Source: Cristatella mucedo
Lineage: Eukaryota > Bryozoa > Phylactolaemata > Cristatellidae
Reading direction: 5' to 3'
NCBI GenBank assembly: GCA_009760855.2
Contig: WPIO01000007.1
Span: 9,003,001 to 9,067,000, forward strand
Length of the DNA: 64,000 bases
The first letter of the stretch is position 1; the number at the start of each line of letters is the position of its first letter. Below the pieces are notes generated by a model. The model was not told the DNA's origin. It saw nothing but the letters and a program-made list of their open reading frames with translations, and searched no databases. The translations under genes and the position numbers were made by a program. Positions 1-64,000 of this stretch are shown here, piece by piece.

Positions 1-475
1 TTCACAGTTTCGACAAGACTATGCAATTAAAGAAAGGATAATCAAACTGGAAGCAATAGACAAATTTCTTCCTCCAAACTCTAAGGCCTGCCATAACTTA
101 ACTGCTGTCCCTAGTGGACCTGGTAGAGCAACTGCAGCCTCAGTGTCTGCGGTTTTGGTGGGACAATACATAGGCTGCCGTTCTCTTGCACTTGTGGGGT
201 TTTGCCAGCCGATCTGCCATCAGATCAGAGGTCCTAGACCAAAGACCCGACAGCTATTTCTTTGCCACATTTACTTTCTCCAAATTCCCAATTATTTCAG
301 CATTTTGCCTTTTTGTACGGCTCTACCACCACAATTGTTTGCAAAAATCTCTTCATGCCTTTAGTGGCTCTCAAGACAAAAAACTTAGCTGCTTGTTTCA
401 TTTACTCAAAGATGGTTAGCAAAGATGAATGTCTTCTGCTGGTCCTAAACCGCCGAGTTTATATCCGCACAAAAA

Positions 476-645
476 TACTACTTGATTTAACAGCCTCTTT
501 TGTATAGCAGCAGAAGTGCCTTAAAGGTGATCACCACTGCTTGCAGTGGCAACAAAGGATCGCCTAAGGCAGGATTCGAACCCGTGACTTCGGAGGCCTC
601 GGTCGTGAAGAGCAATTGCCCAACCTAGTGGGCCATCACGGCCAT
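476..645 (-). repeat. SINE-1, tRNA-derived
   Basis: On the minus strand it starts with a tRNA-like head: an A-box-like stretch in GGCCGTGATGGCCCACTAGG and a B-box GGTTCGAATCC. A body with CACTGCAAGCAGTGGTGATC follows, and the 3' end is CTATACAAAAGAGGCTGTTA. The same order recurs near 18.8, 37.2, 53.2 and 55.0 kb. Confidence 0.8.
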
Positions 646-2965
646 AATACAGTTGCAGTGATGATGACAGGATGAATCGATCCTGACTCGAGCTCAGTTT
701 CATGCCAAATAGTGCTACTGGCTTTGACACTAATTCTCCTATGTTATATATTGTGTCTCCTCTTCTACTTTCGTCTGTTCTACCTAATATGTTCGTTTTT
801 GATCACCGAATGTGTAAGGAGAAAACTGCCTGAGAGGCATTTTGTACACCAAAGGAAAGCAGAGCAACCATATAATGCCCATAACCCAGTGGCAATAGGG
901 CTGCAATCAGCGCTTAAAGCATACCATAGCTGAAGCAGAGGTGGGATCATCATCCAATATTTAACATTTGGTCTCTTACCTCTTTCTTCCAGAATTAGGG
1001 ATTATTTATCATCAATGATACAAGATCTTTCTGGCTCTGTGGTTTTCAGAAAACTCTGGTATACTGTAACTCTCATTTAGCAGGGCGGCCGACATAAGCC
1101 TTCCGTTTAACAAACAGCTAGTCATTAATACAGTGCCAGTGTAGTCTTTAGATATGCAAATCCACCACACTTTCCCCTTTTGCTAATGGAGCCGTGGGAG
1201 GAGGTCTCGGTATGATAGCAGGTACCAGTTAAATCCTCACACAGACCAATAAGGTCCGCCATGCCGTGACTTCTTCATATCCAGCTGAACTGCCGCCACA
1301 GCAGCAGCATAGACTTCTTAGCACCTTCAGATCCTCTCAGGACAATAAGCTAGCTGTCCATTTTTTGTTGTAGGCTACTGGTGACAGATGATTTTGCTTG
1401 AGGTAGTCCCAGGCTATTAAGCCCACCTTCAAAATGCTTACTGTGACAACCCTCGGACAACTTGTAGTCAGGCTGGGTAGTACGACAGAGTGACCAGCTG
1501 CTTGACTACAACACCAAGCACTTTATTCATAAAAGCATGCCGGCCAAACCTAGTCTACAAACTCTAGATGCTGCCGGCGCAAAAGGGAACCCACCGAGTA
1601 CTCCTTAGGCAGCAGACCTTCTATCACGTGTTGCTTGTTTTGCATCACCATGTCATGGTCCGTTCCGAAACCGCTCGACAGCTGGGGCAGCAGTGTGGGT
1701 AGATGGATGCCCCCCACAGATGCTGCCCGTGCACGGATTTGCAGCTGGACTGCCGAGTCATCAGCCGATAGCTATCGTGCATCCCTCCACCACTCGACAG
1801 CAGGTTGCTGCTTGGGGAGACTGATGCCTCGAAGGGCAGCTGCTCAATGCTCAAGGTCGCGCGAGTGAGTCAGCCCTCTCTCACACTTTCACAACGACAT
1901 GTTTGCTTCTGTTGTCGGCTTGTAAAGCCTTCTTTTGCCGCTACTTACTTTCTCACCTGTCCAAATTATGCTGCACTTCTTGATTTTCTTTATTGGAGAG
2001 GGAGAGATGAGGCCGTCGACTATTAATTGCACATTTTAATCGGTTTACGCTTGCAGTGTGCGATACATCTTCCTGCACCGTAGTGCTGCTTACGCATCAG
2101 GGCTAAGTGGACTTATCGGTGAAGAGACATAAGGATCTCTGAAGACAGCACTCTAATCCAGAAGCCAGCCTATACTGCTTTATTTTATTCTGAAAGAAGT
2201 AACCAGACTTCAGTCTCTACAAACAGCAGTGAAGCAAATCGGCAAGCAACGGTACTAACTCTCTCTAAGGCTTCTTTCCTTCCTGCTTTCGCATTTGAGT
2301 TTCCACACGTCGTCTTTCAGCCACTCTCTTGAATCAGTTCTTAAAGATTCGTTCACTGTTATGCAAAAGTGCAGACACTAAGACCAACCAATGTGTATCA
2401 AGTACTTGGCTGAATAAATATGGCCCAGATTAAAAGGAGTAATTGCAGTAAATAAAATAAATAGTTCACTTAAAATTATGCACAGCTGCCTGACTCGAGT
2501 TCTGCCTAATTGCAAGTTCCTCGTGATAGACCCAAGAGCAGCATGAGCCTAGGCCAAGCTTTTTTCAGCATTGGTAAGTCCAACATAATCAAATACAATG
2601 CGGGCTGCTCATACGATGCAGCTACTCTAAACACATCTTCTCTTAACACTGCATGCAGGGCTAATTGCTAATGATTCCAACTAGGAACTCTTCAGTAAAT
2701 TATCTTAAAATCACAAATTCTTGAAGACAAGCAAGTGCCGTGTCTGCTAAATGCTAAAGAAATGTCGCCGTGGATGGAGGCATATTGCACTGCACATGGC
2801 GGGTAATGGTAAGGGCACACCGACTTTTGGAATGCAGCAACAGATTATTCTCTTCTAGACAAGGAGCTCCACACTTCAAAGCAGGAAAAAAATCTCTAGC
2901 AAATGCTCACAGAGTGTTAACTACTGCACACGGCGAGAAATAGAACATTACAAAAGAAGACCAGA
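646..2965. other. Intergenic or 3' region without a recognised gene
   Basis: Apart from the open frame near 1.6 kb noted separately, I see only short frames with poor protein character. AATAAA signals occur on both strands around 2.2-2.5 kb. This may hold the 3' untranslated region of the large gene. Confidence 0.5.
1548..1735 (-). other. Unassigned protein-like open frame
   Basis: Just after an in-frame TAG, a minus-strand frame reads SVGGIHLPTLLPQLSSGFG and HDMVMQNKQHVIEGLLPKE, and ends LLRRQHLEFVD before TAG. The composition is protein-like and the region is richer in GC than its surroundings. It could be a further exon of the large gene, an exon of another gene, or a decayed element. I do not recognise the family. 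Confidence 0.25.
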
Positions 2966-3187
2966 TCACTCAGCCGTCCAACCTGGATAACTCTTCGGTA
3001 AATCCACCGGGTTAAGATAATATGGTGTGAGATAGATGTCGTCTTCGGCCGGGCAAACCAGTTTGTCGTTGGTGGTTAGAAGGCGCAAACATTTCCTGGA
3101 AGCTGGTAGCCATTCCGCATCTCTATTGCTCACCCAGTTGTTGAAAAGAAATCGCACGTATGCCACCATGATCTTTTTTGGTTTTTT
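2966..3187 (-). CDS. NOV-like gene, exon 20 (last one seen)
   Basis: The acceptor is TTGCTGTAG. The translation runs IMVAYVRFLFNNWVS, EWLPASRKCLRLLTTNDKLV and YYLNPVDLPKSYPGWTAE, then TGA at 2968-2966. It resembles the EYLxFIxxHL...LLTxxGYxxPxExxIHFSxxYxNPxD segment of NOV. Plant NOV proteins continue well beyond this point, so either the animal gene ends here or a donor (CCAG|GTTGGA at 2983, or CTGA|GTGATC at 2970) leads to exons I could not find. A minus-strand AATAAA at 2187-2182 would suit the first option. Confidence 0.8.
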   Translation of the reverse strand, partial: KKPKKIMVAYVRFLFNNWVSNRDAEWLPASRKCLRLLTTNDKLVCPAEDDIYLTPYYLNPVDLPKSYPGWTAE

Positions 3188-3281
3188 CTACAGCAATACA
3201 CAATTCCCATCGGCTACAGTGACTGAGAGGAAATTCACAAAAACATGTTAGTTTTACAAAAAGCCACTTAATGCTTGTTAC

Positions 3282-3469
3282 CTCCCAAGCATCGGACTGT
3301 AGTGTAGGTATAATATGGTCGTTAATGATCCCAGAGATTGTAGGAGCATGGACACCAAGAATCTGAAGCACCTCTTTAACCTGTGCATTGGCTAATTCAC
3401 TCTGACAGCCGAGAAGGTCCTTGGAGATGATAGGTAGATCGGACTCCAGTATGTCTAATAGGCTTGAAT
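3282..3469 (-). CDS. NOV-like gene, exon 19
   Basis: The acceptor is TTTTACCAG and the donor is GGGAG|GTAACA. LLDILESDLPIISKDLLGC and VLQILGVHAPTISGIINDHI match the LRxxxPSLL...LLxxLGVxxLSxxDIIxxHILP part of NOV. The exon runs from phase 1 to phase 0. Confidence 0.88.
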
Positions 3470-5072
3470 CTGGTAAAAATTAAAGACCTACTAATTCAAA
3501 CATTACTGACCTGTCATAGCCTAGACATACACTATCAATTGACATTGTCAGAGCTCAGAGCCTTGGAATACTGTGACATCGTTTTATAATAATGTGAACA
3601 TAACTTGCGAGATGCTAAATATATGCATTTTCGTATTTATGCCGGTAGAAAGGTAAAGGTGAGAATTCTAGAAAAAATAAAACACTGCGGATCGGTAGCA
3701 GGCAAGCCCAAAGCTACCATGCATAAATGAATGCGACATGATTTTAAAGTCACTTGATCATCAACTGGCTATACTAAAAAAAAGCTTCAACAGCTCGGGC
3801 AGACTTAATCAGGGCAGCAATCTATCTACTAATACATAAGCTTTAGGTGTTCCACGGGTAGACACATTTTTTTAGGGATCGGATCTTGGACTTTCCTGAG
3901 GTTGGGGGCCGGCTTATCGTGGCTTAAAAGGAGCTGCAGCCCCACAGTACTAACAAAACAAGATCGACAATTCACAGCACACACAGCACCCATTGGTGAA
4001 TGAGGTCAGCTTCATGTCAATGCTGGCTCTCAGCAACTGGACGGCGCTTGCCGTTAAAACAATGGACCGGGCTCTTGATTCAATACAGAGACTCTCATGA
4101 AATATGCTCACTCGAGTAACCATGGGTGCATGGCCGGAAAGAAGAGTTTCGGTCGGTAGGCTGGTCGCAAGTCTCCAAGCTTGCCGTCAACAGCTTGCCA
4201 CTATCTTGATGGTCATTTGCAGCCATGTACTTCCAAGATGCTACGTTAAATAGTTGAAGAAATGCGGATGCTAGTGCAAAGCAGACATTTTCCTTAAGCT
4301 GCCACCGATTACCGCCAGTTGCCAAGACAGAGAGCAGTACTTCTTGCAAGTCTCAGCAGAGGGAGTTTTATGGTGCAGGGCACCGGGCATGTTGAAGTTA
4401 GAATAACCAGCTATGAGCTTCTTGCCACACTCGTCCCTCCTGACGAAACGAAGCAGAGAGTTCTGCTCTATATACATGTAAATAGCTGAGCCCAATCAGC
4501 AGGAGCCTAGAGAGTGGTTTGGGTCGTAGAACATACGAGGTGATCCCCGATGATTGCTCTATCCACAGCCTGCATGCCTCTAATATGGGTACATTGCCTG
4601 ACATGGCTATTGGCTTTGAATGGTTTGCTACACTACAGAGATGCATTCTAACGACTGCATTCTGCCTCTCACGCAACCGATCAGCAAAAACAATCAGGTA
4701 TCCCTAGTGATTAATGCCCTATAGCAGAGCTCCTTATACCTACAATTTAGACGATGCCATGCCACGAAAGGCAAACAGCAGTAGGGATGAAACATATTAG
4801 GTATGATGAGCAATTGAATTGAATAATAGCGGCAGTCAATTACAGGTGGGTCGATCTTTACCAGACCACTTGCAATGCAACTAACACGTCTCAAATCAGC
4901 ACTGTGAATTGAGTCCATTCAAATAAAACAGCTTAAAGGCCCTTAAACAGATTCCAGCACCTGAAGCACTGCTGGATATGAGCAAAAAACATGCCAATAG
5001 CATGCTCAACACAGGTCAATAGGTTGCTATCTAAAAATGCCAGAGTTATGCAAGCGCTAGCTGCCGAATCAC

Positions 5073-5258
5073 CTTTCCTGTCATTAGCACCAAGTGGTAA
5101 GAAAACTGCCTGATTGTCACTAAGGCTAACGGTGCTCCCGTTGGAAAGTGAAAACAGTTTCATAGCTGCAATTGTTCCAATGGCTGATGATTGGTAGCCA
5201 TCACCTAGGAAGTGGTACATAGCTGACAACCAGACAGCAGAGTATTTTATGGGGAAGC
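5073..5258 (-). CDS. NOV-like gene, exon 18
   Basis: The acceptor is TTATTGCAG and the donor is GAAAG|GTGATT. YSAVWLSAMYHFLG and AAMKLFSLSNGSTVSL, then AVFLPLG, matches the WLxxL...LRxxPxFPLxDGxxxSLxEGxIWFP block. The frame stays open about 50 codons past the donor (to about 4936), so a longer exon is possible. This donor is the one that joins exon 19 in phase. Confidence 0.85.
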
Positions 5259-7671
5259 CTGCAATAAAAAGCACAATTATATGCTGCCAGCTCTGCACAT
5301 GTCGGCGATGCAAAATAGCAGTTAAAAAATAAAATTTCTTAACAATCAAGGTCAATATCCTCCAAGAATAATTATTACAAAATCAGGTGCAAGCCTATAA
5401 CCATAACAACAGACTCAGCACACCGCGACTCGATCATAGCATCCAACACAGTGTGTACCAGAGCATAACGTACGTCAGCATCTTCTATTTTGCCACGTGA
5501 CTGTCACGAAAGCTCAATACTAGAGAAAAGTATTGATAAAGTGTATACCACAATACTTGGGATCGACTGAATTATGCTCCGTCAACCATCACTGGAGTGT
5601 TTCCCACCATATAGAACACCGGCACCAATTATGTAACAACACATTTAGATAGAAAGATGGGCTGTGCTACAGAATAACAGTAGAGCTTGCCAAGCTGTAT
5701 GTTTTTACGTGGGAGTCCGGACTACTTAAAAAAACCTAACTGTATGCTACTCGTCAAGAGGGAGCCTTTGATTTATAAGACAGGTGCTCCATCAGGGATT
5801 CCACTAGCTATTTACAAAAGCATACACCATTCTTTTCATGTTTACAATCAGGACGATTTCGTTACATTTACTCACCTAGTCACCCATACAGTCACCCACA
5901 TATTCCTACACTATACCGGCCAGGGTAAAAAGCCCATAATGCCTCCATGCTTTTCCATGAAGCAGCTAAGTCGGTTGGAATTTTAAGGCAGCATCGATGC
6001 TTGCCTCTGGTGACGTGTCGATGCAAAACTAATCACACACATTCATTCTTTTGTAGAAGGAAAACATGCTTTCTCTTATACTTATCTGATGGTTACATGG
6101 CCTGGCGTTTTCGTAGAGGTGTAACTCACGTGCTGTCTTTTTGAAAATGGAAGCAGGTAGCCTTTTTGCAGGACCGCTGACATTTCCTATATGTCGATGA
6201 CAAGAGTTTAACCATTTGTTTTTAAATATAGCATTTTGGCTGTATCTGAATAGTAATAACAGCTATTTCACAGCTGCCCTGCTGAGCAGGAAATACTGCT
6301 AGCGATTGATATTCACCAGAAGTGTTTATCGTGCCGGAAAGATGTTTCAGATCGTTTAAAAGCACATATCACATACCAACTAGATGGCATACAGTTTCAC
6401 ATAATCCAATATGCCAGTAGATGTCTGGAACTTGTCAGCCGTCAAACACAAATCCCATTTTTACTCTAACTTTTGAGATTGGAAGACAACGGCTGCTTAC
6501 AGACAGGTGAGCATGTGTACAGATGTGAGTTCACTCACATACTTGCGAAATACTCATTCTGACAAATTGTTATCGATGTCTTTTTCTCTAGTTCTTGTGG
6601 CTCTCAAATGGTTTCTTGTGTATCAGCATGTTTTAAATCCTAAAGTAATACCAACTAAGCCTTAATAGAACTTTTTATGCAAGACTGATCTTTGAGATGC
6701 TGTTCAAATGGCAAAGAACTAATTAGGCTTTAGTGATGTGATTAATCGAAGCTTGAAGAACACTGCCACATTTTGCCAATCGCACACACACAACATCACC
6801 AATGATGTGCATAAAAATGAAGCTAAAATCTAAGGTTGTGGTAAAACATGGAACAGATCGCTTCTGGGTGAAAATGAGATTCTGCAATGGTTACGTGCAT
6901 ATGGACTGCCCCACCATGACTAAGAATGTAAGTTCAGCTGGTTTGGCTGCACGTGCATCTGCTGCCATACCCTAGAAAATCTACTCCCACATCAGTGACC
7001 GTATCAGCTCAGTATAACATGCAACTGCCAAGCATGTGTATCAAACCAAAACCTACGGGTCCCCAAAGTCGGCATCTAGTCCAAGGTGGTCAACAGAAAT
7101 TTATATACGATCTATTAAGAGATAAATGTGCAGCCAAGGCTTCTGTAACAAAACCATTGCGACTTGCATCGCTTTGTATCACGGAAAACCAGTGCAGGTC
7201 GGCAATACAAATCAATCTTTTCAGATTTCTCAAAAATATTTGACAACCATGCCGAGTCACAGCTCCATGTAAAATTAAAGTAAACGTCAGCTGATCGAAC
7301 GGCCTAATAAATATGGTAGCAGAAGAGCCTCAGCAACAACCACTCTCACTAGCTGTGGGCAATAATGAATTGTCTGCAACAGTACTTAAACCATGACCCC
7401 GGTCGTAAAGTACAACCACCTTCACCGTAAATCCCACATTTTCTTCATAGCATTGGCTTCGCCCATGAAAATCGTCCTATATATGCTAAAGCATGTTGTG
7501 AAGGTTCATATTATCACTAATCAGTACATAAGGTTCCTTTCTAGCCTAAGTGTAGGGCCTAGCTAGAATTTCCTCCTGGGACACTACAAAATATCAGTAT
7601 CAATAACATGCACAATTTCAGATGCATAAACAGGTAATGAATAATTCCTACGAATAAAGTATACGATAGTA
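5259..7671. other. Intron 17, left part: nothing recognised
   Basis: This AT-rich intronic sequence has only short frames. A decayed SINE-1-like piece (AGCAGAAGAGCC followed by CAACAACCACTCTC) is visible near 7.32-7.40 kb. Confidence 0.5.
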
Positions 7672-7675
7672 GTAG

Positions 7676-9141
7676 TGTAGCGCCCTGCTGGCCTTGGCTG
7701 AATTTTAGCGCGAACAAGAGCTGTTCGGCGGCGGGCTAGTGCCCCTTTGTCCTGGAGCAGTGAGCCAGAGAGGAGTGCGGTTAGAGAGGAAGCGCTTAGG
7801 AGCAGGCCAGGAAGCTCTGAGACGAGCGGCGGCGATTCGGCCTTTAGAATTGGTCCGATACTCGCGGAGGCTGCTGATAGATGTTGGCTGGCCTGTCAAC
7901 CCCCGCCTTCCCTCTTTCCAAGAAAGAATCGTCTGGAACCCATTCGCCATTCAAGCTGGACAGAGGGGACATTCCAGTGGCCTAGTGCCGGTATTAATTC
8001 CTCACCGTAATGGGCCATGGTGGCGGGCCCAATACCACTAAGCTCTTGCCCCATTGTCTCAGCTTAGTATTTAAGAGTCGAGCGACGCTCGATCTTGGTC
8101 TTTTGTCTTTTGTTCAGCTACTCTCATCGGCCTCGCTTCGACGCCGTCGGACTCATTTCTCTGAAAGCGAGGGAGGAGGGCGGGCTGTCCGCCGACGATG
8201 GACGGAACAGGACGAGACAGCTCTAAGAGGATTCGGTGGAACTCCACCGAACACGGTCGTATCGCGCCCGAGCTGGCAATTTTGTGTTCTTTCGTGTTTT
8301 GTGTGTTCGCGCTAGCACGTGGTCTCGGCATAGGGATTTGCCGGTGCGAGCTAGGCGTAGTTGGCGTCTGTGGAGCCCTAGTTCTCCGGGTAGGGTTTGG
8401 GCTCCGGTTCGCGCTTCAGTGTGGAGAAGTATTTCCTCAACAGGAGTGCTTGAGTTGGCGTGTGTGGAGTATTCCTGCCGCACTGGTGGAAACCGAGTTC
8501 TAGTTACCGGTCAGGGTTTAGACTCTGGTTCGGGCTCCGTCTATTTGGGTCGTTTCCCATTATACTCGTAAGCAGCCCCAGTGTGGAGAAGTATTCCCTC
8601 CGCAAGAGTGCTTGAGGTGGCGTGTGTGGAGTATTCCGGTCGCACTGGTGGAAACCGAGTTCTAGTTCACCGGTCAGGGTTTAGACTCCGGTATGCGCTT
8701 CAGTGCGGAGGAGTATTCCCAACGCAAGAGTGTTTACGTCGGCGTGTTTGGGGTATTCCCTCGGCACAGGTGGGAACGGATTCCTAGTTCACCGGTTAGG
8801 GTTTAGGGTCCGGGTCGCGCTTAGTGTGGAAGAGTATTCCCTCCGCAAGAGTGTTGGTGCAGTTGAGAACGTGCGAGGAGTGTGGAGATATAGCTGAACT
8901 AGACGCATAGCGACTTTGTGCGCTTGCGAATAAAGTTCAGTAAAATCCCCAATTTGTGTGTCTCGTTTCCGATTCACGCGGCGGACTCACGACCCCCTTT
9001 AGTAACAGTAAGCAGGTCAGCGCCAGAAACGCTCGTTTCGTGACGGCCAGCTTATTGCGCGAACTGAACGGCATTAGGCGATAGGCTACGCCGCTAGGTA
9101 AGCGACAGGTCAAGCCTACCCGCCGAGCCTTCGGCGTTACA
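7676..9141 (+). mobile_element. 5' LTR of a retrotransposon
   Basis: It begins TGTAGCGCCC and ends GCGTTACA. Flanking GTAG at 7672-7675 is repeated after the element at 10935-10938. TATTTAAG at 8068-8075 is a likely TATA box and AATAAAG at 8929 a likely polyadenylation signal, giving a U3-R-U5 layout of about 1.47 kb. The R region contains tandem repeats. It is much more GC-rich than the surrounding intron. Confidence 0.85.
8341..8865 (+). repeat. Tandem repeats inside the LTR
   Basis: About four diverged units of 115-170 bp start with a GTGTGGAGAAGTATTCCCTC-like segment near 8420, 8581, 8702 and 8823. Each holds GTTC(A)CCGG.TAGGGTTTAG-type sequence, and one contains TTAGGGTTTAGGGTCC. The units fall in the presumed R region of the LTR. 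Confidence 0.75.
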
Positions 9142-9144
9142 TTT

Positions 9145-9162
9145 TGGCGCCCGAACGGGGAC
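9145..9162 (+). other. Primer binding site (tRNA-Lys type)
   Basis: TGGCGCCCGAACGGGGAC starts three bases after the LTR end. It differs at one position from the known tRNA-Lys primer site TGGCGCCCGAACAGGGAC. This fixes the LTR boundary and the plus orientation. Confidence 0.85.
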
Positions 9163-9331
9163 TTGTCAAATTGCGGGTAGGATCCTAGGACGAGAAATTC
9201 CGCAGGAGGCGGCTTGCTTGAGTAGGTCTCCTGAATTAGACTTGCAGGCGTGTAAATTGGATCGAGCAAAAGAGTCGTTTTAACGTGAGAGGTAGGGACA
9301 TTTTCTGAGCAAGTAAATCGAAACGCCCGAA

Positions 9332-9950
9332 ATGAGCCATTCTCATCAGGCTGTAGCGGGTGGGAGTAGCGCGGCAGCAGGCGCTAGGGAAGCACCTGAC
9401 ACAGCTATGTAGATGGACGCGTGCAGCAGATGGTAAAAATCGCTCTGCTGAAAGCTAGCGCGGACGCGCACGCTCGGCAGCAGCCGCTGCACCAAGCTGC
9501 GCCGCAACTTTTGTTTCCTCCACCTTTCGTCGCGGAGCTGATTAGCGTGAATACTGCCAATATCGTGCTGTATTTCTCCGGTGAGAAACCGGAATCTCGA
9601 TTAGATGTCTGCAGGAGTAAAAATCACAGGAGCTGTCGGTGGTCACGAAGAGCTGGCGTCGACGGAAGAAGCTACGAGACGCCATCTCCCCAAAGGCCGT
9701 TTTGCGGAAGGAGACTGAGGTTAAACATCTTTTGCGTGGCACTTTCCGTTTAAGAGCGGGCACTAACATGCATGTTCTTGTAGGCGAACGCCAACCGCCG
9801 GATGGACCAACTGAGATTGCATGCTATTCGTTCTGTGGCCCGGCCAGAGGAGCTGGCCGACGCCAGACATTCGACGACGTTGGAAAGGAGAGAAGTGGAG
9901 CACCGCGATCGCTCCTACCCGAGTGAACAGCTCAAGACGTACCACAACCT
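9332..9950 (+). pseudogene. Gag remnant of the LTR element
   Basis: An ATG at 9332 opens a 26-codon Ser/Ala/Gly-rich frame that is closed by TAG. Further Gag-like frames follow (about 9421-9750 and 9639-9926) in different phases. Frameshifts and stops break the gene, and no protease, reverse transcriptase or integrase frame follows, so the internal region is deleted and inactive. Confidence 0.5.
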
Positions 9951-10208
9951 AGCGCAGCTTCAGCACTAGGTAGTGCCTCGACGAGGGCGTTCCGCTTTTT
10001 TTTCTCCGGAAAATTGAAAGCTGAAAGCTAAGGAAGGGGCCGGAGTTTTTTTTTGGTGCGCCGCCCAATGACTCACTGGCACGTCGCGATGTTAGGTTAT
10101 GCATAATTACGAGTGATTGTTGCGTTGATTGTGTGCAAGTGTGAGCTTGGCAGCTTGGGTAGTATAGAGGGCAGATCCGAGGTCGGATCTTCCCGTGGTC
10201 GATAGGTT

Positions 10209-10934
10209 TGTGGCGCCCTGCTGGCCTTGGCTGAATTTTAGCGCGAACAAGAGCTGTTCGGCGGGCTAGTGCCCCTTTGTCCTGGAGCAGTGAGCCAGAG
10301 AGGAGCGTCAGTGCGGTTAGAGAGGAAGCGCTTAGGAGCAAGCCAGGAAGCTCTGAGACGAGCGGCGGCGATTCGGCCTTTAGAATTGGTCCGATACTCG
10401 CGGAAGCTGCTGATAGATGTTGGCTGGCCTTCCTTCTTCCTTTCAGAGAAACGAGTGCCCGACGGCGTCGAGGCGCAGAGCCGGACCAAAGACAAAAGAC
10501 ACGAGGCAAGAGACAGAACGAGCGTCGCTCGACTCTTAAATACTTGGCTGAGACAATGGGGCAAGAGCTTAGTGGTATTGGGCCCGCCACCATGGCCCAT
10601 TACGGTGAGGAATTAATACCGGCACTAGGCCACTGGAATGTCCCCTCTGTCCAGCTTGAATGGCGAATGGGTTCCAGACGATTCTTTCTTGGAAAGAGGG
10701 AAGGCGGGGGTTGACAGGCCAGCCAACATCTATCAGCAGCCTCCGCGAGTATCGGACCAATTCTAAAGGCCGAATCGCCGCCGCTCGTCTCAGTGCTTCC
10801 TGGCCTGCTCCTAAGCGCTTCCTCTCTAACCGCACTCCTCTCTGGCTCACTGCTCCAGGACAAAGGGGCACTAGCCCGCCGCCGAACAGCTCTTGTTCGC
10901 GCTAAAATTCAGCCAAGGCCAGCAGGGCACTACA
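10209..10934. mobile_element. Folded-back right end of the LTR element
   Basis: 10209-10430 repeats the first 215-220 bp of the 5' LTR in direct orientation. It switches without spacer to 10432-10934, which is the reverse complement of LTR positions 7676 to about 8172. The element therefore ends in an inverted LTR start (GGGCACTACA) rather than a normal 3' LTR. The copies differ at few sites, so the rearrangement looks young. Confidence 0.85.
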
Positions 10935-12035
10935 GTAGTAATAATAATAGTAACAATTATATATTGCTGGATTAGCACACAAACAGAATTTAATCTCTAT
11001 ACACCTGCTTTACAACTTGCTGCAAGAGAATCAATACCTAAGAGGTGAGTGACATGCATGGTATCAAACATGCAAAAGCAAACAAGCATAATGTTGGGCC
11101 AGCATGATTATGCAAACATATAGACACTCGTGATCAACTGTTAGTAAGACCTCTGGCCAGTACCATATACTGAATCGTGCACACGTAGGCACGCAAAGCA
11201 TGCTCGAACAAAGAAAGATAAGTTCACTAGGGTACTGGAAGCTTAACAGAACTTATGTGTCTTTAGCTGAGACTTAAAAAAAAGATTCTGGCAGTGACCA
11301 TAGAATTGAGAGATGACTAGATGCTGAGTAGCGGCCGGTGCAAGAGCATAATGGAGCAGCAAGGCAGTCGGATAGGTAGGCAGGTGTAAGCAAGCGAAAT
11401 GACGTATAAGCCAGAATGAGGATCATGAACACGATTCGGTGCTTTATAGGGAGCCTTAATGATGTGTAATCATGAGTGGGCTTGATTAGCTCAGTAAAAT
11501 TAGTTGAACTCATGCTGCTGCCCGAAACAGGTTGATGCCTTCTGTGAGCAACAGATAAATTAAAGCTTCATATTAAATTCAGTCAAATCAGGGAATGCCG
11601 TGATGCCTGTGTGTAACAAGCATGAGACGCAGCTCTATTGGATGAGCAATAATTACACGTGTAATTATCAAAAGGCTACAATTTTTGGGAAGGTCTGGCA
11701 ATTTAGCGTTGCAGCCTGGTTGTGGTATCGGCTGAATTTATCTGAGAAATCTTGGAACCAGCTAGACTCTGAGTGGCTGTTATCGCAAGGTCAATTATTA
11801 AGACAGATTGGCATAAGGAGATGCTTAAAAAGTATTGAGAATGGAATTTTGAGATGTTTGGCTAAGACTCGAGTAAGTACATCCATGCATACTGTCATTG
11901 CCAATAGAATTTGTGAAGTCTAGGTATCATATGTGGTTGCTAAAAAAATAAGCTCACTGTAGGAAGAGATGAATTATTTTTTAGCCAAGAGGCCAATAAA
12001 ATCAGCTGCTTGCATTTAAAATGGTCATCACTTAC
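10935..12035. other. Intron 17, middle: mostly unique, old LINE piece
   Basis: The only coding trace is a minus-strand frame at 11274-11513 with LRLPIKHRIVFMILIL and LTPAYLSDCL. It resembles the C-terminal reverse-transcriptase region of LINE-1f but is heavily decayed. Confidence 0.4.
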
Positions 12036-12266
12036 ACACATTGTCATGCTGATATTCTTGATACACAGCTTTCAGCAGTTCGACAGCAGTGAAGCAGTCG
12101 AGTTTCTTTACACCGAGGCTCATCAGAAGCTCTTCGCCGAGTCCATCAAAGATACGTGGCATGACGTAGAACAGGCCGAGCTTGCTGGTAAGTATCGACA
12201 CAGGAAGGACTGACTGTACCTCCCTTGGGCATATGATGACCTCCGATGGCAATTTCCAGCTGATAA
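12036..12266 (-). CDS. NOV-like gene, exon 17
   Basis: The acceptor is ACGTTATAG and the donor is GTGT|GTAAGT. The exon is phase 1 at both ends. SWKLPSEVIICPREVQSVL, then SKLGLFYVMPRIFDGLGEEL and LMSLGVKKLDCFTAVELL, corresponds to the W-x-PSxVLx...LGLxFLxxxIxxxxxLxxALGIxxY segment of NOV. The acceptor was chosen because it alone gives the correct phase with exon 16. Confidence 0.9.
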
Positions 12267-12629
12267 CTATAACGTCCAGAATAGAAAACAACAACTATAC
12301 CGAGTGCACTGTAGCAGGCTGCGTCCACATTATCTGACTGTCCTCAGAAACAGTATACCTAGGAAGATGAAGTGTGCTACTGCTGATAGAGGAGAAAAAC
12401 AAATAACTCCACACATTTATAAACGAAAAAAGTGCTGTCCTCTCACATCAGGCCAGAAAAGCAAAGAGCTGAATTATTTAAGCAAAAACCGCAGGCCTCT
12501 CTTGGAAAGGCTGGTACTGCCACGGATTAAGCATAAAGAAAACATCTCGTCATTGAAAGATCGCATCTGATATGGCCAAGGGAAGAGATGGCAAATACTA
12601 CTAATACACTTCACACTGTCAAGTTACTG

Positions 12630-15300
12630 CACTAAAGCCCTCAGGCTGAAAACACAGCACTCATAATGGTTACGGTCTATGCCGACTCGTGACAAATACC
12701 AGCAAACCTGGTGCCTCGAAGCATGTATAACAAGTTGTAGGTGTAGCACCACTATAAGAAGGTATGCCTCTGGTAGTGAAACACAGCAGCAATAAAGGGG
12801 CCCCGTTTCTTAATATAATAAGTTCGTGTCCTTGCGAAGAATGGTATATCCAAAGCTGAAGAGAGGCCTAATGTGTACAGCATCAGCCACAACATGGAAC
12901 TCACTGAAAAGCTTCAAAGTTCAAATGCCTGGCTTGAAGTATAACTAATGTAACTGACCAATTATAACCATTAAGGATGATGTATCCGGTTTCTATAGGT
13001 TTTAATTGCACACATCTGCTGGGGTATGCTAAGCAGCACCCAGCAGATCTGTTACATAAGCAGACAACCACTATCAGACTTTTAAAATGCAGCACTCAAT
13101 TGTGTTATTGAGAATCAGGGCAGGAAGTCCGATTCATTAGTTTTGCTATGTGCTGATTCAGCAACCGTAGCATGGTAGTACCCCCACGAAGTTCGTTGAC
13201 ATGCAAGTACACGGCTTTGCACTCATCAAGTTCTAATCTTGTTGGAAGCATCATAGCAGAAGTCGTCAACATTAAGAGGTCAAAAACGGGTTTCCCCAAA
13301 AGAGGCTTCTCCCAAAGTACAAAGACAAGTCGTGTGTACCAAGAAAGCATGAAAGAGACAAGCAGTCTCCGCCGTCATAATTAAGAATGGGCATATAAGC
13401 TTATATAATTGCCACTTTTGCCACCATACTGAACGTGGCCAAAACACGGTTCCTCTTCGGGCATGAAGCAAAGGCTGTCGTCTAGCAAATGTAAAGCGCT
13501 TAGAAAGAGATTGAGTTCTCCGAGGGTGCTTTATCGAGTGCATTATTATATTATAACACGACTCGCAATGCACACGCCATCAGCAGCATGATCGAAGATT
13601 AGTTGAATAGCTTGACCAGCACCAAAGCAACGACCAATCACATAAGCAGCGTGTACAGTAGACAACTCGAAGCAAGTTGAAAGTCACATGGTCCACAGTG
13701 GCAATATTCAGCACAGTAATTTCGGAAATTCGCCATAGCGACTACTGCAAATGTCCTTAGGCCACAAACACAGCTCTCTCCAACAGTGCTAATCCTTGCC
13801 GATGCTTGAAAAATATTGGTGAAGCCCGAGCCTTAAAGCACGGCTAACAAGTCGTGGGTTCAGTACCAAACATGTAGGTATGCCAGCGGTAGCTGAGCAT
13901 GGAAGAAATGACGAGCAAAAGTACCTTAACAAAACAAGTTCATGTCCATAGCGTAAACAGTCTATTCAATAGCCACAGGGAGGCTACAAGTGCCCGCACA
14001 AGCATAGCATAAAACTCTCACGAAGATCCAAAACACAACTGAACATTTTGATGCCCAGAGCACAACTGACTTGTTATTACATGACTTTCAATTTGTACGG
14101 TGCCTAAACATAGATAATAACATAGCGAATTCAGAAACTGCAAATAATATCTCGGCAGCCATAATCTACATGATATAGCATGCCAAAGTTTCAGTAAGAG
14201 CTAGAATTTTGCACTTCAAATACCTGCACGTGATCAGCAGCCCTTTCTATGCTCACGTGTACAATAATAAACTCTTCCCAAGCCAGACATCGGATTTCCT
14301 GATTTTTACCATGCAGAGCATCGACCATAGCCTGCATCTGTGCTACATTAGTCGCCGTTTTGCCTCTGACATCTTCTAGATAATACGTAATAGGTTCATT
14401 CCTGCTGCAGTCATAACCAGACTAAAGTTCATGCTTGTGAGCTATCTTGGCATTACTTTCGAAAGACTGCAGGAAAATAATACATTCTAGTTTCAAAAAC
14501 ACTGCTGTTAACATTTGCTTCAAATGTGGCCTATCCACAACACGACAGCAATGCCGCTCTCAACAAGGTCAGCCATATTTCAGCCAGATGCCCCAGGAGC
14601 TATTGTAGGTAAGCACTATGCCCACAACTGTTTAAGCTCAGCACAGCACTGCTACTTAATTTGCCGACGTTAAGCAGTGGCTATTCCTGAACCGACGATT
14701 TTGGCAGGGCAAGAAGGCAGTTCAGCTCTCGGGTACCCAATTCCTCGAACAGTATTTGCTTTATAGATCAAAAGGTATGTTTGGTACAACGTTCACCAAT
14801 ATAGTCACGAACATTGAACCGAAAAACGGTGACGGCTAATGGCTCTCAGCAATTATCCAACATTTCCAACACCAAATGCTTCAACCAAGCTATGGTGGCT
14901 TCTGCGCTACAGTCTGTAGGCCATAAACACAGCACTCATAACCATGATAGTCCTTGCAGGTGAGACATAAATACTCGTGAAGCTGGCATCTCGAAGCATC
15001 GCTAACAAGTCTCAGATGCTAACTTGATACGCGAAGGCATTCCACTGGTAGCAGAGCTAGGCAGCAATAAAGAGTACCCAAAGCAAAATTTAACATGTCG
15101 TTACCGTGGACAAGTCCATGTCGTTACCGTGGACCAATATGCTTCATAGCTGCAGAGAGCCAAAGTGTACAGAACCAGCCATAGTGTACAAACCATTCAG
15201 AAGCTTAAAGTACACCTATCTGGCTCAAACCCTACAGGACAACTGACCAGTTATTACATATGGCATTTCCGGTTCATATGGGCTGTAATTCAGGAAGGGC
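12630..15300. repeat. Three diverged direct repeats in intron 16
   Basis: Copies of about 370 bp start near 12640, 13755 and 14925. Shared landmarks are CCACAAACACAGC or CATAAACACAGCACTCATAA, a GCATCGCTAACAAGTC-like block, a GTAGC-GAGC-GGCAGCAATAAA-like block, and AACTGACCAGTTATTACATA. The spacing is about 1.1-1.2 kb, which suggests an old tandem amplification. No coding frame is shared. Confidence 0.55.
13485..13560 (+). repeat. LINE-1f 3' tail
   Basis: It contains AAAGCGCTTAGAAAGAGATT, AGTTCTCCGAGGGTGCTTTA and a TTA-rich end, the LINE-1f 3' hairpin and tail. No coding part remains. Confidence 0.6.
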
Positions 15301-16145
15301 AATTAATTGCTTGGGCTGTCATGGTCTGGCCAATTTAGCATTCCAACATTTTATAGGGAAAGAGTGACACTCTCCTGAGGCCAAGAAATGCTGAATGACC
15401 GTGTTGATTAAGATTGCCTCAATCAGGCACTACGATTTAAAAAAAGAGCCGTCATAGCTGAAGAGTAATGTGGCTGAGTCGCAGCAAAATTACCTACTGT
15501 GTCACACCACCTTCAAGACAGCAGGAGTATCTTGAGGTGTACTTACAACAATACCAACCATATCAACCAGCGCATACCCTGCCACCTGCCTTAGCACAAT
15601 AAATACGTTGCATTGAATTACAATACATTTGCAGGGCTTTTGATTTCCTCTGACACGTCCCACAGTTTGGGGCCTTGATGGCCACTTCTGTCCACTGTAT
15701 TTCGTTTAGTTAGCAGAGCCCAACTTTGGTTATTAGATTTCTGCAAAAGATTATTTTGCTCTGCGAGTTACAAGACAACAAATGTCACCTCCCAAACCCA
15801 TGTGCAATGACCTTGTCTCCTCTTCAGCTGCTGATTCTTGCACATCTGCTTCATTTGCTGCCATCTGCTGCTACTTCGTTGCTACTTACTACTCGGCCGG
15901 TTCTCATTATTCCACTAAGCTTCTCACTTTTCTTTGTTGCACGGGATGCATTTAATTGACATTAAATATATTACGAACCGCCTGTCGATATCATCACATA
16001 ACCGCTCTATAGGTTCAAATCAGGTGACTGGCTGGACCACTGCATCAGCACCAAACAAGGATTTTTTTAAAAAGTACTTTTCTAACATTATTATTGGCCA
16101 AGCAATTTGGATTTCAAAACTCAAATGTTCTGCTTGGGGGTCGTT

Positions 16146-17240
16146 ACATTTGGCAGTAAGATACAAGCAGCAGCAGTAATGCTGAAGGCACGAACAAGAT
16201 GGGCAAATCAATCCTACAACATAACACTGCATAAGCAACACGGATTTGGTACAACAAGCATGGATCTGCCCATGATGGGGCAAAGTTGGTATCAGCATTT
16301 GTGTAATAAAACTCGCAATAACTCACCATCTTTCCCCCCTTGTATAGGCATCAGTGGGGTACGACACAGCTGCTCTAGTATTCCCTGAGCAACAGGTTCA
16401 AAGAAGCCCGAGATCTCACCGGGCAGAGGTGTGAACTTCAGAAAATAAATCGTGGCGGCTATCTCGTCCAGCCCGGTCAGACCCTGCAAAACATCAACGC
16501 CGAACACAGCTCAGTTGCACAGTCAGCGGTATCGTCTGAATGCGCAGTCAGCGGCACTGTCTAAATGCACATGATCCGTGTATGCAAATAGCATCGATTT
16601 AGAGAGCATTGCAAAATGGACTGCAGCAGGGCCATCCATATCTTTCTACTCGCAGTTTGCAAATAAATTTGGTATACTAGCTATGATGAGCAAGCATGAC
16701 TTGCTAAAAAATCGAGTCTCAATAACAGATGGCCAGCAAAAGGAATTATGTCTCCACAAAAAGAACCCATACTTGAAGAAAATGTTCGTTGATCTGAAGC
16801 AGGAATAGCTTTGTTGGTGGGCAAAAAAAGCATTCAATCAATGCAAACGTTTAACTAATGGTAATTGTGATATGTAAGGTATCATGTAAGAGTAATAGTA
16901 TGACACAATTTGTCAAAATAGAACGATTTAGTTTATTGCATGAATGATCAACGAGTTCTCCAAAAGAAAACCAATCGATCATTTAACAGCTGTAAGAGGC
17001 ACTGGCCAACTGGATCATCCCAGGCCAGGCTAAGCACACACGTTTTATGGGAGACCAGCATCATAGATTGAGCAAGATGCTTTGTAGAACTCCCAGAAAT
17101 AGACCGCTAGCGAGTGCCTCATTGCCAAATTGGTTGGTTGCTGAGGTTAGCTTCATTAGCTAAGGAGCATCCAAATACTGAACATTTGGCAGTAAGATAC
17201 AAGCAGCAGCAGTAACGCTGAAGGCACGAACTGGATGGAC
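16146..17240 (+). repeat. Direct repeat pair of about 55 bp flanking exon 16
   Basis: The block starting ACATTTGGCAGTAAGATACA and containing GCTGAAGGCACGAAC is found at 16146-16202 and again at 17186-17238 with one or two changes. The exon at 16327-16483 lies between the copies. Confidence 0.65.
16327..16483 (-). CDS. NOV-like gene, exon 16
   Basis: The acceptor is GTTTTGCAG and the donor is GATG|GTGAGT. IYFLKFTPLPGEISGFFEPV and CRTPLMPIQGGKD match the YLSFVPLxGEVxGFF...xxCLxxEG block of the family. The exon runs from phase 0 to phase 1. Confidence 0.92.
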
Positions 17241-17324
17241 AAATTGATCGATGGAGTGAGTAGTACGGCAAATAATTTGTGCAATTCACATAGCTTTACT
17301 TATGCTCTGCCAAACGATAATGTA

Positions 17325-17520
17325 ATGTATCTCCGTCTGTAACTCCACAAATTCATAAAGACTATGTGGGTGTTATGCAGGAGAGTTTTGTATAGTGCAC
17401 GCACAGCCTAAGCGGCTTTCGGTAGCCAACAGACTTCATCTCACACAACAAAGAGAAAGTGGGAAGCATAGCAGAGTTAGGAGAGCAGTTGAGGTACGAT
17501 AGCTCAGCAGTGTGCTAGTG
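17325..17520 (-). mobile_element. LINE-2f 3' end, truncated
   Basis: It shares the blocks AACTCCACAAATTCATAAAG, GACTATGTGGGTGTTATGCA and CCAACAGACTTCATCTCACA with copies near 21.8, 33.1, 35.9, 54.1 and 55.9 kb. Reading on the minus strand it is the end of a reverse-transcriptase frame and its 3' untranslated region. Confidence 0.6.
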
Positions 17521-17831
17521 ACATCTGCAGCCTGCACAAGACCGGCCAATTCTATCGTATAGCCACAATTCTATGTACTTTTAGTTGAAAAAACATGGAA
17601 GCAAGAAAGACAGAATAAATAGTTTGACTATTACATTGGCAGTGAATGCCAGTAGAGACTACACATTTTTGCTTTTGTTTACGGGTAATGAGAAAAAGCC
17701 TTAAGGCTTTACAAAGCATAACTTATATGGGTTTTCATCTGAGCATTTCGTGAAGTCTTGGATGACAAGGCTGCTTTTTAGAGGTTGAACACTAGATACA
17801 GAATAATAATAATGGATTTGATAAAAATAAT

Positions 17832-18440
17832 GCGCAGTTGCCACGTTACACCACTTCTCGCCGACGTGCACTGGCTACCAGTCAAGCAACGGATTGACTT
17901 CAAGGTTTTGTCGCTCACTTTTAGGTCACTTCATTCTTTGGCTCCAGCCTATCTCTCAGATATACTCCACCAACAGGCCAAGCATCGTACTACCCGCTTT
18001 TCGGAATCCATCAGTCTACAAATACCTCGTACAAACCGCAAATCCTTTGGAGACCGTGCATTTAGTTCGTATGCTCCCAAAGCCTGGAACTCCCTCCTGA
18101 CCTGCGACAGAACATCCCGTGACCTGATCACATTTAAAAAGAACTTAAAAACACACCTATTTAAGACAGCATTTAGTGGGTCCCTGTGATTCGTCCTTGA
18201 TGTGCTTATGCGTGCTGACACTGTGCATGCTGCCACTAACCACATTTGCATGCTGACACAGTGCATGTCACCCCTAACCATGTTATTCATTTTGTTTGTT
18301 TATCAAGCATGATATTACTCACCACTCAATTGCATTTCTCTTTGCAGAAAATTTAAAGCGCCTAGAGAGAGATTGAGTTCTCTGAGGGCGCTTTATCAAG
18401 TGCATTATTATTATTAATATTATTATTGTTATTATTATAT
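17832..18440 (+). mobile_element. LINE-1f (L2/CR1-type) 3' fragment
   Basis: The C-terminal reverse-transcriptase frame (17832-18189) reads HVTPLLADVHWLPVKQRIDF, SLHSLAPAYLSDIL and PKAWNSLLTCDRTS, the classic end of L2/CR1-clade polyproteins. A 3' untranslated region, a hairpin (AAGCGCCTAGAGAGAGATTG with GGGCGCTT) and a TTA-rich tail follow. The copy is 5'-truncated. Confidence 0.85.
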
Positions 18441-18452
18441 GTAAAGTATCAA

Positions 18453-18482
18453 GAGAGAGAGAGAGAGAGAGAGAGGGAGGGA
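18453..18482 (+). repeat. (GA)n microsatellite
   Basis: About 12 GA units followed by GGGAGGGAGA, at the end of a LINE tail. Confidence 0.9.
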
Positions 18483-18734
18483 GAGATCTAGCTCTCTTAG
18501 GGTTATACACATCTATTGTTATTATTATTATTTTGGAACAGGACACCCAAATTCTTTGGAGAATCTACAGGAAATGTGCTGGAGATCTATAAGGTCGGCT
18601 AGCTAGGAGCATAAACTAGGTGTTTCCAAACAGGACTTCTATTCCTGCTTCATGGGCAGTAACCTGTTTTCAGCACGGCGGTTTGATTTGATTACGTAAT
18701 TCGGAAGTAGTTGGGGATGAACGAGGTGCACTAA

Positions 18735-18905
18735 AAATATACTAGCTGATTCAACAGGCTCTTTTGTACAGTGACAGAAGAGCCTTTACGGCTATCACCA
18801 CCGCTTGCAGTGGCAATAAAGGATCGCACACCGCAGGATTCAAGCCCACGACCCCGGGATCAAGGTTGCGAACAGCAATCACCTTGCCTAGTGTCCCATC
18901 ATTAA
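18735..18905 (-). repeat. SINE-1, tRNA-derived
   Basis: On the plus strand the order is CTGATTCAACAGGCTC, GGCTATCACCACCGCTTGCA, GGATTCAAGCCCACGACCC and a CCTTGCCTAGTG block, matching the copy at 476-645 end to end with about one change per ten bases. Confidence 0.75.
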
Positions 18906-19962
18906 ATAAAGATACTGCAAGGCTTCCTGTCGAAAAGTGTTGACACGAACTTGAATACACATGTCCGGCTGAAGAACAGACTGCTCTGCACCAGCAGCTT
19001 TCCAAAGATAAGCTAGTGCAATCACTGAGATGATGACCTCTGAGCCAGGCCACTAACACTGAGCTAGAGGCCGCTTACTGAATAGACACGAAAAGCAGGC
19101 TTACGAGCACCACAGAACAAATTTTATGCAACCAGGTTTGAGGTAACATAAATTCTGACCAGGCCGGTATATAAATAAGGTGAGACTATGAATTGAGCAG
19201 GCACTCTTTTGGCGATGGTCTGACAGTTGGAAAGTCATTGCGCTGAGCAATTGCGGCAAAAAACTTGCAACGAGTCAACCAGAGAAGTCGCAAGATCTGC
19301 AATACACTGGAAGGTCTTAGCATTTTCTCGCGAGCAGTACTGCTGTTGGTGCTGCTTGCCGAATTTCGATGCTTCTAGTTTTGCGTGTTACAAGCAACCG
19401 GTACACATCGTTGCACAAACCCTGCCACTACCTGGACTAGTGAGCACTTCGTAGAGTTGAGTGGAGTGAGCACATTATTTCGTCGTTGATGACTGTCGGC
19501 GAAGGGGGTGGGTGGGGTTGGCTCAGGAATAAGGGGCGGCCTGGGTCTCTGCCCTCCTCTCCAGCTGCAGAGAAGAAAGCAAATGCCCATCTCCTACAGC
19601 AGGGCAGCCACTGTATATGCAGCAATTAGCATGGGTCATTATGTCATTCTACCTAAGCTCAAGTCTGCTTGAATGAATGAGCCAATAGTAGGCAGTTAAA
19701 TTCACGAAGAAGTTCACACAAATTATGCTTGTCTCAAGCTCAGAATATTGTACAATTGTATCGTTAATTTAGCTATAGCATGGGGCAAAGCAATGCTACC
19801 TACCAATTACTTTCTTAATGCAAAACCGACGAACGCATATATGAGCTACGCAGTTAAAAACCTAGTAAATAGCATTGGTTGTTGCATTTTCCCTGCGTTA
19901 AGACGAACCACACAATACACAGTGAGCACAAAGGCAACATCGACAGCAACATGTAGACAGAC

Positions 19963-19990
19963 GCACACATACACACACACACACACACAG
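19963..19990 (+). repeat. (CA)n microsatellite
   Basis: Short CA/TA-rich run in a large intron. GCTCAGTGCCAGTCACGGGA follows it. Confidence 0.85.
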
Positions 19991-20299
19991 CTCAGTGCCA
20001 GTCACGGGAACTGAGCTGTGTGTGGATCAGTCTGGCCAGTCAGTCCACCACTCTCATTCCCAATGACAGACAGTAGTAGTGTACTGTGTGCAAGCAAGTA
20101 ATACTAATAATAATAGTAATAAAAAAAGGATAATAACAATAACAATAACAATAAGGCATTTGTATTGCATCGTAAGAGAACTGGATCTCTTTCTAGGCCC
20201 TGTACATTTGCTGCAAAGGAAGGATGCCAATTAGTTAGTGATAAAGTGCAAAAAATGGACAGTGTCAGCATGCATTAGTGCACGGAGGTCAGTTCACAC

Positions 20300-20705
20300 A
20301 GACCGAGCTAGGTTTGTAGCTTCTATTTATATGGCGCCAAGTCAGGGATGTGGCGTCAGTCGGCAGTGACTTCTAGGCTATGGGAGCACACAAAGCTAAC
20401 TAAGCCAAACTAACTAAGCCAAACTGTCTGCAAAGGATTTGAGATTTGTGGGAAGCCCAGCTAAACGACTTAAGTCAGAAAAGCAGGCAGTACACTGCGA
20501 AGCCTGATGAGGAAGTATCTCCAACAGGTATGTCGGAGTAAGAGAATGAATGGGACCTACAGGTGACAGGATCTTGACATCGATACACTGCTTGATGAGC
20601 AGCCAGTGCAGATCGGTGTGATCGGTGTGGTCTCTCGTGGCACTTACAATGCTCACGACAGATAAGCCGAGCTGCAGAGTTTGCATTAAAAGCAAGGCCT
20701 CTAAC
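20300..20705 (-). mobile_element. Old LINE-1f fragment next to exon 15
   Basis: The minus-strand frame has DLHWLLIKQCIDVKIL, SLTPTYLLEILPHQAS and TNLKSFADSLA, all recognisable LINE-1f motifs with changes. It lies immediately inside the intron after the exon 15 donor. Confidence 0.65.
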
Positions 20706-20726
20706 TGCAAAGGCAAGAATACTTAC

Positions 20727-20839
20727 CAAGAAAAGCTCCCTCGATTTCATGAATGCACGAGGAATTGCTTCACGCAGCCACTCATTCCATCGGCTATCGT
20801 GCCGGACGTCTTGTCTCGAAGATGGGATCTCGAAGTCAG
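20727..20839 (-). CDS. NOV-like gene, exon 15
   Basis: The acceptor is CTTTTGAAG and the donor is CTTG|GTAAGT. DFEIPSSRQDVRHDSRWNEW directly continues exon 14 and matches the GDFVLPSSREEVxxDSxWNQWL motif. It continues with REAIPRAFMKSRELFL. The donor is followed within about 30 bp by an old LINE-1f fragment in the same orientation. Confidence 0.94.
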
Positions 20840-21734
20840 CTTCAAAAGTAAACGTTAAGTCAGCCAGCTTTAGTAGCTGCACCGCAGGTCTGGCTATCAC
20901 AGATCTGGGCATGAACGTGAATAAAGCATGCTTGGACTTCTGCCCAGGCAGCCTACCTAATTCTAAAAGAATAAGTGATAGCACACAGGAGCCCCCCCCC
21001 CAGTTGCAGACTTGACCATGGCAGGGCACCAGCAGCCAGTACAAGATGGCACTGCCACTATTCAAGTTACAAAAGACATAAAGCCTAAAGTTGTGGCAAG
21101 AAATGTGAACACGACTTGTTTTTAAAGCAGTTAGTAAATTACTAACAAGCATGCAATTTCGTACCCAAAAACTCAAAGAACCTGTAACAAAGGGTACTGA
21201 CCCTTCTGTACCATTCTCGAATGGAATAGGCTCAGTCTACAATAGGATATAAACAGCTTTCGATGTCTGTAAAGGTGACAAGTGGCTGGCAGATTTTTTC
21301 CTCCAATAGATTGTTCGACTGCAAACAGGGAGGCACTGCATACGGCTTTTGCTTTGCTCACTGGCGCTACGTTCCTCTCCGAGAGTCCCGGCTAGGCAAT
21401 AGCTCTTCATTTCTGACCCCTGCATAACCAGTCCCACGAGTAAATCTGTGTAGGCCATTAAACAAATGGCTGACATAATGACCCAGGCCTCCAAAATGTT
21501 AAAGAAGCTAATTCTTTGACCTTTTGGACGAGCAGCAAAATTTGCAAGCCACCCAAAGTCGATTGGTGACATCGTCTCTTGCCATTGAGACTTAAAAGTA
21601 TAAGACCGGTTACCTAAGGTGTCCACTAAACCAATCACGCATGGCAGCCAAGAGTACAACTATGTAATGTCATGGCTTGTAAGTATGTAATGGCTTGTGT
21701 GTTGCAAGCGTCACAGTTGCCACATCACAATGTA

Positions 21735-22060
21735 ATGTAATGTTATGTATCTCCATCAGTAACTCCACAAAGCCACAAAGACTATGTGGGTGTCACGTAG
21801 GAGAGTTTTGTATAGCCCATTCACAGCCTAAGTGGCTTTCGGTACGCATTCGGTAGCCAACAGACTTCATCCCACGCAACAAAAATAAAGTGTGAAGCAT
21901 AAGAGAGTCATGAGAGCAGTTGAGGTAGCGAGTGGCATAGAAGTTGCAGGTCAGGACCGCTGGAAAGGATGAGCCATAGTCGGTAATAGGAGAGTAGTTG
22001 TCATTGCGTAAGAAACGTGGTAGCGAGTTCCACAGTCTAGTTCCACGGTTCAACTATCAA
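21735..22060 (-). mobile_element. LINE-2f 3' end
   Basis: The minus-strand frame MNRGTRLWNSLPRFLRNDNY is the WNSLP end of a second LINE family. CGAAAGCCACTTAGGCTGTG and an ATACATAACATTACATTA-like tail (TGTAATGTAATGTTATGTAT on the plus strand) follow. Confidence 0.75.
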
Positions 22061-22151
22061 GTGAAAATAACTTCTGTACCCATACGGCCTTTCAAGCACA
22101 ATTTTTCATCTGCTCACAAGCGACGGCCAGATAAAATGAACTAATTGCTAC

Positions 22152-22221
22152 CTTGAAGGACAAACTTGAAGCCATAGTCCCGCAAGGGTAGATAGGCAAA
22201 TGTTTGCTGCTTCTTCGGTTT
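22152..22221 (-). CDS. NOV-like gene, exon 14
   Basis: This is a 70-bp exon with acceptor ATTTTCAG and donor CAAG|GTAGCA. It encodes FAYLPLRDYGFKFVLQ after a short Lys/Gln lead-in, the near-diagnostic VFAFLPLRTYGLKFIIQ motif of NOV proteins. It ends in phase 1 and is completed by exon 15 to give Ala. A LINE-2f 3' end lies just downstream, at 21735-22060. Confidence 0.94.
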
Positions 22222-22489
22222 CTGAAAATAGATTAATATATGGGCACACGGATGTCACACCAAGCAGCAACATAGTCACGGGACAGAAGCAAACGTTAAA
22301 GGCTCTTATTATCTATGACCAAAAACGAGAGAGGTGCTTTAGAGTAGTGTCGCGGAACCGGGAGAGTTAGAGTCACCTGTGAGGTTAGAATCAACTGTTA
22401 CCAGCCGCAATAGTAGCCACTTGCACGACAAAGCAATCACAGGTACGCAAGTACATGCACTCACAGCACAACGGCGGCAACTGCAGGGC

Positions 22490-22535
22490 TCACTCACTCA
22501 CTCACTCACACACTCACACTCACTCACACTCACTG
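22490..22535 (+). repeat. (ACTC)n microsatellite
   Basis: Repeated CACTCACTCACACTCACACT units in an intron. Confidence 0.85.
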
Positions 22536-22914
22536 CCTTTTTGGCTCAGAGGTATTAGCTTGAACCAGCCTACCTAACTAAATGACCCCTCCCCTTAGCT
22601 CTTCTAGAATGCTCTCGAATCACCTAGTCGATTCATGATTCCTCACATAAAAATGAAATCTTCTGGTGATCAGGCCTTCAGTTTGCATGAACCAAAGTCT
22701 GAAACTCGATCCGGCTATCTATCACCACCTGCATTAACTTCGAACCACATTAGTCTCAGCTAAAGAAACAACTGCTCTGCTCAGCTTTCTATGCACCCCA
22801 GTGAACGTATATTTTTGTTCCTGTGAGCTTTGCATACTTACCTGTGCAGGATTCATTGTATGTAACTAATCAGGGGTCCTACCAAGTGGTGGCCCTGAGT
22901 GTCTTTCTTGTTTA

Positions 22915-23090
22915 CTCTTATGCGATGGTCTAGGGATTACCTCTGTGTGCTTTTACATGCTTATCGTAGCATGATACCGTGTGTGTGCCATTAGCCGTTG
23001 CTTATTTCTTCTCCTGCAGTGAGTTGTAAAGAACCTGGATAGAGATTTAGATCTCTATCCGGGGCTCTATGCAACCGACCCATTTTTTTA
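22915..23090 (+). repeat. Diverged LINE-1f 3' end
   Basis: TGTGTGCTTTTACATGCTTA, then AACCTGGATAGAGATTTAG and ATCTCTATCCGGGGCTCTAT, is a hairpin variant of the LINE-1f tail. There is no coding remnant. Confidence 0.5.
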
Positions 23091-23328
23091 TTATCACCAC
23101 CTAGTTCCAACTCACTGCCAGGCGAGTATTGGAGTTTGTCTACCATTTAAGAACAAACAATTCACGGTTGCTTAATTCACAGTTCATCAGCAATTGCACT
23201 ACGGGTCACATCCCACTTGATAGTGGTGATACTTCCGAATTGCACTTTCTATATGTAAAGCATAAGACAAAATGAAGCAGAGAAAGCTCAGTCGGTTGCA
23301 CAGTGCGAGGAAAATCTCTCGTTGCAAC

Positions 23329-23372
23329 AAGTCCGAATCGTTTCCACTGTGCAGCTGCAGCAGGTCTTGCAG
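23329..23372 (-). pseudogene. Partial duplicate of exon 12
   Basis: On the minus strand CTGCACAGTGGAAACGATTC repeats the middle of exon 12 (24930-25052) with few differences. It is read in the same frame as LLQLHSGNDSDLL against LLQLHSGTDSDLW. The flanks do not match and the local splice sites are absent, so it is probably non-functional. Confidence 0.55.
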
Positions 23373-24619
23373 TTACAACCATACCAACAGGGTAAATAAG
23401 CTGCAAGCAACTTTAAACCCATATAGCATGATATATTACACGTTTTAGCCCATATTAGTCATCTCTTCCGATTACTTACAAGTTGGTGACTAAAGCACTA
23501 TTCTAAGTCATCATCATAGATCCAGACCACCATTATTCCTGACAAGAGACGAGAGTGGTCCTCAAATGCAGAACTGGTGTTCAGGGACAAAATGCAAACC
23601 GACGATGGCAATGATGAAGATTACAAGGACAGAAGTCTCGGGTTTGCAATTTATATAGCATTGAGTACCAAGAGTAGGGTCAATTTGATAAGGCAATTAC
23701 ACTCAACCAGTCAAGCTCGATGGACAATTAGGCATGCCAAACGTAGGCACTGAGAGCATCAAAGCTGAATGAGTGCAGAGATTCTGGTCTTCGAGTATTG
23801 GTACTCTTCAACCATGCTATGGTGCAGCAGTGGTTTTGCCTGAAAGGCAAGAGGCTGTGCATAAGAAGATTTATCTAGACCAACAGCTCATCTCTGTCTG
23901 AACTTCCCTGACCTGAAGGAATGGCATGATCGAAGATGCCTACTCAGAAAAGGTACTAAACACAAATGACAGCCTAATCAATCTTGCCATGAGATGCAGT
24001 GATTTGAACGTTCAGAAGAGAACCGCTTTAAGCTATTGCTAGCTAGAAAAAAGAGCACTGCTGAATGTTGAGAAGCAAAGAGCTTCAAACTTAAGCCAGA
24101 AAAAGTAAGAAAATCATTAAGTGCCTAGTCACTGGTGTGACAGTACTGAGGAGAAGTAGAAATTCGGCAGACCCCGACAGTCAGAGCTGGTATGATGCGA
24201 TGGAGGAACTAAAATGACAATGCAAAACGCAGCACATGTCACGACGGCCTAGATTTGATCAAGCACGCAGAAAAAAGAGCATGCTTACAAATTTTGCTGT
24301 TGCACAAACTCAAGTGGCTGACTAGCGATCACACGAATCACGTTCACTTTTCACTTGCCCATGACACTATCTTACCATGTCACATAGCTACATTGACACC
24401 TGCGCTGATCCAACGAGATTCGAACTTTAGTACAGACGGAATGCACATGCATCTGCCTTGCCCTCTTAAAAAGTCACTGGTCAATATGCTGCAAAGTTGC
24501 TCACAGCTAGTCTACCAGTGACAAAACGAGCATGGTAAGCAACGGATGAGTTTTCATCCTATGATGCATGTCAATGGCAACAGCAGGCCAAGGATAAACA
24601 AAACATGCAGTGCCCCTAC

Positions 24620-24709
24620 CTTGTCTGGCTTCGACAAGTACTGTTCATAATGCTTGGCGTTGGAAAATACCGGAAACGCCAGTGATAGTTCCGTCGAATC
24701 TATATCGAC
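24620..24709 (-). CDS. NOV-like gene, exon 13
   Basis: The acceptor is AGTTGCAG and the donor is CAAG|GTAGGG. The exon has 30 codons in phase 0. DSTELSLAFPVFSNAKHYE matches the TEISLAFPL strand of NOV. It is too short to recognise alone, but it is fixed by phase and order. Confidence 0.88.
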
Positions 24710-24929
24710 CTGCAACTAATAGCAGAGCATCACTTAGCATAATGCCGGAGGTGATGCTGCACTAGCCATGTTTCACATCGAGTCTTTACTGCCAAGTCAA
24801 CACATAACTTTCATCAAAGCAGATAGTCTTTCGATGGAGGAATAACAAGTGATACAAAAAGAGACAACTTTAACAACCAATTGAATACATCCTAGACGAT
24901 GAGAACGTATGCAATCAAAGGGCTATTAC

Positions 24930-25052
24930 CTCCTCTGCTGTACCAAGCTGCAGACGAGAGACAAGCCATAAGTCCGAATCGGTTCCACTGTGCAGTTGAA
25001 GCAGGTGCTTACCGACATCTTGTCTCCTCATGACGACTGTGTGCTTTTGAGC
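24930..25052 (-). CDS. NOV-like gene, exon 12
   Basis: The acceptor is GTTCTTCAG and the donor is GAGGAG|GTAATA. The exon has 41 codons in phase 0 at both ends. HTVVMRRQDVG and LQLHSGTDSDLWLVSRLQL match the VxMRRExxGxxIxxVxxGKxxxxWLVVSxKL segment of the family. A second, partial copy of this exon lies about 1.6 kb further along the gene. Confidence 0.88.
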
Positions 25053-27320
25053 CTGAAGAACAAGAGACCCCGACAATACATCTGTGAGTTTAAAATCCAG
25101 TTAGCTTTTTACACCGAGCAAGTGAAGCTAGGAATGATTGAGAGCACCCACATCTGCGCGCCCACATTCAAATACATCAATAGCTGCACATCGGCATACA
25201 ACTTTGTCCCTACATTTCGAGCCCCTTTCTAAAATAATTAGTTAAAAAATTATTAAATTTAGTTCATTTGCCTGAGACCCTAAAAGAAGTTCATCTCCAT
25301 CCAGGCACCTTGCATATCTATCGCACAGGGTTTGAGCATAGGATCCTGGTTGCATCGTTAAATGCGAACATTTCCCCTCCTGGGCTGAAAATAAGCACTG
25401 AATTATGTCACCTCATATGAATAGCCTTGTGCGAGTGCCTTTCGAGTCAGCTCTGGCTTCCCTGTAGTTGCTCATGAGCAAGTAATTCTTATCTAGAGTG
25501 GCATAATGAGCAAAAGGACCATATCATTACAGTCACAGACCAAAAGGGCACAGCTTAACCGAAGGAAGTACCGTGAAGCCCGGGCTCCAGCGATTGCACA
25601 TCTTCCATCGAAATAAATAAACATGTTCATTCTGGCACAATAAATGCAACGATGCAGCAATCCTACTTTGTACTACATAATCTAGTTTTAAAAAGTATCT
25701 GCACAGCTAAAAACTCCCTATTGTCGACTTGAAGCAAGTCAATGATTATGCTGCAGCCTGGAATTATTTTCCCTTTACTCACTATTGCATAGAAAATACT
25801 ATGAAATTCCGCAAAAGTAATGAGGCAACTAACTCAAATTTATCCCAAAACACAAGAAATTCAATTTCAATTGAAAATAGCAATATTAGCCTGTTTAGAT
25901 CATCAGAGCTCGATGGAAGCACTTACTTCAGAGTGATCTTGGGGGCTGTGCTCCGAGTGGAAAAGCAGAGCAAACCAATGCGGCATCGCTATTTCCAACC
26001 CTTCATTCTAACACTCTCATCTAAATGGGGGTAAAATTACCCATGCTTTAAAAAAAAAATTAGACAGTTTACATTGTCAGTTACTAGTATAGTACAGCAG
26101 TCACTGTTTCTAGAATTCTGACCAAAACGTTTGCACACACCGTGAATGAGTTGGGGAGAGTAACAGCTCCAAAAGTGCCTCTCGGCCAGAACAGCCCAGA
26201 TCTATCGCTATGCAGAGAACAACATGCTAAATATAAACGGATTTCAGTCTACTTTACATCAGCAATAAGCTTTAATAAATCTTTAAATTTTTGCCTGAGA
26301 AGCAAACTTGCATTAACACCTTTAGAGTTATGCTGACAGAGGGCTGGTCTGCTTGCTTCAATCTTCAACACAAAACCACTTTTGTCGACATAACTACACT
26401 GCCCAAGTCCACTAACAGCTGTGGACTGGGGTAAAGTTGTATGCATCATCAAAAGCAAAATTGGGGAGTATGCAGATGGAAACATTGAGCAAACATGAAG
26501 TTTTTAAATTTTGAGTTTTCTGATGGAATCATGATGTAAGTGTAAATCAATTACTAATGACAGCTGTTCACCTAAATTCCTATACGGTAGGGCTAAATTG
26601 TGAGCAAAAGCTGTACAATTTCATCGTGCTTTACCACTAGTGGTGGCAAAGTCCTCCCACGGTTACCAAGCCAGAAATAGTTATTATATAACATTTTAGA
26701 CTAAACAAAAACTTCGTGGCTCCTCAGATTTCCTTGCAAACAAACCTTGTCTTCAATCCAGTTTGGGTTCAGTCTTCATTTTTTGTTGAACAAACAGTAG
26801 TCCTAGTGGATTTGTCGAGCTATTGATGGATAGACAGAGATGTGTCTCCTGAAGCTGCAGCCTCCTCCTCGGCTCATTGTACATCATGTAACCTACATAA
26901 TTTTGAATGCATATCCGTCCGAGACTCCATAGACACAAGCCACTGATGTTATGCTTATGTTGAGCCTTTTGTGACATTTATAATACTACTACGATGGTAT
27001 AGCTATGATGAGTGGCAAAAATATCAGTGGATATAATTGACTAATTTGGATATGTAGCTACAACAGAACTTTTAATAGTTGGAATTCAACGTTGAATTAG
27101 GCATTGGAATGTGAAATACTGATGAGCAGACTTTTGATCAGCATGTCATCCAATTGTGTATTTAAAAACTACAGATTAAAATGAACAGACTGTTAGCATT
27201 GGTCTGCCGTTCACTGAGAAGGAGAAGCTAAGCCTTTGTTTGCTTATGCTCACATGTAAGGTCTTTGATTTTCAAATGAAATACCACACACCTGGAGTTT
27301 TTTGCTCGCAAGCACTAGCA
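25053..27320. other. Intron 11, left part: nothing recognised
   Basis: AT-rich sequence with short frames only. No repeat family that I could match elsewhere in the window. Confidence 0.45.
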
Positions 27321-27392
27321 ATTAAAATAAGCCTTGTGTATCGTTGCTCTGGGCCAGCGTTCTGTATGCCAAACCACAAGCTATTTCGTGGG

Positions 27393-27728
27393 ATGGAGCC
27401 GATGACGCCCTGGGAGATGTCCTGTGCAGCGTCCCTAGGCTTCGATGGCTTCGGAGACTTCGTTGGCTGGCTGCTGAACTTCGAGAGGGAGATCGAGAAA
27501 AGTGGCTACGAACCGAGTGAGTGCCACTTGTTTTTGCTCCTTGCGATGCAAGGCGGGGCCTTCACGTTTGCCTCGGGGCTCCAGCAGGAAGTTCAGGATG
27601 ACTATGCCAAGCTTCGTGAGGCCCTAGTGAGGGCATTCACCTCGCCGGCCGGTAGAGCGAGATTGCTGCACGCTGATCGGGTAAAGGCTGGTCGGACTAA
27701 GAGGGCCGACAGGAGCGACTGGAAGTGA
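27393..27728 (+). CDS. Gag capsid-like protein of the LTR element
   Basis: The frame starts ATGGAGCCGATGACG 14 bases after the LTR end and runs 111 codons. DFVGWLLNFEREIEKSGYE, FLLLAMQGGAFTFASGLQQE and YAKLREALVRAFTSP follow the helical pattern of Ty3-type Gag capsid domains. It ends at TGA (27726-27728). The assignment rests on pattern and context, not on a specific family match. Confidence 0.5.
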   Translation: MEPMTPWEMSCAASLGFDGFGDFVGWLLNFEREIEKSGYEPSECHLFLLLAMQGGAFTFASGLQQEVQDDYAKLREALVRAFTSPAGRARLLHADRVKAGRTKRADRSDWK

Positions 27729-28454
27729 TCACCGACTGTGTGCCGGGCGACAGAGGTTTGTCAGGCTGCCACGACGTGGCGGCAGGCAACGGCTCTCAAA
27801 GCGGTAACGGTTGATCAGGCTGCGATGGTGTTCCACGAAGCAACGGCAGTGTGCGAGGCAACGGTCAGCGGTGTGGCTGAGGCGACGGAGAGTGAGACGG
27901 TGCATGGAGAGGCGGCGGTGTCTGCGTGGAAGGCGGCGGTGTCCGCGGCAGAGTCGGCGGCGTCCGCGGCAGAGTCGGCGGCGTCCGCGGCAGAGTCGGC
28001 GGCGTCCGCCAGAGAGGTAGTCGCCGGCGATGCAGTGCAAGCCATGAAGGTGATGCTGGCCTGCGACCAGCCGGTGGGTTGTGACGCGGCACAGGCAGGA
28101 GAGTGTGTGCAGACCGAAGAGTCTGCACAGGCCGGAGAGACTGTGCAGGACGGAAAGGCTGTCCAGCAGGGAGAATCTGTGCAGGCCTCGGAGACTGTGC
28201 AGGCCGGAGAGACTGCTCAGGTTGGAGAGGGTACGAAGGAAGGACGGAGAAGCAGCTGCTTATATCGGAGACGCGGTGGCAGAATCGGCAGAGATGGATG
28301 GAGCAACGGCGGTTGGTGTCCGAAAAACAGTGGCTGTGGACGTCGGCTCGATGACGATGGTCGGTGGCTCACGTTGCCGGCTGGTCGCAAAAGGCCGTGC
28401 ACCAGCTCGCCTCTTGCGATCAGCCGTCAGGTAGCATGTGGGGTCAGCTATTGA
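27729..28454 (+). CDS. Repetitive C-terminal frame of the Gag-like region
   Basis: The frame continues in the same phase after the TGA. It holds Ala/Ser/Glu-rich repeats: a 21-bp unit repeated around 27940-28010 (SAAESAA) and degenerate hexapeptides such as AGETVQ, QGESVQ and AGETAQ at about 28090-28230. An Arg/Gly-rich basic end follows (RRRGGRIGRDGWSNGGW). Several other frames are open too, a side effect of the GC-rich repeats. It could be a nucleocapsid-like tail reached by readthrough, or a decayed remnant. Confidence 0.4.
   Translation, partial: SPTVCRATEVCQAATTWRQATALKAVTVDQAAMVFHEATAVCEATVSGVAEATESETVHGEAAVSAWKAAVSAAESAASAAESAASAAESAASAREVVAGDAVQAMKVMLACDQPVGCDAAQAGECVQTEESAQAGETVQDGKAVQQGESVQASETVQAGETAQVGEGTKEGRRSSCLYRRRGGRIGRDGWSNGGWCPKNSGCGRRLDDDGRWLTLPAGRKRPCTSSPLAISRQVACGVSY
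27938..28012 (+). repeat. 21-bp minisatellite
   Basis: GCAGAGTCGGCGGCGTCCGC repeats about three times in a row, with partial units on each side. Confidence 0.85.
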
Positions 28455-28958
28455 TGTTAGCTGCTATGTCGAGGATGTGTTGGGTCTAGTTTGTATCGTT
28501 TATAGATAGGCTCGTTCATTGCTACTTAGATAGGCTCGTTCATGCTGCCCTGTACCTTGCAGCTACATGTGTTGGTGCTGCAAACTTGTGACCCTTCGTG
28601 TTGGTGCTGCAAACTTGTGACCTTAAGGTCAAGGGAGCGTGTAGTTCGTGTGTATGTATGTATTGTATGCCGGCTCCTCTGATGAGCCTGTGATGTGGCA
28701 TGGACACAGGCCGGTAACCAGCTGGTGGCCAGTTGGTGGATTCACCATCTGGGTCGGCCGGTGCACAGCTGTGGCCTGTGATGTGGTATATACATAGGCC
28801 GGTAACCTGCTGGTGGTGAGATGGTGGACCGGAGGAGTGGAGGAGGGCAGACTCGAGTGTGAGAAGGGGCGAAGGCAGTCATGCGTCTTGCTGATCCGTG
28901 CCTTGTACAATAAACCGTTGGTGTTGTTCTGGGCCAGCGTTCTGTATGCCAAACCACA

Positions 28959-29663
28959 TGTATAGCACCCTAGGAGAGCTAAATTGTTCATGGCGCTTCA
29001 CATGAGCTTACAAATACGAAAATCGTGAAGTCGTCGTAACACATAAAATCAGGGAGCTAAATAATATATAAAACACATTTCCTTTCTAGATCGAGTTTAG
29101 TGTGGACAGATCTGAGTCATGCGATTAAGTTATTTACATTAAGTCCGAGAAGCAGTCATTTATAATCACGGCTACAGCAGCTTTTTAAGTACTTCTCGGT
29201 TAGATGTATTCTCGTAATCCCTTTTTCTTCAGCCGCACATCAGCAGCCAAGTCGAAGTTGCTATGCGTCAACAAAATAACCTCTCTGTGCTTGTGTTTAC
29301 CATCCAAAGCTGACGATTCCTTCTTCTGTCACAAATTATGCGTAGCAGGCTTAGTAGCATCACTACTTAGTGACCACTGCACTGCTGCCCTTCAAATTGC
29401 TTTGTGGCACTATGTAAACTCTTCACCCATTCGTTTTTTAAGATCATGAAAAACTAGATTGGTAATACGCATAATCTAAATTTCCGGCGATAACATACCG
29501 ACTAACTATTGATAGCACTATGACATACTGCTGAGTAGATTAGATTAAACTTAAGGCAATTAAATGCTACCGTTCCTGAAAATTCGTGGCTGGAAATCAA
29601 TCCAGCAAAAGACCATCAATGTGAGTAAATATCAATTAATAGTGTTGTTTCAAGCAGCCTTAC
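28959..29663. other. Intron 11, right part: nothing recognised
   Basis: Unique AT-rich sequence between the LTR element and exon 11. Only short frames. Confidence 0.45.
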
Positions 29664-29811
29664 CTTGATAACAAATGTTATCTGCTGCAGACGATGAAGA
29701 AAAAGAAGGAGTATTGGTTTAAAATCCAGAAAACTACTTGTCAATGCTTGAACGCGACAGTGGTCGTCGTTGCTCTCATCTTTGAGTGGTAGAATGATGG
29801 TGGTCTTCCAT
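29664..29811 (-). CDS. NOV-like gene, exon 11
   Basis: The acceptor is GGCGGCAG, with a poor pyrimidine tract, and the donor is CAAG|GTAAGG. WKTTIILPLKDES, then FLDFKPILLLFLHRLQQI, corresponds to the WxTxIxLPLK...LxPSLLLFLHRL strand-helix block that closes the GHKL domain. The phase (one base in, 0 out) fits exons 10 and 12. Confidence 0.92.
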
Positions 29812-30149
29812 CTGCCGCCATGTAACCAAATACAGCAATTACAACAGAACTAAAATGTGCCGAGCATTCTTTGAGCATTCAGCAGGTCATCAAGTGTACT
29901 AGAGTGTAATAGACTGCCGGAGAAGGAGGATACACATCACGACTTTTCGATGGTCCTTATATTGTGACTAAACAAAAATCAAAAATCAAAATGCACAAAA
30001 AAGATATAGATGTAGAAACCACCTCTTCAGGTGATGCAACAAGTAGCATCACGATTTCCTTCCGACTAGTCAATGGGCTAAACAGGATTCCCAGATTACA
30101 CAGAGTACGTCTGGCCTTCAAGAGTGCCCGGGTTTTTTAATTAATAATA

Positions 30150-30290
30150 AATAAATAATTCATTTATATAGCGCCCCAAGAGAACTTAATCTCTATTCAG
30201 GCGCTTCACATATGCCCCTGGGCTCGAGCCCACGACCTCAGTCAGACATTGGTCAGGGCGAGCACCATAACCGCTAGACCAATTAACTTA
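30150..30290 (-). repeat. SINE-2, tRNA-derived
   Basis: The minus strand reads ATTGGTCTAGCGGTTATGGT (A-box) and GTCGTGGGCTCGAGCCC (B-box). It then ends GCGCCTGAATAGAGATTAAG, TTCTCTTGGGGCGCT and ATATAAATG. The tail is a hairpin closely like that of LINE-1f. Confidence 0.8.
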
Positions 30291-30613
30291 ATTGCCTTAA
30301 CAAAAACGTATTGTATTAGTACCAATACTGGGGCAAGGTGTAAGGAAAGAACCAAAACACAAATAGGCCACTGTTGACTGAGATAAGTAAGCACTTGCTG
30401 TACTAAACACACAAGCTATCTTAAAAGTGCACAGATTTCTCTTGACACTTAATGCTGAGGTATGCACTTGATTTTTTACTATAGTTCTTCGATCCATGCA
30501 AGCAGTTGTACGTGTAACAAATCGCTTTGATCAACTAGGCACTCTGATGGGTGTCCGTGCTGATGAATCACGGCAGATGCACCGCAGTACAAGGCAGGCA
30601 GCATATTACTTAC

Positions 30614-30791
30614 AGTGACCCTTTGGGCAAATGCTCTTTGGGTGGGCTTGGCGGTTTGTTTGACACCCATGCGGGTAATATGTATCCGATGTTTCCCTGG
30701 CTTCGATCAAAACATATGTGGTAACCGTTAGAGTGTACTTCCGGTCTGTCGGTCACGGTGAAGACAGACTTAAAACCAATGCCTTTTTGAC
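30614..30791 (-). CDS. NOV-like gene, exon 10 (second glycine box)
   Basis: The acceptor is TTTTTCAG and the donor is CACT|GTAAGT. The exon runs from phase 1 to phase 2. GQKGIGFKSVFTVTDRPEV, HSNGYHICFD and IGYILPAW are diagnostic of NOV and sacsin-type GHKL domains. A Pro/Lys-rich loop of about 18 residues follows. The split glycine at its start completes ATT GGT from exon 9. Confidence 0.95.
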
Positions 30792-31299
30792 CTGAAAAAC
30801 AATGTTGTTCTAAACAGTACTACCTGAGTGCATGCAAGCAAATTAATCAAGCATGAGGTATAGAATCAATGCAGAGTGCTCCAAAAATGTTCTAGCTAAC
30901 AATAGTACTGATACTTCAAACGCAAAGCAAAAGAAACCTATGCTAGCAAAAAATATAACTAGGGTAAGTGGAAACAATGCAAGCCATGCCCATATGGATT
31001 GACAGGAACATGCTACGATATGCCTCGCATCAAAGCCTGCTTAATTGCGAATGCTACGTAAGCCCTATATACATTCGGATACATTGGCACGACTATTGCT
31101 CGGGATTATTCAAAGTTCCTAAGGCATAATCATTAGGACCAGATATGCTACGATCTATGGCTTAGACCAAATAAAAAGCCGGTTGTAGATTGATGGCAAT
31201 CAGTTGTACTATATGCCGTGTACTGCTAATATGAGTCTCCCTTCGGTAAAAGATACACAGCTGTACGTTTAGGACATGGACAATGTTATTAACGCATGG

Positions 31300-31525
31300 T
31301 CATTCTTGATTGCTCATGTCACTATATCCTTTATGTTCTACGCAGATGACACACAGCTGTACCCGTAGCTTTGATCCCTTCTTTCCTTCAAGAACCTCAA
31401 ACTCTCTCAAAAGATCTACAAACTGTTGACATTCCCACTTGAATGGCAGAACACTTTCTCAAACTGAATGACGTTAAACCAACTTACTAGTTATGGGCAA
31501 ACCTATTTGCTACTGAGATATACCT
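31300..31525 (+). mobile_element. LINE-1f reverse-transcriptase fragment
   Basis: CTACGCAGATGACACACAGC encodes the YADDTQLY catalytic motif in the plus strand. TTTCTCAAACTGAATGACG encodes a FLKLND-like segment. Stops break the frame. Confidence 0.55.
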
Positions 31526-31579
31526 CCAGCTTGCCTTGACTGGCTAAACTTGCTGCCTCGGTTTGGACCAGGAATTAAG

Positions 31580-31690
31580 GTAAGGTCTTTGACGATCAAG
31601 GTCGTGGGCTCGAGCCCCCGAGGCACATGTAAAGCACCCGGATAGAGAAACCATTCTCATAAGGTGCTACACAAGTGCATTATATATTTT
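31580..31690 (+). repeat. SINE-2 copy, 5' part lost
   Basis: AAGGTCGTGGGCTCGAGCCC (B-box) is followed by AAAGCACCCGGATAGAGAAA, ATTCTCATAAGGTGCTACAC and GTGCATTATA, the SINE-2 tail in plus orientation. Confidence 0.65.
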
Positions 31691-31966
31691 TCACATCTTT
31701 ATTCTCTAGCAGAGCCTTAGAGGACTGTGGTCTATGCCTATCCTGGGGTTACAATTGTATAATGTTCGACATTCCAATCTAAATAGGTGGATTTCGGAGT
31801 CAGGCTTGAAAAGACAAACAAAACTGTATGGAGCTGACATGTACCAATTAACCATTTTTATAATGATAGCAGATCTCTGACGGCCACCTGCATTGAATGT
31901 GAACCCCTACAGCCTCCTGGCTGGTAAGACAACGTCAGAACCAGGGATGTCATATTCTCTACTTAC

Positions 31967-32242
31967 CAATATAGCCTTGTTTGTGCTTGCCTTTTGTAGA
32001 CATCCCAATGGCAGATATGGCTCTGATGTCTTTTTCGCTGAATCCTTCTTCATTGTTGTACAATGCTATAGAGCTGTGATCTATTACAAACAGCAGAGCA
32101 GGAGAAGTATCTTTGCCATAGTGATTGTCATCAGCATTCTGTATCAACTCCAGCACAAAGTGTGTGTTACTGTTATACAGCTCTCTCGACAATCTCTCCA
32201 AGCTGTTTCCCAGTTGTCTCTTTAAATTTAATGTTGCTTCAC
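31967..32242 (-). CDS. NOV-like gene, exon 9 (GHKL ATPase N-box)
   Basis: This exon carries the first half of the HSP90-type nucleotide-binding fold. LGNSLERLSRELYNSNTHF leads into VLELIQNADDN, the N-box whose Asn and Asp coordinate Mg-ATP in this superfamily. IALYNNEEGFSEKDIRAI supplies the first glycine motif (Asn replaces the usual Asp, as I recall for NOV proteins). STKGKHKQGYIG runs to the donor ATTG|GTAAGT. The acceptor is ATCTTAG. The key residues appear intact, so ATP binding is likely. Confidence 0.95.
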
Positions 32243-33004
32243 CTAAGATGTAGAATATTGCCAACTCATCATACAGACAAATAAAGATAAAGAATTTTGC
32301 ATGGAGTTGCATTTCGAAAATGATGGCATACCACAGGAACAGAGACCCACATTGAGAAAGCGCTTCGAAGATGTCAAGCTTACTAAAAGTTTTGGCTAAC
32401 GAAAAACCACTGAACACTACCCAAATGCTTGGACAAACCAGATCATCTGCATATGAACAAAACTAATTAGGGGCACATAGATGAATATTGGTAATACAGA
32501 GTTACTGTTCAAATGAATAACATATAAATACATTTTATCTAAATGCACAGAAAAAGATAGACCAGATGCAACTTCCTGATGTACAAGCATAAATACAATT
32601 GATTGAAAATACGAGTTTGAGACCTGTTACATCCATGGAATATGTTTACAACGTCATTTCTCAGGTGCTCCTAGTGGTCCCGATGAGGCAAGTAGCATAT
32701 ACGGTGAATCCTAAAATTTTCCGAGAAGAAATGCAGCAGATGCTATGAATGAAGCAGCCTTACCATAAACACCGTGGCCGAGTCAAAGGCAACAAGCCCG
32801 AAGCATTGATGCAGAAAGTGCAATGAACTCGGGAATAAAATAGCCACATTTTTTTCAAAATCGAGTGCATTCGTAAACCGTGAGTTGTTTGTAACGCTTG
32901 CACTACAGTTCTCTGAAAAGCAAAGCCAACACTGGAGAGCCACCAATAGCTGCCCTTCAGTTCAGCCACATCTCTCTCCTCTGTGCATGCATGCGTGTAT
33001 CTTA

Positions 33005-33200
33005 GTCTGTATCTTTGCAAAGCCATAAACACTCAGCAGGTGTTATTCCAGGAGAGTTTTCTATAGAGCGCTCAAAGCCTAAGCAGATTTCAGTGTACAT
33101 ATGGCAGCCAACAGACTTCATCTCAGGCAAAACAAAAAAGTGGGAAGCCAAAAGAAGTCAGTCAAGGAAGTGAGTAGCACAGGAGAAGTACCACAGGACA
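33005..33200 (-). mobile_element. LINE-2f 3' end
   Basis: Shares AGCCATAAACACTCAGCAGG, GGAGAGTTTTCTATAGAGCG and CCAACAGACTTCATCTCAGG with other LINE-2f copies. No intact frame. Confidence 0.6.
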
Positions 33201-33645
33201 GTTGGAAACTCAATTTAAAAAATGTGTGCTGCTGCTACGACGTTAGCCCTGTGCACTCTGTTGTGTGCGCCTGAGGCTTCTGCTGTAATTAGCAAAGCGT
33301 CTGACACTAATGCACATGCCTCACCTGTGGCCAATAGTTAAAGCTATTGAAGCAGCGAAGAATCAGGCCACTAATGCAGATTATATTTCGTGTCGTTTGC
33401 TGCGATTGATTGGGCTTCCATATATGTGCCCGTTGGGAGTAATAAAGTAGACAGCACCAGTTAAGTATCAGTTAAGCTGAACTTATTAAGAAGTGCTAAC
33501 GAATGCAGCAAAAATGAATCAACTGCTGAGGTAACTGCTGTGGCACATATGCAAGGCCTGGTTACAGACCTGTGGTTAAATAGGAAATTCTTTTTACGGC
33601 TTGAGAAGCCAGAGTTTATGATTTTACTCGGTGTGGGAAGGGACT

Positions 33646-33711
33646 GGCTGTGGACAAAGTGCACGAGTCTGCTGCCTGGCTGTGGACAAAGTGCACGAGT
33701 CTGCTGCCTTA
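33646..33711 (+). repeat. 33-bp tandem duplication
   Basis: GGCTGTGGACAAAGTGCACG followed by AGTCTGCTGCCT occurs twice in succession without mismatch. Confidence 0.85.
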
Positions 33712-35280
33712 GCCTTGAATGAAGATATGGCGAGCAAAGTCCTAGTTCTTCCTGTGATAACAATTGCCATTGTGAAGCTTGTAACCTATATGGTATATCG
33801 TCTCGAGACTGCTCCAAATGTAATAACTGCTGAAGTGATAGACTGCTGCTCTGATGATGTGATAATGCTGCCGATGGTGACTATGCAAAGAGTGATGTTA
33901 CTGTTGCCAATACCCGACATGTGTCCTACAAAGATCCGTGTTTGGGCAATATACAATCAACTGATATATGCCTTACCCTTTCTGTGCCAACGATTATTAC
34001 TTAGCCTTTCCGTCGATTTGGTGAACTTCTGATTGTCGATGATTGCGATGTCTAGCTGCCTACTTCTATAATTATTCGACTGAGATTAGAACTTGATGAA
34101 TACACTGACATGATTTCAGTACACCTGCATGTCACCCAACTTCTTTAGGTTACGATCAACCGATGCTCACTGAATCGGTTTGTCGTACAAGCAAATGAAT
34201 TAGACTTCCTGATCTGACTTGAAGTAACTTAATTTTTCACCGTGTTTAGAAAGTCTGCCAGTCGGCATAAGCTCGGCCAAGAGCTCTGAACGACGTTCCT
34301 TATCATAACACACACTCACTAATTGACTAAAAGGCAGACAATTATGAACAGGCAAGACATGCAACACATGAACATGACAAGTAGTAATTTCCTGTGCAAC
34401 AATGTCTATAAGTTTGCTTTTCCTGATCATGTGTGTACCAATAAACCTATGGTTTTATACCAGTTTAGATATCTTAGGAAATTGGGCTAAAGTTTGAGGT
34501 CTCAGCCTGTCTTTAACAAAATTAAATCCAGTGCATCTGAACGTCAGTGAAGCCAATAATTTAAACAATAATTTGAAGCCCTGCTAGAAGCTCTGACAAC
34601 TGTCGATGATGATAAAGAAAAGGTAGTTACAGCAATTGTCGTGAAGGAGTCCAAAATCACCAGTCGAGAAATTAATGCTATAGACTGATTAGGGGCTGAA
34701 GCAAAGATTTGACACTTCCCATAGGCAGCTATGTTGGGCATTTTTTTATTAACTAAGTCGAGGGCTGACTTTCGTTTTAAGAAGAATGTGTAACGTTGGC
34801 ATGCTATGATATGACAGTGCTAGATCATAAGCAGCTAATGAGTTATAATCAATAGAATCATATAAGTCATAATCTACAGATTAGACTAAATAAAAGGCCA
34901 ACTAAAGTGATGGTTAGTAAAGTTGTGCATGATGGCTCGACTTATTTATGTGCATGTGGCCATTTCGGTTGAGGAATATACAGCTGCGCGTTAAGAACAT
35001 AGCCGTTCATTTCGGTCTGGGTATTGTTGATTGCTATCTTGCTCTGCCACTGCCGGCCTATGCATGCTTTGGAGGTAGCTCTGAGACGTTAGTCGTGATA
35101 ATCTGAGTGCTAGCTTCACCAGTATCTGTTAGGAGTCTGCGATGACTAGCAGTTTTACACGAGCTGTATTTTGTTTGAAGGACTGTAGTTCTGATGTCAA
35201 CACACATGTAGTAGCAGCAGTGAACATATAAGTGTGTATACAGTGGTACATAGCATGCTGAACTATGCACAGGCCCTTAC

Positions 35281-35518
35281 TCTCTTCGTGCGAGCAATCG
35301 ACGTTATATTTTTTTCTTATGTCGTTGATTACAGCAAGGCAGTGGTCATCGCCGGTCCTAGTTGTTGCAGTCTGACCATGTTCAGTCACCGCATCATCAA
35401 CTGCTAAGCTGATATCGTGACGGGCCTCCTGCACCTTGTTGACATCTGCAGCTATGTTTCCTACATCGCTAGGAATATGAGCTTCTGAAGAACCATCCAT
35501 ATCTTCACTGATAGTAGG
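35281..35518 (-). CDS. NOV-like gene, exon 8 (just before the ATPase)
   Basis: The acceptor is CTTTTGTAG and the donor is GAGA|GTAAGG. The exon runs from phase 0 to phase 1. An acidic, variable first half (VDDAVTEHGQTATTRTGDD) precedes CLAVINDIRKKYNVDC, which is the conserved helix before the GHKL fold (compare xxVIxSIRRDEFGV in NOV). The split codon A|GT joins exon 9. Confidence 0.88.
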
Positions 35519-35874
35519 CTACAAAAGAAAGTCCACAAATATTTACCAAGCGACAGAAGAATAGCACAAACAAGATTACGGGTTGCCACGGAGCCCGATA
35601 AAAAACCAGATATGGTGTCCATGAGCCTAGAAGGACGAGACTGCTTTTTTAAGTATTGGTGCCCTACACACCCTTTCTAGGATAGCATGGATACAGAGTT
35701 CATTAGCATAAGACCAATCCAACAATTAGATCAAGAACGTACATAGCAGAGCATCATTTTGCATTAGATTAACTGACAGTTGTGGTACTGAGGAAATCAC
35801 AAGCTAAAGATTAACATTTACTCGAACACCAACATTCTGGCACTTGTCTGATGATGAAGCAGGTAAATTTAATT

Positions 35875-36500
35875 GATCTCCATCTGTAACTCCAGAAAGC
35901 CACAAGGACTAAGTGAGTATTTATATACTGGAGTCTACTAAAGCGCACTCGAAGCCTAAGTGGCTTTCGATACGAATTAGGTAGCCAAAGCATAGCTGTC
36001 AGGACAGCAGTTGAGGAAGTGAGTAGCATGGAAGTACCAGCTCCGGATGGCTGGAAAGGATGAGCCACAATCGGAAGCAGGAGTATATATGTCGTTGCAT
36101 TAGAATTGTAGATGTGAGTTCCACAGTCCAGGACATGCAGAGCAAATGTTTCTGTTGCCAGCAGTCCTTCAGCAAAGGAGACACACGGCTGAACCTCTGA
36201 AATTATTTGAAAAGCCTTTTAGCCATATTCATCACCAGCTGTACAAGCTTGATGGTTTTTCTCTGGTAACCCAGTCAAAACATAATTGAAGTAGTTCCAG
36301 CCCCGACAGAACCAAGAAGCTAGTTATATTTCTAGCAAGCTGCCGTGGTAGACAGTCCCTAATCTTGGACAAGGGGTGAACGTGATGGCTAGCCGCGGAA
36401 CCAGTCTTCTTAAGGAAACTTTCAAACTTGAGCAGTCATCAAAGAGACGCCTAAATTCCGAGCGCATAGCGACGGTCAAACAGCAGGCAGGCAGCTGTCT
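35875..36500 (-). mobile_element. LINE-2f fragment with RT end and tail
   Basis: The right part (36206-36490) matches 47910-48190 on the same strand and contains the SLLDYCN-type region. The left part carries the tail landmarks AACTCCAGAAAGCCACAAGG and CCTAAGTGGCTTTCGATACG. Stops interrupt the frame. It lies in intron 7, between exons 7 and 8. Confidence 0.6.
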
Positions 36501-36571
36501 TCAATGCACCAGAACATCCATGGGCGAGGTCGCACGAGGACAAACAGATGGAAGCTTTACGATGGCCGCAC

Positions 36572-36790
36572 CTGCTTCCATAAGGTGTCAGCGACTTGCA
36601 TTGAGGTGTCATCGAGCACTGTCTGAGGCTCCAGCCTGCTGTCGTACGGCGCCGTCCAGCAGCTGATGCCCAGCACCAGGCCGAGTCTCTCCAAGGCCCG
36701 GTTAAGCCCTCGCTGTACACTCATGGCATGCAACAACTCTTCAGTCTTCGTCTGGGAACCGATCGCATCGGCAAATGGACCAATGAAGAC
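36572..36790 (-). CDS. NOV-like gene, exon 7
   Basis: The acceptor is GTGACGCAG and the donor is AAGCAG|GTGCGG. The exon has 73 codons in phase 0 at both ends. LERLGLVLGISCWTAPYDS matches the LHEIGLSLGIxxW motif of NOV proteins. The donor sequence is weak, but the frame closes four codons later, at a TAA. Confidence 0.82.
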
Positions 36791-37155
36791 CTGCGTCACC
36801 GGAAGAAAAGAAAAACAGAAAAACTCGCTTAATTCAGTCAGGTGACAAAAGCCGAGAGAAGTCAGGCCAGAAAATAGGCAGTGGCCCTCTAGTGCTGCCA
36901 ACGTCCCATTACTAGCTACTTAAGCAGCATCAAGGTGAAAACGTATTGGCAGTGCATGAGCTTAGCCACAGCACCCTTCCGTCGGCATCCTCTAGCAGAA
37001 TGGAGACATGTATTACCAAGTGCATTACCGAGGAAGACTTTTCCAACAACGCACTGAGCTATTATATTACCAGTACAATGCCCGAGAGGAACAGTGGCAT
37101 ACACTGTGGACGTCGATGAATGCAACACATACTGGTGCAAAGCAGGAACAAATAT

Positions 37156-37310
37156 ATAATGTATTAGCTGATTTAACAGCCTCATTTGTATAGAAGTAAA
37201 AGAGCATTAACGGCTATCACCAATGCTTGCAGTTAGCAATAAAGGATCGCCCACTGCAGGATTCAAACCCACAACCTCGGTCGTGAAGAGCGAGCACCTT
37301 AAGTACATCC
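37156..37310 (-). repeat. SINE-1, tRNA-derived
   Basis: Plus-strand order ATTAGCTGATTTAACAGCCT, GGCTATCACCAATGCTTGCA and GGATTCAAACCCACAACCTC, as in the copy at 476-645. A further decayed piece follows at 37440-37560. Confidence 0.75.
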
Positions 37311-38089
37311 GAACACGTACATGCGTACATGCCTACACGATTCGTTTGGTCCTATTTGGACAATGTGTTGATTGTTATTAGATTTCAACAGTTGCATGAA
37401 GCCAGAAAAAGCTTTAACGAACTTGTGAGTTTGCAAAGAAAAAGGACAGCGCTTATCTCATTTATATAGCAGCAGAAGAACCGTATTGGCAACCACTCTC
37501 CCTTGCGGTAGGCAACAAAGTATGGCCTGCTGCAAGAGTCGAAGATACGACATGAGTCGCGAAGTTCGAGCAAATTAATAACGATTACAAGCTACCTCGG
37601 ATAAGTCACTATAAGTGCAGAAGTATCTACTCTGAGCCAAGGGCTAGCTTCACTGTGAAAATTTTTCAAGTGATGGCCAACTCCGGATGCAGCCACCTAG
37701 CAGGTCCATATTCCCGGGCACGAAAGAAAGAGCAACCCAAACATGCTTTCAGTAAAACTTCTATAGCCTTTGGCCTGTCGAACGAGTCTGTCGAACTCGA
37801 ACTAGGTTAATCTAAGCAAAACTCTTTCATGGCGGGCCCTCATCAGCAATGTCTAAGCAGATGCTCGACCACACTGTCTACACTTTCCGGTGAGACGGCT
37901 AGGAATTGGAAAACTACCTTTGTTAAAAAAAAGTATGGTGGCACCAACGCTACAAAAATTATGGTGGTACCAACGCTATACCTCTGAGAAACATAAGTTA
38001 GAATGCGCAACACGACAATGTGGCATTAATTCGGCAAGCCCGAATTTGGTCCGGCAGCTGCTATAAGGGGGAGGAGGCACCGAACTTAC

Positions 38090-38457
38090 TTGCCGTGCAA
38101 CGCGCTGTGCAATCTGTGGTGGCAGTAGCAAGATGGCAGTGAGAATGAAATCCGTCAAGGGGGCATACAGAGTGCCGTCGTCCAGTTGCTGAGATCTGTA
38201 GCTGCCAATGCTCTGCGAAGCCATTTCGGTGAGCTTCCGCTTAACACTCGATGCCAGCAGCAGTGACGGGAGCCCGGTGATTCCCTTGACGCAAGCGATG
38301 CCAGTCAAGTGGGCTGCAGCTCCACGACCATCAGCCTTGGCCACACAAGAGGCAAACGTGTTGACGTCGCACCTAGCCGCTGGTATTCTCAGCAGCCTGC
38401 CGTCGCCAGTAAGAATGACCCGCAATCCAAAGCTGGCTCCGTCACCAAAACTATTGC
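38090..38457 (-). CDS. NOV-like gene, exon 6
   Basis: The acceptor is GTTTTTAG and the donor is CGGCAA|GTAAGT. This is the longest internal exon (368 bp), phase 1 to phase 0. It contains LRVILTGDGRLLRI followed by VNTFASCV, equivalent to the LVTxDGKxIRID...SATVDSFL block of NOV. It ends in a hydrophobic stretch with ILTAILLLPPQIAQRVARQ. Confidence 0.88.
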
Positions 38458-38754
38458 CTAAAAACGTTTCACATTTTTCAGAAATGCCTACGGAGCTTTT
38501 TGAGGGTCACGGTGAAATCTGGACACGTGCCAGGCGAAACGCATAATGCTGACTGATGCAATGTGACTAAAATGCACTGTTCTACCATGCTCTGCTAGGC
38601 CATTATTGACAGCAAGATCCTGGAATGGCTGTAATCACAGTTGCAGGCTGCACCAGTGTAAGACCGGCACCCTTGCCGATTTAAGGCAGCAAACAAAAGT
38701 CTAACATTGATATAGATACATGTCCATCCTACTGCTAAGCAACACACTTCAGCA

Positions 38755-38805
38755 GCCTCATTTATATAGAGGCAGAACAGCCATAGCAGCCATCATTTTT
38801 AGGTT
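38755..38805 (-). repeat. SINE-1, 3' fragment
   Basis: CAGCAGCCTCATTTATATAG and GCAGAACAGCCATAGCAGCC match the SINE-1 3' end only. Confidence 0.5.
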
Positions 38806-38829
38806 CACTTCTGCTTCGGCCTACCTGTC

Positions 38830-39075
38830 TGAACTAATACCTTAGCAGGCTTCGGATCGTATCCATCTGAATCAAATCGTTCAGCAGTGCCTCTAACTAA
38901 CCTCAAATCCTTTGGAGACCGCCCAGCTCTCAAAGCCTTGAACTACGGCACTGCAGAATGACATCACGACACCCCTCTCCACTGACTTGTCACGACATCC
39001 CTTGACTTAACGACATTAAGAAAGAAACTAACAACCCACATGTTCCTTAAAACATTTGCACTGCCGATCGTATGG
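38830..39075 (+). mobile_element. Old LINE-1f fragment
   Basis: CCTCAAATCCTTTGGAGACC is an exact LINE-1f coding block. GCTCTCAAAGCCTTGAAC and GAAACTAACAACCCACATGT follow in the right order, with broken frames. Confidence 0.65.
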
Positions 39076-39079
39076 GCTG

Positions 39080-42000
39080 TCCTCAGCATGCTTATTAGCA
39101 CTTAAATTGAGCATGCTATCAAAAACCAATTGAAATGCTTCCTTTCCACGGTACACACAAATGCAAAAATATTTGGCTGGTATAGCCTTGATTACCTCGA
39201 CTGGCAACTTCTCTTTAACCCTCCTTCCTATTAAACCGGAGCCTGTTGACGGAAAATGGGGTGAGTTAGTTAGCGACAATATTCCGGCAATTAGACAAGA
39301 ACTCAGTAAACTCTTTGTACAATGAAGGTTTTGGCCAGAATTGAGCACCGAGAGACTACTGCTTCCTTAGCTCGGAAACAGAAACTCAGCCGGAACCACA
39401 AAGGATGCATGGAACCGAACATCGTTTATTTTACTAATGCCCAGCGTGCTAAAGGTTGACTACTTGTCCAGCCTCGCTAGGCACAAAATAATGGCACCGA
39501 ATGAGGCTGGACATTCGTATTGTCAAACTGCTACTATTCTATCAGTACCAACGAGTTCGGTCTCGTACAACGTAAGGAAGGTAGTGAAGATAAGGAGCCA
39601 CAGAGAACACTGCTCCAAACTCGGGCAGGCCAGTAGACTGAGTAGCACCTTGTGGCTTCCTTTGTTGCTCGTTTTTCTCGTTGTCTTCAATAGGTACGCT
39701 TATACTTTGCTTGCTGTGCTCTTGTTTTTGTTCCCAATTCGTTGCTGAGAAAATAAATTCGCCGGTCCACGGAAACCCCAGTTTGTATACGAAAATTAGT
39801 TTGCACTCGTGAAAAAAAATCATGGACAACTCTTACTTTGCTTTGGAAGGTAGGCCTGAGTGTCCTCTGACCTAGCTGGCGAGTCTGCCCCACTGGCTGA
39901 CCAGCTCTTAGTTAATGAAGTAAAATATGTATAGGAGAAAAAATGAAAATGTATTAAAAATTATATTTAATAATTTCCTACTAAACTAACTTTAATCTAG
40001 TTAAGTAAAATTTATTCATCATCACCGAATAGCAAATCAGCATTTAGTTGCCTGTACACTGTGCATTCCGTAGAGACATGCTAACCACCTTAAATTTCTA
40101 TGAACTAAATAATATACACGAATGTCCATTGCTTACCAAAGTCAGGCACGGTAAAGGTATGCCCATTCTTAACTATGATATTGCATGTTGGAGCTACATA
40201 TGCAAATTAGTAAATTATCTCATCTCCCTCTTTTTGACAAGAGGCTCGCCATTGGTGGACCATTCTACTAGCGCTATTAATATCACAACAGGTATCGTGT
40301 AAGCTTGCCGTCAGTGACAGTGACAGACTTACAACTACCCTAGCTTATCAGCTAATATGGTGTTTTGCTCATAAAACCAGCTCGCTTACTGTTAAAAGTG
40401 GTCACCAGCATCTGTTTATATTTACCTTATATAAACACATTTCGATTTGTCTTTCTAGCTTAAGATTAAGGAGTTTGGGTGTACTTGCTAAGGGGTTGTG
40501 AGTTGTTTTTGGGTTTGCATTTTGGGGTCTAGTGGTTTGATTTTGCAGGTGAGATTACTGGTCCCTTAAGACCCGATTACCAATGCGTCATCAGCAGCCG
40601 TGTCTAGGTGTTCAATGTCTAGCTGCCGGTGCGCAGGAGTTGGCAGGTGTATAGATGCTGACCTACCCATCGAACACTAATATCTAGTGACAGAAGAGCT
40701 GTGAAAATGATATATATTCATAATCGCACAATTGTATGTTGGATCAATAAAGGTCTGAGTGTCGTAGGGATCCATTAATTTATTATAAAACTCTTAACAA
40801 TATAAAAGAACCCAGGCAGAAAAAAACAAGAGCTTAAAATGGAAGAACACTAAATCACTGTAACGTTAAATATAACATGCGATTGTATGTGCATCCATCA
40901 TTATATCTAAAGACGAGCCTGCCTAAATGGCTTACATAAGGAACTGGGCAAAAGTGTTGCAAATAGACGATGGCACTTATATACATGTGCCAGCCCTAGA
41001 ATGAACTCGGGTAACAAAAACCAAGTGCCCATTTGCATCGGGACCATACCATGATCGCGAAATGAAAGCAGACATGAAATTACAAAAAAGAAAATACTGC
41101 GAATTCAGGTTTAGTTTACGGAAAATGAAATCGGGGTTCACTTAAATATTGCATAACTCTTGTTTGCTTTAACATGAATTTAAGATCTCATTATCCTGGA
41201 GATCCATAATGCCAGTGACAATTTCCTGAATCACAGTGAAGTGAAAATGACTGCAGATATTCCAGACACCACCTAGCTTTTCCTAAAGTAGTAAATGGGT
41301 CGCATGCATCACGTGCATATTTTTTATCTAACGTCTCTGCAATTTTATCTTTCATGTTCCTAGCTAACTCTAGCAAAGGTCTGCAAGTCGATTGAAGTCG
41401 CACACCTGTTGATTCCTCTTTCATATTCTGACATGTCGGACAGCAAAGCACTGGAAAGCTCTCGACTTGTGTTTAACGTGCTCAAAAAAATCCAGTACAG
41501 ACGACGATCTTTTAGATCTCTACTAGTACAGACGGAGATATCTGATCTTCAAGCTCATTACTGCCTACAGAAATATCAGCCAAGACGAAATACTTACAAA
41601 TGATAGAAGCCACTATTTACGAACATACCTTGCTAATATAGGTGATGGATTGTAGTACATGATACCCTTGAGAATGGTCGGCCCTTAGACAGACCTATCT
41701 TTCCAAGACTGTAATGATGTGAGCACAAAAGTGGCATTAGCAGGAAAGTAAGGTAGCTTCACTTGCAACATCTCAAAATTAACACACAATTTAACAAAGT
41801 GCAAAATGCCACTTTCATTCTCTTATTTGACTGCTTTCCATCCATAGCAACGCTACCCATACGTGGTATGTCGGGAACTCGATTGTCTTGAATTAAAGAC
41901 GAGTGTCGTCCCTATTAAATATGTCTTTTGTTTCATAGCCATCGCATACTTAGAAGCCAGACTCTCCTTCCAGTCCAACATAACGATACCATTAACTTTG

Positions 42001-42240
42001 CCGTTCTCACAACATAGTTTCAAAAACGTAGCCATGCTATGTCTTTTCATGAAGCACACAAGCCAGACATTTGATGAAATAAAGGATTATACTTTTAGCT
42101 CATCGGTAAGCTGTGATGCATACTTTCGAATGAGAGGACCAATCACTAAAATGTGTCTGCAGGGCGATCCTGCCGTTGAACCACACCCATACTGGGGTAT
42201 GGGCATTTTGTTTACCTAAATATTACAAGTTCCCATTAGC
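39080..42240. other. Intron 5: no gene recognised
   Basis: AT-rich sequence. A minus-strand frame at 41191-41451 with LLELARNMKDKIAETLDKKY looks protein-like but I cannot assign it; it could belong to the transposase remnant at 42.4 kb, which has the same orientation. Confidence 0.4.
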
Positions 42241-42299
42241 AGAGAGCTTAAGGCATGAGCAAGCAGCAGCAGACAGCATAAGAACATATTTCTTCAAAT

Positions 42300-42530
42300 T
42301 AATAGCTATGTAACACGAAGATACTTCTAGTTCCACTTGCCTGGCTTCTCGACTTTTTGCCTAGGAAAATCAGCAGTGATCTTTGGCTATTAGCCACCTG
42401 ATACCCTTTCCCACCCCAAACTCACTAGTTATTTCCGCTAAAGTTCTTCCAGCATATACCATCCTTATTATATCTATCTTGTGGCTTAAGGTAAGCTCTT
42501 TTCGTCTCGATGAGTAAGCAAAGGGCTTGA
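42300..42530 (-). pseudogene. Pogo/Tigger-like transposase N-terminus, decayed
   Basis: SSRRKELTLSHKIDIIRMVY, AGRTLAEITSEFGVGK has the CENP-B N-terminal helix-turn-helix pattern of pogo/Tigger transposases (RKxLTLxxKxxII...GxxxxxIxxxFGVGK). After GVGK a one-base shift restores a QVANSQRSLLIFLGKKS-like continuation. No DDE catalytic part was found. Confidence 0.55.
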
Positions 42531-43262
42531 CTAAGCTTGTAGACACCTCGGCTAGTTCACATTGAGTACAAAGCCGCCGAAAGAAGGACTCCACGGCTGC
42601 AACGTCTGTAATGTACTTGAAACTGATGAAATAAAATGAATATATTCTCTCATGCATCTGGCGCCGACCTGCTTCGGACTTCCAACCAGCATTGAGTCAC
42701 ATAACTCAGCTAACAGCCCCACCCCTACCCAGCTTCTACCACCTTTTGCGACTTCCAGCCTTTCCCTTACGGGATCAGTTAGAACCAGATGGTGCTCCCA
42801 GTACTGTTCTAAAGACAAGCAGCAGTTCGGATCCGAGCAACTTTCACTTCTATGGCTATTTCATTATTAAGCTGCAGCCGATACAGCCGTTTCTTAATGC
42901 CGACACCACCGGCTGAATCAGAGGCGTACATGTACCTCAGTCGGTGCTTGGTGAGCAGGAGGGCTGATCGGCCGGGCAGACTGCCGGTCACACACAAAGG
43001 GCCTATGGATAGTTAACGTGTGTCTCAGGGCCCAAACAGCCCTGGTGCTGGCACCACGTGGACAGGTGGCATATGGATACAGGCGATTACGGCAGCTTTT
43101 GTCGGGCCGGCAGAGAGTGGCACTTTTGGTCCGGTGACGCATTTACACAGGTGGATCACAGAGCAGGTTTGACTATATAATGCTTAATCACACTACAGAT
43201 AGCCTGATCTTGCACAGCAATGCTGGACCTATCAAGGATTAGGCTTGCACTGATTATCTCAC

Positions 43263-43453
43263 CATCTTGCTGCACTTCTTTGTGGTTTTCCATAATAAAC
43301 TTGGTTAGATCACCAAACTTCTCATAAAAAACAATTTTCCACTGCGTCCAGCTGCTGACATCCTCCAGAAGAGGTGTATTTACAATACACTGCAGTGCAG
43401 CACGACGATCGTGGCTAACTGCAACATTGGAGGCATCATCTTGAACGTTGGCT
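43263..43453 (-). CDS. NOV-like gene, exon 5
   Basis: The acceptor is TTTGTAG and the donor is GATG|GTGAGA (phase 1). Residues CIVNTPLLEDVSSWTQWKI and FYEKFGDLTKFI match the PLLEDLxxWSxWxxVF...GSLxEWL segment of the NOV family. The split glycine codon G|GC is completed by exon 6. Confidence 0.85.
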
Positions 43454-43574
43454 CTACAAAGAATGAAACTATTGTAAGCAGTGGTACATTTCCAACATAG
43501 CTCATTTTAGTAACATTACATTCGACCTGTCTAATACTGTACGATGGAAACTAAAGACCGAATTATTCTTACAG

Positions 43575-43765
43575 ACGAACACACATGTGTGTCTCTGTCT
43601 CGGTCTCTCTGTCTCTGTCTCTTTGTCTCTGTCTCTGTCTGTCTGTCTGTCTCTTTCTCTTCATCCTGCCATCTTTCTATCCATCTGTCAGTCTATCCTA
43701 CAGCTATTCATCTCTCCAATCTCTTTATACCATCTCTTTCTCTCTCTCTCTCTCCCCTTCCCCTT
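43575..43765 (+). repeat. (TCTG/TC)n low-complexity tract
   Basis: Runs of TCTGTCTCTGTCTC followed by CTCTCTCTCTCTCC in intron 4 or 5, next to the exon 5 acceptor. Its open frames are artefacts. Confidence 0.85.
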
Positions 43766-43890
43766 TGTTTTTAAAGTCGCGAGCATTGATTTGCAGTGAA
43801 TTGGCATGGCACGTGCATGTACCATGCTGTGAATGCGTCAAAGCAAGGACTAGTAAGAATGCTCAGTTGTCGGGCCCAGATCCCACCTAC

Positions 43891-44087
43891 CTTATGCATG
43901 CCTCTTCAAACAGGAGGGGTTGCTCCGTGCTGCCACTGCCGCTGGGTTGGCCAGCCTGGCTAAGCAGAGACGCCATCGAAGAAGCACCTAGCTCTTGCAA
44001 GGTGGTGAAGCCAAACTGAGCCAATAAACCAGTCGACAGCTCATATTGCTCGGCCTGAACGACAGCCATTTGCACAGCATCACACGA
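43891..44087 (-). CDS. NOV-like gene, exon 4
   Basis: The acceptor is GATCAGGCAG and the donor is AAG|GTAGGT. The exon is 197 bp, phase 0 to phase 2. It encodes an amphipathic stretch (ELSTGLLAQFGFTTLQELG) and then a Ser/Gly-rich linker. It was chosen because it bridges exons 3 and 5 exactly in phase and is the only open frame there with good sites. Confidence 0.72.
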
Positions 44088-44464
44088 CTGCCTGATCACA
44101 CAGACACAGCCCTATCCCGGCGGCCGCTGCAGCGGCATACATAGTGATTCACAGCTACTCTGTGCAGCAGGCTCAAGGATCCAATGATACTAATAACCTG
44201 TCGCGAGTTAAATAGCATCCGCTCATTATTACCGTGCTGAAAGGACCAGTTCTTCCCACAATGCTGCAGTGATGCCTAATGAATGCTAGCGCTTGTTTTT
44301 TCCGATCCCACAATCCACTGCCAGTGTCTGATGATAAAAAAAGGCTTACTCCCCCGTCTTCAAAATCCTACAATGAACAGTACTGCCATAGGGACTGCAG
44401 TAGCACGTGTGCTTGCTCACAAACAAACGTGCAGCAGTACAATTAGATTAGCAGATAATCATAC

Positions 44465-44631
44465 CTTGGCATAACGACACAAAAACGCAATAAACGATCC
44501 ATGGCCACAATCAACAAAATCCTTGACCTGTAAAGCTTGCTTCGTCTGTTCCTCGAAGACCTTTAGTGCCTCAAGCGAAATGAGCTCAACCTTTCGGCGT
44601 GCCAGACTTCTTTTGACTGTATCAAAAACCT
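44465..44631 (-). CDS. NOV-like gene, exon 3 (after a missing link)
   Basis: The acceptor is TTCTTTCAG and the donor is AAG|GTATGA. The exon starts with two bases of a split codon and ends in phase 0. The translation contains VFDTVKRSLARRKVELISL and then VKDFVDCGHGSFIAFLCRY, which corresponds to the FxxLGHGDFLxFLEK-like segment of NOV proteins. The required incoming phase (1) differs from the outgoing phase of exon 2 (2). Confidence 0.8.
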
Positions 44632-45295
44632 CTGAAAGAAGGATTCAAATAAAGCTAGCAGATTTGTCCTTGCATGTGATAGGCAGCTGACTGAACTACA
44701 ACCTAGACTAAAGTTGTCAGCTCAGACAGCAAGCAGTGCAACTGAGGCAGATGGGCTACAGGATGGCAGAAGCAGTGTGGGACTGCATCGTTTACTCTTT
44801 GTTGTAGCCATTGGCTTGACACCACATTCCGAGCTATAATATATAATAGTCAATGATAGTGAGGATTGCAGTCAGCCAAATAAGCTCATCTGGTGACCCT
44901 TGCAAGACTCTACTTACTCCCGAGAATCGCCTAACAATATAATCATGAATAGACAGGTACAGTTGCTCTGAGACTACAATCCAGATTCTAGGAGCTGCAC
45001 ACAAGTGAACCCAAGGTTTCATCTGGGTCCCTCGCTCTCCTAACAGTCACATTTCCAACATTCCTGCAGTCATGGTCGTCCATTGCTTTATTCAGATACC
45101 TCCATTTCGAGGTTGAACAACTTGCTTACTCAAAGCTTGCACAATGCCGATCACTGATGTTCCCTTGTTGTTGAACCGGGCATTTCATTTTCAGCCATAC
45201 TTAGTTGCTACTCATGACTTCCTAGCAATAAAGCCATGGCAGCAGATTTGAACCTGCATGCTGCAAACCACCTAATAACCAGATGCTGCCCATAT

Positions 45296-45345
45296 GTGTG
45301 CATGCACGTGTGCGTGCGTGCGCGTGTGTTGTGTGTGTGTGCTCG
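45296..45345 (+). repeat. (GT/GC)n microsatellite
   Basis: Alternating GTGTGCGTGCGTGCGCGTGT and GTGTGTGTG, a purine-pyrimidine alternation able to adopt Z-DNA. Confidence 0.85.
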
Positions 45346-46269
45346 CCTATTCGTGATGATTTGTTTGATTATACAGCAGAGTAAAGGCCAGAAAAGACGT
45401 TTTGACGAGTAGTTTCTCTTGAAGGATGGTACAAGTTTTCTCTACCCATCGCGCATTATACATTAACTTCCTTGATCCCTTGACTGTCATTATATATGCC
45501 ATCAGTGACCGACATGCATCACTGCAGAGGTCCTTTTGAGGCTCCACAAACTAGCAGTGGGTATCATTAGGAAGAGGCACAGTGCCTTTACGATGTACGG
45601 GCCAATCTCCAGGTCTAGGCCGAATGGGCTGCTCAAACAAATGCTCAACCCCAGAGTCCTTGGCCACCAGACCAGCAACATACTGCTAAGCTCTGTTGCA
45701 GCTACTCCTGTACAGTAACCGACTTTCCACATTCGAAATGGTTCTGCTCATCGGCATGCATCTGTTCCAATCAGTATGTCTGCTTCGATCCACTCTGTCC
45801 ACCTCCAACCATCCGCCCTCTGTCGTTTCCAGCTGATTCTCTCCTTCCCTGTCTAGCCGAGTCCCAATTTGTAATGGACCTAATGGCAAATGAGGGTGTA
45901 GCCAAGAATTTATAAAGAGAAGCCAACCTTTAAAGGAGAAGGCTGGACTTAACCTTGCTAGAGCCAGCCAAGCATGGCCGGTGCCATGCATCCTGCGAGG
46001 CGTCCATTCTGTAACTGCTTTTTTTCCCTAAAAAGGGTATCTCAACATCAGGCTCATGGATCTCCACTAGCCCTGCTTTAATGATGCCGGGTAATCCCCA
46101 GTAGTATTACACAATGGCAGAGGCTGGTGAACTTAGCCTATGCCTGGTGGTTCCAGCTAATCAGGTGCTGGATACTTAATAGCAGTCCCGAGTAAAGACG
46201 GAACCTCCTGGTCGTTGGTGGCGCTATAAATTGTTTAGTGCAAAAAATATGCTTAACATAAGAAATATA

Positions 46270-46293
46270 AGAGAGAGAGAGAGAGAGAGAGAA
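46270..46293 (+). repeat. (GA)n microsatellite
   Basis: Pure GA run of about 11 units in intron 2. Confidence 0.9.
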
Positions 46294-46528
46294 TACACAG
46301 TCGAATTAAGAGTCAAATTGAAAAGTATTCGAAAGGCCACCAACCGATTGAAGCAGGAAGAGCAGGCATAGCTGAAGTGAGATGCAAGCATTTCAAGCCT
46401 AGTGGTAACCACCGGCAAGTATCAAAGTGGTAGGAGCTGTGTGGCTTAAACGTCAAGACAGGCACAGGTTATCATCTACACAGCAGCTATGAATGCTCTG
46501 TCGTTGCCGTGCTCTTAACTGAGCTTGC

Positions 46529-47405
46529 TTGAAGCAAGAATCAGCTCGAAATCTAGGTGTCATATTCCAAAGCGACCTCTCGTTAGACGACCATATCAGC
46601 TCCACAGTCAAATCTGCCTATTTTCAGCTTAACAGCATTGCTAAATATCGGACTTGTTTAGATAAGGATACCACGTCTAAGTTGGTCCATGCATTCGTGA
46701 CATCCCGTCTCGACTTCTGCAACTCACTGCTTACTGACCTACCAGCATGTGCGATCAGGCGATTGCAGCTGGTGCAAATCTCCGCAGCTAGGCTTGTCTG
46801 TCGTGAGCGTCGCAGTTGCCACATTACTCCACTTCTCGCCGACCTGCACTGGCTACCAGTCAAGCAACGGATTGACTTCAAGGTTTTGTCGCTCACTTTT
46901 AGGTCCCTTCATTCTATGGCTCCAGCCTATCTCTCCGACATACTCCCCCATCAGGCCAAGCGTCGTACCACCTGCTTTTCGGAATCCAACAGTCTAGAAA
47001 CACCTCGTACAAACCTTAAATCCTTTGGAGACCGTGCATTTAATTCGTACGTTCCCAAAGCCTGGAACTCTCTCCCGACCTGCGTCAGAACATCCCCTGA
47101 CCTGACCACATTTAAAAGGAACTTAAAAACACACCTACTTAGGACAGCATTTAGTGGGTCCCTGTGATTCGTCCTTGATGTGCTTATGCATGCTGACACT
47201 GTGCATGCTGCCACTAACCACATTTGCATGCTGACCCTGTGCATGTCACCCCTAACCATGTTACTCATTTTGTTTGTTTATCAAGCATGATATTACTCAC
47301 CATTCAATTGCATTTCTCTTTGCAGCAAATGTAAAGCACCTAGAGAGAGATTGATTTCTCTGAGGGCGCTTTATCAAGTGTGTTATTATTATTATTAATA
47401 TTATT
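46529..47405 (+). mobile_element. LINE-1f 3' fragment, best preserved reading frame
   Basis: An open frame to 47167 covers the reverse-transcriptase end: NLGVIFQSDLSLDDHISS, LDFCNSLLTDLPACAIRRLQ, HITPLLADLHWLPVKQRIDF and PKAWNSLPTCVRTSPD. The 3' untranslated region (CATGCTGACACTGTGCATGC), hairpin and TTATTATTATTAAT tail follow. It is about 90% like the copy at 17.8 kb. Confidence 0.88.
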
Positions 47406-47719
47406 AAGAATGCAATCTTCAGCTGAGTAGCATTAGCACACAGCTGTGTCTCATTAAATGTGGATTGATGCCGAGAACAATAGCTACCACTACCTGCATC
47501 TTAGTAGGCTACAGAGAATGTGATTGAGCTGCTTTATCAGAATACAAACGAATAGGTTTCGTCACTACATCTAGTAAAGTGGCTCGTAGTTAAATACTTT
47601 AAAGGACTGTGTTGAAAGATCGGTTGCTAATACTATACCTCTAAGCCTGCAGCTGATAACGTTTACTTGCTTAAGATTGACCAGTGTTTTTAAAGACTGC
47701 GACCGAGTGCTAAGACAGG

Positions 47720-48205
47720 CACAAGTCATAATTGCTCAGCAGATGAGATATTTGCAGAGATCTTATCCATAGCTTGGAGCAAGAATGGAATCATCAGCTG
47801 AATGGCTGGATTTGAGCCAAGCTGTTGCTTGCCTTGTGGGTCAGCGTGAAAACTTTGCTCTGAATCCAGTGATTAACCGGTAGCCATCCTAGCTGTTTTA
47901 GCAAAGGAGGTGCATGGCCAAACCTCTGGGATTAATAAACTAGCCTTGCAGCCGTATTCATAGCAAGCTGCAGTGGTCTAGTGGCTTTTTCGGTAGCCTA
48001 GCCAAAAGGAAATTACAATAATCCAGCAGAGACAGAACTAAGGAGCTATTTAAATTTTTTGCAAGCCATCGTGGAAAACAGTTCCTAATCTTGGATAGGG
48101 ATCGGGTGATGGTTAGCTGTGGAAGCAGTCTTCTGAATGAAGCTTTTAAAATTTAGGCAGTTGTTGAAAATAAGCCTAAATTTCGAGTACACGGTGATAG
48201 TCGCA
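47720..48205 (-). mobile_element. LINE-2f reverse-transcriptase fragment
   Basis: The minus-strand sequence encodes pieces such as VLSLLDYCNFLLARLP with stops nearby. It matches 36206-36490. It abuts the 3' limit of the LINE at 48221-50315. Confidence 0.55.
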
Positions 48206-48220
48206 CAACAGCATCACCTA

Positions 48221-50315
48221 TTAAAAGAGCGGAGCTTCTAGTCCAGCCGCACACTTAGGGTGTCCTATGAGCAGCAGTTCAGGTTCATCGTCGTTTAGTT
48301 TCAAGAAATTTTCCGATGTCCAGGATCGAATGTCGGCAAGGCAAGCATGCAGTTTATCAGTTGCTGTAGCAGATTCCGACGTTTTGAATGAAAAATACAT
48401 CTGACTATCTTCAGCAAAAAAGTGATATCCTATTCCGTGGGCCTCTATCACTTTTCCAAAAGGTTGAGTATAAATGGAGAACAGCAATGGACCGAGGACG
48501 GACCCTTGAAGGATCCACAAGTCTGATCGATGAGACCTGAACCCTACACAACACGGATTGAACACGATCAGACAAGAACGATTTAAACCACGCCAGTGAC
48601 TCGACTGCCAGACCGATCGTTGCTCCAATCGATCAAGTAGGACATCGTGATCAATGGTGCCGAAGGCAGCTGACAGATCTAGCTTCGCTAGGGCAATGGC
48701 ATTCTTGTCATCGCTGCTGCATAGGAAGTCATTGGTACCACGGAGGAGAGCAGTTTCAGTAAAGTACTATCGCTTGAGCCCCGATTGAAATTTTTCTGAC
48801 ATTTCACTCTTTTCAATGTAGTAGTTGCTTAGCAACAATTTTTCAAGAATCTTTGGAAAAAAGGAACATGGGAAACTGGGCGATAGTTTGCAAGAACCTC
48901 TGTATCTAATCCAAACTTTTTAAGTATCGGTCTAACGATTGCCGATTTCAAGGACTTGGGTATAACCCCTTTTTCCAGAGAAGCATGAAAAATCTCGGTT
49001 ACGGCTGGGCTAAGTTGGTCTGCCACTGAAGACCACAGAGATAATGGTATAAGGTATTCAGGAGACAGGTGCTTTTTGCTAGACCTTATTAATATAGGCA
49101 CATCACATGCAGAAACCTCGGAAAATCTTTCAAGGAAGTTTACAGGTTGTGATTCCGCAATTGCTTTAGTCGGAGGGGGATTTATGGAGTCATGAATGTG
49201 CACAATGTTTCTAGTAAATAAGGCTGAAAACTTCTCGGCTGAGCCGTTAAAATCTGGGGAGTCAGGCCTCTCAGCATTGGCCAGTAAATTGTTTACCGTC
49301 TTATAAATCTGTTTTGGGTCTGACTGGCACGACTTAAGTTTTCGAGTGAAAAAAGAAGCCCTGGATTTTTTAAGCTTTCGGGTGTAGACTCGAAGAGAGT
49401 CTTTGAGATTGACTTGATCTACGTAAGAACCCGTATTTCCTAAAATACCGCTCAACCCTTCGCTTAACACGACGCATCTTTTGAAGTTTTTTCTAAATTG
49501 AAAGGAGTCTCCGTGACTCTGTAAATGGACAGAATGTACGAGAGCATGCTTGTCAAGAGCACTTCTAAGTGTGTTCACTACATCAGTGACCGTATGGAGG
49601 CTGTCGGTCGAGTCTGGGTGCAGATCAAGAAGACCTGCATCACATGCAGATTTCAAAAATCTGTCTTGGTCAATGCTTTTAAAGTCAGGTCGCTGGACAA
49701 AGTCGGCATTACCCTGTACGTCCAAAAAACAGAGCAACAACAGTAAACGAGATTAACAACGATCAAAGAGGGTCAGCGGACACATTGCACGGTCAGTGCA
49801 GCGGAATTCTTTAGTGATCACGAGATCCAGGATATGGCCACCGACGTGAGTGGTATGATTAACATGTTGGACCAAACCAAAGTTCTCCAGACGGTAAAGA
49901 AATAAGCAGACCTGGCTGTTGCTAGGATTGTCAAGGTGAATATTGGAGCCTCCTTCAATCAGTAAAAGCCTGTCACACGAATATTTTAGCAAGGAACTCC
50001 GAAAACTCCTCTACAATTAAGTTTAGACAGCTAGAAGGAGGTTGGTACATCACAAGTGTGAAGCACTGTCTTTGATGAGGACCTGATTACAACTGAATCA
50101 AACGATGGTCCATTCGAAAAACTGCCTATCTTATAGCCAAACGATTCATGAATAACAGTTGCAACCCTTCCACCAATCTTGTCAGATCGTATGGACTGAA
50201 AGAATGAGAGCATAGGTGGGGTGGTCTCGGATATACAGCTACCTGAGCAGGGCAGCATCCACGATTCGGTGAGCAGAAGTTGTGTGCATGTGTGCGCCTG
50301 TGTTTGGGTGTGCAC
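48221..50315 (-). mobile_element. LINE-1f endonuclease plus reverse transcriptase, 3'-truncated
   Basis: From right to left: an AP-endonuclease region (LTESWMLPCS, GGRVATVIHESF, then THVGGHILDLVITKEF), a linker, and the RT fingers (SAIVRPILKKFGLDTEVLANYRP in part, 48829-49740). The RT palm is at 48221-48628 (LQGSVLGPLLFSIY; the catalytic FADD reads FAED). Stops and frameshifts separate the parts. The thumb and 3' tail are missing. Confidence 0.8.
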
Positions 50316-50574
50316 ACTTGTGTCTACATTTATGTATCAGGATTTTTGTATGGGTGCAGATATGCACACCAGCTTGTATACTCTGTTGAGTGGCTATGAT
50401 GGGATGCACATGTAAGTGTGTAGGCATGTATGCTATTACATGTTTGTGTGCATGTGCAATCACGTGAAGGTACTTGACTGACACTTGTGTATGTATATAC
50501 CCTACAGTTTACGTTCACACTACCTTACATACATGTATGCATATGCTGCATGCATTGATGACGTCCACACACGG

Positions 50575-51540
50575 ACGGCAGCAAACTTTCTTAAACTACA
50601 TGATGACAAAATCAACCGACTAGTTATGGGCTAACCATGTGTGATTCAGCAATTGTAAAACCTAACACTCAAAACCGGCTCTTCCAGCATATCTCCTGCT
50701 GAATCGTCACGTAATCTAGATGTCTAATTCCAAAGTGAACTTTCATTAGACGACCAGATCAGCTTCACAGTCAAGTCTACCTACTTTCAGCTACATAACA
50801 TTGCTAAAAGTGGGGCTTGTTTACAAAGGGAAACCTTACCTATATTGGTCCATGCATTTATGACAACCCATCACGACTTCGGAAACTCACTGCTTGCTGG
50901 TCTATCGACCTGTGCAATCAGGTGCTTACAGTTGGTGCAAAACGCGGCAGCTAGGCTTGTATGTCGTAAGCGCCATAGTCGCCTTATCACACTATTTCTA
51001 GCTGACCTGCATTGGCTCCCTGTCAGGCAACTCATCGACCTCAAGGTTGTATCACTCACTTTTAGGTCCTCTCACTCTTTTACTCCAGCCTACCTATCAG
51101 ATCTACTCCCACACCAGGCTAACAATCGTAACACCCAATTTCCAGAATCTAGTCCTTTACATATAACTCGTACGAACCTAAAATCCTTTGGAGACCGTGC
51201 CTTTAGTTTGCATGCTCTCAAAGCGAGAACTCACTTCCACTTGTGTCGTGAAATCCCCTGCCTTGACTGCATTTAAAAAGAAGCTACCACGCATCTATTT
51301 ATTACAGCATTTATTGGGTCCTTGTGATTCGTCCTATGTGTGTTGACACTGTGCATGCTGCCACTTACCATATTTGCATGAGGACCCGGTGCAGGTCACC
51401 TCTAACCATGTTATGCTTGTTGTCATTGAGCATGCTACCACTAAGCATGCGATCATGCATCCTTTGCAGCAAATGCAAAGTGCCTAGAAAGAGATTTGAG
51501 TTCTCTGAGGGTGCTATAACAAATATATTATTATTAAATG
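50575..51540 (+). mobile_element. LINE-1f 3' fragment, diverged
   Basis: FLKLHDDKINRLVMG at 50590, then SLDDQISFTVKSTYF and the frame from 50845 with LADLHWLPVRQLIDLKV and NLKSFGDRAFSLHALKA. The hairpin AAGTGCCTAGAAAGAGATTT and an AT-rich tail end it near 51540. Confidence 0.8.
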
Positions 51541-52336
51541 TAATCCTATGAGTCTGCGGTAGCGCTCGGGCAAGTGCATGTGTGAGTATGTGCACGATAA
51601 ATAATCTTTGCGTGTGCTGTTTTAGCTACCGGGCAGCAGAATGATCCACACCAATGCTTCCAACATGCTGGCTCGGTCTCTTGCATCTAGGTAGCAGAGC
51701 TACCAGTCGAATTGCTGGATGCATATGAAGCTGCCAATAAATCACCAGAAAGACCCTCTTCTAACAGTGTCAGTTGATGTGAACGAGTTAAAAGCAGGCA
51801 GGTAATTGATGCAAACTCGGCTACTGAAAATGCCAGTGCTTGCTATGAGTCACAGTCATCGAATATCGTCGAAGCATCACTAACACTGACAGAGCATTTC
51901 AGGAGCAGTGTGCCCAGTAGAGCTTACAGTAGGGGCAAATATTGACTTCGTGGCGGCAATGCCATCCCTATCCGAGCTGTGGGCGGATATTTCAGCATTC
52001 GGCAAATATACTGGGGTAGAAGCACAGCTATGTGCAAAAAATTATAAGAAATTGCAGGATTTTTTTTAACGCTGAGCACAGATCCGAGTTCTGCCTACGG
52101 CAGCCAGTAGAAGAGCCGGAGAGAAGACAAGTGAGTAAAAGAGCACTTGGAGGTCCAAGGTGAGTGCACTCTGCACATAAAACGCGGGGAGTTTGCCAAA
52201 ATGACCATTGTTACACAGTGAAAAGAGGTCGAAAGTACAGGCTGCGAATTCAGACAATATCGTTCCGACAGAGAAGAAGCGTCATGCTGCACATAGCTTG
52301 AACGTATGCGAATATGCGCACGCACTGAGAGAGAGA

Positions 52337-52340
52337 GAGA

Positions 52341-52398
<58 letters not shown>

Positions 52399-52640
52399 CG
52401 GGGAGAGAGAGAGAGACAGAGAGAGAGAGACAGAGAGAGACAGACAGACTGACAGACAGACAGAGACAGAGACAAAGACACACAGAGAGACACACAGGGA
52501 GCAGAGAGAGACAGAGAGAGGCAGCAGCAAGAGAGACCGGACAGAGAGCAGAGAGAGAGAGACAGGGGAGAGAGGGAAAGAGAGCAGAGAGAGAGAGAGA
52601 GCAAGAGAGAGAGCAAGAGAGAGAAAGAGAGAGAGAGAGA
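52337..52640 (+). repeat. Compound (AC)n-(AG)n microsatellite
   Basis: About 23 AC units (52344-52382) run into about 250 bp of imperfect AGAGAGAC/AGAGAGAG. It is the longest simple repeat in the window. Open frames on both strands here are artefacts. Confidence 0.95.
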
Positions 52641-53104
52641 GCCTCTGCCGTAGCACTACTGGTAGTGCCAACAGCAGAGATGTGGAAAGAAGGGCATGGT
52701 ATTGCAAGTTAACGCAGCGCTTGATAGGCAGGCAATCATCAGAACATTGACCTTTTTGTGAGTAAGCTCTTTGTCGTTGCTGCTGAGATGCTGGCGTGCT
52801 AGCGGTGGTGTTTGCCAGGCCAGTTGCAACCGTGGCTTCAGCAGGCTGACCGTGGCTGCTATTTGCAGAACTATCGTCGGCAGACAAATGAGCAGAGCAC
52901 AGCGCAAGCTGGAAGAGTTGACTAAAACAAAGAACACGGGAATAATCAGTTAAATATGCCACCTAATTGGACCAGACTAGAAGAGCACGTCGGTCCAGAA
53001 CATCGCTTGCTCAAGGAGCTTGATTCCCATTCGAGAATACAATCAGGAAGAATCGCCGAAGCTCTCAACAGGACCTTTGAGATCCTGATTGTCTGAATTT
53101 AGCC

Positions 53105-53278
53105 CCTGGATCATTGCCCGGGGGTAAGATGCTTGCATTGTTTACGATTCACGCCGGGTCGTGGGTTCGAATCTGTAGCAGGCCATCCTTTATTGCCCAC
53201 TGCAAGTGGAGGTGATAGCCGTGAAGGCTCTTGTTTGTGCTGCTATATAAATGAGGCTGTTAAATCAGCTAGCCTTCA
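53105..53278 (+). repeat. SINE-1, tRNA-derived, plus strand
   Basis: GTGGGTTCGAATCTG (B-box) is followed by CATCCTTTATTGCCCACTGC, GGTGATAGCCGTGAAGGCTC and ATGAGGCTGTTAAATCAGCT, a full match to the family in sense orientation. Confidence 0.8.
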
Positions 53279-53895
53279 ACTTTACTTAACTTCACTTTCT
53301 GAAAGTTTTGTCTAGCTCTTTCACCTGCACACACACACTTGCACCCACAAAGGTATTTTCATACGCAAAAATATGCTAACTGCAGTTTCACTGAATCATG
53401 CATGCAAATACGCTTAGACACAAGGTAACCTTCAACGACATAATAATTGCATAAAGATATCTCTACAAAAAGTGTATCAGTGTAATTTAATCCTATTAAG
53501 CTAGGTTTAATAGTTAGTTTGTCACAGTCGTTGACATCACGTCTACATTGAGTCTTTAGTATTTATAGTACTACACCAATTATGAATGTCAAAAAGGGGG
53601 TTAATTTTAATTTGCATATGTAGCTCTAAAATGCACTCATATAGTTAAGACTGAACATTGAAATACCATGACTTCACAGGACTGTGGAATTAATTGGATT
53701 TTTCAACAGGTGTTCGTGGCATTCCACCAGTTCTCTGCACTACGACCCTTTGCTATTGCCCCAGGTGACGATCCGAGCTTCTCAGCTTCCGGTTAAACCT
53801 GCTGAGTTGATGTACTTAAAGGCTGTCAGCGTAAGTTTGACAGCCGGAAGTCGTGTGTTCATCTCCAGTTGCATAATTGAATCTGCCCCATTCTT

Positions 53896-53911
53896 GGGGG
53901 GGGGGGGGTTG
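53896..53911 (+). repeat. Poly-G tract
   Basis: An uninterrupted run of about 14 G next to a LINE-2f fragment. Confidence 0.8.
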
Positions 53912-53954
53912 ATCAACGAATACAGAGCAAAGTTCTTATGCTGACCCACAAGGC

Positions 53955-54285
53955 CCACCAATGTGGAACTCACTTCCACGATTCTTATGCAATGACAACT
54001 ACTCTCCTGCTGCCGACTATGGCACATCCTTTCCTGCTGTCCTGAGTTGCTACTCCCATGTTACTCACTACCTCAACTGCTCTCCTGACTCTGCTATGCT
54101 TCCCACTATCTCTTTGTTTCGTGAGATGAAGTCTGTTGGCTGCCGAATGTATACAGAAAGCCGCTTAGGCTCTGAGTGCGCTATACAAAACTTTCCTAGG
54201 TAACACCCACAGTCGTTGTGGCTTTGTGGAGTTACAAACGGAAATACATTACGATACATTACGGAGATACATTACATTATAGTTT
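53955..54285 (+). mobile_element. LINE-2f 3' end, plus strand
   Basis: The frame WNSLPRFLCNDNYSPAADYG runs to 54203, then AACACCCACAGTCGTTGTGG and GGAAATACATTACGATACAT with repeated ATACATTA units. This is the clearest LINE-2f 3' end. Confidence 0.78.
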
Positions 54286-54654
54286 AAATGGTCATTATGT
54301 CTTACATTCTTTATCGGCAACTCAATGCGGATTTGCTATTCGGTGCTGACGACTAAATTTCATTACATTAGATTTGAGTTATTTTTATTAAAAAACTCAG
54401 AAATATGTTACGTTTTTCTCCTGTACATATTTTACTAACGCAGGTATGTGTAGTCTCATGATCCCCCAATCATCTCAGCACTATGAATCATGGATTATAT
54501 TATTGCCCTTCGAAATGATTTGATTTGATGCACGTGAGCTGTTAGTAAGGAGACACCTGCCTGCACAGGGTACCTATTTACACGAGAATAGAAGAGCATG
54601 TTGGTCCAGAACATCGCTTACTTAATTAGAATTCTTTTACTTATGCTTATGACA

Positions 54655-54935
54655 GACAAAATGTTGCTTACAGACCTGCACTGGCTCCCAGTCAAGCAAT
54701 GCATCGACTTCAAGGTTTTGTCACTCTCTTTTAGGTCCCTTCATTCTTTGGCTCCAGCCTACTTATCAGATCTACTTCACCACCAGGCTCCAAAATCGTA
54801 CCATTCGCTTTTTGGAATCTAATTGCTTACCTATACCTCGTACAAAGCTCAAATCCTTTGGAGACCACGTGTTTAGTTCGTATGCTCTCAAAGTCAGGAA
54901 CTCACTCCCGACGTCCGTCGTGACATATGCTAAAT
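54655..54935 (+). mobile_element. LINE-1f fragment, left half of an interrupted copy
   Basis: LLTDLHWLPVKQCIDFKVLS and SLHSLAPAYLSDLLHHQAP, then AAATCCTTTGGAGACCACGT. The sequence breaks off at 54935 and resumes at about 55425. Confidence 0.75.
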
Positions 54936-54941
54936 AAATAA

Positions 54942-55115
54942 ATACTAGCTTATTTTACAGCCTCTTTTTGTATAGCGACAGAAGAGCCCTTAGGGCTATC
55001 ACCACTGCTTGCAGTGGCAATAAAGGATCACCCACGGTAGGATTTGTACCCACGACCTCGGGACCGAGGCCGTGAAAAGCAACCGCCTTACCCTAGTGTG
55101 CCATCACGGCTCACT
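54942..55115 (-). repeat. SINE-1 inserted in a LINE
   Basis: Plus-strand order TTTACAGCCTCTTTTTGTAT, GGCTATCACCACTGCTTGCA and TACCCACGACCTCGGGACCG, ending GCCATCACGGC. A further SINE-1-like piece in plus orientation is at 55140-55205. Confidence 0.8.
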
Positions 55116-55424
55116 ATCCTTACCTAATGTGCCATCATGGATCCTGTATTGCCCACTCCAAGAGATGAAGATAGCCACTACGGCTCTTCTGCCGTTAGAC
55201 AAATGGGATTATGGAATAACTTAACCTTTAACCTAAAACCGTCTAAAGCTCCAGTGTAATTTCGTTCATGTTCTCTCAACGCTCTTGCAACCTGTATCTC
55301 TAACACTTGCACTTTGCATCAACATTCTCAAATTGGATGACCATAAGTCAGCCTGCTAGTTAGGGGCAAGTCTAGTATAATGCATTAACTGGAAAGCCCA
55401 AATCATCAAAATGGGCTTGGCTAA

Positions 55425-55735
55425 CTCCTGACTTGAATACATTTAAAAAGAAACTAAAAATGCACCTATCTAACCCAGCACTTAGTGGGTTCAAGTGATT
55501 CGTCCTTTATGTGTGTATGCGTGCTGACACTGTGCATGCTGCTACTTACCATAGTTGCATGTTGACCCTGTACAAATCACCCCCAACCATTATTCTTGTT
55601 GTTTATTGAGAATGCTACTACTAACCATTCGATCGTGCTTCCTTTCCAGCAAATGCAAAGCGCCTAGAAAGAGATTTAGTTCTCTGATGGCACTATACAA
55701 ATTTATTATTGTTATTATTATTATTATTACAGACT
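55425..55735 (+). mobile_element. LINE-1f 3' end, right half of the interrupted copy
   Basis: CTGACTTGAATACATTTAAA, GTGCTGACACTGTGCATGCT and the hairpin AAAGCGCCTAGAAAGAGATT, TAGTTCTCTGATGGCACTAT, then a TTATTATTATTA tail. Confidence 0.75.
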
Positions 55736-55889
55736 GATGGCAACAGATGCTGTTGCTTTATTTGACCACCCCCAGGCTCCAGAATCCTTGCTTGCAAGTT
55801 TAGTGCAGAGACGGTGAGTGTTCTAGCTGGCTGGTTCTGGGAAACCTTTACAGCTGCTCTGCAATGCTACTTATTCATTATATTTGTAT

Positions 55890-56015
55890 GAGCCGCTAGT
55901 TACTGGCCACCACTTGAGCACCGGAAGCCATTTAGGCCTTGAGCAAACTCCTAAAAACTCTTCTGGTAAAATCCCACCTCGTCTTCAAACCTTTGTGGAG
56001 TTACAGTAGAGATAC
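55890..56015 (+). repeat. LINE-2f tail fragment
   Basis: GAAGCCATTTAGGCCTTGAG and CTTTGTGGAGTTACAGTAGA resemble the LINE-2f 3' end. Confidence 0.5.
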
Positions 56016-56429
56016 ATGACAGCCTGTGAAAGAGCAAAAAAGTCTACACTTTGGATCCAAACGACAATCCTGCTCAACTTGTTCTGCACTCGGATCTCAG
56101 ACCCAGCTCCAATGGACTATCTCCTACAACGCCCAGAGCGCTACTGAACTGCCGACTGGCGAAATGCCCAGGCGAAACTCCCATCCGTCTCAGTGCCTCG
56201 AGCTCAGCCTGACTGCCTATTACATGACCTTGGCTTGCACCATCAGCTTAAGGAAGGATTTTTACATAACCGGTCCCTCGTCACTGTGTGTTACAAGAAG
56301 TGGCTGATGTAGAACACAATTGGTTCAATATGTAACACCTGATTCGTTCATTCAGGTTGATGCTGTGTATCCTTTTGCTTGCTCTTGCGTGCTGTTCGTT
56401 TTTGAGTTAATATCTAATGTCTGCTGCCT

Positions 56430-56600
56430 AGTAGGTCACTAGGAGGATCGCCCAACAACCCTTCCACAACCGCATAGAATGCCGGAGGCCAAACAAAGTG
56501 CAGCCCGATATGCAGTGCAGTGGAGAACTTGTGCAAAAAGTAAATGCCGGCTAGGCTGCCATAGTCCCACAGCCTTGGCTCCATTTGCCCATCCCCAAGC
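56430..56600 (-). other. Unassigned open frame, faintly HECT-like
   Basis: A minus-strand frame reads MEPRLWDYGSLAGIYFLHKF, then LHFVWPPAFYAVVEGLLGDP and ends SDLLGSRH. The spacing of LAG, PxFY and LLGxP recalls the N-lobe of HECT ligases, but this is a weak resemblance. It could also contain the missing exon of the large gene. No function is claimed. Confidence 0.2.
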
Positions 56601-57001
56601 TATCTCCAAGCTGCTGCACAGCGCGGTCACATTATCGAGCAGCAGAATAATGTGAGTTACTCACTGCATGTTTATACAAGCATCCATGCACATGCCTGCA
56701 TTTCGAAACGCATACATGCTGGTACATAAATATCGACAGATCCTGACAGAGGCTTATATCACTCCATGTTCACACGCATCTATAGGCAGAAGGATCGTGG
56801 CACCGGCTCTTTTCCCTAAAGTTTAAAGGTGAACGCATCAAGTAAACAGGCAAACACAGAATGATGCACACCAAGTTTAGGCAGGTTATCAATGATCAGC
56901 TTGTCTTGGCAATCAAATTCACGATACCGTACGAATGCTCAAGATATTCGAGATCAACCATCACTAAATTGCTGCCAATTGCAGCGTGCCGATGATAGGC
57001 T

Positions 57002-57741
57002 TGTACCCAGGCTGGGTTCGGTTGGCGGGACCAGACGGCTATAGTGAGGGTTAGGGTCACCGGCTAGGCCGGGGTCGGACCTACGGCACGGCCGGATGTA
57101 TGCGGTGACGTGAGGTCACCGGGGCTCTTGGGTACGGGAAGTTGGTCAAGTAAGTCGTGGTGTTGGAGGCTCCCGGTCTCGCCGAGTTATGCCCCTGGAT
57201 TCGTGCAGGCGTGCTCCGGCGATGCTGCCACACACGCAAGGGAACGAGTACCCAAGGCCCGAGCGGAGCTGGATAGCTCGCTCGTTGTTGACTTGTTTAT
57301 ACCGCGTCCACCGTGTAGCGTGTTCGTGACCCCCCCCCCCCGTGTGTTGGCGTCTTTCGGTGGAAGCTTACGACTGTGGTAGTTGTGGACTCGGACTAGC
57401 CAGCAGTTACTCAGCCAGCCGGGTTTTGGACGGCGTACGCTCGTACTGTTGGATTCGGAGTCGGTACAACGACAGGACTGCAGAAGCCGACTGACCCCAA
57501 CTAACACGTTCGTTCGCGCTCGCTTGCTGCGTCGTCTTGCGCCCCCGTAGTGTACTGTGTATAGGACCCTCCATGTAGACTTGTTTAGTTCCCCCGTTGT
57601 TGTTGGCGCATGCGTTATAAAGATGTTTAACCGGACGGCCGCTCGTCTTACCCTAGCTCGGCGGCATGGCGAGCGGCAGCGTGGCCGGAGTGTGGCAGGG
57701 TTTGGCGGGAATTAGCCTCTGACCCCTAGAACCCGGTTACA
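57002..57741. mobile_element. Solo LTR with 4-bp target duplication
   Basis: The sequence begins TGTACCCAGGCTGGGTTCGG and ends AGAACCCGGTTACA. GGCT flanks it exactly on both sides (56998-57001 and 57742-57745). It is 740 bp, GC-rich in an AT-rich intron, and has a TATAAAG-like box at about 57617. The TGTA...TACA termini and the 4-bp duplication are like those of the element at 7.7 kb. The orientation is uncertain. Confidence 0.75.
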
Positions 57742-58002
57742 GGCTCACGATCCTTGATGGAGGCCTAGTTTGTGGGATAGGTAAAATTAGTTGACACGGA
57801 AGTAGCCCCATAAGTTAATTTCCGATTGACATGACATAAGCTAATTTCCAGCTAAAAGATGAGTAAAAGTTAAAAGTTAATTAATTGACATAAGTTAATT
57901 TCCGGCTGAGCAGGTATTCTGTTGCATGCAATAAGACACAGTACATGAAATTGCCAGGGAAACGGCAGTTTTCTTAGAAATCACCATGCTTGTTAGTTTT
58001 AC

Positions 58003-58301
58003 CTTGCTAGAGGATCCTTGCTGATCTCACGCAAGGCATACATCACTTTGTCCTTCGACCGCAGGTTGGTTATGTAGTTCATGCAGCACTGAAGTGCATC
58101 CTGCAGTACCTCAAAGGGTTGCATATGCATGTATTTGCGCCGAAGCACCACTCCTCTATCGGTCCGCTTGTCGAGTGCATCTGCTAAATGGCGCTTCATT
58201 GATTGAAGATGTGCTTTTAACTCGTCGTGCAGCTCCAACTTTATGCGTTCTCGAGCTTCCCTCAAAGATGCATTTGCCTCTCTTCTGGCCCGGCTGATTT
58301 C
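58003..58301 (-). CDS. NOV-like gene, exon 2 (charged coiled-coil region)
   Basis: The acceptor is TTGCAG and the donor is AAG|GTAAAA. The exon runs 299 bp from phase 0 to phase 2. The translation begins EISRARREANASLREAR and is very rich in Arg, Glu and Lys, which suggests a coiled coil. It ends with a helix, VLQDALQCCMNYITNLRSKD. Joined to exon 1 it reads SIPLLIQ-EISRARRE in frame. Its end phase does not fit exon 3, so another small exon must follow it. Confidence 0.68.
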
Positions 58302-59585
58302 CTGCAACATACAAAACCGGAAATCGAGCTCCTGAAAGTATTAAATCACAGTCGTCACTCTCTAAGTGTTCCACATGTATCACTTTTTTACAACCTGAAT
58401 ATCGCTTGGTGACAATAAGTCGCTAGAGTGCAACACATTAATTTCATTTCGTTCACCAGCACACAGCAAATACGTTAGCTTACAGAAGCTTTAACTTACA
58501 CGGTGACAGATCAAGCATTAAGTTCTTCCAAATTTGTCTCTATACAAAATTTGATAACATGTAAAAAACGAACCACCTTTAAGAATAGAAACTGCATGAA
58601 CCATATTGTAATTAGGAGTGGATGCATACTTCAAAACTAAATGTGGCTAAAGCTATATCACCTTATGGAAAAAAGCAAGAGAATGTAGTCTATTAAGATA
58701 GCATAATTAATGCTATATACAGTAACCCCTTAGAATAGCACAACCCTAAACAAAGTCACCCTACATCAGTGCCGACTGGCATGCGGTGTGGACCTGTAGT
58801 TCTGGCTAGGATATAGCCGAACCGGCAAAGCTGGCACTATGATAGTTGGTGCCCGGTGATGCAGCTAAGATGCAGAGAGACATAAACGAATTAACTAGAA
58901 ATTCCTAAAAGTCTGTAAAAAATAAGCTTGATAAAGGGGTTCGTGAGGCAAAATAAAGATTGCATATTAAAAGGCACATCTCCAAATTCGGTGTCTTAGG
59001 TACATCTCCAGATTCTTACGTCATTCTACTATTGAGCATTCGAGATACAAGTAATCGCTAATGGACTGAAAGTAACCTTAGATCAGTCGTGCAGAAGTTA
59101 CCTTCCTCCGTGGAAGATTGCCAAATCTCGAGTGCACGCATCAAGAACTATAAGACTAAAAATGAAAATCTACGCAAAGAATCATAACCGATAGAGCTAC
59201 ACTCATCCAAATTATAAGCGAGCTCTGAGATGCAGGTAGTGTCAACTAGGGGCATAAGATTTCTGAGCAGATGAACACGATTTCTCAAAGGAACAACAGA
59301 TTCTGGCAAGTGCTCACACTACGGTATAGATTTACACTGGCATTGAATATCGTTATAGAGAGATGACCGTTGTAAACAGACTAGTGGCAGAAAATGAAGC
59401 AACCAGACTGGGGACCACTAGGGTAGATTAGATGAGGGACTACCGTACTCAAGCAGTCATTACACATAAATGCTGCCATGAACTATGTCTTCCTCAAAAT
59501 ATTGAGGGGGTTATGGGCCGGCTCACGGCCCGACATGGCACTGAGTTAAGGTCACTAAACTAGAATTATATAGTATGAGGGGGAA
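58302..59585. other. Intron 1, middle: nothing recognised
   Basis: AT-rich sequence with short frames only. Confidence 0.45.
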
Positions 59586-59587
59586 AA

Positions 59588-59712
59588 TATAGTTAATTTG
59601 TATAGCACATTAAGAGAACTTAATCTCTTTTCAGGCGCTTCACATATGCCACGGGGCTCGAGCCCACGACCTCGGCCAGACCTTGGTCGGGGCAACCACC
59701 TTAAACACTGGG
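59588..59712 (-). repeat. SINE-2, tRNA-derived
   Basis: Plus-strand order TTGTATAGCACATTAAGAGA, ACTTAATCTCTTTTCAGGCG, GGGGCTCGAGCCCACGACCT and GACCTTGGTCGGGGC matches the copy at 30.2 kb. Confidence 0.8.
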
Positions 59713-61485
59713 TCAAACCAGCGCACCGGAAAAAGTTCGTGCATCGTGTTTTTCATTATATCATTACTAAATACATTAAATTATTATTTCATCGTATTAA
59801 TATTAAAATAACGGCACGCGAACTTTTTCCTCGACCTTATATCTCGGAAGGGTTCTTGTCTGGAGCCGAAATGAGCTCCAGCTGGGCAAGCGATGCTACA
59901 ACTCATTGTTGCCAGTCTTTCGGATTTTGCAAGTGCTTTTTGGTTCTCTTTTGTATCTCCTCTCCACGTGGAATATCAATAGATGAACTCGGCTCCTTTA
60001 TGATCTGGGAGCTTGCCACCTGCTTGAATGATAAGCCGACTCCAAGAAAATCACATACCTCCTTTTGGAGGTCAGCTATAATTATCAACAGCTGCACATC
60101 AAGGCACGTCATCATGGCTAGCCAGGATAGTAAGCATGGCTAGGAGATGAGAGCATAGCCAATGAAGCAGGCTCTGAGGTGGATCATGAAGCTATGCCAG
60201 CTAGGCTCATGCATGCAACGAAGCATGATGTAATGAATTACAGTGCTTCTGGCTTAAGCATTGTTAGAGCAATGGCATCATTCTTGGCAAGCAAAATGTG
60301 CATATCTGGAAAGAATGCCAAACAATAGAGACTCATGTCAACCAAGGTGCACCGACAACCTCCAAATCAGCAATGGTAGGGCAGTTCCTAAAGCTAGAAG
60401 GGGCAGTGGACAAGTGCATGCATTCACCAAGTGTTTTAAGTGTTTTTAACTGCTCTAGAATTTTCCAAAAATCGAATATACAAACCGATATATAAAGTTG
60501 ACAAATATGTTCGTGCATCGTATTTTTTATTAAATCGTTATTAAATGCATTATATTATTATTACAATAAATCATTATTAAAAAATCACGAAACATGAACT
60601 TTTTCCTCCATCTTATAGTTAAGGCCTGTTTTAAGTATACCTGTTTTGCTTTTTACATTACCCGGAAAACATGAGTGCTCATGGACATTTAAATGCATAT
60701 CACATATGAAATTACGTTCTGTGGACATCTAAAAGCCTGTCGAATGTGCTTGTCGTCAAGTAAGCCAGCACTCCTGAATCAGACCAAGTTGCCACTATAC
60801 AGTTACAGAGTTTTAGTTACAGTTTATACAGAGTTGCTTCGCCGGCTCTCAGTGACCATACCATTCAGTATGACGGTGCATAACGATTACCATTTTGCTA
60901 TTGTCATTTAAATGAATTCCTGGGTGCCATTACTTCTGTTCTCGAATTTAGAATATCCTGCAGTCGGGCCAGAAGAAGCACGAGAGATTGCAAAGGGTAC
61001 ATTTTCAGCATTTCTAACCTATTTTAAGCCACCTAGCAAGCTCTCCTACACGTGCTGTGGTGAATCACTCTAACTTAGTGTTCATCTGGCTGGCCATAAC
61101 TCCGGTAGCTACTCTTAAAGTGTGCCGATGAAGTGTGCATTGAATGAGCAATAAAACCCTAAAAACACGTGAAATGGTTTTGACGATGTTTTTTACCTAT
61201 CAGCTGTGACCAAACCCGGCTGAAATCGACTAACTACCTAAACTATGACCGAATATGGCACCCCTACAGCAGCTTTTCTTTCTTTCATCACCCGATAAAA
61301 ACCGGTCGTTAGACCAGCCATTTTAGCTCGTCCCTCCATCAGTTTCAAGCAGCTAACAGTACTCTAGAAGCAATCATTAAAATCTTTTGTATTGAGTCTT
61401 CCTAACAGCAAGCTGCCAATGAATGCAGTAATCTATCATCGTGCTAGACAGGTACCACTAAATCTTGCTCTATAGTTGAGATTTT
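59713..61485. other. Intron 1, right part: nothing recognised
   Basis: The segments TTTTTCATTATATCATTACT (about 59750) and TTTTTTATTAAATCGTTATT (about 60520), each near GTTCGTGCATCGT, form a short related pair about 770 bp apart. No gene-like frame is convincing. Confidence 0.4.
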
Positions 61486-61489
61486 TCTG

Positions 61490-62710
61490 ATTTCATTTCG
61501 ACTATGTGTTCCAGAAATCGTCCCTTCCTTATAATGGGTGATTTTAACATTCATTTCGATTACCCAACTGACTCCTTAAGTGCCAAAATTTGTAAATTGA
61601 CAGATTTACTTCACCTTTGGCTCATACATGACTCCACTCACAAAAAAGGTCAACACACGATCGAATATTCTCCCGAGATGTATGCTGCCAACTCGTGCTG
61701 TTACAAAGCTCAGCACATCTGGCTACATGCAGATCTCGGTCAGTTTTTGGCTTGTGTCCCCTAGGCATAATTATAAAAAAAATACAATTCATTTGTATAG
61801 TCCCCAAGAGAACTTAATCTCTATGCTGGCACTTCACATATGCCTCGGGGCTCGAGCCCACGACCTCATCTAGACCTCGGTCGGGGCGAGCACCTTAACC
61901 GCTGAGCCATAAAAGATCACTTGGGATCGTTAAACCCTAAGACCATTGCCATTAACGGTGTTCACACATAAATATCTTACTCGCCCTCATGCTCAGTCCT
62001 CGGGAATGACCATTCCTATCTGGAATGTTAAAACACAATAGCTGATGTAATGGACGAACTTGCTCCTCAAACTAAGCCACTTCATACACACTCACCAAGG
62101 TGGCTTATAGCTTACAGCAGACATTAAACTAGCTAGGACTTCTAAGAGAAAGCTTGAGAAATAGTACACAAGAAGAGGACGGACTCTCCATCCATTGGCA
62201 AGCGAGGACTATTGTACATCGTTTTCTTAATTATATAGAAATAGTGGAACGACAAGCGCACAATCTAATGTCTGCCATCAACTATCTCCTTAACAGATCC
62301 GAGGTGAGCTCCTTAGTGACTGATCCTTGTGGCAATCAACCAGATCCTTTTTCTTCATTCTTTTTCGGCAAGATAGATAAGAGCCGAGATTCTATACTCA
62401 AGTTGAAATCTCCACTAGGCTCCTCATCCTCGGCTCCTTGCTTTACCTCAATGTCCATCTGCAAGCCAGCTATAAGTGACTTCGTCTCAAATCTCATCAC
62501 CAAGCCTAAGACGACTACTAGCTCTATAAACCCCATAGCTCCTTCTAAAATGAATAGAAGTGCAGCTGCACTGCTTAATTAACATAATAAATATGCCCTT
62601 AACCTCATGTCATGACCCTTCATCCTTGAAAAAGGCTATTGTCAAGCCACTGACTATGAAGTCAACACCAGATCAAGAGCGTTTTTGGCTATTGACTGCT
62701 TTCAAATGAT
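61490..62710 (+). mobile_element. LINE-1f endonuclease to RT start, interrupted by SINE-2
   Basis: The AP-endonuclease piece PFLIMGDFNIHFDYPTDS, then LLHLWLIHDSTHKKGQHTIE, lies at 61504-61764. After the SINE, the PWYT/RWL-like region and a linker frame (62154-62582) with FSSFFFGKIDKSRDSIL follow, then KKAIVKPLTMKSTPDQERF near 62630. The fragment ends about 135 bp from the exon 1 donor. Confidence 0.75.
61786..61912 (-). repeat. SINE-2 inserted in a LINE
   Basis: Plus-strand order TTTGTATAGTCCCCAAGAGA, ACTTAATCTCTATGCTGGCA, GGGGCTCGAGCCCACGACCT and ACCTTAACCGCTGAGCCAT. It splits the LINE copy at 61490-62710. Confidence 0.8.
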
Positions 62711-62846
62711 GATTTGCCGCTTTGCGATCGTAAATTGAACTATCCTAGCATAGCTGCTACGACCTAGATCTAAGCGAAACAAAAGTGGTGGCGTCCACCG
62801 AGCCAAGAAAGAAGGCATCGACACAGCTGTGCCGGCGTTCGCCCAC

Positions 62847-63572
62847 CTGAATGAGCAGCGGGATGCTGCCGATCATGACGCCCAGTCGAAAATGGTCGTC
62901 CTTGCAGCCGTGAGCTTCGGCCAGCTTGTTCATGAACACGTCGACCTTTAGCCGACCTTTAGCCTCCTCGTCGCGACAGCCGGGATCGTCGAGGCATGCC
63001 CTCAGGCAGCTGATGACGTCGGCTGGCCAGAGCACGGGCACGGCCCCGTCCGACGGGCACTTGAACAGCTTGTAGACGAGTGGCATCTTGGTCAGCGGGC
63101 CGATGCCCAGCTCGTCGAAGCTGCCTCGCGCCTCGGGGGCACTCTCGGCCAGCCGCTGGCCGAGCTCGTGCACCGTGCCGACGGGATTAAGCCGGTAGGC
63201 GTGCACGTACACCTGTATCCGGCTCAGCTCTCGCTGCAGCTGCTTGAGACGCTGCAAGTCGGTGGCGTATTTGACCAGCGGCAGCTGCTTGCAGCTGAGC
63301 CTCGCCAGCATGAGCTGCTCGACGACCTGCACGGACACGTGCTTGCCCTCGAGGTGCAGCTGCCGAATCGAGTCGGCAGCGAGCCGGTCCAGATCGGCGA
63401 TTGTGACCACGTGACTGCTGTTCCCACGGCTGCCGCGGCCGCCGTCGGTGTGGTCCGCAGCGGCAGCAGAGCTGAGCTGGCCCGCCGACGTAGCAGCGGC
63501 GCCGGCCGTCGCCGGTTGCAGCACCGGCCGCTGTCGCAGCCGCTGCTGCTGTGGCTGCCAAGCATGCTGCAT
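62847..63572 (-). CDS. NOV-like gene, exon 1 (N-terminus)
   Basis: The exon has 242 codons and starts at the first ATG downstream of the TATA-like box. An in-frame TGA lies about 35 codons upstream of this ATG, so the reading frame does not extend through the leader. Residues 1-55 are Gln/Ala/Gly-rich and probably disordered. From about residue 60 (VVTIADLDRLAADSIRQL) the chain is helical. FDELGIGPLTKMPLVYKLF and DHFRLGVMIGSIPLLIQ resemble the N-terminal NOV segments that I recall from plants. The exon ends in phase 0 at CAG|GTGGGC. It is GC-rich compared with the later exons, as is common next to a promoter. A long frame continues past this donor to 62757, so use of the donor is inferred from the match to exon 2. 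Confidence 0.78.
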
Positions 63573-63790
63573 TGGTGCAAGAGACCGAAACGCCCCACCG
63601 ACGGGAGCTGTGGAAGTGCTTGCCTTGCTCAACTGCCGAAGTCGCGCGACGATTTGAGCGCCCACACTTTGTCAGATAGCTGGAAAGTCTTCGTCGAATT
63701 CGTCTGCAGGAAAGGCGAGCACGAGCGACTGACTGCTCGGCACGACGGCGTCTTTACGTCTTCTGCAGCCACCGCAGCAACAGCTCGCGA

Positions 63791-63845
63791 TTAAATATGC
63801 AGGTTGCAGCGAATGAGCACCTGCCACCAGCCGAAAGCCACGTGG
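63791..63845 (-). promoter_or_regulatory. Putative core promoter of the NOV-like gene
   Basis: Read on the minus strand, TATTTAA lies at 63797-63791 and a palindromic CCACGTGG E-box-like site lies about 40 bp upstream at 63845-63838. From a start expected near 63765, the first ATG met on the minus strand is the in-frame one at 63572-63570. I saw no earlier ATG in between. The placement is inferred from motifs and position only. Confidence 0.4.
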
Positions 63846-64000
63846 AGCCCCCGCTAAAACTGGACTGCTTTTACCGGGACACGTCAATGCATGCGTCAAA
63901 TGAGTAACGCCAAATGAGATATTTCACTAGACCATACAGTATTTCTCATTACATGGGGACATTCATAACTAGCTGAACTGCTGCACCAGCTTCAGCCTCC

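Follow-up and report, generated by a model that had tools for sequence, protein, structure and literature searches.

Gene model within and beyond the window

The 64,000-nucleotide stretch analysed here (the window) carries a minus-strand gene that profile matches establish as a member of the NO VEIN (NOV) family, with 21 exons running from 63572 down to 2983 and encoding 1,522 aa (Table 1). The introns of this model are GT-AG, their phases agree, and the 1,522 codons contain no internal stop; exon boundaries were picked partly for phase, several of them by hand, so that the phase agreement is not independent support. Splice-site scores are low for the exon 7 acceptor and the exon 21 and exon 23 donors. 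Exon 3 was kept from the automatic model because the phases need an exon entering in phase 2 and leaving in phase 1 at this place. Candidates at 41194–41548 and 62339–62578 were dropped, as direct joins are in phase without them, and so were the automatic-model fillers 60139–60059, 54929–54906, 51483–51369, 51266–51235, 30065–30023, 28809–28746, 27314–27292, 14375–14224, 14103–14081, 9537–9396, and 9184–9120. Rfam (gathering threshold) and ARAGORN returned no RNA or tRNA match within the window.

Table 1. Exons of the NOV-family gene; positions are those of the window, and exons 22–26 are given relative to it.
Exon	Position	Strand	Feature	Basis
1	62847..63572	-	aa 1–242; presumed start ATG at 63572; open frame extends to 63671	gene model
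2	58003..58331	-	aa 243–352	gene model
3	52752..52921	-	tentative; low-complexity aa 352–409; content unremarkable	gene model
4	44465..44631	-		gene model
5	43891..44054	-		gene model
6	43263..43453	-		gene model
7	38090..38487	-	weak acceptor	gene model
8	36572..36790	-		gene model
9	35281..35518	-	linker into ATPase	bacterial homologues start near its end, about aa 850
10	31967..32242	-	GHKL N-box (E899, N903) and NNEEGF box	SACS; tblastn with L003 protein, 3e-23
11	30614..30791	-	second glycine box GQKGIGFKSVF	SACS match; tblastn
12	29664..29811	-		gene model; tblastn only E 2.3
13	24930..25052	-		gene model
14	24620..24709	-		gene model
15	22152..22221	-	FAYLPLRDYGFKFVLQ	gene model; tblastn
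16	20727..20839	-	ADFEIPSSR; GHKL-transducer region ends here	gene model; tblastn
17	16327..16483	-		gene model; tblastn only E 0.47
18	12036..12266	-		gene model; tblastn
19	5073..5258	-		gene model; tblastn
20	3282..3469	-		gene model; tblastn
21	2983..3187	-	last in window; weak donor	gene model
22	-209..-354	-		genome continuation of model
23	-3309..-4533	-	low-scoring donor	genome continuation of model
24	-4630..-5277	-		genome continuation of model
25	-8949..-9383	-		genome continuation of model
26	-13234..-13871	-	NOV_C and stop	genome search; protein Pfam scan

When three bacterial homologues (L001, L002, and L003) were compared with the window by tblastn, all 16 HSPs with E<0.1 were minus-strand matches within model exons, in colinear order. 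These cover 7 of the 12 exons of the protein body (exons 10–21), namely 10, 11, 15, 16, 18, 19, and 20; matches to exons 12 and 17 are far weaker (Table 1), and exons 13, 14, and 21 received none from these three homologues. Weaker matches outside the exons fall on both strands, and a reversed-window control gave two HSPs with E<0.1 at no more than 34 bits, versus 99 bits for the real window.

The window cuts the gene; the assembly contains five further exons, the farthest reaching 13.9 kb past window base 1. The complete model comprises 26 exons in one 2,552-aa frame whose sole stop is the final one, with introns of up to 8.1 kb. Pfam NOV_C (PF13020) closes this protein at 6e-15 (55.5 bits against a cut-off of 22.1) in exon 26, outside the window. 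A genome search with NOV_C gave this gene as the one match found in the 572-Mb genome (4.9e-14), and on this profile evidence no further NOV gene of the animal came to light; exons 1 and 2 likewise have no second place in a search of the same genome. The host is an animal, with 48 Wnt-family matches in the assembly. An earlier note on this DNA had proposed a giant NOV-like gene in an animal genome, which these matches confirm; its layout of 20 exons over 2966–63770 holds for the presence of the gene, while the extent had to be redrawn at both ends.

The ATPase module

The NOV protein matches Pfam SACS in one stretch (4.5e-14) and NCBIfam P_loop_sacsin (2.9e-20), both above cut-off, in agreement with the GHKL-type ATPase expected from the letters alone; with SACS and NOV_C both above their cut-offs, the anticipated match to GHKL and NOV models is also found. 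The N-box (LELIQNADDN, with E899 and N903) and the second glycine box (GxxGxG, as GQKGIGFKSVF) are present, as the earlier note had claimed, but its intact first glycine box is not: this reads NNEEGF and lacks the classical DxGxG, in a form (NNExGF) that does not vary between NOV and its three bacterial homologues. We therefore limit the assignment to a sacsin/NOV-type GHKL module with putative ATP hydrolysis, and because the usual Asp is missing from the first box, ATP turnover may be weak.

Kinship with bacterial TmtA

The body of the protein (aa 868–1522) matches the PADLOC TmtA profile PDLC03972 at E=7.4e-84, with 7–652 of 654 aa covered; TmtA belongs to the Tiamat system in PADLOC. Positions 23–642 of the 1302 in this profile align to the body and positions 1183–1291 to the NOV_C region. 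Among the matches listed, all eight PADLOC families matching the body are TmtA. The label is broad, since TmtA models also pick up 153 aa of a sacsin ATPase encoded in this genome, at best PDLC03965 with 108 bits; the best model for the NOV segment is PDLC03972 with 157.5 bits.

The NOV body is 32.1%, 29.9%, and 27.3% identical to the three bacterial TmtA proteins over 619, 649, and 692 alignment columns, respectively, and these are 33–40% identical among themselves. When the full 2,552-aa protein is used, L003 aligns to aa 1554, L002 to aa 1797 at 24% identity, and L001 over only 156 columns. All three bacterial homologues contain Pfam SACS and Pfam NOV_C (‘Protein NO VEIN, C-terminal’), share with NOV the order of GHKL module, long middle, low-complexity linker, and NOV_C, and have QNADDNHY, NNExGF, and KGIGFKSVF invariant with it. 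Unlike NOV, they are 1,523–1,605 aa long, start at a point corresponding to about aa 850 of the animal protein, continue with extra sequence after a NOV_C that is distant from the animal copy in direct comparison, and have a NERD-UvrD helicase gene directly 3′ in 3/3 loci. At L003 the Gabija genes GajA and GajB adjoin (2.1e-234 and 2.3e-188).

A search with PDLC03972 gave matches in 284 of 398 Pseudomonadota genomes; the weak ones listed are mostly the end of the profile or open frames of about 635 aa, the size of HSP90/HtpG. Among the matches listed, more than 400 profile positions occur in one place in five of the 398 genomes (G003, G055, G067, G071, and G222), and the NOV body itself finds matches in nine. 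Plasmid records with a match number 22, eight of which were taken up.

NOV and the sacsins of the same genome

Sacsin-type loci are also present in the bryozoan genome: C111 has 9 of the 12 SACS matches, in several repeats, and C331 has the other three, which could be one module. Sacsin (C111, C331; PDB 5v44–5v47) resembles NOV in its HSP90-like N-terminal ATPase of the SACS family, but differs in its N-box (NADDAxA versus NADDNHY) and in the several repeats at C111 versus the single SACS match in NOV, and the two lie apart in trees. These trees cover the ATPase region alone. In the first (25 of 31 rows, the six dropped being second copies of the same places), NOV groups with three TmtA at 92/86 support; in the second (19 rows, six further long rows dropped), NOV, TmtA, and L004 group at 99/99 with the genome’s own sacsins outside, and the order inside this group is weak (82/69). 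The row-picking profile was seeded with NOV and L001–L003, a bias towards retrieving these sequences but not towards grouping them together. In the same region NOV is 47–53% identical to the three TmtA and 32–37% to its own genome’s sacsins. The best reading makes NOV the eukaryotic side branch of a protein family whose bacterial members are TmtA (Tiamat).

The NOV_C tail

Part of PMC3710099 calls DUF3883 a novel REase domain. The ExK of PD-(D/E)xK-type nucleases is kept in the animal NOV_C as E2484-V-K2486, in the same column as the bacterial EVK. D2468, assigned by eye as a possible catalytic Asp, is 16 residues N-terminal of E2484 (the bacterial spacing is 14) and falls outside the bacterial Asp column in four of four alignments. 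A profile built from the three bacterial NOV_C copies scores exon 26 at only 2.3 bits. The predicted structure of the bacterial NOV_C has the alpha-beta-beta-beta-alpha-beta order of a PD-(D/E)xK core, at low confidence (pLDDT 59); Foldseek with this model gave no match at E<=0.001, with SwaI, Hjc, and SPARDA standing among ribosomal and tudor chains, and NOV_C has no sequence match in the PDB.

Possible functions of animal NOV

In this reading NOV and TmtA follow one plan: an HSP90-like GHKL ATPase and its transducer come first, then a long middle region and a linker of low complexity, and the C-terminus is formed by NOV_C/DUF3883, a domain of restriction-endonuclease type. ATP binding may close a GHKL dimer whose long arms make a clamp, and closure could in turn allow the tail to act on nucleic acid, by binding or by cutting, so that NOV might take part in nucleic-acid surveillance, possibly of an immune kind. 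The roughly 850 aa added at the N-terminus of the animal protein would perhaps serve sensing or localisation. We give even chances to this reading, in which NOV is a eukaryotic TmtA-family branch whose clamp is gated by ATP and which has a tail resembling a nuclease and an added N-terminal part. The misaligned tail Asp and the distance between the tails count against it and towards a sacsin-like role. Plant NOV, in addition, is a developmental gene, and defence need not be involved.

The strongest rival is a sacsin-type co-chaperone, whose GHKL module would bind ATP as well as clients, leaving NOV_C as either a tail for protein binding or an inert relic. The SACS and P_loop_sacsin matches point this way, as do the nearest solved structures by sequence, which are sacsin (5v44–5v47; E 0.0035–0.0059) and then mitochondrial HSP75, and the weak direct resemblance of NOV_C to bacterial tails. 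However, the single SACS match, the separation from own-genome sacsins in trees and identities, the retained ExK, and the absence of DnaJ and HEPN families from Pfam scans of the NOV protein all argue for a different role, and we regard a co-chaperone as possible but on balance unlikely.

A MORC-like chromatin or nuclear factor would also be an ATP-driven nucleic-acid clamp, but one compacting or silencing without cutting, in line with a developmental role in plants. MORC and NOV are kin through the GHKL family. Plant NOV is a nuclear factor in cell-fate decisions according to an excerpt of PMC12289216, and excerpts of PMC12690905 describe an acanthocephalan NOV transcript that is female-biased and positively correlated with body size. 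Against this, the same Pfam scans contain no zinc-finger family and the tail keeps its ExK; we consider such a factor rather improbable. That the exons come from separate transcripts or from a decaying gene is very hard to credit: the model is a prediction from DNA, with long introns, a weak exon 3, and a few weak splice sites, but its 26 exons form a single frame ending at the only stop, and bacterial homologues span exons 10–20 in order.

Implications for the NOV family

The NOV family was named after a vein defect in plants, and plant NO VEIN (Arabidopsis NOV) is the namesake of PF13020, through which family alone we liken it to the animal protein. The available part of PMC12690905 gives wu:fj29h11 as the zebrafish name of NOV, a likeness to the present gene by name, and states that no metazoan NOV homolog had been characterized before; this agrees with the earlier note, which held that the animal members have no described function. 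In a literature search with most subscription papers outside its reach, no paper joined Tiamat to DUF3883, GHKL, sacsin-like, or Hsp90, and none among the matches listed joined it to NO VEIN or sacsin.

A more specific extension of the clamp and nuclease reading is that animal and plant NO VEIN are retained Tiamat relatives, the animal one still acting as an ATP-gated nuclease that protects from viruses or mobile elements, and the 850 N-terminal residues providing it with a eukaryotic sensor or adaptor. We regard this as doubtful. Nevertheless, a body like that of a bacterial protein catalogued among anti-phage defences, with a tail in the same Pfam family, provides a concrete hypothesis for animal NOV, and this kinship suggests a testable job for it, for which E899, N903, D2468, E2484, and K2486 are offered for mutation. 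NOV would thereby be an added candidate among the eukaryotic proteins with kin in bacterial immunity.

Gene model and extent

The assembly (572 Mb in 688 contigs) places the window on contig C665, 9003001-9067000, and Wnt-family matches occur at 48 places in it (best 3.6e-60, several on C665), so the source genome is that of an animal, as the earlier note had supposed. Stop-to-stop frames were taken on both strands, the minus strand was then read in detail, and exons of the NO VEIN-family gene (NOV) were modelled with a small codon and splice-site model and afterwards corrected by eye. The multi-exon NOV-like gene proposed for the window is borne out: 21 exons with GT-AG introns run from 63572 down to 2983 on the minus strand and join into a single reading frame that stays open for 1,522 codons. 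Because exon boundaries were picked with phase in mind, agreement of phase is partly built in; the odds of a stop-free frame in random intron pieces of equal lengths, 10^-26, are biased by the selection of exons.

A tblastn search of the window with three bacterial homologues gave 16 HSPs at E<0.1; every one is a minus-strand match, and they run colinearly through exons 10, 11, 15, 16, 18, 19 and 20. A reversed-window control gave two (<=34 bits, against 99 bits for the real window). Exons 12 and 17 matched weakly (E 2.3 and 0.47), and exons 13, 14 and 21 had no match in this search. As sequence evidence for the gene, these matches are independent of the choice of phase.

NOV extends out of the window. 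A whole-genome search for NOV_C, its C-terminal Pfam domain (DUF3883), found one match, on NOV's strand and 13.5 kb beyond window base 1, and the DNA in between was read for further exons (see table). The full protein has 2,552 aa, and its sole stop is the final one; residues 1-351 have no second place in this genome. PDLC03972, a profile of the PADLOC family TmtA, matches at five places, four in NOV and one in a sacsin exon. NOV is complete and looks like an ordinary animal representative of an already named family.

Several intronic frames read like LINE remains; one, at 48224-48766, contains a reverse transcriptase (Pfam RVT_1, 5.5e-12), and four other window frames scanned gave no Pfam match. 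NOV introns also hold a 436-nt inverted repeat, 97% complementary with 2,405 nt between its arms, whose form suggests a foldback element or one with long TIRs, and a 21-nt tandem repeat (4.9 copies) within a long plus-strand open frame.

Coordinates of features in and around NOV, elsewhere in the genome and in bacterial loci (negative values lie beyond window base 1)
Feature	Sequence	Coordinates	Strand	Remark
NOV exon	outside window	-209..-354
NOV exon	outside window	-3309..-4533
NOV exon	outside window	-4630..-5277
NOV exon	outside window	-8949..-9383
NOV exon	outside window	-13234..-13871
LINE-like frame	window, intron	48224-49752	-
LINE-like frame	window, intron	46523-47167	+
LINE-like frame	window, intron	50728-51276	+
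LINE-like frame	window, intron	17782-18189	+
LINE-like frame	outside window	-2335..-896		looks longer
Inverted repeat arms	window, intron 18/19	7667-8102 and 10508-10943
Tandem repeat	window, intron 12/13	27908-28009
Sacsin-type ATPase exons	contig C111	2727636-2775597		9 matches, several repeats
Sacsin-type ATPase exons	contig C331	2170285-2173888		3 matches
NERD + UvrD-helicase gene	bacterial locus L001	10482-12221
NERD + UvrD-helicase gene	bacterial locus L002	10616-12319
NERD + UvrD-helicase gene	Pseudomonas MAG locus L003	10602-12317		overlaps TmtA
Gabija GajA + GajB pair	Pseudomonas MAG locus L003	2233-5383		upstream of TmtA
Two-GHKL-repeat protein	viral-contig record L005	5734-10497

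Proposed kinship with bacterial TmtA

The NOV ATPase scores above the curated cut-offs of Pfam SACS, the sacsin-type ATPase family, and of NCBIfam P_loop_sacsin, and NOV_C above its Pfam cut-off, so the proposed NOV/sacsin assignment stands. PADLOC assigns the 654-aa body, from the ATPase onward within the window, to TmtA (7.4e-84), which we take to be the Tiamat protein. Passages of PMC13321033 have Tiamat predicted by PADLOC, and passages of PMC12926258 place it among systems of unknown mechanism. Our literature search, run mainly outside the subscription journals, found nothing joining Tiamat with DUF3883, GHKL, sacsin-like or Hsp90, and none of the matches listed joined it with NO VEIN or sacsin.

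When genomes of bacteria and archaea were scanned, 17 candidate stretches came up, three of them relatives, from Peristeroidobacter soli, Pectobacterium aroidearum and a Pseudomonas MAG. Their proteins (1,523-1,605 aa) are each TmtA by PADLOC and SACS plus NOV_C by Pfam, are 33-40% identical among themselves, and share 27-32% identity with the window part of NOV over 619-692 alignment columns. With full NOV, the alignment extends to aa 1554 for L003 and to aa 1797 for L002 (24%), and contracts to 156 columns for L001; the far middle of NOV is therefore poorly conserved. The bacterial proteins start at about residue 850 of animal NOV; aa 1-788 match no PADLOC family at E<=0.01, and the N-terminal part no Pfam family above cut-off.

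In a control, when three exons of a sacsin of this genome were stitched into a 153-aa ATPase segment, it too matched TmtA models (PDLC03965 best at 108 bits, PDLC03972 at 50), versus 157.5, 139 and 76 bits for a 151-aa NOV segment with PDLC03972, PDLC03966 and PDLC03965. TmtA profiles thus cover sacsin-like as well as NOV-like proteins, and an ATPase match alone is no proof of TmtA kinship. Specific kinship of NOV with TmtA is instead suggested, from sequence comparison, by the colinear body, NOV_C, ATPase identity and ATPase trees. ATPase identity is 47-53% between NOV and the three TmtA proteins versus 32-37% between NOV and its own sacsins. NOV groups with the three TmtA in a 25-row tree (support 92/86) and with these and L004, a further locus whose frame has SACS by Pfam and lacks NOV_C, in a 19-row tree (99/99; branching order inside not settled, 82/69); sacsin rows fill less than half of the columns in these trees.

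A protein on a viral-contig record (L005) has two GHKL repeats resembling TmtA and NOV, adjoins a 1,203-aa frame, and looks like a sacsin-like bacterial gene.

Active-site residues

The earlier note's apparently intact N-box and glycine boxes hold in part. Across animal NOV and the three bacterial proteins, the E and N of LEL(I/V)QNADDNHY, GxKGIGFKSVF and the first glycine box are all invariant; that first box, reading NNExGF, is without the classical Asp.

In the tail, E2484-V-K2486 of NOV_C shares an alignment column with the bacterial EVK. D2468 (in GLPYD) lies 16 residues ahead of E2484, the bacterial Asp (in GFD) 14 ahead of its Glu, and the two occupy different columns in all four alignments. 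A profile from the three bacterial NOV_C copies scores the animal exon at 2.3 bits; by sequence, the tails are linked through the curated NOV_C model and PDLC03972, not by direct likeness. DUF3883 is termed a novel REase domain in a passage of PMC3710099. A structure model of bacterial NOV_C (three-sequence alignment, pLDDT 59) has an element order that hints at a restriction-endonuclease core; a fold search with it returned SwaI, Hjc and SPARDA chains mixed with ribosomal and tudor chains, and no hit reached E<=0.001.

Bacterial neighbourhoods

A gene combining NERD and a UvrD helicase directly follows TmtA in all three loci, and the two possibly form a two-gene system; the Pseudomonas locus also carries a Gabija pair. 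Among eight more distant relatives taken from plasmids, four lie beside genes suggestive of defence: qatA/qatB; a DNA methyltransferase; helicases plus a methyltransferase; and helicases, together with a restriction endonuclease close by. The other four have no neighbour gene named for defence. These neighbourhoods fit a defence-island gene and do not prove each protein's role.

Possible function

The component parts of NOV and TmtA, and their order, are established. GHKL enzymes close a dimer on binding ATP, and we infer that ATP would close the GHKL dimer of NOV and TmtA; closure could then juxtapose two nuclease-like domains, each at the tip of a long arm, on nucleic acid in the manner of MutL, with a presumed nuclease activity and target. 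The added N-terminal region of animal NOV is the natural candidate to serve as sensor or adaptor.

Judged by its name, Wu:fj29h11 is presumably a zebrafish gene. It is named in PMC12690905, passages of which report an acanthocephalan NOV transcript and no metazoan NOV homolog characterized so far, in agreement with the earlier view that animal NOV has no described function. Passages of PMC12289216, which itself deals with a NOV gene of a coral symbiont, describe plant NOV as a nuclear factor with a part in cell-fate decisions. A complete animal NOV member is on its own a modest result; with its body, and its tail via NOV_C, linked to a bacterial protein filed under defence, the question of function becomes directly testable.
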